From a virus, in IMG/VR virus record IMGVR_UViG_3300037293_000454, positions 1 through 26,972 of that record: a stretch of DNA of 26,972 bases; one strand, written 5' to 3'. A model generated the notes under the pieces. It made no database searches. It was not told the origin of the DNA and was given only the letters and a program-made list of their open reading frames with translations. Within the stretch, counting starts at the first letter, position 1, and the number at the start of each line of letters is the position of its first letter. Positions 1 through 26,972 of the stretch are shown in pieces. The translations under genes were made by a program, and so were the position numbers.

Positions 1-612
1 ATGAACCGCAGAGATTTCATGGCGACAGCCGCATCGATGGCCACCATCCAGATGCTCCCGCTGCAGCTCGAGGCTATGCCGGCAGCGCCGGCCGCAGCTG
101 CGCCAGCGGCCGCAAGCCGCTGGTTTGCAGTCTGCGGCAATCAGGAACACGCCTACGCATATTGGGCAGAGAGCGCGAAGGATGCAGCCCAGCAATACGC
201 ATTCGAGCATGAAGCCACGCTCGGCTGCGAGTGCCCTGAGTGGGGCGAAATGGAGTGCAGTGAGCATATCGACCCGAGCAATTGGGATGAGCCCCAAGCG
301 CACATCGAGGTCACCGCGCACGCGACGTGGGAAGGTCTCGGTCCAGAGCCGAACACGATCCAATGGATGCGCGCCGGATACCTTGTGCAGTGCGAAGGAT
401 GCCACCCGTTCGAGGATCCAGCCGACTGCTACGAGCACGAAGGCAAGGCGCTCTGCGAAGAATGCCTCGAGATCGCCAGGATTGAGAAGCTCGAGCGGAT
501 CAGTCCAGTGGGCCGCTTGCGCAGCGCTTGGCCTGTCCTCCTAACCACCAGAGCAATCAATATGTACAAGTCCGCCCATTACCTTGGAGGCTGGAATTAC
601 CGCCTGGCCTGA
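1..612 (+). CDS. Cysteine-rich hypothetical protein with Tat-like N-terminus
   Basis: I do not recognise the family. The frame opens with ATG at the first base of the window, so the true start could lie upstream. The N-terminus carries Arg3-Arg4-Asp5-Phe6 followed by a mildly hydrophobic stretch and an Ala/Pro-rich segment (residues about 27-38). This resembles a twin-arginine export signal, although the hydrophobic core is weak and contains several Met. The rest is acidic, with Cys45, Cys76, Cys78 and Cys86. Two CxxC pairs (Cys131/Cys134 and Cys152/Cys155) lie in the C-terminal half and could hold a metal ion as a zinc ribbon. The last 30 residues are unlike the acidic body and may be a remodelled C-terminus. 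It converges on the XRE/ImmA gene with 33 bases between the two stops. An exported or phage-derived accessory protein is possible; no function can be assigned. Confidence 0.6.
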   Translation: MNRRDFMATAASMATIQMLPLQLEAMPAAPAAAAPAAASRWFAVCGNQEHAYAYWAESAKDAAQQYAFEHEATLGCECPEWGEMECSEHIDPSNWDEPQAHIEVTAHATWEGLGPEPNTIQWMRAGYLVQCEGCHPFEDPADCYEHEGKALCEECLEIARIEKLERISPVGRLRSAWPVLLTTRAINMYKSAHYLGGWNYRLA

Positions 613-645
613 AAAAGGTCGCACCTGACTTGTGGGACCAGCGCG

Positions 646-1719
646 TTAGACCATGCTGAGTGATCCACCTCTAATTGTGGGTTCGCTAGGTTCATTTTTT
701 ATCAGGCTCCCAATCAGGCTATCTAGCTCATCGATTGGAATACCTAGCTCATCTGAGATATCGTTTCGAGTGACTCTTTCCTGCCAAAGAATTGTTAGTA
801 CTTTTTTCCAAAGTACAGACGTTTCGCGTTCGATTCCGATTGGTTCGCCAGACCTGTAGCCACGGCGCGAAAGGTCGATACAGATCGACTTGTGCTGCCA
901 ATCTGAAAGCCGCCCGATGTGATGCAAGCGATATGCAAGCGCCATTGCAGACACGCGCCAGCGCTGCTTGGTTTTGAGGATGATTTCAGTCGAGATTATG
1001 CGCGGTGCCCGCGCCCGTACATCGTCTGCAGGCATTAGAAAGGCCGACGCGAAGCTGTTAGCCTCCTTCTCAAGTGATCGGTCACCCTTCGGATCGCCAT
1101 GACGATGCAAGACTAGGTGGCCAAGCTCGTGAGCCGCATCGAAGCGACTGCTTTCGGCGCTTTTGAAGTTGTTCAGGAACACGTAGGGCTTTCCACCGCG
1201 CCAGAACGAGAATGCGTTAACCGATGCCGTATTCTCGGAAAGCGACAGCATCCGTATACCCTTAGTTTCAAGCAAACCCAAAAGATTACCAATGGGTTGC
1301 TGACCAATTCCCCATTGCTGGCGCAAGCGAGTTGCGGCTAATTCTGGATCAGTCTCATTTGACAGCTCGGCAGGGAAGTCTGGCTCCGGCAGTCCGAAAC
1401 GGTCCTCAATCCATCGATTGAGCAACAACCCGAGTGATCCAGCAGCAATAGCTGCATTCCGTTCGCGGGCGGTCATTTTCGAGAATGAGCGAAAGCTGAC
1501 TGCCCTAACATCAACCTCATCGATATCTTCACCAGTGAAGAATGCCAGTGGATAGCTCAGGGCCTCGCTCAGCTTTTCTATAGTCTCGGATTCAGGCTCA
1601 TTGCGGCCCTTCTCTAGCCGTGTGATCGTGTCAACCCCAACCCCAGCTCTCTCGGCCAGTGCTTTGGCCGTCAAGCCGCGCCTTGCGCGAGCAAGTGATA
1701 GTCTCCCAGCGTTGAACAT
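646..1719 (-). CDS. XRE-family regulator fused to ImmA/IrrE zinc metallopeptidase
   Basis: The 357-residue protein joins an N-terminal Cro/CI-type helix-turn-helix (about residues 6-58; GLTAKALAERAGVGVDTITR) to an IrrE/ImmA peptidase domain (COG2856). The zinc motif HELGH is at 197-201, with the downstream EKEANSFA segment (217-224) supplying the expected third ligand. Family members cleave or inactivate a partner repressor and are common in prophages, ICEs and predicted toxin-antitoxin-like modules. The ATG at 1719 starts eight bases after the stop of the upstream gene with only a weak ribosome site, so translation is probably coupled. The C-terminal part (about 290-350) adds a second possible small helical domain. 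It lies outside the phage structural operon and has no nearby target gene other than its operon mate. Family assignment is firm; the substrate is unknown. Confidence 0.9.
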   Translation of the reverse strand: MFNAGRLSLARARRGLTAKALAERAGVGVDTITRLEKGRNEPESETIEKLSEALSYPLAFFTGEDIDEVDVRAVSFRSFSKMTARERNAAIAAGSLGLLLNRWIEDRFGLPEPDFPAELSNETDPELAATRLRQQWGIGQQPIGNLLGLLETKGIRMLSLSENTASVNAFSFWRGGKPYVFLNNFKSAESSRFDAAHELGHLVLHRHGDPKGDRSLEKEANSFASAFLMPADDVRARAPRIISTEIILKTKQRWRVSAMALAYRLHHIGRLSDWQHKSICIDLSRRGYRSGEPIGIERETSVLWKKVLTILWQERVTRNDISDELGIPIDELDSLIGSLIKNEPSEPTIRGGSLSMV

Positions 1720-1727
1720 AAATTACT

Positions 1728-2357
1728 CTACTTGCGAACGATCTGTGGCTCGAAATCATCCGCAATGTCATCAGTTTCAAGCGGAAGGATCGTGCGATCG
1801 TCCTCAATGTCTTCAATCAGAAAAATGCGCTCCACAGTAGCCACAAAGGTGCTGCGAGCGATTACTGGACGCGTAAGTTCTGCTCGACCTTGGTTATCCA
1901 CCATCAGATAAAACAACGCCGTGCCTTCAACCGGCCTCGGTGCATGAGACACAAGGTGTCCGGCACCTGCGTGCTCAAACAGGTTCGGCCCGCTGGCGCG
2001 TTCTGCCCCCGCGCCCTTTTCCGAGCGAGGCTTCGGATGATCCTGACCACAGGCCTTATCTACATTGCAGAACGAAACCTTGATCCCAAGCACATCGTTG
2101 CGGATCGCCTCGATCCCGTCGCGGCGGTCGATCTCCCAATCTTTGCCAAGATATTCGCGGCGAATGGCCGCCACTCCGTGGTGGTAGGCAAATGTGCCTG
2201 GCGCATTGGACGGGTGAAGGCCGGTGGCGTTGTTGCGTTCGGCAAGTGCAACATGAACTGCGCGAATCAGCCCCTCACTAGTCAAACCAAGTTGACCAAG
2301 CCGCCGATGGGTGTCGTCGGGACTCCGAAAAAATGCGGTTTCAATAAGTTCATTCAT
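1728..2357 (-). CDS. Conserved hypothetical partner of XRE/ImmA peptidase
   Basis: This 209-residue protein has no catalytic motif that I recognise. From memory it resembles a family often encoded just before XRE-ImmA/IrrE genes in accessory regions. Shared traits are an early segment like LGLTSEGLIRAVHVALAE, a central basic stretch HPKPRSEKGAGAE (about residues 107-119), and a beta-rich end where the protein reads as 'TALFYLMVDNQGRAELTRP'. The ATG at 2357 is preceded by TGAGG eight bases upstream. A long palindrome lies 14-53 bases upstream of the start, and the ImmA gene follows after eight bases, giving a two-gene operon. It could be the partner of a toxin-antitoxin or defence pair, or a phage-immunity accessory protein. 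The family link is from memory; the role is inference. Confidence 0.65.
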   Translation of the reverse strand: MNELIETAFFRSPDDTHRRLGQLGLTSEGLIRAVHVALAERNNATGLHPSNAPGTFAYHHGVAAIRREYLGKDWEIDRRDGIEAIRNDVLGIKVSFCNVDKACGQDHPKPRSEKGAGAERASGPNLFEHAGAGHLVSHAPRPVEGTALFYLMVDNQGRAELTRPVIARSTFVATVERIFLIEDIEDDRTILPLETDDIADDFEPQIVRK

Positions 2358-2370
2358 GTGTGGGCCTCAT

Positions 2371-2410
2371 GCCGATTTTTAAGACCTACAAGGTGGTCGA
2401 AAAAATCGGC
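2371..2410. promoter_or_regulatory. 40-bp palindromic operator candidate
   Basis: Arms GCCGATTTTT (2371-2380) and AAAAATCGGC (2401-2410) are exact inverted copies. Inside them GACC (2383-2386) and GGTC (2395-2398) are inverted about the same centre, 2390.5. The element lies 14-53 bases upstream of the start at 2357. Shared symmetry at two levels suggests a dimer- or tetramer-binding operator, most simply for the XRE domain encoded two genes down (autoregulation). A cruciform or RNA hairpin role at the end of the phage late operon is an alternative, but no uridine run follows the stem on the minus strand. Confidence 0.6.
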
Positions 2411-2460
2411 AAGGTCAAGCTACAACTCATGTTGACCTAGCGAATGAAGTGGGGCGCCTT

Positions 2461-2532
2461 CTGCTCAGCTGCTCAGCTGCTCAGCTGCTCAGCTGCTCAG
2501 CTGCTCAGCTGCTCAGCTGCTCGGCTGCTCGG
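2461..2532. repeat. 8-bp tandem repeat, nine units
   Basis: Seven exact copies of CTGCTCAG (2461-2516) are followed by two copies of the variant CTGCTCGG (2517-2532). On the minus strand the variant units encode the last residues of tail protein D, and the first CTGAGCAG unit supplies its TGA stop (2515-2513). Units of eight bases shift the frame on gain or loss, so slippage among the first units would alter the extreme C-terminus of D. The TGA in every later unit limits the change to a few residues. Confidence 0.9.
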
Positions 2533-3577
2533 CTGAGACGGAGCACCGATAGCCCGACGCGTCGATCGCATGGGTGACGCTGGTCACCAGCCACTCGCGG
2601 TCCACGCCAGGACGGAACCCCTCCAACAGCAGGCGCGACTCCGCGACCAGGTCCGGATCGCCGGGCAGGGAGATCGACAGCTTCAGGCCCTCGCGAGCGG
2701 AGCGATCGACCTCGCCCTGCGCCGCGCTGGTCGCGGCCTCCCTCGTCGGATAGCTGCGGCGCAAGCGCTTGGTTTGAGATCCCGACGCCAATATCTCATC
2801 GCCGCGCGCGCCGGCGCCCGCGATCGAGTTGTCAGATGCGTCGACGGTAACCTCCTGCGGGCCGCCCGCGACGGGATCCTGATAGGTCGCCACGACCTTA
2901 TCCACCAGCGGGCGCTGGCGCCCGGACATGCTCCAGCGGGTCACGTCGCCCGGCGCCAGCTTGATCAGCGGCATGGGCGCGCCCGACAGCGTCAAGCTCT
3001 CGCCGCGCGCCACGAAGATCAGGCGCCCGCCGCCGGGCTTGCACAGCGCGTCATGGTCCAGCGCGACACGGGTCAGCAGGCTGATGTCGCTCTCGTCCAG
3101 CTGGTCGAGGTGCGGCAGCGCGATGGCGCGCAGGCTTGCGGCGACAGCCGGCGCGAGCCCATTCTCGCGCGCGATCGTGGCGACCAGCGCGCCGATGGTC
3201 GTGCCCAGCGCCCAGCTGCGGCTGCGCTGCGCCGTCAGCGCGGAACGGCCCCCGGCGCTGGCGCCGCTGGTGCTGGCTGCCGCACGGAGCCGAAGCCGGT
3301 CAGGCGGCCCCTCGACCGACACCTCATCGAGCACGAACAGCCCCATCTCGCGCATGCGGCCGTCATAGCCCAGCGCGACGGAAATCTCCGCGCCTGCGGC
3401 AGGGATTTCGAGACGCTCTGCCGGCAGGTGGTCGGAGAGGATCAGATCCACCACGTCCGATTTCAGCCCAGCCTCATCGGTGAGGGTCAGCGAGATCAGC
3501 CGCGGCTCGATGACGGCCGTCACATCCTCGCCGTTGACCGTGACACGCAGCATCGGCCGCCAGAGCTTCACGACCAT
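2513..3577 (-). CDS. D: P2 gpD-like baseplate hub / late control protein D
   Basis: At 354 residues this matches the P2 D / Mu gp44 / T4 gp27 hub family (phage late control D). In the mature tail this protein forms the trimeric hub holding the spike at the baseplate centre. Family traits are the opening beta domain (MLRVTVNGEDVTAVIEPRLI), the segment with LVLDEVSVEGPPDRLRLRA-like content around residues 78-100, and the C-terminal WLVTSVTHAIDASGYRC segment typical of these hubs. It is last in the U-X-D order of P2. The ATG used here overlaps the end of X by ten bases; the next ATG (3553, MLRVTVNG) is an alternative start. The C-terminal codons and stop are made by an 8-bp tandem repeat. Confidence 0.92.
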   Translation of the reverse strand: MVVKLWRPMLRVTVNGEDVTAVIEPRLISLTLTDEAGLKSDVVDLILSDHLPAERLEIPAAGAEISVALGYDGRMREMGLFVLDEVSVEGPPDRLRLRAAASTSGASAGGRSALTAQRSRSWALGTTIGALVATIARENGLAPAVAASLRAIALPHLDQLDESDISLLTRVALDHDALCKPGGGRLIFVARGESLTLSGAPMPLIKLAPGDVTRWSMSGRQRPLVDKVVATYQDPVAGGPQEVTVDASDNSIAGAGARGDEILASGSQTKRLRRSYPTREAATSAAQGEVDRSAREGLKLSISLPGDPDLVAESRLLLEGFRPGVDREWLVTSVTHAIDASGYRCSVSAEQPSS

Positions 3578-3777
3578 AGCCGCACGCTCGCTGTGGCAGC
3601 CCTCTGAGGCGCGTCAGGGATCAGCAGGCGCATGCCCTCGGGCAGCTCGGGCCCGCGGTCAGCAAGCCCAGGGTTGGCCTCGAGGATGGCCTCGACCACG
3701 CCGGCGTCCTGCCGCCCATAGATGCGCCAGGCGATCAGGTCCGCGGTGTCGCCTTCCTTGGTCCGATAATAGGTCAC
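3568..3777 (-). CDS. X: Tail protein X (LysM-like)
   Basis: This 69-residue protein fits the P2 tail protein X family, a small LysM-fold protein. It contains the pattern TKEGDTADLIAWRIYG near the N-terminus and the closing L-x-x-GMRLLIPD motif (about residues 47-56). In P2-like tails X is needed for tail completion and is thought to bind the hub. It sits between U and D exactly as in P2, and its start overlaps the stop of U by four bases (ATGA), which indicates coupled translation. Confidence 0.93.
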   Translation of the reverse strand: MTYYRTKEGDTADLIAWRIYGRQDAGVVEAILEANPGLADRGPELPEGMRLLIPDAPQRAATASVRLWS

Positions 3778-4172
3778 CCCTGCGCCCCCTCGTCAAATTT
3801 GCGCAGGCGCAGGCTGAACTCCACGCGGCGCGGAAGGCCGCGTGCGGCGAACACGGCCTGCCCCTCCCGAACCGACAGAATGACCCATCGACCCAGCACG
3901 GCGCCGGTGCCCGAAACCATCGTCAGCGGATCGCCCGCCGCCGCAACGGAACGCAGCGCATCGATCTGACCAAGCCCGCCGCGATGGAACGGATAGACCA
4001 CGCCGCGAAGCTCCATGGAGTCGGAGCCGACCCCGGTGAACTGCAACGCATCGAGCGCGCCGATCCGCTCCTGCGCAGTCCAGCGATAATCGACCTCGCG
4101 CGAAAGATCCTGATAGGCCGCGGAGGTGATCGAGAACTGATAGCCGCCCAGCTGGAGCATCACCTCGCTCAT
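3774..4172 (-). CDS. U: P2 gpU-like tail protein
   Basis: The 132-residue protein is a P2 gpU family member. The family signature is visible as QLGGYQFSITSAAYQDLSR near the start, the central GVVYPFHRGGLGQIDALRS, and the C-terminal EFSLRLRKFD. In P2-like phages gpU works with gpX in finishing the tail; its exact position in the virion is not certain. It overlaps the tape measure gene by four bases upstream and X by four bases downstream, so T-U-X-D form one tightly coupled block. Confidence 0.93.
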   Translation of the reverse strand: MSEVMLQLGGYQFSITSAAYQDLSREVDYRWTAQERIGALDALQFTGVGSDSMELRGVVYPFHRGGLGQIDALRSVAAAGDPLTMVSGTGAVLGRWVILSVREGQAVFAARGLPRRVEFSLRLRKFDEGAQG

Positions 4173-5926
4173 AGCCCGCCCCCGTATTGCCCGGCGCTGG
4201 TCGCGGAATCGTAGAGCGCATCATCTTTCGATCGAGCCAAGTGCCGCTCGAGCTCGGTCACCATTTCCTGCGGCGTCATGTTGGCCGCGTTGATGGTGAT
4301 CTGGTTGGTCGTCACCACGCTCGCCGCGGCGGCCGAGCCTGGCGGCGCCAAAACCTGAGCCGGCAAGGAAGTCCTGCGGCCGCGCCCGCGCGCGCCAGGC
4401 GTGACGGGCGGCGCCTCGCCTTCATCGCCGCCATCGCCGAACACGCTCGACAGCGCAGACCCCAGCGTTTTCGCGCCCTCGATGAGCGGAGAGATCCTGC
4501 CCATGAGCCAATCGAACTTCTCGCCCAGCCACTCGAGCACCGGCGCGAAGAACTCCTTGATCTTGCCCCAATTCGCGATGATCAGCGTCGCCCCGATCGC
4601 GATGGCAGCGATGGAGGCTCCGATCGGGTTTGCGGTCAGCGCCACGCCGATCGCAGCCACGCCGCTCGCGACAATCGGCAGGCCCAAGCCAAGACTGACC
4701 ATCGACGCGACAAAGCCCGCGATCGAGCCGATGAACGTGATGAACGACAAGATCGCGCCGCTCGCCATGAGCACGCCGATGGCGATGCCGAAATTCTCCC
4801 AGCCGCCCACAATATCCTTGATGCCCAGGATCACCGCGCCGACCTTGGTCGCGACACCGCCAAGCCCGGATGCCAGATCGCGAATTGCCGGGATGGCTGT
4901 TTTCACGCCCTCGGCGAGCGTGGCGCCCAGAGCCTTCGCGTTGCCAATGTTGTCGATCAGCAGGTCGCCGATCTCGCCGAAGGCTTTTGTCAGCGTTGGC
5001 ATGACCTCGTTCGCGACGGTGCGCGTCAGGCCTTCGATCACTTTGCCAAGGCGATTGAAATTTCGGGTGTAATCGCGCGCCATGCTGGCCTGCGCCTCGG
5101 TCACGGTCGCGCCGGCTTTCGTCGCTTCCGCGCCCAGCGCCTCGACCTCCGCGCGCGAGATCGAGAGGAACTCGATCATCTGCTCAGCGCCGGTGCCGCC
5201 GAACAGCTCATCAGAGATGCGCTGCCGCGCGGCGGAATCCGTGACCTCGGACATGCGGTCCCGGACAACGGCGAACAGCGCAGCGGTGTCGGACGCCAGC
5301 TCGCCGGCTTCCTTCGCGGAGATGCCGATCCGCTCGAATGCCTCGGCAGCCGAGCCCTTGCCGGTGACCGCGAATTCATCCGCGCGCAAAGACAGCTCCT
5401 TCAGGCCGTCGACCAGAGCATCGTTCTCGACCCCGAACTTGCCCGCGGCGAACTGCATCTGCGACAGGAACTCGGTCGAGACGCCCAAGCGCTTCGCGTT
5501 GCGATTGAGCTCTTCGGTCTGACTGGCGACCGCAGTCGTCACGCCAACAATTGCACCGCCCAGAACGACAAATCCTTCAGCGGCACGCCGCGCGAACCCG
5601 CCGACCTGCCGCACCATGCGGCCATAGGTAGCGCCGACCCGGACGCTTGCCTCTTGGGCGCGCCGATATCTCTCCTGCTGGCGAGTGAGCTCGCGCAGCC
5701 GCCGCTCAAGCTCCGCATATTCACGGTCGAGCTCTTCGACGCTGCGGCCCTCGCGTTCGAGCACGCGGCGCTGCCGGGCGAGCTCGCGCTGCCGCTCGCG
5801 GACCGTGTTCATCTCCGCGCCGATCCGCGCGAGCCCTCCGGAGATGGAGCCGAGGTGGCGACCCACGGCCGAACTGAGGACCGAGCCGATCGTGATGGTT
5901 GCGCCGAGGCGCTGATTACCGGCCAT
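4169..5926 (-). CDS. T: Tail tape measure protein (gpT-like)
   Basis: The 585-residue protein is the tape measure that sets tail length. A heptad-rich, Arg/Glu-rich coiled coil covers about residues 36-98. Long hydrophobic stretches occupy roughly 370-460, the membrane-like region typical of tape measures, and the C-terminus is Pro/Gly/Ala-rich linker ending in a short helical tail. The length is modest for the family, implying a fairly short tail. It follows the E/E' chaperone genes, as in P2 and lambda, and its ATG shares the TGATG junction with the alternative E' frame. No catalytic domain is visible. Confidence 0.92.
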   Translation of the reverse strand: MAGNQRLGATITIGSVLSSAVGRHLGSISGGLARIGAEMNTVRERQRELARQRRVLEREGRSVEELDREYAELERRLRELTRQQERYRRAQEASVRVGATYGRMVRQVGGFARRAAEGFVVLGGAIVGVTTAVASQTEELNRNAKRLGVSTEFLSQMQFAAGKFGVENDALVDGLKELSLRADEFAVTGKGSAAEAFERIGISAKEAGELASDTAALFAVVRDRMSEVTDSAARQRISDELFGGTGAEQMIEFLSISRAEVEALGAEATKAGATVTEAQASMARDYTRNFNRLGKVIEGLTRTVANEVMPTLTKAFGEIGDLLIDNIGNAKALGATLAEGVKTAIPAIRDLASGLGGVATKVGAVILGIKDIVGGWENFGIAIGVLMASGAILSFITFIGSIAGFVASMVSLGLGLPIVASGVAAIGVALTANPIGASIAAIAIGATLIIANWGKIKEFFAPVLEWLGEKFDWLMGRISPLIEGAKTLGSALSSVFGDGGDEGEAPPVTPGARGRGRRTSLPAQVLAPPGSAAAASVVTTNQITINAANMTPQEMVTELERHLARSKDDALYDSATSAGQYGGGL

Positions 5927-6056
5927 CAGGCAGACCCTCGAGCCAAAAGATGAAGCGGCTGATCGACATCACCGCGATGTCGGCCCAAGGCCAGCCGGTG
6001 TGGCGCGCGAGCGCGAGCACGCCCGTGCGCAAGTCCCTTGAGCTCAGATGAGAAAA
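5916..6056 (-). CDS. E' tail chaperone extension via probable -1 frameshift
   Basis: Downstream of gene E an open segment in the -1 frame runs to a TAA at 5918-5916. Joining it to E by a -1 slip on the TTTT run (6056-6053, inside the GAT TTT codons) adds about 45 residues. These include LARHTGWPWADIAVMSISRF and the closing FWLEGLPDGR. That pattern (small hydrophobic helix, then 'dIA-x-M/L-S-hydrophobic-x-x-F/L-x-x-W') is like the GpE/E' C-terminal extension of P2-type phages. Such programmed -1 frameshifts are a hallmark of tail assembly chaperones before the tape measure gene. The overlap with the tape measure start is also typical. The slip site here is a simple T4 run rather than a full X-XXY-YYZ heptamer, so efficiency and exact site are uncertain. 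Confidence 0.7.
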   Translation of the reverse strand, partial: FSHLSSRDLRTGVLALARHTGWPWADIAVMSISRFIFWLEGLPDGR

Positions 6057-6322
6057 TCCCGGTATGCTTCCTGCAGCCGGCCGTAGTCGCGCATGGTGAG
6101 CCGACCGATATCCGCCGGCGCCACCTCGCAGATGTTGGCGAGCAACGCGACCTCGCGCTCCGCGTCGGTTGCCTTCTTGGCGACCGAAAGCTGATCGGCG
6201 ACGGTCGGCTCGCGCATGGTCAGCGAAGGCATGTCGACCCCCGCGACGGTCAGCGGGCGGCGCAGCTGCACGGTGACGCTGCCGTCCGCGTTCTCGGTGA
6301 GGTAGGGCGCGCGATCGGTCAT
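6044..6322 (-). CDS. E: Tail assembly chaperone gpE
   Basis: This 92-residue protein matches the short tail-assembly chaperone family of P2-like phages. Features are VTVQLRRPLTVAGVDMPSLT in the first half, the helical 'REPTVADQLSVAKKATDAE' segment, and the terminal TMRDYGRLQEAYRDFL. It binds the tape measure protein during tail assembly and is not expected in the finished virion. It sits between the tube gene and the tape measure gene as in P2. A TTTT run five codons before its stop (counting the stop codon) is the probable -1 frameshift point that makes the longer E+E' product. Confidence 0.9.
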   Translation of the reverse strand: MTDRAPYLTENADGSVTVQLRRPLTVAGVDMPSLTMREPTVADQLSVAKKATDAEREVALLANICEVAPADIGRLTMRDYGRLQEAYRDFLI

Positions 6323-6332
6323 GGCCGCTCCC

Positions 6333-6839
6333 TCACAGGCCCAGCGCGGCGCGAACAGCCGCCAGGCGATCCACCCCGCCGATCACGCGGATCATGTTCT
6401 CGATATCGATCTCGCAGATCGAAACGCCGTCGATCGTTTCGGCATAGTAGTCCAGCGCCATGGTGATCGTCAGGCTGGCGGCCTGCCCGGAGCCCCAGGT
6501 CCCGCGCGCGACCGCGGTGATCTTTCCGCGCATCGAATGCACGACCGCCTTGACCGTTCCGTCATAGCCCTCGATCGCGCCGCGCGCCGTGAGCGGAACC
6601 GCCTGCCCAGGCGCCAAGCCCCAATAGGAAAGCACATCGGCATCGTAGGAGATCAGCACGAAGCTGCAGGTCAGCGCCTCCATGCCCATCTCGAGCGCGA
6701 GCGGCGCGTCCATGCCGCCCGCGCGATAATCCTCGGTGACGATGGTCAGATCGGGCGCGTTGTATTCGGTCACCTGCCCGGCATAGCCACGCCCGTCGAA
6801 GGTGAGCGAGAAGTTTTTGAGAACGTCGCGAGCGGCCAT
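6333..6839 (-). CDS. FII: Contractile tail tube protein (gpFII-like)
   Basis: The 168-residue protein is the inner tail tube of the contractile tail. It opens MAARDVLKNFSLTFDGRGYA and keeps the P2 FII pattern of N-terminal beta strand, 'MDAPLALEMGMEALTCSFVL' centre, and the C-terminal ITMALDYYAETIDG plus EIDIENMI-x-RVIGGVDRL. I chose the ATG at 6839 because it overlaps the sheath stop (TGATG) and gives the family's normal N-terminus; a longer open frame upstream is noise inside the sheath gene. It stands directly after the sheath gene, as expected. Confidence 0.93.
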   Translation of the reverse strand: MAARDVLKNFSLTFDGRGYAGQVTEYNAPDLTIVTEDYRAGGMDAPLALEMGMEALTCSFVLISYDADVLSYWGLAPGQAVPLTARGAIEGYDGTVKAVVHSMRGKITAVARGTWGSGQAASLTITMALDYYAETIDGVSICEIDIENMIRVIGGVDRLAAVRAALGL

Positions 6840-8029
6840 CAGGCAAACACCTCCGAGATATACGTATTGACCAGATGCGAGCGGAACGTGATGTGCTCGG
6901 CCGGATAGGGCGGGGTGAAGTCGAAGTTGAAATAGACCTTGCCCAGCGCCACGTTCGCCGGGGTGTTCAGGTCCGGATCGGGCCAGCACTCGCCGCCAAG
7001 GATGGCGCCGAGAGCCTTGAGCGTGCGCAGGTAGGCGTTCACGCCCTCGGTCACGTCCTGCACATAGGTGCGGGTGATGTTCCGATCGACCGCCCAGAGA
7101 TGCGCGCGCTGCAGGCTTTCATTGATCAGGTCCGCGGTGCGCCGCACCGACAGGAACGTCCACTTTGAGTCGGCCGTCAGAGAGCGGTTGCCCCAGAGGC
7201 GGAACCCGTCCTGGCGAATGATCGTCGCGACGCGCGCCTCGTTCAACAGGTTGGCGCGCGAATTTGCATCCCCCAGCTTGAAATCGACCGCGCGGGTGGT
7301 GCCCACGATGCCGTTGATGACCTGGTTCGACGGCGACCACCAGAACCCGCGATCATTGTCGGATTTCGCGATCAGGCCCGCGACCCGCGCGGATCCCGGC
7401 TCCGACACAACCTCGCCGGCGGCGTTGAAGATCTTCACCCATGGGTCCACCAGATAGACCCGATCGGAGCCGAAGTCCCCAGCGTAGGTGATCGCGGCCG
7501 CGTCGGTGGTGTTGGGCCCATCGGCGATGATCACCGCGCGCAGCCGCTCGGCGATGCCCAGCAGCTCAGACACAACAGGGTTGGCCGCGCCTTCAGGGCG
7601 CTGGTGGGTCCAGCCCGGCGCGCAAAGGATCCGCGGCGCGAAGCCGACCACGCTCTCGGCGCCCAGCAGCGCCTGCACGCCCTCATAGGTTCCCGTGCCG
7701 GCAGCCACGCCTCCCACCACGTTCACCAGCGTGGCGGCCTCGTCCGCGCCGGCCTCGACGCGCACCACGATCACCACCGCGCCGATCTGGTCCATGATGC
7801 CGTCGAGCGCGCCGGGCAGCGTGCCCTCGCCGTCGCCGACCGTATCCAAGCCGGCGGCCTCGAGGCGCGATCCAGCGATCAGCACCGGCACGTTGAAAGG
7901 GAACAGCGCGGGGTCCGCGTCGGGCGCCGTGCCGACGATGCCGATCACACCGGAGCGCACGGTCCGGATCGGACGTGGCCCCGCGTCGATCTCAAGGACC
8001 TGAACGCCATGCAGGAAGGTCTCGGTCAT
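6839..8029 (-). CDS. FI: Contractile tail sheath protein (gpFI-like)
   Basis: This is the sheath subunit that contracts to drive the tube through the envelope. The protein of 396 residues starts MTETFLHGVQVLEIDAGPR, very close to the P2 FI opening. It contains the family segments VRSGVIGIVGTAPDAD, 'GFRLWGNRSLTADSKWTFLS', and the C-terminal ALGKVYFNFDFTPPYPAEHI. I chose ATG 8029 over ATG 8047 because it restores the family N-terminus and has GAGGG four bases upstream. An exact copy of the 18-bp dispersed repeat lies 62 bases before this start. It precedes the tube gene as in P2. The assignment is firm. Confidence 0.95.
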   Translation of the reverse strand: MTETFLHGVQVLEIDAGPRPIRTVRSGVIGIVGTAPDADPALFPFNVPVLIAGSRLEAAGLDTVGDGEGTLPGALDGIMDQIGAVVIVVRVEAGADEAATLVNVVGGVAAGTGTYEGVQALLGAESVVGFAPRILCAPGWTHQRPEGAANPVVSELLGIAERLRAVIIADGPNTTDAAAITYAGDFGSDRVYLVDPWVKIFNAAGEVVSEPGSARVAGLIAKSDNDRGFWWSPSNQVINGIVGTTRAVDFKLGDANSRANLLNEARVATIIRQDGFRLWGNRSLTADSKWTFLSVRRTADLINESLQRAHLWAVDRNITRTYVQDVTEGVNAYLRTLKALGAILGGECWPDPDLNTPANVALGKVYFNFDFTPPYPAEHITFRSHLVNTYISEVFA

Positions 8030-8060
8030 CGCGCCCTCGCTCATCAAAATCAGAATTCGC

Positions 8061-8094
8061 GAGGATCATGCAAGGCGCGCGCGCGGCGATCCTC
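8061..8094. repeat. GAGGATC inverted repeat beside dispersed repeat copy A
   Basis: GAGGATC (8061-8067) and GATCCTC (8088-8094) are exact inverted copies separated by 20 bases that are rich in GC steps. The right arm overlaps the end of the 18-bp dispersed repeat at 8091. The structure sits in the spacer before the sheath start and could fold in the mRNA. It is not shared by the other four repeat copies, so it may be incidental. Confidence 0.4.
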
Positions 8095-8108
8095 TGGCGG
8101 ATTTCCCG
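8091..8108 (-). repeat. 18-bp dispersed repeat, copy A (before sheath)
   Basis: This is one of five exact copies of CGGGAAATCCGCCAGAGG (minus-strand reading). It begins in the codon just after the TGA of the upstream 89-residue frame, in phase with that frame, and is followed by GAT. With its upstream flank (TGAGCGGG...) it is identical to copy B over at least 23 bases. The sheath start lies 62 bases downstream. The stem GCGG/CCGC with loop GAAAT can form here. Confidence 0.9.
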
Positions 8109-8109
8109 C

Positions 8110-8370
8110 TCAGCCGATCAGCGCGGCGACATCAGGGTTTTCATCGAGGAACGCCTGCAGCTTGGCGACAGGGTCGGGCTGCGTCGGCTCGCGCACGACA
8201 GCCCACGCCGCGCCGCTCCAGCGCGCTGCCATCCCCTCGGTCACCACGATCGGCGGAGCGACGGTCACGCAGCGCGCCGGGAGCAGGAACAGGCCCGGCT
8301 CGAGCGGCGAAGGCTCGGCATCGATCGAGCCGACATAAAAGCCCGCATGGTCGTGTTGATAGGCGATCAC
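8110..8370 (-). CDS. Small tail-fibre assembly-like protein
   Basis: This is a small protein (86 residues from GTG 8370; the frame stays open to another GTG at 8379). It begins MIAYQHDHAGFYVGSIDAEP and continues with SPLEPGLFLLPARCVTVAPP, a pattern I know from small phage proteins encoded after tail fibres and often annotated as tail-fibre assembly or DUF4376-like. It then has a Trp-rich 'ARWSGAAWAVVRE' segment. I prefer GTG 8370 because GAGGA lies nine bases upstream, whereas GTG 8379 abuts the same GAGGA. It sits immediately after the fibre gene as expected for a chaperone. A dispersed repeat follows directly after its stop in the same phase. Function is inferred mainly from position. Confidence 0.75.
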   Translation of the reverse strand: MIAYQHDHAGFYVGSIDAEPSPLEPGLFLLPARCVTVAPPIVVTEGMAARWSGAAWAVVREPTQPDPVAKLQAFLDENPDVAALIG

Positions 8371-8382
8371 CGCAGCCACTCC

Positions 8383-8406
8383 TCAAAATTTGATGCAGAT
8401 TATTCA
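8383..8406 (-). repeat. In-frame duplicate of fibre terminal codons
   Basis: The fibre gene ends TGC ATA AAA TTC TGA (Cys-Ile-Lys-Phe-stop). Two codons later, still in the same frame, comes TGC ATC AAA TTT TGA (8397-8383), again Cys-Ile-Lys-Phe-stop but with different third bases. C-I-K-F/Y is a common terminus of collar-type phage fibres. The second copy looks like the remnant end of an older fibre C-terminus. Confidence 0.8.
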
Positions 8407-9813
8407 GAATTTTATGCAGCTCAGCACTGCGACGTTGCGCGAGCGCGTCTCCGACCCTGAAAGCAATTGTTGATTGCCCGTGCCTGTGTCTCGGTTGTTC
8501 CCAGTGCCGCCGGTTAATGTTCCGGTGGTCAAATAATTGTGATTGCCGTCCGATCTCCGCGAAAAATAAGATCCTGACCATGCCCGCGAGATGAAGGAAA
8601 AATTGTCCTCGTTATCAGCCAAAAACTGCCCTGTGCCATGATAATGCGTTTGCATGTTGTGGCCCTGACCAGAGCCAAAAGCCCGACTGGAATCAATGCC
8701 GCGCCCATCATCCCATCCGCGCCGGAACTCGCCGCGCAGATCAGGAAGTCTGAAAGTGTTTACACCATCACCGTCGCCCCAGGCCGTCCCGATCGCGGCG
8801 AACAGCTCCGCATAGGCGACGCGGCCGACCGTGGCGCCGTTGCACTTCAACCACCCCGTGGGCGCCGTCGCCATGGCGAAGTCCATCAGCGCGCCCGCTG
8901 GGGTCCGCTGCTTGGTCGCCTCGATCGACAGCACGCCCAAATTTGCGCGCCCCAGCGCCTTGTCCGGAACGTCCGAAAGGTTTTGCGCCTGCAGGAGCGC
9001 GTCTGGCAGATCGGACGCCGGCTCGTTCTGCACCGCGATGATCTCGGATCCGGCATAGGCCTGTCCGAGATGCAAGCGGCTCGAGATCGAGCCATTGGGC
9101 TGCCATCCATCAGCGCCCGCCTTGAGCGGCAAGCGCAGCCCGTCGATATAAACCGCAAGCCCGGCGGTGTTGACGATCACCAGATCGACCTGCGTCTGCG
9201 CCGCGGCAAGCGTCTGAAATTCCTCAATGGTGGAGACGGTCACGTTCACATCGGTCGGATCCGCCCACTCGGTGTCGCCGCAGCCGTTGGTCGCCTTGCG
9301 CAGAACCTGCCCGGTGGTGCCGCCGGGAATGATGGAGCAGGCGTTTGCATTGTTCGCCACCCATGTCTGCGTCGCGATCGAGACATTGGGATCCACGACC
9401 AAGGTGATGACGGCCGCGTTCGAAACCTCGAACTCGACCCGCACCACGGTGTCAGCGAATGCGCCTTCGTTCGCCACCGGCTTGTAGGTTTCGGGCAGGC
9501 TTCCCACAACGAACAGCGTCCCGTTCGCATTGAACAAGCCGACCTCGCGCAGGGTGAACCCGCCCTCCGCCGCCGGGATCATCAGCTCTGCGGCGTAGGC
9601 GTTCGGGCGGCCCGATGGGTCGGGCTTGTAGACCCGATTGATGCCGGCGCGAAACCGCTCGCGCGCGAGCCCGGTCTGCTCGGGGTCCGGGATGACCGCG
9701 ACACCCAAGCCATCGCCGACCGCCATCTCGGTCAAATTAATCGGCACGCCCAGCGCTTGAGATTGAACGAGCGCCAGAAGCCCGGCCGTTGTGTGAATTG
9801 TGGCAAAGGACAT
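8404..9813 (-). CDS. Tail fibre with N-terminal DUF3751-like and collar domains
   Basis: The 469-residue protein is the side tail fibre, in the position of P2 H. Residues 1-150 match the fibre attachment domain of P2-like phages (TTAGLLALVQSQALGVPINL, 'GGFTLREVGLFNANGTLF'). A linker region follows. Around 305-365 there is a phage collar domain, visible as PAGALMDFAMATAPTGWLKCN then 'FRLPDLRGEFRRGWDDGRGID'. The tip (about 370-469) is Gly/Asn/His-rich, ends SCIKF, and is encoded by visibly AT-richer DNA than the N-terminus, a usual sign of host-range module exchange. The start has GGAG six bases upstream. Receptor specificity cannot be read from sequence. Confidence 0.93.
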   Translation of the reverse strand: MSFATIHTTAGLLALVQSQALGVPINLTEMAVGDGLGVAVIPDPEQTGLARERFRAGINRVYKPDPSGRPNAYAAELMIPAAEGGFTLREVGLFNANGTLFVVGSLPETYKPVANEGAFADTVVRVEFEVSNAAVITLVVDPNVSIATQTWVANNANACSIIPGGTTGQVLRKATNGCGDTEWADPTDVNVTVSTIEEFQTLAAAQTQVDLVIVNTAGLAVYIDGLRLPLKAGADGWQPNGSISSRLHLGQAYAGSEIIAVQNEPASDLPDALLQAQNLSDVPDKALGRANLGVLSIEATKQRTPAGALMDFAMATAPTGWLKCNGATVGRVAYAELFAAIGTAWGDGDGVNTFRLPDLRGEFRRGWDDGRGIDSSRAFGSGQGHNMQTHYHGTGQFLADNEDNFSFISRAWSGSYFSRRSDGNHNYLTTGTLTGGTGNNRDTGTGNQQLLSGSETRSRNVAVLSCIKF

Positions 9814-9848
9814 GCGTCTCTCCGATTCAGATTTGGGAAATTATGCCG

Positions 9849-10388
9849 TCAGTCTGGCGGCTGGTAGGCGACGGTGATCTCCGTCCCCACGCCGGACCAA
9901 GCAGCCGCATATGGGCCCGCGAGGGTCCCGGCGCTGACCTCGATCAGCTCGAGGTGCGAGCGCAGCGACTTGGTCTGGTCCACGATCGCGACCGCAGTCT
10001 CGATCGCCTCAAGGGTCGCGGCGTTGGCGCCAGCCTCCAGCAGCAAGCGATAGGTGAACGGATCGCCAGGCGGCTGCTGGAGGTGCCACTCGACCACTTG
10101 CGCGACCATGCCGATCGAGCTCAGCGCAAGGCGCACCGCGCCGATGGTGCCCTTGATCTTCTGCACCGAAATCGCGTTGCGGATGCTCGTGCGCTTTTGC
10201 GCATCTGTCCAATCGGGGTCCCACTGATCGACCGAAAGGCTCCAGGCCAGCCACGGGAGAACGTTTCTCGGGCAGAGCTCCGGGCTCCAAACCTCGCGCA
10301 CCAGCGGATCAGGCGAGCCGATCAAGCTCATGACCTCGGCGACCGCGCGCTCCTGCTCCGTGGCATTGGAAGGAAGCAAATCAGACAT
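9849..10388 (-). CDS. I: Tail protein I (gpI-like baseplate protein)
   Basis: The 179-residue protein belongs to the P2 tail protein I family, a baseplate wedge component. It shows LPSNATEQERAVAEVMSLIG near the N-terminus, then the strongly conserved 'CPRNVLPWLAWSLSVDQWDPDW' region (about 39-60) and 'IRNAISVQKIKGTIGAVRLAL' (about 70-90). The C-terminal part resembles the variable fibre-binding end. It overlaps J by eight bases upstream and is followed by the fibre gene, matching P2 order J-I-H. Confidence 0.94.
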   Translation of the reverse strand: MSDLLPSNATEQERAVAEVMSLIGSPDPLVREVWSPELCPRNVLPWLAWSLSVDQWDPDWTDAQKRTSIRNAISVQKIKGTIGAVRLALSSIGMVAQVVEWHLQQPPGDPFTYRLLLEAGANAATLEAIETAVAIVDQTKSLRSHLELIEVSAGTLAGPYAAAWSGVGTEITVAYQPPD

Positions 10389-11280
10389 CCACGCCCCCGA
10401 TCGTCACTGTGACCGCGGTGCAAAATGCGGCCTCTCCATCGCCCATGACGATGCCCGCAGCCGGGCTCGCGAGCGCGACGTTTTGCACGCCCGCCTGATG
10501 CAGCGCGGCGTAGATGCCAGACAGGGTCACGTCATAGCCGAGCCGGTGCTGCGCAGCGGCATAGGCCAATGCCGCCTCTTCCGATGTGGCGCGGATGATC
10601 TCCGCGTCCGGGCCCGGATAGACGGTCAGCGCCGCCGTGATCTGGTATTCGGTCACGCTGGCGGATTGGACCACAACGGAGTCGGTCATCGGCCGCACGG
10701 TGTCGGCAGAGAGCACCGCGGCGACAGCGTCGATCAAATCGACGCTCGCCGCGCCCGAGCCCACGCGCGAAAGGACATAGATCGTCACCACGCCCGGCGC
10801 CGGGCTGACCGCTTCAGCGTCTCGAACCTCGGGGTCTGCGCCCAGCGCGTGGAACACATAGGATGCCGCCGACCCCGCGACCGTATAGGCCTCCGGGCTC
10901 AGCTGCACGCGCCGGCGCAAATCGGTGTCGCTCTCATAGATGGCAGGAACAGGCGGCACCGCCGCCGCGTCGCCAGGATCGAGGGTGAGCCGAGCGACAG
11001 AAAAATTCGCGCCGATCTGATCAAGATCCGCGCCGGCGGCGTAGGCCAGCATGACGGCGCGCGCCGCCTCGTTGATCCGCTGGCGCGTCAGCAGCGCGAC
11101 ATAGCTGGCGACCTGCATCGCCTTCATGGTCGGATCGCTCTCGACCAGCGCATCGAACTCAGGCGCGCGCGACACCAGATCCGCAAGCGCTGAGGCGAGG
11201 ATGTCCTCGAAGGAGATCTCATCGATCACATCGGGCGCAGGAAGCTGCGAGAGATCGACTGCAGTGAAAGCACCGGCCAT
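10381..11280 (-). CDS. J: Baseplate assembly protein J
   Basis: The 299-residue protein is a baseplate J family wedge protein (P2 J, Mu gp47, T4 gp6-like). Conserved traits include the N-terminal DLSQLPAPDVIDEISFEDIL, the 'AVMLAYAAGADLDQIGANF' segment (about 75-94), the DTDLRRRVQLSPEAYTVAG segment, and the C-terminal beta-alpha repeat 'YDVTLSGIYAALHQAGVQNV'. Its start shares TGATG with the end of W and it overlaps I by eight bases. These are tight couplings typical of the P2 V-W-J-I cluster. Confidence 0.95.
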   Translation of the reverse strand: MAGAFTAVDLSQLPAPDVIDEISFEDILASALADLVSRAPEFDALVESDPTMKAMQVASYVALLTRQRINEAARAVMLAYAAGADLDQIGANFSVARLTLDPGDAAAVPPVPAIYESDTDLRRRVQLSPEAYTVAGSAASYVFHALGADPEVRDAEAVSPAPGVVTIYVLSRVGSGAASVDLIDAVAAVLSADTVRPMTDSVVVQSASVTEYQITAALTVYPGPDAEIIRATSEEAALAYAAAQHRLGYDVTLSGIYAALHQAGVQNVALASPAAGIVMGDGEAAFCTAVTVTIGGVDV

Positions 11281-11618
11281 CAGAGAACCTCTATCCCGTC
11301 CACAGTTACCAGCTCGCCATCGGGCAGGTAGAGCCCGGCGATCGCCAGCACGACATGGCCAGGCGCCGCCTCGGTCGCGGTGACTTGCTGCACCACGATC
11401 CGCGGCTCCCAGCGCGCCAGCGCCTCGGCCGTCGCGGCGAAGATCGCCAGCATGGTCGCCGAATTCATCGGCGCATCCACCAGCTGATAGAGGCGCGAGC
11501 CATAGTCGCGCCGCATCACCCGCGTGCCGATCGGGGTCGTCAGGATATCGCGCACCGACTGGCGGAGGTGCGCGATGCCAAAGACTGGCTTTCCGGTGAT
11601 GGGGTTGGTGCCGTTCAT
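11280..11618 (-). CDS. W: Baseplate protein W (gp25-like)
   Basis: The 112-residue protein is a P2 W / T4 gp25 lysozyme-like baseplate protein. Evidence is the HLRQSVRDILTTPIGTRVMR block, followed by 'RRDYGSRLYQLVDAPMN', both diagnostic. The ATG at 11618 is the only usable start in the frame, yet no clear ribosome site precedes it. The codons between the TGA of V and this ATG are all sense and in frame, so only the single TGA separates V from W. A copy of the 18-bp dispersed repeat fills that spacer. Translation may therefore rely on coupling to V. Confidence 0.95.
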   Translation of the reverse strand: MNGTNPITGKPVFGIAHLRQSVRDILTTPIGTRVMRRDYGSRLYQLVDAPMNSATMLAIFAATAEALARWEPRIVVQQVTATEAAPGHVVLAIAGLYLPDGELVTVDGIEVL

Positions 11619-11650
11619 GCCGCGATCATGGCTGCGCGCGACGCTCGCAT

Positions 11651-11668
11651 CCTCTGGCGGATTTCCCG
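11651..11668 (-). repeat. 18-bp dispersed repeat, copy B (between V and W)
   Basis: This is an exact copy of CGGGAAATCCGCCAGAGG on the minus strand, beginning four bases after the V stop region (TGA GC...), in phase with the V frame, then GAT. It is 33 bases upstream of the W start. The stem GCGG/CCGC with loop GAAAT can form. The adjacent TGAGCGGG flank is shared only with copy A. Confidence 0.9.
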
Positions 11669-11669
11669 C

Positions 11670-12239
11670 TCAGGTCTGGTTGGGCGGCGTCGTCGTTCCA
11701 CCGCCCGAAGGCGCCTGATGGGTGTGCGAGCCAAGCGAGATGCCGCCCGCGGCGACAGCGCCGGTCGCCGTGACGTTGCCGCTCGCGGCGACATTGCCTG
11801 TCGTCGTGACATTGCCACCGCTGACAGCCACGGTCGCGTTCACGCCCACGCCGCCGCCGCCGATGGTCACGACCGTGCCGCCGGCGGAGATCTCGATCGC
11901 GCCATCGCGGACCGAGATCGAGGCATCGCCCAGCTGCAGGCGATGCTCGGCCGCGTCCGTCGAGGGCGCGGCGCGCGCGGCGCTGAACAGCGAGCCGACG
12001 ATCACGCCCTGCGCGGTGTCGCCGCCCGGCGCCAGCACCAGCACCTGCTCGCCAACCGACACCGGCGCCCAGACGCTGATGGTCGCCGCCCGCTCGGCAA
12101 GCCACGGAAGCCATGCGGAGACAGCCTCGCCGCCCAGGCTCACCCGCGCGCGCGCGGCGGAGGCGTCGACCGCGGTCACAACGCCGATCCGCACCAAGCC
12201 CTGCATGCGCCGATCGATGTCGCCCAGCGCCCAGCTCAT
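11670..12239 (-). CDS. V: Baseplate assembly protein V, central spike
   Basis: The 189-residue protein is the P2 gpV / Mu gp45 spike that pierces the membrane. The N-terminal OB-fold region includes DRRMQGLVRIGVVTAVDAS and the typical 'SVGEQVLVLAPGGDTAQGVI' (about 66-85). The C-terminal half is a short-repeat beta-helix (alternating V/T/G in 'TVVTIGGGGVGVNATVAVSG'). It ends with a His-x-His motif, GSHTHQ (near residue 174), which in gpV spikes coordinates the metal at the tip. An extra Gly/Thr/Pro tail follows. The start overlaps the preceding stop by three bases. Confidence 0.94.
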   Translation of the reverse strand: MSWALGDIDRRMQGLVRIGVVTAVDASAARARVSLGGEAVSAWLPWLAERAATISVWAPVSVGEQVLVLAPGGDTAQGVIVGSLFSAARAAPSTDAAEHRLQLGDASISVRDGAIEISAGGTVVTIGGGGVGVNATVAVSGGNVTTTGNVAASGNVTATGAVAAGGISLGSHTHQAPSGGGTTTPPNQT

Positions 12240-12775
12240 AGGCTCGGATCCTCGATCGGCTGGTAGGCCGGCTCGTTCGGCACGCCGATATAGGGCGTGA
12301 ACGAAAACAGCGCCTGCGGGATCGCGCCATCATTGGTCCAGACAGACGCGCCCAGATGCACCACCTGAGCCCACTGAACCGACCACACCAGAAACCGATC
12401 CAGCTGCGGCTCGAAATCATCGGGCTCGATCGCGGTCACCTCGGCCGGCGCGATGGGCAGGCCCCAGCGCTGCTGATGGACGAACGCGGCGAGCGCGCCT
12501 GCCAGCTTGCGCACCTCGCGCTCACCGCTGGGTGTGCGAAACCCCAAAACGATCCGCGCCGAGAACCGCGCGAGCGCTGCCAGCTGCCCGGTGCCGGGAT
12601 CCTCCCCGGTGGGCTCGAGGTCGATCAGCTCCACCAGGCACGCGGGCGCGATCAGCTGCGCGCGATCTTCGGGATAATCCGCCACGGTGATCAGCGCGGG
12701 AAACTGCGCCGCGATCGCGTCAAGGATCGCTTGATGCAGCGCGTCGAGATCGATCTGGGTGTCGGGCTCAGGCAT
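12236..12775 (-). CDS. Conserved phage protein in tail-completion position
   Basis: The 179-residue protein resembles, from memory, an unnamed family encoded just before spike protein V in contractile phages. Recognisable parts are LDALHQAILDAIAAQFPAL, then 'EDPGTGQLAALARFSARIVL', and EPQLDRFLVWSVQWAQVVHL. Its position corresponds to the P2 tail-completion genes R/S, and it also recalls Mu gp37-like proteins, so a tail terminator or completion role is plausible but unproven. I chose ATG 12775 because a G-rich ribosome site lies seven bases upstream; GTG 12781 is possible. It overlaps the upstream membrane-protein gene by eight bases. Confidence 0.72.
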   Translation of the reverse strand: MPEPDTQIDLDALHQAILDAIAAQFPALITVADYPEDRAQLIAPACLVELIDLEPTGEDPGTGQLAALARFSARIVLGFRTPSGEREVRKLAGALAAFVHQQRWGLPIAPAEVTAIEPDDFEPQLDRFLVWSVQWAQVVHLGASVWTNDGAIPQALFSFTPYIGVPNEPAYQPIEDPSL

Positions 12776-13181
12776 CCGCACGCCCCCGCGCCATGAGAGC
12801 CGCTGAGCCCAAAATGAGAACGCCGCTCACGATCACGGCGCCCAGAACCGGCCATCCGGCCGCGGCCGCGCTCAGCCTTGCGCACAGGCCGCCCAGCTGC
12901 ACGGATGACCAATCCACCACGATGTCCCAGCGGCGCGCGACGCGGCGCTGATGGCGAGCCGGATCGCGCCGGTGCTGCCAGGTCTCGAACGCCCCATAGA
13001 GCAGGAACAGGGCGGTATGCCCCGCCCACGATGGAAGCCCCGCACCGATCAAGAACATCTGCGACGCGGCACCAATGGCCCAATGCCCGGCTGCTCGGGC
13101 TGCGAGGGTTGAGGCGTCCGGGTTTTCCAGCACGTCTGACTTGCCGAACGCGGCGATCCACCAAGACAACAAGTTTTTCAC
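12768..13181 (-). CDS. Phage membrane protein of unknown function
   Basis: This protein has about 137 residues from GTG 13181; the frame also opens at GTG 13190. The inner start has GAGG eight bases upstream and gives MKNLLSWWIAAFG. Hydrophobic stretches occur around residues 30-60 (GHWAIGAASQMFLIGAGLP, then 'AGHTALFLLYGAFETW') and 105-127 (WPVLGAVIVSGVLILGSAAL). They are separated by a basic, Arg-rich loop. This suggests two or three membrane passes. A holin role is possible but the lysis cassette lies elsewhere; superinfection exclusion is another option. I do not recognise the family. It lies between the large modular virion protein and the tail genes. Confidence 0.7.
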   Translation of the reverse strand: MKNLLSWWIAAFGKSDVLENPDASTLAARAAGHWAIGAASQMFLIGAGLPSWAGHTALFLLYGAFETWQHRRDPARHQRRVARRWDIVVDWSSVQLGGLCARLSAAAAGWPVLGAVIVSGVLILGSAALMARGRADA

Positions 13182-13217
13182 CTGCACCACCTCATTATTT
13201 AAGAAGTTTCGCCCACG

Positions 13218-15680
13218 TCAAACCCCGTTTAGAATATCGCGCTGCGCGCCAAGCTCACCCCATGCAGCGGCGACTTGCTCAGCGGTCAATGCGCCCGATG
13301 AACCGACCGCGGGAAATATCCCGATGAATGCAATACTAGCGCTTGCTGTGTTACCGGAAGAGTCCGACAATAGCCGGGAAATTTTGAAAGTCGTTGTTGG
13401 TGAGGAAGAAAAGCCGCCGCCTCGCGATGCGTCCAAATCCTCATCCGTCCAAAGTTCGGCGCCATTATTTTCAGAAAATACCAGTCGCATCACATACCAT
13501 TGATCTGCTGATACAGTGGTGCCGTATGGACTCGTCATGAAAGTTGCGCCATATAAGGTTTTTCCAAAAACAATTCTTATATCTCCGTGACTACCCCTTA
13601 TCCAAAAATCCAAGTTTTCTTGGTTGCTCAAAAGTCTGCCGCTGCTTGGAGCCTGAAACAACACCCAAGCCTCACGCCCGCGCAAGTCTGTGTCTGCCGA
13701 GGCTTCGAGGTAGCCGCCACCAGCCCCGCCACCTTGAACATACTTTAGGCGGTTTGACGTTGCCACAGTAACGCCAGTTTCGGTGCCGCCATTTTGACGG
13801 TATGCGGCAAAATTATTGCCGGAAATGTCCAACCAATCGCCAACTTGCTGCCCATCAGTCTGCGAAAGCGAGTCCAGGTTGTTGGCGTCATGGATCCGTA
13901 TTGATGGGTATTCGTTCCAAAAATAATGATTACCATAAACCGCCAGCACATCCGCCGCCGCCGTCGCCGCCCCGGCCGCCGTGAAGTCGGCAGGGCTGGC
14001 AAGCTGACCGCCGTAAAGATGCGCCCCTGCGCCGCCAATTCGCAGAGTTTCTGCAATGGGCGCGTCATACCCAGCGCGAGAGGCGTTGACGACATTGCCT
14101 GCGGTGTCTCCTGACAGGGCAAGAAACAATCCGCCTGATCCAAGCGCGGCCGTGAAGCCAAAGACCTCATCGCGCGCCGGCAGAGCGCGGGAGATGCCGA
14201 TCGGTGCGGCGACGTCATCGGAGATCTCCACGCGCAGATCGTCGCCGATCACCTCGACGCGGAAATAGCCGCCGCCAACCGCAGCGGTTTCAACCACGCG
14301 GCCAGCGGTGATGCCAGCGGGCACCAGGATCGCCAGCGAGACGCCGACATAATCGACGGGCGGTGCCTCGGTGTAGGAATACTCCAGCGCAGATGCATCA
14401 TCGGCAAAGACCAGATGCGCCGTGCCGACAGCGCCAGGCGTGCGGGTCATGGTCCCGACGACCGTCGCCTCGATGCTGAGGTGTCCCGAAAGCAACACTT
14501 TGTCGACGCCCAGCTCATCGTAGAAGGTGGCATCAGTCTGGGGCGCCAGAGCATAAGCAGGTTCGAACCCGCCCGCCACCTGAGCCGTGAACGTCGCGCC
14601 GCCGCCAAGGTCGGTGGTGTAGGTGAACGCGGTGCTGCGCGCTGTTCCCAGCACGTCATAGGCGAAATCAGTGCCGGGATCGAACGTCGCCGCTCCATCC
14701 GTTCCGATCGTGAAAACGCCGCCGTTGCTGCCAGCGATGCTCGCCGCCCAAGGCGCGGCCGCCCCGTTGACCGATGCCACGCTGGTGGCGCTTGGGTCAT
14801 TGGAAAGGATGCTGATGCCGGTGACGATTGGCGTGGCCTCGCCGTTGCTGGCCTGAACCGAAATGCTCTCCGAGAACGAAAGCCGCAGGGTGTCGACAGT
14901 GCTGCGCAGCACGTCGATGAGCAGATTGACCTGAGTGTCAGTCGGAATGCCCAATGCGTGGGTGTAGACCAGCGCGCGGTTTGCGCGGATCGCCGTGCCG
15001 CGCGGCGTTCCTGTGGCGTCGCTGAACACAGAACCCATGAAGTAGGGCATGTTGGTCGGGTTGGTGCGAACCCCGCCATCGAAGGTGATCCGGTCCAGCT
15101 CCGCCCAGGGTCCGTTTCCGTCCAGACCGTGGCCAAACGAGCGGATGAAGGAATTTCCGCTTTCGGCTAGGCGCGCGTGGATCACATACCACCGATTGTA
15201 GGCATGCGTCTGAGCGCCGGTCCGATTGCCATCGTCTGCGCCGGTCTCGAAGATCTTGACCGTCCGCAGTCTGCCGTTGGAGAAGCCAAACCGACGATTG
15301 ACGACATCGCCCATGATGAAGGCTTCGCCACCAGTCTGCATCACCAGACCGAAGATGTCTGTTTTGCGGATGTCGAAGTTGCTGGCAGTGACCAGCCAAT
15401 CCGCATCTGCATCGTCGCCCTGGTCCACGCTCTGGAACCACGGGATTCCGTTGGTCGCTCCCACAGTCAAATGCCGCGCAGGGTTTGCTTGGGTGAACGC
15501 CGGAAGCCCCGATGCGCTGTCGTTGGGCAGGGTCTGCGTGCCGCCCGGCACAGTGACGATGCTGGCCGCGTTGTGGTCGCGAACCAGCTTGCCGCCAAGC
15601 GTGAGCTCGAACGGCAAGGATTGGCGAAGAAGCGAGCCGCTGATGAGATTGGACAGGAGCGACTGACGGATCAGGGCCAT
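13218..15680 (-). CDS. Large modular virion protein (LamG-like, VCBS-like domains)
   Basis: The 820-residue protein has no single known family. Residues about 60-260 and 630-810 look like concanavalin/LamG jelly-roll domains; typical phrases are 'YNRWYVIHARLAESG' and 'AWVLFQAPSSGRLLSNQ' with 'DQWYVMRLVFSENNG'. Between them, about 270-370, is a cadherin/VCBS-like domain ('SNGGVFTIGTDGAATFDPGT', FTYTTDLGGGATFTAQV), and 410-600 is another beta-rich section. Such proteins decorate phage particles and bind glycans. It lies between head-tail joining genes and tail genes, where a decoration or accessory fibre fits. The 3' end is clearly AT-richer (13561-13620 is one third G+C), as if the terminal LamG module came from a different source. 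The carbohydrate ligand is unknown. Confidence 0.75.
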   Translation of the reverse strand: MALIRQSLLSNLISGSLLRQSLPFELTLGGKLVRDHNAASIVTVPGGTQTLPNDSASGLPAFTQANPARHLTVGATNGIPWFQSVDQGDDADADWLVTASNFDIRKTDIFGLVMQTGGEAFIMGDVVNRRFGFSNGRLRTVKIFETGADDGNRTGAQTHAYNRWYVIHARLAESGNSFIRSFGHGLDGNGPWAELDRITFDGGVRTNPTNMPYFMGSVFSDATGTPRGTAIRANRALVYTHALGIPTDTQVNLLIDVLRSTVDTLRLSFSESISVQASNGEATPIVTGISILSNDPSATSVASVNGAAAPWAASIAGSNGGVFTIGTDGAATFDPGTDFAYDVLGTARSTAFTYTTDLGGGATFTAQVAGGFEPAYALAPQTDATFYDELGVDKVLLSGHLSIEATVVGTMTRTPGAVGTAHLVFADDASALEYSYTEAPPVDYVGVSLAILVPAGITAGRVVETAAVGGGYFRVEVIGDDLRVEISDDVAAPIGISRALPARDEVFGFTAALGSGGLFLALSGDTAGNVVNASRAGYDAPIAETLRIGGAGAHLYGGQLASPADFTAAGAATAAADVLAVYGNHYFWNEYPSIRIHDANNLDSLSQTDGQQVGDWLDISGNNFAAYRQNGGTETGVTVATSNRLKYVQGGGAGGGYLEASADTDLRGREAWVLFQAPSSGRLLSNQENLDFWIRGSHGDIRIVFGKTLYGATFMTSPYGTTVSADQWYVMRLVFSENNGAELWTDEDLDASRGGGFSSSPTTTFKISRLLSDSSGNTASASIAFIGIFPAVGSSGALTAEQVAAAWGELGAQRDILNGV

Positions 15681-15683
15681 GGT

Positions 15684-15908
15684 TCAGCGCACCGCGAACG
15701 TGGCGCCGCCGGTGGGCACGATCCGGACCTTGGCATGGCCGAATGTCAGCTCGCCGGCATAATCCGCGCTGATCGTATCGGAGCTGATCCAGACGCCGGC
15801 GTCGTGCTCGACCTGAACGTCGACCGTGCCGCCGTTCGCCTTGACGGTCAGGATCCGCGTCTCGCCGCGGTAGGTCCCGCCGAAGTCATGCGTCGCCGAA
15901 AATGCCAT
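15684..15908 (-). CDS. Small beta-rich structural protein
   Basis: This 74-residue protein starts at ATG 15908, two bases after the stop of the gpZ-like gene; an upstream extension of the same frame is only the shadow of that gene. It is almost wholly beta-like and Gly/Thr/Val-rich (TRILTVKANGGTVDVQVEHD, 'AKVRIVPTGGATFAVR'). It looks like a small decoration or head-completion protein, since it lies at the junction between head-joining genes and the large modular virion protein. I recognise similar unnamed proteins in alphaproteobacterial phages but no function. Confidence 0.65.
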   Translation of the reverse strand: MAFSATHDFGGTYRGETRILTVKANGGTVDVQVEHDAGVWISSDTISADYAGELTFGHAKVRIVPTGGATFAVR

Positions 15909-15910
15909 CA

Positions 15911-16471
15911 CTAGATCCCCAAGGTTGCCCGCGCGCGCAGATCGGCGCGGAAATGCGTCATGAAGATCGCCCCAATATCTGGGAAAACCTCGTCCTCGAC
16001 ATAGGCGAGCATCTGGTCCGACACCGGCAGCTTCTGCTCGGCGATCGGCAGGTCGGCCGCGGTCTTGCGCTGGAAAATCGTCCGCTTGCCGACATCCGTC
16101 CCGTGGGTTTTCTTCGCGATGAACCCGCCCGAAAAGCTCACGCCGCGGAACTGCGCGCCGACAGGCGATGCGGTAGGGCGGCCCTTGAATGCGGATATCG
16201 GCAGGTCGTTCGCGCCGAACCAAACCCCGAGCTCGGCGCGCGAGCCGCCGCGACGCAAGCTGGTCCCCTTGAGGCGTCGCCGCAGCGCCTTTACGTTGCG
16301 AAGCCCCAGCGCGACCCTCAGCTCCTTGGATGCGCGCTTGCGGATCGTCGCCGCGGTTCTGGCGAGGGCGCGCCCCGCGGCCTTCTTGACCTGCAGCTCG
16401 GTCGCGCCAAGCTCGGCCGCCAGCGCCTGCATGCCCTCGAAGTCGATGTTGATTGAAAGCCCGCCCAGCAT
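15911..16471 (-). CDS. Minor tail protein Z-like joining protein
   Basis: The 186-residue protein fits the lambda minor tail protein Z family. Traits are the N-terminal helix with 'QVKKAAGRALARTAATIRKR', the basic RVALGLRNVKALRRRLKG region, the central 'GVWFGANDLPISAFKGRPT', and C-terminal FPDIGAIFMTHFRADLRA. In lambda, Z is needed to finish the tail so that it joins the head properly. Start ATG 16471 shares TGATG with the previous stop; a GTG three bases earlier is also possible. It follows the gpFII-like gene, as in lambda. Confidence 0.85.
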   Translation of the reverse strand: MLGGLSINIDFEGMQALAAELGATELQVKKAAGRALARTAATIRKRASKELRVALGLRNVKALRRRLKGTSLRRGGSRAELGVWFGANDLPISAFKGRPTASPVGAQFRGVSFSGGFIAKKTHGTDVGKRTIFQRKTAADLPIAEQKLPVSDQMLAYVEDEVFPDIGAIFMTHFRADLRARATLGI

Positions 16472-16794
16472 CACGCGCGCCCATCTGCAGCTGCGAGCCT
16501 GAGCGTCGCCATGCCAGACCCATCGGACTGCGGCGCCGACATCACATCATAGGCGCGGCCGTCGATCGTCGCGACGTCGCCGCGCGCGATGCCGAGCATG
16601 TCAGCGGCGCGCCCGATCAGGCGTGGCTCTGACGTCTCGAGCACATATTCGCCCAGCTGCGCGTCGAGGAACGGATCGTCAAAGATCGCCGCGAAGGACG
16701 CCGTGCCGCCCGAAGCCCGCGCAACGGAAATCTGCGCCCCGAACTCGTCAGGGCGCAGGAACTGCGACAGGTCCTCCCAGGCGAGCGCAGGCAT
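16471..16794 (-). CDS. Head-tail joining protein (lambda gpFII-like)
   Basis: The 107-residue protein matches the lambda FII / phage head-tail attachment family by size, position and pattern. The pattern includes ASFAAIFDDPFLDAQLGEYV, then 'EPRLIGRAADMLGIARGDV' and DGRAYDVMSAPQSDGSGMA. The protein caps the filled head and provides the surface for tail binding. It starts three bases after the stop of the small head gene and overlaps the gpZ-like gene by one base. This is a lambda-type protein attached to what is otherwise a P2-type tail. Confidence 0.82.
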   Translation of the reverse strand: MPALAWEDLSQFLRPDEFGAQISVARASGGTASFAAIFDDPFLDAQLGEYVLETSEPRLIGRAADMLGIARGDVATIDGRAYDVMSAPQSDGSGMATLRLAAADGRA

Positions 16795-16797
16795 GGA

Positions 16798-17028
16798 TCA
16801 CCCCTTCGCCGCAGCGGCGGCCTTCTTCTCCGCCGCGGTCAGCTTCGCAGGCTTCTCGGCCGTCTCGGGCGCCAGCACCGCGCGCTCCCGGCGCAGCAAG
16901 TCCTTCGCCAGAGCAGGCGCGAGAGAGACGATCGAGCCGACCCCGAAGCCCTCGCCGCCGATGGTGGTGGTTCTGGTGATCTCGACCTCGATCGGATCGC
17001 GCCGGCGCAGGGCCGCTTCTTTGTTCAT
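16798..17028 (-). CDS. Small phage head protein, function unknown
   Basis: This 76-residue protein has a short beta-rich N-terminus with 'EVEITRTTTIGGEGFGVGSI' and an Ala/Lys/Glu-rich tail (PAKLTAAEKKAAAAAKG). Small proteins of this layout commonly follow the capsid gene in lambda-like head modules. I do not recognise a named family. The composition of the tail suggests a flexible, basic C-terminus. It starts about 55 bases after the capsid stop, beyond a strong hairpin. Confidence 0.65.
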   Translation of the reverse strand: MNKEAALRRRDPIEVEITRTTTIGGEGFGVGSIVSLAPALAKDLLRRERAVLAPETAEKPAKLTAAEKKAAAAAKG

Positions 17029-17056
17029 GGTCTCGCCTCATTGGATCAGGGAGGCA

Positions 17057-17075
17057 GGGCCGCGCGCGGCGGCCC
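17057..17075 (-). terminator. Hairpin after capsid gene (no U run)
   Basis: GGGCCGC (17057-17063) and GCGGCCC (17069-17075) form a perfect 7-bp stem with a 5-base loop, just after the capsid stop (17083). No uridine run follows on the minus strand, so it is unlikely to be a full intrinsic terminator. An attenuator, or a 3' end that protects the abundant capsid message, fits better. Confidence 0.5.
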
Positions 17076-17082
17076 CGCCGGA

Positions 17083-19233
17083 TCAGGTCAGGTCGATGCC
17101 GCGGCAGAAGCTCTCGGCGCGGCGGAAAACAAAATCGACGTCTTGGAACATGGTGATGCGCAGGCGGCCCTTCTGGCTGAGGCTGTAGGGATCGACCAGA
17201 ATGTCGAGCCCGCCCCACATGCCGATCAGCGCATCCGCGAAGTTGCCGAAGAACGTCTCGCCAGACGCGATCTGGTTGGTGATCTCGGTCCGGTAGCCGT
17301 TCACGGTGTTCCCCTGCTCCCAGACGGTCGAGCCGGCCGCGCCCGCGAACTTCTCGGTGGTTTTCCAATGGCCGCGCATGCGCGCATCGGCGACGTAAGC
17401 CATGCTGTTCACGTCTGCGTTCGACGCGGAGATCTCCGTTTCCATCGCAACCACCTCGGCGAAGGTCGGCAGCAGCACGCCACCGCCCGAGCCGGCCCCG
17501 CCGAAATCGATGGTGGCGAGCCCGGACAGATTGCGCAGGCCAAGCGGCTGATTGGCCGACCCGGAGCCATAGAAGAACCCGCGATCGATGCCGATCGCGA
17601 GCGTGCTCGCGAGGTCGCGGCGCACCAGCCCCTCGATGTCGATCGAGGACTGCTGGAGCAGCTTGCGCGTGATCGTGCCATGAGCCGAAATGGTCTTCGG
17701 CGCCATGCTGACCTGATCCATGTCCAGCGCGGATTCGGTGGAGTCGGCGTCCTCATCCAGCCAATAGGCCGTGGCCCCGCCGGTCTGCCGCGGGATATCG
17801 ACGTTCCCGACAAGCCCGCCCAGCGGCGTGCCCAGCTGCATCGCAATGGTGCGATTGCGCAGCATCTCGACAAAGGATTCCGACAGCAGCTCGGTCGCGA
17901 TCGAGAACCCGCCGGTGTCGCCGGCAGCGCCGCCGGCGGTGTCGGTGTTGAGGGCGCGCATCAGCACCTCGGGCGGGATCAGCAGGCCCTTGGCCGAACG
18001 CCCCGACAGCCGCGCCCGCTCGGTCGCGGCCGAAACGAGATCGAGCTCGAGCGCGGCATGCCGCTGGGCCCGCGCGTCGGTCGGGTTGAAGGCGGCCTGA
18101 AACAGCCGCAGGAACCGGAAACCGTCCGCATCGCCCGTGGTCGCGCCAGCCGCGGCGTCGCCGGCCGCGAGCGGACGATTGCCGCCGCGCTGGTTGACGT
18201 GCGCCAGCAGGGCCCGCTGGAAGTCCTCCGGGCTCTTGCCGGTCTCGATGAACTGCGCCGCAAGCTCGAGCGCATCATATTCGCGGCCGAGCGTCATGAT
18301 CGCGGCGACGCGCTGCTGGCTGCGGCTCTCGCCCTCGCCGCGCGCGTGCGCCATGTCCGCGCCGGCTCGCTCGAGCACTTCGAGGATCTCGATGATCTTG
18401 CCGGCATCGTCCACCTTGGCCCGAACGAGGTTGCCCTCGGCGTCGCGCAGGATTTTGGTATTCATGGTGCGGTCCTCGTTGACAGCGCGCGAGGCGCCGG
18501 GGTTGGCTGTTGCCTCATCCTCGCCGACCGCCGGCTCGCGATCCTCTGGCGGATTTCCCGGCGCCGGTGCGGCGCGCCCCACGCCGACCGAGGCGTCGGC
18601 AGGCACGCTCACGATGCTGATCTCGTAAGGGGTCCACTCGGTCACGCGCACCAGGTCGGACATGCCATTGCGCGGCGTGATCTCGATCTTGTCGATCGAA
18701 TAGCCGACCGAGACGTGCTTGCGGATCCCGTCGACCACGTCCGCGAAGATCTCCTCCGCGCGCGCCGATCGACCGAAGCGCACCAAGGCGCGCCCGATCC
18801 GGTCCCCATCGATCCGCGCGCTCTCGATCACGCCGACCTGATTTCGATGGTCGTGGTCGACCAGCAGCGGTGCGCCGCCATCGAGCCGATCCGTGCGCAT
18901 CGCGCCGGCATCGTGCACCAGCACCTCATCGCCGAACCACCGATCGACAGGCGTCTCGGACGAGAACGCCAGCTCGACGGTGCGCGCCGCCTGGTCGATC
19001 GAGCGCACCTCGCCGTGGCGCACCAGCGGCTCGGTCGCGCGGCGCGCCGTGATCTGCGCGAGGGTCGCCGATCGCTGGAAGCGGCCGCCGACGATCATCA
19101 CCCCGCGCGTCTGGTCCTGCGCCGGCCGCATGCATGCCTCGCGGTCCTTGCCGCCCTCGGCGCGGATGGCCTCGGCGTTGGATGCAGGCGAGGCTGCAAG
19201 CGCAGGCGCGTCGGTCTCAAGGTTGCGGTGCAT
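17083..19233 (-). CDS. Fused prohead protease - major capsid protein
   Basis: The 716-residue protein joins two head proteins. Residues about 30-205 are an HK97-type (S78) prohead protease: RSIDQAARTVELAFSSETPV, the 'LLVDHDHRNQVGVIESARID' block containing the candidate catalytic His, and YEISIVSVPADASVGVGRA. A Pro/Ala/Glu-rich linker (about 208-256) contains GNPPED, encoded by the dispersed repeat. From Met257 comes a helical scaffold-like delta region (to about 390). An HK97-fold capsid follows: 'GGFSIATELLSESFVEMLRN', 'NVDIPRQTGGATAYWLDEDA', 'GSGSANQPLGLRNLSGLATI', and the end DVDFVFRRAESFCRGIDLT. The protease normally cleaves off the scaffold after prohead assembly. The ATG overlaps the portal gene by 17 bases. 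An internal ATG with a good ribosome site (18465) may also yield capsid protein alone. Confidence 0.93.
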   Translation of the reverse strand: MHRNLETDAPALAASPASNAEAIRAEGGKDREACMRPAQDQTRGVMIVGGRFQRSATLAQITARRATEPLVRHGEVRSIDQAARTVELAFSSETPVDRWFGDEVLVHDAGAMRTDRLDGGAPLLVDHDHRNQVGVIESARIDGDRIGRALVRFGRSARAEEIFADVVDGIRKHVSVGYSIDKIEITPRNGMSDLVRVTEWTPYEISIVSVPADASVGVGRAAPAPGNPPEDREPAVGEDEATANPGASRAVNEDRTMNTKILRDAEGNLVRAKVDDAGKIIEILEVLERAGADMAHARGEGESRSQQRVAAIMTLGREYDALELAAQFIETGKSPEDFQRALLAHVNQRGGNRPLAAGDAAAGATTGDADGFRFLRLFQAAFNPTDARAQRHAALELDLVSAATERARLSGRSAKGLLIPPEVLMRALNTDTAGGAAGDTGGFSIATELLSESFVEMLRNRTIAMQLGTPLGGLVGNVDIPRQTGGATAYWLDEDADSTESALDMDQVSMAPKTISAHGTITRKLLQQSSIDIEGLVRRDLASTLAIGIDRGFFYGSGSANQPLGLRNLSGLATIDFGGAGSGGGVLLPTFAEVVAMETEISASNADVNSMAYVADARMRGHWKTTEKFAGAAGSTVWEQGNTVNGYRTEITNQIASGETFFGNFADALIGMWGGLDILVDPYSLSQKGRLRITMFQDVDFVFRRAESFCRGIDLT
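18463..18477 (-). promoter_or_regulatory. Internal ribosome site and start for separate capsid protein
   Basis: Within the protease-capsid frame, GAGGA (18477-18473) lies seven bases before an in-frame ATG (18465-18463). Translation from here would give a 460-residue scaffold-capsid protein without the protease. It begins MNTKILRDAEGN, directly after the variable linker, exactly where a stand-alone capsid gene would start. Confidence 0.65.
18543..18560 (-). repeat. 18-bp dispersed repeat, copy C (protease-capsid linker)
   Basis: An exact copy of CGGGAAATCCGCCAGAGG lies within the linker of the protease-capsid fusion, read as GNPPE then Asp. It is 78 bases before the internal capsid start. 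The preceding codon is CCG rather than GCG, which breaks the outer pair of the GCGG/CCGC stem seen in copies A, B and E. Confidence 0.9.
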
Positions 19234-20875
19234 CAGGGTCTCCTTCGAATGGGTCGGGCTGTTCGCTTTGGCTTGGGTTTTCAGCGGGCGCCGCAGGCGC
19301 AGGCTCGAGCCCCAGCGACGTCATGATGAAAAGATCGGGCATGCCGGCAGCGCGCATCGCTGCGATATCGCGGCCGTATTCCTTCCAGGTGCTCTCCGGA
19401 TCGCGGCCCTGATCGCGGATGATCTGGCCCGGCGGGATCAGGAGGCTGTTCTTGGATTTGATCGCGGCATCGACCTCGGCGCGCGGATCGATCCAAGCCC
19501 AGCGGCGCGGCTGCCAAGAGATGCGCGCGAATTTCTCGAGGCTGCGCGCTGGCAGCGCCGCGCCCTGCTCGGTGACGATCTGCCCGGACAGCAGCGAATA
19601 GCGCAGCCATCGATCGAACACCCGCTGTTGCAGGCATTCGATCAGCCACTCCTGAAGGTCCTTCCAGTGCTCGCGCTCATCGAGCGCGCCCTGCCGGATG
19701 CTCGAGAAGTTGACGCCCTCGAGATCGTTTGCGAGCCCGTTGTAGGCGACCCCCAGGCCGCTCGCGATTCCGCGCAACATCGCCTTGCCGAACACCGCAA
19801 GCTCACCGGCCGGATATTGCGGATCCGCGGCCTTGTAGCTCAGCCCAGGCGGGAGCTCATGATACGTGCCGGCCTCGGCATCGATCGAGTAGGGCTCGCG
19901 GTCCGCAGGGTCCGCATTAGGATCCTCAGCGGGCGCCATGTCCTTGTCCCACTCGAAGAAGCCCATCTTCGCGGCGCTGGCGCGCGCATTGACCAGCGCG
20001 GCCTTCTCGAACCCGTCGAGCATCCGCATCCGCCACAGCGCCGTCGCCATCCATGGAATGCCGCGCTTCTGCCCGATCATTTCGGGCAGGAAGCCGTGCA
20101 GGATCTCGTCGGCCGGCACGCGCACGAAGCTGCGCCCGCCGAACAGATACTCCGCGTCGCGCGCGCCGGTCGATGAGAAGTAATAGGCGAGCGGGCGCCC
20201 AAATTCGTTGAACTCGATGCCATGGCGCACGAAGGAGCCGTCGCGGCGGCGCCCCTCGTCAAAATCCACCGGGCAGCGCTGCGGGTCGATGACCTGCAGC
20301 GAAAAGCCCCATGGGCCCGCTTGCGCGCCGGTGATCACCCGCACCATGAACTCGCCGTCGCGCGCCGCCGTGATCGTCAGCAGGCCCTGAAGGCTGCGCC
20401 ACGACAGCTGCCCGGTCACATCGGCAGTTTGCGGGCGGCACCATTTCGCCCAGGCGGCCTCGATGGCTTCATTGGCCACGCTGTCGAGCACGCCGCCGAT
20501 GTCCTGCGCCTGCGCCTGCAGCTGGACGCCGCGCGGGCCCACCACGTTCTGCCGCACCATCCGCAGAAACGCCTTGCCGTGGTCGTTGTTCGCCGCCTGC
20601 TCGCGCGAGCGCGCCACCAGCACCCGCTGGTTGCGCCGCACGACATCATCGGCCGTGAGCGGCGTCGTGCCCCAGCTCGCGGTGAGCCGGTCCGTTTCTC
20701 CAGCGTCGAACATGCGCACGACCGCGCGCGACGACTGCAGAGCCCGGCGCATGGATGCCGCGCGGTTGACGCCAGGCGCGGCCGTGTTGACGCCAGCCGC
20801 CGCTGGGGTGACTTCAGGCGCAGCGCGGTTGATACCAGCCGCGCGCTTCTCGCGCCAATTCTTGCGACCAGCCAT
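19217..20875 (-). CDS. Portal protein (lambda gpB family)
   Basis: The 552-residue protein is the lambda-type portal that forms the dodecameric DNA gate at one head vertex. Matching stretches are VARSREQAANNDHGKAFLRM, then 'QNVVGPRGVQLQAQAQD', the 'EILHGFLPEMIGQKRGIPW' core (about 235-255) and MLDGFEKAALVNARASAAKM. The 'AYNGLANDLEGVNFSSIRQG' segment (about 375-395) is also diagnostic. The N-terminus (1-60) is basic and Ala-rich with several near repeats of AAP-G-VN. It shares TGATG with the preceding gene and overlaps the protease-capsid gene by 17 bases. Confidence 0.95.
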   Translation of the reverse strand: MAGRKNWREKRAAGINRAAPEVTPAAAGVNTAAPGVNRAASMRRALQSSRAVVRMFDAGETDRLTASWGTTPLTADDVVRRNQRVLVARSREQAANNDHGKAFLRMVRQNVVGPRGVQLQAQAQDIGGVLDSVANEAIEAAWAKWCRPQTADVTGQLSWRSLQGLLTITAARDGEFMVRVITGAQAGPWGFSLQVIDPQRCPVDFDEGRRRDGSFVRHGIEFNEFGRPLAYYFSSTGARDAEYLFGGRSFVRVPADEILHGFLPEMIGQKRGIPWMATALWRMRMLDGFEKAALVNARASAAKMGFFEWDKDMAPAEDPNADPADREPYSIDAEAGTYHELPPGLSYKAADPQYPAGELAVFGKAMLRGIASGLGVAYNGLANDLEGVNFSSIRQGALDEREHWKDLQEWLIECLQQRVFDRWLRYSLLSGQIVTEQGAALPARSLEKFARISWQPRRWAWIDPRAEVDAAIKSKNSLLIPPGQIIRDQGRDPESTWKEYGRDIAAMRAAGMPDLFIMTSLGLEPAPAAPAENPSQSEQPDPFEGDPDAPQP

Positions 20876-21408
20876 CAGAATTTCACCCGGTGTTCGCGGC
20901 CGATGCCGCGCCGATCGCCCGCCGCCTCACGTTCGCGCTTCACATCGCCGATGTACTGCAGGCGCATCCGGCGCAGATCGGCGAGCGGCGTGCGGCGCAG
21001 CTCGCGGTTGTTGATGCGGTAGCTTTCCTGATCGATGGTCGCGCGGCCCTCGATCACCGCCTCGATCGAGGCGAGCACCTTCTCGGCATGCGTGCGCCCG
21101 TCATACTCCGCGCCGGCGCTGACCAGATCCGGCCGGATGCGAACCTGTCCGCTCCCAAGCTCGATCACGTCGACACCATCGGTCGCGCGCAGCGCCATCC
21201 AATAGGAGCCGGGCACCCATGCGCCGGTGGTCACCGGAGCGGCGCGCAAGGCCCGCACGCCATCGAACTCAGTCGCGGTCAGATCGATGACAGCAGCGCC
21301 GCGCAGATGCGCGGTCACCGTCCAGGACGCCGCCGGATAATCGGGCAGCTCGAGCGGAACCAAAAGCGTCAGGCCCGCGATGATCTCAGATGGAAAATTG
21401 ATCGCCAC
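20875..21408 (-). CDS. gpW-like head joining protein with extra N-terminal beta domain
   Basis: The 177-residue protein sits between large terminase and portal, the position of lambda W. Its last 65 residues fit a gpW-like helical pattern: AEKVLASIEAVIEGRATIDQ, then 'YRINNRELRRTPLADLRRMR', and a charged end. The first 105 residues form a separate beta-rich domain (LTLLVPLELPDYPAASWTVT, GSYWMALRATDG), so the gene is more than twice the length of lambda W (68 residues). This layout is known from several alphaproteobacterial prophages, from memory. The start is GTG with a GAGG very close. A dispersed repeat lies 115 bases upstream, in the terminase tail. Confidence 0.75.
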   Translation of the reverse strand: MAINFPSEIIAGLTLLVPLELPDYPAASWTVTAHLRGAAVIDLTATEFDGVRALRAAPVTTGAWVPGSYWMALRATDGVDVIELGSGQVRIRPDLVSAGAEYDGRTHAEKVLASIEAVIEGRATIDQESYRINNRELRRTPLADLRRMRLQYIGDVKREREAAGDRRGIGREHRVKF

Positions 21409-21412
21409 AGCC

Positions 21413-23398
21413 TCACCATGAATTCACCCAGCCTTTGCGCGCGCGCTTGCGCGGGTCCACCCGTGGGGCGCGTTTTCGGGGTGGCGGCGTGGGCTCATCA
21501 TCGGGCAGGGCAGGCGCCGCATCCTCTGGCGGATTTCCCGGCTCCGGCTTGGGCGCGCCAGGGCGCGATCGGGCTGCAGCTGGCGGAGCCGGCGCGGCGG
21601 CCGCCGGCTCCAGCGACATCAGCCGCGCGACAGAACGCGCAATGTTGGGGTTCAGGATCTTGAGTGCCGCGTGCGCATAGACCCGGCAGTCCAGCGCCTC
21701 GTTGCGATCGCGGGTGTTGTTCCACTCGCGAACTGGAAAGCCCTTGATGTAGCGGGTCACCAGCCGCTCCGCGGTCAGCTGGTGGAACCATTCAGGCTCG
21801 CGGTCCGCTGGGAAATGCATGAAGCCCGGGCCCGGCATCTCTACCGCGAGACGGCGCTGCAAGATCAGCTTCGCGCCGTCCACGCCGAGAATGAACAGGT
21901 CGATCGCACGGCCGCGGCGGCCTGACTTTTTGCGGCTCGGCGCTGAGACGATCGGCCGACCCCAGCCGCCCATGCCTTTGATCGCGAACACCCGCCGCCC
22001 GATCTTGCCGCGCGCGTATTCATAGGCGGCCTGCGTGTATCCCGATCGACCGCCGGTATCGAGGCAGGCCGACACGATGCCGAGATGCGCGCCGCTCTCA
22101 TGCCGCCAGGTCTGCGCCAGCAGATCGTCCAGCGCCGCCCAGACCTCGCCGGCCAGCGGATCGCCCCAGAGCACATGATACGCGATCGACCAGCTTTCCT
22201 CGCCCAAGCCCCAGCCGACCACCTCGACCTCGAGGCGATCCTCCTGCATGTCGACGCCCGCCGTCAGGATGGCGGCGCCTTGCGGCACCGGCGCCGCATA
22301 GTCCTCGGCGCGCGTCATCAGCCCGGACGCATCAGCCTGCGCGCCCGCTTCCTCCCAGGTCTCCGCGAGCGAGACGTTGATGAACGTCTGCATGTCGTTC
22401 GCGGCGCGCTTGTCGAGGAAGCTCTGCACGATGTCGCGCAAGGGCCGAAAGCAGCTGTAGAGCTCGGAGAGGTGATAGCTGGCATGGCCGCGGAACGGGC
22501 GTGCGGCCACCCACACGCCGCCGCGGATCGCCGCGATGCGCTGGCCATCATTCCAGATCGACCCGCAGGCCGCGCAGGCATAGCCGGCCGTCTCCGGCAG
22601 GTGCTCGCCCTCGGCATCTTTGGACCACAGCACATTCGACCATTTGAGCGGCTGGCGCTCCGCGCAGTCCGGGCAGGCGACGTGAAAGTGCCTGCGATCA
22701 CCTTGGTCATAGGCGCTTTCGATCCAGCTCACGCCCTTGATCGTGGGCGTGCTGATCTCCATCAACAGGCGCTGATCGCCAAAAGTTGCCGCGCGCTGCC
22801 ACAGCAGCCCGACAGGGTGGCCTTCGGACGTCCGGTCGTAGCCGTCCGTCTCGTCGCAGACGATGAAGGGCGCCGATCGCCCGCGCATCGTCTTTGCGGA
22901 TCCTGACCAAGAGAACATGATGAAGCCGCCGGGATAGGACTTCATGCGCTGATTGTTGACGCCCTCGCCGCGGCCGCCTTCGTGGAGGACAGCCTTCAGC
23001 GAGGGGTTCGCCTCCACCATCGGATTGAACTTCGTCTCGAGCCACGTCAGCAGATCGCCCTGAGACGGCTGCATCATGATCTGCGATGTCGGGTCCTGAC
23101 CGATGCGGAACGCCTGCGCGCACAGCGCCAGCATGGTCTTGCCGACCTGTGCGCCCCACATCAGCGAGACCCGCGTGCAGCGCGGGTTCGACGTCATGTC
23201 CAGCGGCTCTCGCTGGTAGGGCGCATTATCAAAGCGGATCGGGCCGGGGATCGCGTTGCCCAGCGAGATCCGCACGTTGCGCTCGGCCCATTCAGACGGC
23301 AGCAGCTCGGGCGGCGGGCGCAGCATCTGCGCCGCGCGGCGCACGGCGCCCGCCACGCCGAGCGGGTTGCCGAAGGTGTTCGGATCAGGCCGCTGCAT
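21413..23398 (-). CDS. Terminase large subunit (lambda gpA family)
   Basis: The 661-residue protein is the GpA-type packaging ATPase/nuclease. An ATP-binding Walker A-like WGAQVGKT lies at 81-88 and an acidic Walker B site at 'FIVCDETDGY' (about 178-187). A paired-Cys motif follows (CPDC and CAAC, about 240-275), then the nuclease half with 'ILTAGVDMQEDRLEVEVVGW' and ACLDTGGRSGYTQAAYEYAR. It docks at the portal and pumps DNA into the prohead. The C-terminal 70 residues are Pro/Ala/Arg-rich, contain the dispersed-repeat GNPPED, and look non-catalytic. The start overlaps the small subunit gene by 14 bases. Confidence 0.96.
   Translation of the reverse strand: MQRPDPNTFGNPLGVAGAVRRAAQMLRPPPELLPSEWAERNVRISLGNAIPGPIRFDNAPYQREPLDMTSNPRCTRVSLMWGAQVGKTMLALCAQAFRIGQDPTSQIMMQPSQGDLLTWLETKFNPMVEANPSLKAVLHEGGRGEGVNNQRMKSYPGGFIMFSWSGSAKTMRGRSAPFIVCDETDGYDRTSEGHPVGLLWQRAATFGDQRLLMEISTPTIKGVSWIESAYDQGDRRHFHVACPDCAERQPLKWSNVLWSKDAEGEHLPETAGYACAACGSIWNDGQRIAAIRGGVWVAARPFRGHASYHLSELYSCFRPLRDIVQSFLDKRAANDMQTFINVSLAETWEEAGAQADASGLMTRAEDYAAPVPQGAAILTAGVDMQEDRLEVEVVGWGLGEESWSIAYHVLWGDPLAGEVWAALDDLLAQTWRHESGAHLGIVSACLDTGGRSGYTQAAYEYARGKIGRRVFAIKGMGGWGRPIVSAPSRKKSGRRGRAIDLFILGVDGAKLILQRRLAVEMPGPGFMHFPADREPEWFHQLTAERLVTRYIKGFPVREWNNTRDRNEALDCRVYAHAALKILNPNIARSVARLMSLEPAAAAPAPPAAARSRPGAPKPEPGNPPEDAAPALPDDEPTPPPRKRAPRVDPRKRARKGWVNSW
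21523..21540 (-). repeat. 18-bp dispersed repeat, copy D (terminase tail)
   Basis: An exact copy of CGGGAAATCCGCCAGAGG is in frame in the Pro-rich tail of the large terminase, read as GNPPE then Asp. The preceding codon is CCG, as in copy C. It is 115 bases before the start of the gpW-like gene. Confidence 0.9.
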
Positions 23399-23915
23399 CG
23401 GCGTCCACGCTCAGCGCCTCGCGGTCGATCAGGTCCATCTCAGCCAATGACTCCAGCGCCTGATCGATCTCCTCCAACATCACGGCCTTGATCCTCGTCT
23501 CGTCCGTCTCGCCGATCACGCGCCGGCTGGCGCGGGTCGGGACGGCGCGCATCCCCGCGCGGACTTCGGCGAACGCCATCTCCATCGCGCGTGTGAATTG
23601 CTCCAGCGGCGCCACCTCGCCGCGGGCCTTCGCAAGCTCGAGCTCATCCAGCTCGGTCTGCGCCTTGAGGCGCCGCAGCTTCAGCTCTCGCTCATCCGCT
23701 GGCGACGCGCCGCTCGCCTCCTGCGCGGCCTTCTCGACACGCCATGCGATCACGTCGGAAGTGTTGAACGCCCAAGGCTTGCCGCGTCCGCCGCGGGTCA
23801 CGAAGGGCGCGCCGGTGATCACCCAATGATCGACGGTCGGGGCGGACACGCCGCAGATCTCTGCGATCCGGTTGCGGCTGACGATCTCGCCCTTTCCCTT
23901 GCGGTTTCCGGCCAT
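23385..23915 (-). CDS. Terminase small subunit (Nu1-like)
   Basis: The 176-residue protein begins with a Nu1-type helix-turn-helix (about residues 13-52: NRIAEICGVSAPTVDHWVIT, then 'GRGKPWAFNTSDVIAWR'). It continues with an Arg/Glu-rich coiled coil (about 70-100) and a C-terminal helical part ending in acidic residues, where contact with the large subunit is expected. Small subunits bind the packaging site and deliver DNA to the large subunit. The adjacent upstream 200 bases carry no gene and may contain that site. The order small-large-W-portal is that of lambda. Confidence 0.9.
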   Translation of the reverse strand: MAGNRKGKGEIVSRNRIAEICGVSAPTVDHWVITGAPFVTRGGRGKPWAFNTSDVIAWRVEKAAQEASGASPADERELKLRRLKAQTELDELELAKARGEVAPLEQFTRAMEMAFAEVRAGMRAVPTRASRRVIGETDETRIKAVMLEEIDQALESLAEMDLIDREALSVDADAAA

Positions 23916-24115
23916 CGTCTGCTTTCTTTGCGCGCGCCTTGTTACGTATCATCGCAATGTGCCTCAAACCCTTGCGGGGCGGGCGTTTGCGGGCCTTCCG
24001 GGAATAAAGAGCCAAGGATCGAAACCCCACGCAGAACTATGTTTCCGCGATGATTATCCCCCCACCCAGGGTCCCCCCTGAAAAGGACCCGCGCCATTTC
24101 GGGCGGTGCGCGGCC
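23916..24115. other. Gene-free gap before terminase; candidate packaging site
   Basis: I see no credible gene here. Contents are an inverted repeat GGGTCC (24069-24074) / GGACCC (24085-24090), G-rich tracts on the minus strand, and a GATAAT-like hexamer after the tract GGGTGGGGGG. The gap separates lysis from head genes and lies directly upstream of the Nu1-like gene, the place of cos in lambda. A promoter is possible, but no clear -35 is visible. Both roles are inference. Confidence 0.4.
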
Positions 24116-24334
24116 TCAGCGGCCACCGGTCGGGCAGGCGGCGTCGAGCACCGCGAGGAAGGTCGCGGCCTCCTCGCGGCTGCGCGCGGTGTCGAGGCGC
24201 GACCAGGTGGGCAGGGCGCGGCGCACCTCGCGGCACACGGCCGCCGCCTCAATCCCCGTCCCGGAGGCGCCCATGCTCGCGCAGCTGCTCATCGACATTG
24301 CGATCAGGGCGAAGGTTATTTTCCCAAGCCACAT
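24116..24334 (-). CDS. o-spanin lipoprotein (Rz1-like)
   Basis: This 72-residue protein starts MWLGKITFALIAMSMSSCAS; an alternative ATG is seven codons earlier. The hydrophobic signal followed by Ser-Ser-Cys fits a lipoprotein lipobox with the lipidated Cys near residue 18. The mature part is short, with two further Cys. Its start lies inside the i-spanin gene in a different frame and it runs past that gene's end. This is the overlapping Rz/Rz1 layout. Paired with the i-spanin it would fuse inner and outer membranes as the last step of lysis. Spanin sequences vary widely, so the call rests on signal, size and nesting. Confidence 0.72.
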   Translation of the reverse strand: MWLGKITFALIAMSMSSCASMGASGTGIEAAAVCREVRRALPTWSRLDTARSREEAATFLAVLDAACPTGGR

Positions 24335-24533
24335 CGACCCGCGCCTGCATCCCATCGACCCGCTCCCTCTCGTGCTCGTTGATGGCGGCCCGACTGTCGC
24401 GCCGCCCGGCGCGCGTGCCGCGCCAGTAGAGGATGCGCCCGATGATGCCGGCAGCGACCAGCGCGGCCGCGGCGCGGCCCACCCAGCTGCCGCGCACCAT
24501 CGACCACAGCGCGAAGAATGCGGAGGGGATCAT
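24249..24533 (-). CDS. i-spanin-like membrane protein (Rz-like)
   Basis: The 94-residue protein has one N-terminal membrane segment (about residues 17-35, GRAAAALVAAGIIGRILYW) followed by a charged periplasmic helix with RDSRAAINEHERERVDGMQA and little else. This is the layout of an inner-membrane spanin. ATG 24533 overlaps the endolysin stop (ATGA), and the frame overlaps a lipoprotein gene in another phase, as in Rz/Rz1. A longer frame upstream is only the endolysin shadow. No sequence-level hallmark exists for the family, so the call is by architecture and context. Confidence 0.75.
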   Translation of the reverse strand: MIPSAFFALWSMVRGSWVGRAAAALVAAGIIGRILYWRGTRAGRRDSRAAINEHERERVDGMQARVDVAWENNLRPDRNVDEQLREHGRLRDGD

Positions 24534-25162
24534 TCGACCACCCCGCGTCGCCCGAAGGCGCGCCACAGCACCACGCCCAGCGACACGAGCCCCAGGACGG
24601 TGAACGCGCCCGCCACCCAATGATCGGGCAGCAGAGGCGCGGCGTCAGAGACAACGCGCTCAGCGGCCGTCACAGCGAGCGTCACGGCCCCTCCCTCCTT
24701 GAGGGCTTGGGTCTTGGGACGCGCAATCTGTTCGGGCGCGAACCGAACCACACGCGCAGGAAATGGCTTTCCCCAGCTGGCGATGCCCTCGGTCCGATCA
24801 TCGATGTGAACGAAGCCCTTGTGCGGATATGTGCCGAAGCTGGTGAACCCGACCATACGCGCCGCATCAAGCAAGACATGCGGATCCACGTTGTCGACGC
24901 GAATGTCGAAGGCGCGCCCCAGCAAGTGCTGGCTGTGCTTCGCCCCGCTGACGCGCCGATTATGCTCCGGATCACGGTAGGCGCTGGTCACGATCAGCGG
25001 CACGCCCAGCCACTCTCGCAGCGCCTGCAGCTTGTCGAGAGAGGCGCACGACAGCTTGATCGAGCCGTCGCCCTTCGAGGCGAGCTCGGCAGGGCTGAAG
25101 TTGGGCCAGCGCCACGCGGCGAGATCGACCTCCCGCCAGTGCTTGGCTTCGATCATCTCCAT
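24530..25162 (-). CDS. M15 peptidase endolysin with C-terminal membrane segment
   Basis: The 210-residue protein has a peptidase M15 (D-Ala-D-Ala carboxypeptidase type) domain over about residues 18-135. Zinc and catalytic motifs are visible: TSAYRDPEHNRRVSGAKHSQ followed by 'HLLGRAFDI' (H...D ligands) and 'GFVHIDDR' (third His). It would cut stem peptides of peptidoglycan during lysis. Unusually, a hydrophobic helix lies near the C-terminus (about 183-203, WVAGAFTVLGLVSLGVVLWR) and is followed by basic residues, so the enzyme may be membrane-tethered or serve a holin-like role. ATG 25162 shares TGATG with the upstream stop and has a strong GGAGG eight bases before it. Confidence 0.92.
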   Translation of the reverse strand: MEMIEAKHWREVDLAAWRWPNFSPAELASKGDGSIKLSCASLDKLQALREWLGVPLIVTSAYRDPEHNRRVSGAKHSQHLLGRAFDIRVDNVDPHVLLDAARMVGFTSFGTYPHKGFVHIDDRTEGIASWGKPFPARVVRFAPEQIARPKTQALKEGGAVTLAVTAAERVVSDAAPLLPDHWVAGAFTVLGLVSLGVVLWRAFGRRGVVE

Positions 25163-25413
25163 CACCTGTCCCTCCGAAATAAATCCCGCACTTCGCCGCG
25201 CATCTCGCGAACGTCAGTCCGCAGATCTCCGAGTGCGGCCCGATCCTCCGCGCGCAGAGCATCGCGGCCCTCGATCTCGCGTTGCAGCATCTTGATCTGC
25301 TGCTCATTGGTCAGAACGCGGCGGATGACCCATCCCGTCGCCGACACCGCCGCCACGACCAAGGACACGCCGAGAGCCACCAAGCCGGCCTCCACTCGTT
25401 CGCCAAAGCTCAT
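25162..25413 (-). CDS. Small membrane/coiled-coil protein in lysis cassette
   Basis: The 83-residue protein has an N-terminal membrane segment (about residues 9-31, GLVALGVSLVVAAVSATGWV) and then a highly charged coiled coil with 'NEQQIKMLQREIEGRDALRA'. This layout resembles DUF2730-type phage proteins and some lysis accessory proteins. It sits immediately before the endolysin, where a holin often lies, but a single-pass protein with a long coiled coil is not a typical holin. A dispersed-repeat copy ends 62 bases upstream. The function is not known. Confidence 0.7.
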   Translation of the reverse strand: MSFGERVEAGLVALGVSLVVAAVSATGWVIRRVLTNEQQIKMLQREIEGRDALRAEDRAALGDLRTDVREMRGEVRDLFRRDR

Positions 25414-25466
25414 CAGGAAATCGCCCCATGTTTTGCAGTTTCAAAGAGATACTCGCGCGCCATTCT

Positions 25467-25883
25467 TCAAAACGCCTCTGGCGGATTTCCCGCAGCCAAG
25501 ACCTTGCGAACCACGTCCTGAGCCGCCTCGACGCGTTCGGCGATTTCTGCCGAACTGAGCCCGGCGCGCGCAAGGGCGTGGATCACCCGATCCCGCCACG
25601 CCCGCGCGACATGACCGCAATTCGAAGGCTGCAGGATCTCGCCACCGAACCACCGGCGCAGCTTCTCAGCGTCATGCCACCCCATGAGGCGCACCAAGGG
25701 ATGATCAGCGCGCATCTTCTTGGGAATGTAGAGAACCCGTCGCCATGGGCGCGACCCGGAGCGCGGCAGGCTCCCGATCAGAAACAGCGTCCGCTCTCGG
25801 CCGATCACATCCGCAATCTCCTGCGCGCTTGGGTGGAGCGGCACATGGCGCGATGGGCTGACGTGGATCATGCAGGCGCCCAT
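25467..25883 (-). CDS. Mor-like transcription activator
   Basis: The 138-residue protein (from ATG 25883) resembles Mor/C family activators of phages. It has an N-terminal dimerisation-like part, the 'RVLYIPKKMRADHPLVRLMG' region and WHDAEKLRRWFGGEILQPSN. A C-terminal helix-turn-helix follows in 'RDRVIHALARAGLSSAEIAE'. Mor proteins activate middle or late phage promoters. The longer frame upstream, from a TTG, crosses a hairpin and operators, so I reject it; a TTG at 25892 is also possible and start evidence is weak. The last residues AAGNPPEAF include dispersed-repeat copy E. Position between replication and lysis genes supports a switch to late expression. Confidence 0.72.
   Translation of the reverse strand: MGACMIHVSPSRHVPLHPSAQEIADVIGRERTLFLIGSLPRSGSRPWRRVLYIPKKMRADHPLVRLMGWHDAEKLRRWFGGEILQPSNCGHVARAWRDRVIHALARAGLSSAEIAERVEAAQDVVRKVLAAGNPPEAF
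25475..25492 (-). repeat. 18-bp dispersed repeat, copy E (end of Mor-like gene)
   Basis: An exact copy of CGGGAAATCCGCCAGAGG forms the last codons of the Mor-like gene (GNPPE then Ala-Phe-stop), in the same phase as the other copies. Here GAT is replaced by GCG. The next start (25413) is 62 bases downstream. Confidence 0.9.
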
Positions 25884-25914
25884 TCTCAGCAATGTCCCGA
25901 CCTGCCTCCAGCTG

Positions 25915-25953
25915 AGCCCCGGTGGGCTGTTGCGGGGCTTTAGGGTTTTTTTT
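25915..25953 (+). terminator. Hairpin followed by T8; possible plus-strand terminator
   Basis: AGCCCCG (25915-25921) and CGGGGCT (25933-25939) form a perfect 7-bp stem with an 11-base loop, followed on the plus strand by TTAGGG and eight T (25946-25953). This is close to an intrinsic terminator for plus-strand transcripts, though the T run starts six bases after the stem. No plus-strand gene reads into it here. On the minus strand it lies in the leader of the Mor-like gene and may instead be a leader structure. Confidence 0.45.
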
Positions 25954-25979
25954 GTGGTGTGGTGTGGTGTCTTGTAGGT

Positions 25980-26049
25980 GCGCAACAGTTTTTGGACGTG
26001 TTGCAAACTGTTGCGCGCAACAGTTTCAAACTGTTGCGCGCAACAGTTT
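25980..26049. promoter_or_regulatory. Operator array: two 22-bp palindromes and a half site
   Basis: Two perfect 22-bp palindromes (26005-26026 and 26028-26049), each made of AAACTGTTGCG and its inverse, lie one base apart with a 23-bp period. A right-arm half site GCGCAACAGTTT follows at 25980-25991. They sit between the DUF1376-like gene and the Mor-like gene, in its promoter region. This fits cooperative binding of a phage repressor (not in the window) or of the Mor-like protein itself. A short TGTGG microsatellite (about 25953-25971) separates them from the leader hairpin. Confidence 0.75.
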
Positions 26050-26058
26050 CGAGAGGGG

Positions 26059-26838
26059 TTATTCGCGCCGGCGCATGCCGGTCACCTCGCTGCCAGAGCC
26101 GGCGTCCAGCCGCTGCATGACCTCGAGCACGTTGGGTGCGTTCCAGCGCACCCCGCGCCGGCGCAGGTCCGCGATCAGGGCGTCCACGAAGTCAGCGCGC
26201 CCGGTCAGCCCCGCATGGGCGCCGGCCTCACGCATCAAGCGGCGCATGCGCGAGGCGAGCGCGCGCTCCGATGCGATCCGGCTCCGATCCGCCTGGCCAT
26301 TGATGCGCTTCAACGCCTCGAGCGCGACCTGAGCGATGACCGGATGGCCAAGCCTGATCTGCTCGATCTCGCCCGACTCCGCGCCGCGGCATAGCACCGG
26401 CGTCCATTTGCGCAGCGCCCCGCGAGACCGAACATCAAGCCACCCATCGATATCGCGCCCAAACCCTGCAAGGTGCGCCAGCTCGGCATCATCATCGGGC
26501 AGCGTGCCCGCCGGATCCTGCCGCATCGCCTCGGCCAACAGCACGATCGAGACGAACGCGGCGTCGCGGTCTGTGGTGCTCACCAGGCGCGAGCCGAGGA
26601 AGCGATCGATGTAGAAGGGGAACCAATCGCCGCGCATCCGCGCGCCGATCTGGATGGGATATTCGTCATCCTCCAGATCGAGAACATCGACATGCGCAGA
26701 GGGCTGCACCTGCGCCCCGACCAATGAGGGCGCCGCCGCTTCGGGCTCAGACGCCGCGCTGAGGCGCCGCCGGTGCGCGGGAATGTTGTCCAGGAATTTT
26801 GACCAGTGATCCGCTGGCCCGCCTGCGGGCCCGGTCAT
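26059..26838 (-). CDS. DUF1376-like phage protein
   Basis: The 259-residue protein has a central part (about 65-145) like DUF1376: [20 protein letters not shown], then '[20 protein letters not shown]' and [24 protein letters not shown]1376 proteins occur in phage early regions, often next to replication genes, and some are fused to helicase-loader-like parts; their precise activity is not established. The N-terminal 55 residues are Pro/Ala-rich and disordered. The C-terminal part is Arg/Ala-rich and helical, and could bind nucleic acid. It starts in an ATGA overlap with the GapR-like gene. A role in replication is inferred from family context only. Confidence 0.72.
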
Positions 26839-26972
26839 GACGACAGTATCCCGAGGGCCTGCATATACAGGTCCAGGATGGCCTCCTCTTCCGATCGAGC
26901 CTCCGCAGTCTTCCTGCGCAGGCTGATCACCTTCCGCAGAATTTTGGGGTCGAACCCGTTTCCCTTGGCCTC
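26835..26972 (-). CDS. GapR/DUF2312-family protein, partial (C-terminal 45 residues)
   Basis: Only the last 45 codons are inside the window; the 5' part lies beyond base 26972. The visible sequence contains [18 protein letters not shown] and '[14 protein letters not shown]', the strongly conserved core of GapR/DUF2312 proteins. Host GapR binds overtwisted, AT-rich DNA as a dimer or tetramer and stimulates topoisomerases ahead of replication and transcription forks in Alphaproteobacteria. A phage copy next to a DUF1376-like gene suggests use during phage DNA replication, or modulation of host chromosome structure. It overlaps the next start by four bases (ATGA). This gene is also the best clue to an alphaproteobacterial host. 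Confidence 0.88.

Follow-up and report, generated by a model that had tools for sequence, protein, structure and literature searches.

The window, by which we mean the whole stretch of 26,972 nucleotides analysed here, carries five exact copies of an 18 bp repeat, all on the minus strand and exactly at the coordinates reported in the first-pass annotation. Twenty nucleotides downstream of every copy we found a -10-like hexamer, which that annotation had overlooked. The repeats (boxes 1 to 5), the hexamers, the predicted transcription start points (+1, placed by a rule derived from 164 sites) and the adjoining genes are as follows.

25467-25883, minus strand: gene for a Mor-like late transcriptional activator (PHROG 836), start codon uncertain, ORF open to 26006
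25475-25492, minus strand: box 1 (17-nt core 25475-25491), within the final codons of the activator gene, ahead of the lysis region
25449-25454, minus strand: -10-like hexamer of box 1, GAGTAT; predicted +1 at 25442 (G)
25413, minus strand: ATG of the next ORF after box 1, a PHROG of unknown function, followed by an endolysin/peptidase ORF
21523-21540, minus strand: box 2, within the 3' end of terL
21497-21502, minus strand: -10-like hexamer of box 2, GATGAT; predicted +1 at 21490 (A)
21408, minus strand: start of the head-tail joining ORF after box 2
18543-18560, minus strand: box 3, inside the fused protease/major capsid ORF, with the protease match on one side and the capsid match on the other
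18517-18522, minus strand: -10-like hexamer of box 3, GAGGAT; predicted +1 at 18510 (A)
18465, minus strand: internal ATG after box 3, with GAGGA upstream
11651-11668, minus strand: box 4, between baseplate gene W and the gene upstream of it, whose stop codon it directly follows
11625-11630, minus strand: -10-like hexamer of box 4, CATGAT; predicted +1 at 11618 (A), where the W start codon begins (leaderless)
8091-8108, minus strand: box 5, directly past a stop codon, before the tail sheath gene
8065-8070, minus strand: -10-like hexamer of box 5, CATGAT; predicted +1 at 8058 (G)
8029, minus strand: probable ATG of the sheath gene after box 5

A chance origin was ruled out, as shuffled sequences gave an expectation of 0.08 copies of the 18-mer and none of 100 shuffles reached five. 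No further match was found in the whole record with up to three mismatches allowed. It is correct, as noted earlier, that no copy lies left of 8091, but the record consists of phage DNA throughout, and what lies in host DNA cannot be judged from it. Four of the copies do share the bases that follow; these are AT and not GAT, the G being the last base of the 18-mer itself. Across relatives, the conserved unit consists of 17 nt (GGGAAATCCGCCAGAGG in the window), usually with an additional A or AA. Sharing between copies within a phage falls sharply at both edges of this unit, and little flanking sequence is shared beyond 17-19 nt. The box has no dyad symmetry, the palindrome score of 32 distinct boxes (0.371) being below that of shuffles (0.440); a palindromic operator was looked for and not found.

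The comparison covered a distant relative (L016), seven named phages and 30 further records with tails, picked largely because an earlier scan hinted at a box. L016, which shares pieces of 65-71% DNA identity with the window (81% in one 78-base piece), retains the element at four junctions with 0-3 mismatches, and a fifth copy lies at the end of its activator gene. The boxes of the relatives are phage-specific and lie mostly at the same five junctions, namely the lysis genes, the 3' end of terL, the inside of the protease/capsid ORF, and the regions before baseplate W and before sheath. Mano, Mica, PPpW-3, Persinger, FoX5, ECO1230-10 and Arya each have their own version, found on the late strand at all five junctions in six of them and at four junctions, with up to 4 mismatches, in Arya; beyond these, the seven phages gave only one match on the late strand and three on the opposite strand, at 4 mismatches each. 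In all, 39 phages contained 184 sites within 3 mismatches of their own box, with exactly five in 27 phages and none on the opposite strand of the scanned sequence. Mismatches between copies amounted to 0.53 within a phage versus 4.73 between phages. These statistics leave aside two sites, in L090 and L072, that have 3 mismatches and no hexamer; the other counts over the 184 sites keep them.

A test that presupposed no motif asked how often the box and hexamer at the end of the activator gene recur downstream. With up to 3 mismatches and the hexamer required, recurrence was seen at 48 of 63 activator loci versus 5 of 354 random windows, and two recurrences at 35 versus none. Controls were noisier when the test was loosened or simplified: at 4 mismatches at least one recurrence was found at 49/63 loci versus 41/354 windows, and 2 mismatches without the hexamer gave 48/63 versus 120/590, and 29 versus 1 for two recurrences. 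No recurring box was detected in this test at 15 of the 63 loci, two of which (L123 and L124) do carry boxes, placed elsewhere than at the end of the activator gene. Near-duplicates are present among both the 63 loci and the 39 phages. The exact 18-mer itself is carried by 16 stretches, among which a single contig (L009) has no similarity to the window; by our own estimate, given the size of the collection, that match is probably due to chance.

The first-pass annotation had proposed searching host genomes for scattered copies. In four host assemblies with related prophages there were 6, 6, 6 and 5 copies, on one strand each and confined to contigs that also bear the activator or the sheath locus, which rules out a bacterial interspersed repeat; the backwards sequence, used as a control, gave one match in one genome. 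We recognized no description of the motif in the open-licence PubMed Central literature. The earlier opinion that the repeat reflects function rather than chance is strongly supported.

The hexamer keeps a fixed distance from the box. Of the sites analysed, 164 have a 17-nt box; in these, A at the second and T at the sixth hexamer position each occur in 157 and are each absent from 7, and the two occur together in 95% at an offset of 20 versus at most 26% at any other offset from 10 to 33. T at the first position was seen in only 2 of the 164. The predicted +1 is A in 105 of these sites, and in 92 of 153 when all box types are counted and W sites excluded; relative to it, the 17-mer spans about -49 to -33. 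An intrinsic terminator precedes the site by no more than 75 nt at 15 of 36 sheath sites, compared with 2 of 120 other sites and none of 28 W sites.

The activator gene sits before the lysis genes in the window and in the seven named phages, and all 49 aligned members of the family match PHROG 836, 'late transcriptional activator'. The Pfam Mor family (PF08765) was matched by 20 of the 49 (E up to 0.1, best 3.7e-7), although not by the window protein alone, and generic helix-turn-helix families matched more members (HTH_23, 39/49; Sigma70_r4_2, 22/49). A profile-profile comparison with Mu-type Mor/C gave an E value of 1.1e-6 and a probability of 91% over the C-terminal half only, in which FGGEILQP...HTH of the activator aligns with GGxxxYIP...HTH of Mor and C. 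The depositors of Mano remark on the likeness of its activator copy to the Mor structure 1RR7. A structure model of the activator (pLDDT 87) has two helix-helix-strand units ahead of the helix-turn-helix, and fold searches with it matched only the helix-turn-helix, with Mor absent among the matches listed. The helix-helix-strand unit of the model is possibly duplicated; a half-against-half comparison was weak (P 0.0012, probability 19%; 0.076 by global alignment).

We propose, with a probability of roughly 0.87, that there are five late promoters here and that each repeat is the activator-binding half of one. The Mor-like protein encoded by the phage itself would bind the asymmetric box of 17-19 bp at about -49 to -31, and host RNA polymerase would then start from a -10 of the NANAAT type, with T avoided at the first position, lying 20 bp downstream of the 17-mer, at a +1 that is most often A. 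The five promoters would serve the lysis region, the head-tail joining and portal genes, the portion of the protease-capsid ORF that encodes capsid, the baseplate gene W, and sheath and tube, and their transcription would be late. Since one protein would have to read all the boxes of a phage, boxes and activator helix-turn-helix would change together from phage to phage.

The activator, whose gene holds the first box, is the probable box-binding protein. In 35 phages (L127 was left out), box distance correlated with helix-turn-helix distance when TerL was allowed for (r 0.32, 0/2000), also with the N-terminal part of the activator allowed for as well (r 0.30, 1/2000). The boxes might instead be promoter elements for a different phage protein, for example the ParB-like or another small helix-turn-helix protein, with the activator correlating through linkage alone. 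All seven named relatives encode ParB-like and other predicted DNA-binding proteins, and after correction for the helix-turn-helix, box distance is still weakly correlated with TerL distance (r 0.18, 36/2000), so that shared descent has not been fully removed. We nevertheless think another factor unlikely: the partial correlation concerns the helix-turn-helix and hardly the N-terminal part (r 0.11, 322/2000), the activator has its PHROG name and its relationship to Mor, and the first box lies in its gene, an arrangement like that in Mu, where lys comes after the C gene.

The annotation had listed RNA processing, translation control, transcription control and a mobile in-frame element as possible functions, and of these our results favour transcription control. 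An RNA element, whether an mRNA processing site, an antitermination signal or a translation control site, would fit the fixed orientation in a polycistronic region, and 32 of 184 sites had z below -2 for the 67-nt RNA. We find it very improbable, as the mean z was -0.58 and the window sites were unremarkable (z -1.0 to 1.2), the -10-like hexamer that accompanies the box is conserved and keeps to one exact spacing, A being favoured at +1, W begins at or adjoining that +1, and terminators stand immediately before many sheath boxes. A mobile or recombinational repeat, either phage-borne at module boundaries or serving module exchange, is less probable again: copies do lie at gene boundaries, and those of one phage hardly differ, but diverged phages have matching junctions with a different sequence in each phage, and hexamer spacing is fixed. 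Taken together, a box acting at the DNA level, unremarkable RNA structure, the short shared flank, and fixed places with concerted sequence change argue against the RNA and mobile options, although homologous exchange at identical boxes may occur as a by-product.

That the box acts as DNA is suggested by its codon phase. As first described, all five window copies have the same phase, if the ORF ending at 11670 is taken as the gene before W. In relatives only copies inside coding sequence keep one phase (96 of those classed as coding, to which the 16-nt boxes add their shifted phase); in noncoding copies the phase relative to the upstream stop codon is random (17/16/16), and equal phase is therefore not a property of the element. 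A protein motif (GNPPE or ENPQEE as tail or linker) would account for the constant phase within coding sequence, but it is contradicted by noncoding copies, mainly before W and sheath, that have the same DNA in random phase, and we give it almost no weight.

The start of gene W lies at or adjoining the predicted +1 and none of 28 W sites has a Shine-Dalgarno sequence, so the W message is probably leaderless. W sites were accepted only with a start no more than about 15 nt past the hexamer (one each in 31 of the 39 phages), and W genes with a longer leader would be invisible to this recognizer. An inverted repeat surrounds the -10 in 16 of the 31. We tentatively entertain a broader reading, which we consider possible but doubtful, of an extensive and, it seems, undescribed late-promoter system that joins a pseudo-dimer activator on an asymmetric operator to a translation switch at W. 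Duplicated N-terminal units would form an intrachain pseudo-dimer with a single helix-turn-helix; read-through mRNA would bury the W start codon in a hairpin around the -10 (CATGCCG...CGGCATG), and mRNA from W's own promoter would begin at the AUG and lack a leader, so that W expression would depend entirely on its own late promoter. The inverted repeat is absent from the W site of the window, and the switch would apply to about half of the examined relatives and not to the window phage.

Parts of this arrangement are familiar from other phages. Ogr of P2 and 186 is likewise a small phage activator serving several late promoters with an upstream site, but it belongs to the zinc-finger proteins and its sites are dyads. 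In mycobacteriophages, the start-associated sequences and stoperators are also short, asymmetric and found at gene boundaries in a single orientation; unlike the boxes here, they are located at translation starts or are bound by a repressor, and a -10 at fixed spacing is not known to be part of them. The closest likeness is to Mu. In Mu Pm the Mor dyad site spans -51 to -36, much the same place as the box here, and a -35 is absent (PMC4287176); in the C-dependent late promoters the -35 is non-consensus (PMC4461284). The boxes here, putative activator sites positioned just before or across the -35 region and followed by a -10 at fixed distance, resemble the Mor and C promoters in this (PMC4287176, PMC4461284). 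Mu also has several promoters for one late regulon (Plys, PI, PP and Pmom, all C-dependent) and an activator gene immediately before the lysis gene (C, then endolysin), and the activators are related by profile match. The differences are that Mor and C bind dyads, while the box here is asymmetric and varies phage by phage; that there are here mostly five promoters, at other genes, one of them inside the protease/capsid ORF; that W is predicted to be leaderless; that the late genes belong to lambda-related terminase and portal families with P2-like baseplate and sheath; and that the modelled activator has two helix-helix-strand units before its HTH, unlike the Mor family PF08765.

If correct, these results would provide a readable late regulon, consisting of activator, operator, -10 and start, for a group of proteobacterial myophages, some of which infect E. 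coli. They would explain how capsid is expressed separately from the fused protease-capsid gene, and would predict leaderless expression of a baseplate gene. The 32 distinct boxes from 39 phages, each with a relative of the activator, form a natural collection in which to test how specificity shifts jointly in an activator and its five operators.

The first-pass annotation had described five exact copies of an 18-bp repeat; all five were present where it had placed them, all on the minus strand, and no other match with up to three mismatches was found in the window, a virus record of 26,972 bases in which 0.08 copies would be expected. The late genes of the window follow one another in the order listed.

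Late genes of the window
25467-26006, minus strand: match to the PHROG 'late transcriptional activator', probable start at 25883 or 25871
after the activator gene, minus strand: small ORF of unknown function, then an endolysin/peptidase ORF
after the endolysin/peptidase ORF, minus strand: terS, terL, head-tail joining and portal, in this order
17083-19233, minus strand, after portal: fused protease/major capsid ORF
after the protease/major capsid ORF, minus strand: connector gene
11280-11618, minus strand, after the connector gene: baseplate W
after baseplate W, minus strand: J, tail fibre and sheath, in this order

One copy is located where the activator gene ends, one near the end of terL and one inside the fused ORF, where the protease part gives way to the capsid part; the remaining two are directly 3' of stop codons, before W and before the sheath gene. 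An 820 amino acid ORF (13218-15680, minus strand) sits between the connector and baseplate genes and had no match in PHROGs, Pfam, PADLOC, PDB sequences or phage records. Past the end of the tail genes, two adjoining minus-strand genes (646-1719 and 1728-2357) matched PADLOC RmrA (E 2.7e-168) and RmrT (E 2e-74) and are a candidate defence pair. An 8-bp tandem repeat, CTGCTCAG, with about nine units at 2453-2543, overlaps the 3' end of the ORF at 2513-3577, and its unit number could be variable.

Among 2.9 million viral contigs scanned, 16 stretches contained the exact 18-mer. Twelve resembled the window closely, at 84-97% DNA identity over the main aligned pieces and 68-76% over a few others; three were distant (L016, L019 and L021; 65-81% identity by piece) and one, L009, was unrelated. 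A window box was aligned with a box in all three distant stretches. The late region of L016 carries four copies with 0-3 mismatches to the window 18-mer; a fifth lies where its activator gene ends, and the encoded protein shares 40% identity with the window activator. These 17-18 nt are thus better kept than the surrounding genes.

Relatives of the activator protein were found in 34 phage records, several of them duplicate entries, and the copy in Achromobacter phage Mano is annotated as Mor-like. Seven named phages were fetched, and a phage-specific repeat, the same kind of box in other letters, lay upstream of the first four junctions inspected; the box is GGAAAATCCGCAAGAGG in Mano, GGAAATCCCACGGGAGG in Mica, GGAAATTCCGGACATGG in FoX5 and GACAAACCCCAAGAAGA in ECO1230-10. 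When both strands of each record were scanned with its own box (up to four mismatches), six of the seven had it at all five junctions on the late strand, and Arya had it at four, its lysis copy having diverged further. The only other matches had four mismatches each, one on the late strand and three on the opposite strand.

Using a profile of eight activators, we kept 80 loci on viral contigs and 13 in bacterial genomes. An initial search that assumed no motif showed that many of these carry a 17-mer at the activator end, with further occurrences some 4 and 7 kb downstream. Thirty records with a stretch up to the sheath gene, picked mostly because they looked promising, were combined with the window, L016 and the seven named phages into a set of 39. 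This set held 184 sites within three mismatches of the phage's own box; the other strand of the scanned sequence had no such site. Five sites were found in 27 phages, six in two (each including one stray without a hexamer, the -10-like element described below), four in seven and three in three, and a set of five does not always occupy the same junctions; L124, for example, has no copy at the activator end. Because the 30 records had been chosen, we performed a selection-free test on the 63 of 93 loci with at least 7.3 kb downstream, several of them near-duplicates and thus only partly independent, with random windows of the same loci as the control. A box with hexamer at the activator end recurred at least once downstream, within three mismatches, in 48 of 63 loci versus 5 of 354 controls, and twice in 35 versus none; 15 loci lacked such a recurrence. 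At up to four mismatches the counts were 49 of 63 (twice in 42) versus 41 of 354 (twice in 2), and at up to two mismatches with no hexamer rule, 48 of 63 (twice in 29) versus 120 of 590 (twice in 1).

Between the box, with its following A or AA, and the hexamer lie about 18 nt with little in common among the copies of one phage. Among sites whose box measures 17 nt, 164 in all, the second base of the hexamer is A in 157 and the sixth is T in 157; at offset 20 the two occur together in 95%, compared with 0-26% at any other offset in the range 10-33. Four phages, with 20 sites, have a register shorter by one, and there the hexamer lies at 19, with both bases in 85%. The fourth base is A in 114 of 164 and the fifth in 109. 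In the sigma-70 -10 element the A at -11 and the T at -7 are the most important bases, and the hexamer pattern is that of such an element. T stands first in just 2 of 164 sites, fewer than at spacer positions (about 15 each), a pattern resembling avoidance of a full -10. The inferred +1, seven nt past the hexamer, is A in 105 of 164 sites, and in 92 of 153 non-W sites of all box types. The window hexamers are GAGTAT, GATGAT, GAGGAT, CATGAT and CATGAT, with a purine at the inferred +1. We conclude, with a probability of roughly 0.87, that the boxes are activator-dependent late promoters, a variant of the Mu C kind.

PHROG 836 was matched by all 49 aligned activator relatives and Pfam Mor by 20 of them, generic helix-turn-helix families matching more. 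Profile comparison with seven Mor/C proteins gave an E value of 1.1e-6 over the FGGEILQP stretch and the helix-turn-helix. In Mu, Mor is described as binding a dyad site at -51 to -36 where a -35 is absent, and C as activating four late promoters (PMC4287176). The inferred place of the 17-mer, about -49 to -33, is nearly that of the Mor site, and the Mu C gene lies directly before the lysis gene, as the activator gene does here; the box, however, is not a dyad. The predicted activator model (pLDDT 87) has two helix-helix-strand units followed by the helix-turn-helix, and it is tempting to speculate that an intrachain pseudo-dimer would be compatible with an asymmetric site. Upstream of the activator gene, at 26005-26049, a perfect 22-bp palindrome, AAACTGTTGCGCGCAACAGTTT, is present in two tandem copies with an adjoining partial copy; it looks like an operator and could control the activator.

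The copies within one phage differ at a mean of 0.53 of 17 positions (305 pairs) versus 4.73 between phages, and 32 distinct boxes occur among the 39 phages. Identity among copies is 0.88-1.00 within the box, 0.53 one base upstream, 0.86 and 0.64 at the two bases downstream and about 0.2-0.4 farther out. With TerL allowed for, box distance correlated with activator helix-turn-helix distance (35 phages; r 0.32, 0 of 2000 permutations), and also when the N-terminal part of the activator was allowed for as well (0.30, 1 of 2000). The N-terminal part itself showed little correlation (0.11, 322 of 2000) and TerL a weak one (0.18, 36 of 2000). Such concerted change, together with the helix-turn-helix correlation, is what a single protein reading all copies predicts; a correlation of this kind suggests, and does not prove, that the activator reads the box.

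The first-pass annotation had also proposed a fixed codon phase, which held mostly for coding sites and failed for noncoding ones. With sites assigned as coding or noncoding by script, the coding ones fell into one phase in 96 cases and into the others in 22 and 7, the latter two groups comprising the 16-nt boxes, whose register is displaced by one, together with some noncoding-looking sites; the phase of noncoding sites to the upstream stop was random (17, 16 and 16). The phase is therefore best read as a protein constraint on coding sites and not as a property of the element. Four host assemblies with related prophages (4.4-7 Mb, up to one mismatch) held 6, 6, 6 and 5 copies, on one strand in each and confined to contigs that also carry the activator or sheath locus; for the box read backwards, a single match turned up in one of the genomes. 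Three of the four thus contain a sixth copy. A sixth box was also seen in three virus records (L075:747, L076:690 and L087:2011), upstream of the activator and before another ORF, with a hexamer carrying both conserved bases at offset 20; this sixth box overlaps a terminator-like hairpin.

In every one of the 31 recognised W sites, recognition being limited to starts within about 15 nt, the W start codon follows the nominal hexamer by 5-8 nt, and in 22 of them by 6 nt. Since the start lies at or next to the inferred +1 and none of the 28 W sites examined has a Shine-Dalgarno-like four-mer before the start, a W message from its own promoter should be leaderless. At 16 of 31 W sites (examples are L052, L055, L121, PPpW-3 (L039) and ECO1230-10 (L038)) the hexamer sits within an inverted repeat, perfect over 6-11 bp, versus 7 of 153 other sites. 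The letters of the repeat vary by phage, it is absent in the window phage, and at 13 of these W sites the W start codon falls entirely within its 3' arm. The mean longest stem is 5.97 at W versus 3.69 in shuffled sequence, and 3.65 versus 3.44 elsewhere. It is possible that this hairpin conceals the start codon in read-through mRNA.

A simple script that searched the 75 nt before each box called an intrinsic terminator at 15 of 36 sheath sites, 2 of 120 sites elsewhere and none of 28 W sites, suggesting that at the sheath one transcription unit stops and the next starts. In Mica (L037) the annotated sheath start at 16314 shares bases with the sheath promoter's -10 hexamer, and the true start is therefore probably farther downstream. 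The copy within the fused ORF would allow the capsid part to be made without the protease part, via an internal start (ATG 18465 in the window), and the sixth boxes suggest that some phages may have a larger regulon.

Follow-up and report, generated by a model that had tools for sequence, protein, structure and literature searches.

The tail-fibre genes of P2, Mu, P1 and lambda-type phages have reportedly evolved as mosaics, and the joins in these mosaics are usually clean or made by an invertase. Relaxed homologous recombination leaves traces at the borders of recently exchanged phage fragments (De Paepe et al. 2014, PMC3945230), and in natural phage populations near-identical core genomes carry strongly diverged, interchangeable fibre variants (Bellas et al. 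2020, PMC7468147). Both fibre-gene mosaicism and recombination at the borders of exchanged segments are established (PMC3945230, PMC7468147). In addition, 1.8-kb in-frame tandem duplications of variable number were seen inside the tail-fibre gene of EfV12-phi1 in evolution experiments (PMC6365445).

Here we analysed a viral record of 26,972 bases (IMGVR_UViG_3300037293_000454; this whole stretch of DNA is called the window), in which a Pfam profile search found P2-like tail genes and whose sheath-based relatives include prophages of Alphaproteobacteria. As in the P2, Mu, P1 and lambda-type mosaics, fibre tips are swapped between conserved flanks and a fibre-associated gene lies next to the fibre gene; unlike in those phages, full extra 3′ ends persist after the gene, in varying number. 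Compared with De Paepe et al. (PMC3945230), the locus holds a stacked repeat and not a simple mosaic border, and no recombinase was identified. Bellas et al. (PMC7468147) describe pools of variants, not repeated termini, and the term 'tandem repeat' is absent from their text. Variable-number duplication at a fibre gene is common to our locus and EfV12-phi1 (PMC6365445), but here the repeats are ∼20 bp long and follow the stop codon. In the open-access literature that we searched, we met no description of fibre ends repeated behind the stop.

A second terminus behind the fibre gene

The gene of the host-recognising tail fibre (positions 8404–9813, minus strand) encodes 469 amino acids. It matched PF12571 (E = 1.6e-43) and PF07484 (E = 5.2e-22), both beyond the curated cut-offs, as well as the tail protein family PHROG 327 (E = 3e-88); the N-terminal tail-collar fibre domain covers residues 2–149 and the Collar domain residues 307–363. 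The minus-strand sequence around the gene end runs GTG CTG AGC, then TGC ATA AAA TTC TGA, the codons ATA ATC, TGC ATC AAA TTT TGA, GGAGTGGCTGCG and GTG ATC. The live terminus (copy 1, C-I-K-F-stop, 8404–8418) is followed by the spacer ATAATC (8398–8403, 6 nt or two codons), which is also found in the relatives L002, L004 and L032 and is absent from the single-copy relative L003, and then by the second terminus (copy 2, 8383–8397), at the matching place of which L003 ends. The original prediction of C-I-K-F-stop occurring twice in frame, two codons apart and with differing codons, was confirmed by this reading, and its interval (8383–8406) holds all of copy 2 and of the spacer, but just the stop codon of copy 1. 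The two copies agree in 13 of 15 bases, both mismatches being synonymous and at third positions, and when the 60 nt downstream were shuffled a match this good arose in 9 of 200,000 trials (4.5e-5).

The stop of copy 2 overlaps TGAGGAG (8379–8385, minus strand), the Shine-Dalgarno sequence of the next gene, 8 nt before the GTG at 8370. Many relatives end in CIK[FYI] and a stop that is followed directly by the ribosome site of the next gene, commonly as TGAGG, and single-copy relatives usually show such an overlap of stop and ribosome site. Within the array, this TGAGGRG overlap alone is clearly constrained. Copy 2 as a ribosome-site motif conserved in unrelated phages, which the original prediction had named as its counter-explanation, was rejected: no more than the TGAGG overlap is common, the remainder of copy 2 being absent from the other phage fibres examined.

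The next gene (8110–8370, minus strand) encodes a small tail-fibre-associated protein (PHROG 1807 and 1766, tail fibre, E = 6e-7 and 2e-4), which by its position is of the assembly type. The ORF lists begin this gene at 8379; its likely start is instead the GTG at 8370, because the counterpart in the more distant phage L335 begins ATGATC at the equivalent place. The tail sheath gene (6839–8047, minus strand; PF04984/PF17482), which served as the anchor for finding relatives, comes next, so that the order on the minus strand is fibre, small fibre-associated gene, sheath. Between the last two lies one of five copies of a 20-nt element, GGGAAATCCGCCAGAGGATC (8088–8107, 11648–11667, 18540–18559, 21520–21539 and 25472–25491, minus strand; 0.02 expected). 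All are on the coding strand, between and inside genes, where the element translates as GNPPED; variants such as GGGAAAACCGCCAGAGGAAA are found in related phages, in many cases 50–85 nt before the sheath gene, and the element may be a phage regulatory site. A further repeat, the octamer CAGCTGAG, is present in about seven perfect units at 2453–2543 and spans the stop of a baseplate-hub-like gene (2513–3577); in L003 and L032, which lack this array, the gene ends SAEQPN-stop and the DNA downstream then differs.

As far as we searched, stacked ends are confined to one small clade. Two IMG/VR scans for a doubled C-I-K-[FY]-stop, which may leave out the window's own record, returned only L002, L004 and L032 besides nine low-complexity or unrelated matches, and no doubled end occurred in any of 397 genomes from a related bacterial family; the possibility that doubling is a general property of collar fibres was rejected on these grounds. 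Downstream of the fibres examined outside the clade there was no second end, the best match being 10 of 15 bases. Within the window and four close relatives, no other copy of the terminus with up to two mismatches was present on either strand except for one weak two-mismatch match in L032, which looks like chance. In the window and the four partial relative contigs no invertible cassettes or inverted crossover sites of the Gin, Cin or shufflon type were found, and the 20 largest direct-repeat families of the window included no long near-copy of the tip that could be the template repeat of a diversity-generating retroelement.

Terminus haplotypes and tip exchange in close relatives

The sheath search gave four close relatives, L002, L003, L004 and L032, with sheaths 99% identical; the clade sample is thus five contigs with four haplotypes, the relatives being partial metagenome contigs. 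Four repeat units account for all the ends: A (TGCATAAAATTCTGA plus ATAATC), B (TGCATCAAATTYTGA plus GGRG), C (TGCATCAAATTCTGT plus AAATC) and D (TGCATTAAATTCTGA plus AAATC). L003 has B alone (TGCATCAAATTCTGA GGGG, i.e. TGC ATC AAA TTC TGA GGGG), the window has A-B, L002 and L004 have A-C-B (TGCATAAAATTCTGA ATAATC TGCATCAAATTCTGT AAATC TGCATCAAATTCTGA GGGG) and L032 has D-A-B (TGCATTAAATTCTGA AAATC TGCATAAAATTCTGA ATAATC TGCATCAAATTCTGA GGAG). A fibre that ends at the second copy, as the original prediction had anticipated, is therefore exactly what L003 possesses. Unit A is live in the window and in L002 and L004, but in L032 it is buried behind a live D. The isoleucine codon of the live end is ATC in L003, ATA in the window and L002, and ATT in L032. 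All base differences among the copies fall at third codon positions, including the L002 stop changed to TGT; this fits copies that had once been real gene ends, although the pattern alone does not tell imported ends from ends that were duplicated locally and then drifted.

B adjoins the ribosome site in every haplotype and is the sole copy in L003. The outgroup L335, which was found through a search with the next gene and has the L003 type of tip, also has a single end. As L003 and L335 are both single-ended and every additional copy is found upstream, the one at the ribosome site is most simply the original, and copy 2 of the window is probably the original fibre end.

The last part of the fibre (residues 364–469, 8404–8724, minus strand) is an AT-rich, exchangeable tip together with the conserved end. 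Its AT-richness had been claimed from the outset and was borne out: the GC content is 53.6% (GC3 0.58) in the tip and 64.8% (GC3 0.81) in the upstream fibre. ATA is a rare isoleucine codon (12 of 395 across 27 genes), and 8 of the 12 occurrences are in two AT-richer genes; ATA in the live copy and the AT-rich tip are compatible with a donor of different, AT-rich composition for the tip and end of the window. Elsewhere, among the tail and baseplate genes, an 820-amino-acid protein (13218–15680) has no PHROG match and a GC3 of 0.67, below that of its neighbours; it is possibly another exchanged, adhesin-like gene.

A 60-column identity profile separated three tip alleles, one in the window, one in L002 and L004 and one in L003 and L032. 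The alleles are only 32–66% identical over about 240 bases, while their flanks are about 84–100% identical, and such a diverged tip inside closely related flanks reads as mosaic exchange of fibre tips among these phages. The type of tip seen in L003 is also carried by L032 and, at a greater distance, by L335; a search for phages with the tip of the window found only relatives of 39–43%. In the single genome L179 (G367) two fibre-like stretches lie close together, 62% over the whole fibre and 38–39% over collar and tip, and they may represent two fibre genes or else a spare tip.

Tips and termini do not travel as one. L003 and L032 have near-identical tips, including an identical stretch, and identical DNA over the ∼100 nt that begin with the start of the next gene. 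The two differ, however, in a patch that comprises the last ∼30 coding bases, the array and the ribosome site. Judged from this alignment, the terminus has undergone replacement of a short patch. Conversely, the window and L002/L004 have different tips and yet a common live terminus and first spacer, which means that exchange of a tip need not add an end. As two tips have one terminus and one tip (L003, L032) is found both single-ended and triple-ended, the terminus/array patch moves independently of the tip. Just upstream of the fibre gene (window 9850–11300) L032 has baseplate J and I genes strongly diverged (about 40–70%) from those of the other close phages, which makes a large mosaic border, with sheath and fibre still in common; given this difference, these phages recombine often.

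How the ends may have been stacked

We lean, with somewhat better than even confidence, towards the explanation that out-of-register recombination at the conserved terminus, in part linked to tip exchange, stacked one fibre end after another upstream of the original one. Each copy in the array would then be a 3′ end that the fibre gene has had in turn, with the copy at the ribosome site the oldest, and newer ends would have been placed upstream of it by recombination at the conserved ...NVAVLSCIKF-stop, the putative right-hand border of fibre-tip exchange in these phages. Only the first copy would be translated; the remaining copies, untranslated and harmless, would for this reason persist and be free to expand or shrink. 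The alternative that we take most seriously, though we think it the less probable, is tandem duplication, whether through slippage during replication or through unequal crossing-over, in which the last ∼20 bp were copied in place and tip exchange had no role. The upstream copy would have remained live and drifted synonymously, the downstream copies would have become untranslated, and the array would then have expanded and contracted. The units are indeed 20–21 bp long and head-to-tail, C and B of L002 are identical over 14 nt, and the CAGCTGAG array at the end of gene 2513–3577, present in the window and missing in L003 and L032, means that gene ends in this phage do undergo slippage. The order of copies expected from recombination would also result if the live end had been duplicated repeatedly and had drifted synonymously. 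However, slippage in its simple form should have copied the preceding GTGCTGAGC, whereas the actual spacers are ATAATC or AAATC, and the isoleucine codon has three forms (ATC, ATA and ATT) though the neighbouring coding bases, CGCAACRTCGCAGTGCTGAGC, are nearly identical. Since the spacer (AT..AATC) is missing from the single-copy L003, the unit is no simple duplicate of the DNA at the site, and the absence of both spacers, ATAATC and AAATC, from the single-copy locus favours import. Counting against recombination, copy number does not closely follow tip exchange, the clade is known from only five contigs, and our searches revealed no donor with unit A or D as its single end; a query with unit A (ATCTGCATHAAATTYTG) for a free source gave matches too unspecific for use. 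Moreover, both ends stay whole only if the junction lies immediately 5′ of the TGC in the recipient, which for the first event implies misaligned or illegitimate recombination. On balance, recombination at the conserved end seems to us the likelier origin, and slippage a lesser but substantial possibility; we infer that the first duplicate was made by recombination rather than local copying and that some stacking events coincided with replacement of the tip.

Could the repeat instead be functional, a regulatory or recombination site (coupling control, a terminator or a recombinase site) of which several copies are maintained behind the fibre stop? The array lies between the fibre and its downstream partner gene, and its copy number would alter how far the next start lies from the fibre stop (0, 21 or 41 nt extra). 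Yet RNA folding of the array was no better than that of shuffles (z 0.27 to 1.39) and no terminator-like site was present at it, for which reasons an RNA structure or terminator was rejected; in addition, the unit recurs nowhere else in the five contigs save for the weak match in L032. With no folding signal, no terminator-like site and a close relative, L003, that does without extra copies, a function is improbable. Chance or an assembly artefact is less probable still: the second copy is short and the relatives are metagenome contigs, but the shuffle frequency speaks against chance, and separate contigs with different repeat numbers, together with the same three-copy array in L002 and L004, speak against an artefact.

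A trace of fibre mosaicism

The doubled end had originally been read as the scar of a replacement of the fibre tip by recombination at the conserved end. The different tips between common flanks in the close relatives agree with that reading. A single scar from one replacement does not, as the copy number is one, two, three or three across the haplotypes, and the tip and the terminus/array patch move separately, so that a tip may be exchanged with no copy added. The proposal is thus partly supported, correct in kind and too simple: we see a series of stacked ends that were exchanged partly independently of the tip. More speculatively, the stack may be a stratigraphic record in which each replacement of the fibre end adds a full terminus upstream and so preserves the order of past live endings; we regard this as rather doubtful, but if true it could serve to count the exchanges that have taken place in natural phage populations and to put them in order.

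The significance we attach to the stacked endings is modest: they are an unusual trace of the known mosaicism of fibres, an evolutionary scar and not a new machine or system. Mosaic borders in phage genomes are normally visible only as abrupt changes in similarity, but here countable leftovers remain, and relatives with single, double and triple ends allow one to ask how, how often and how cleanly fibre tips are joined.
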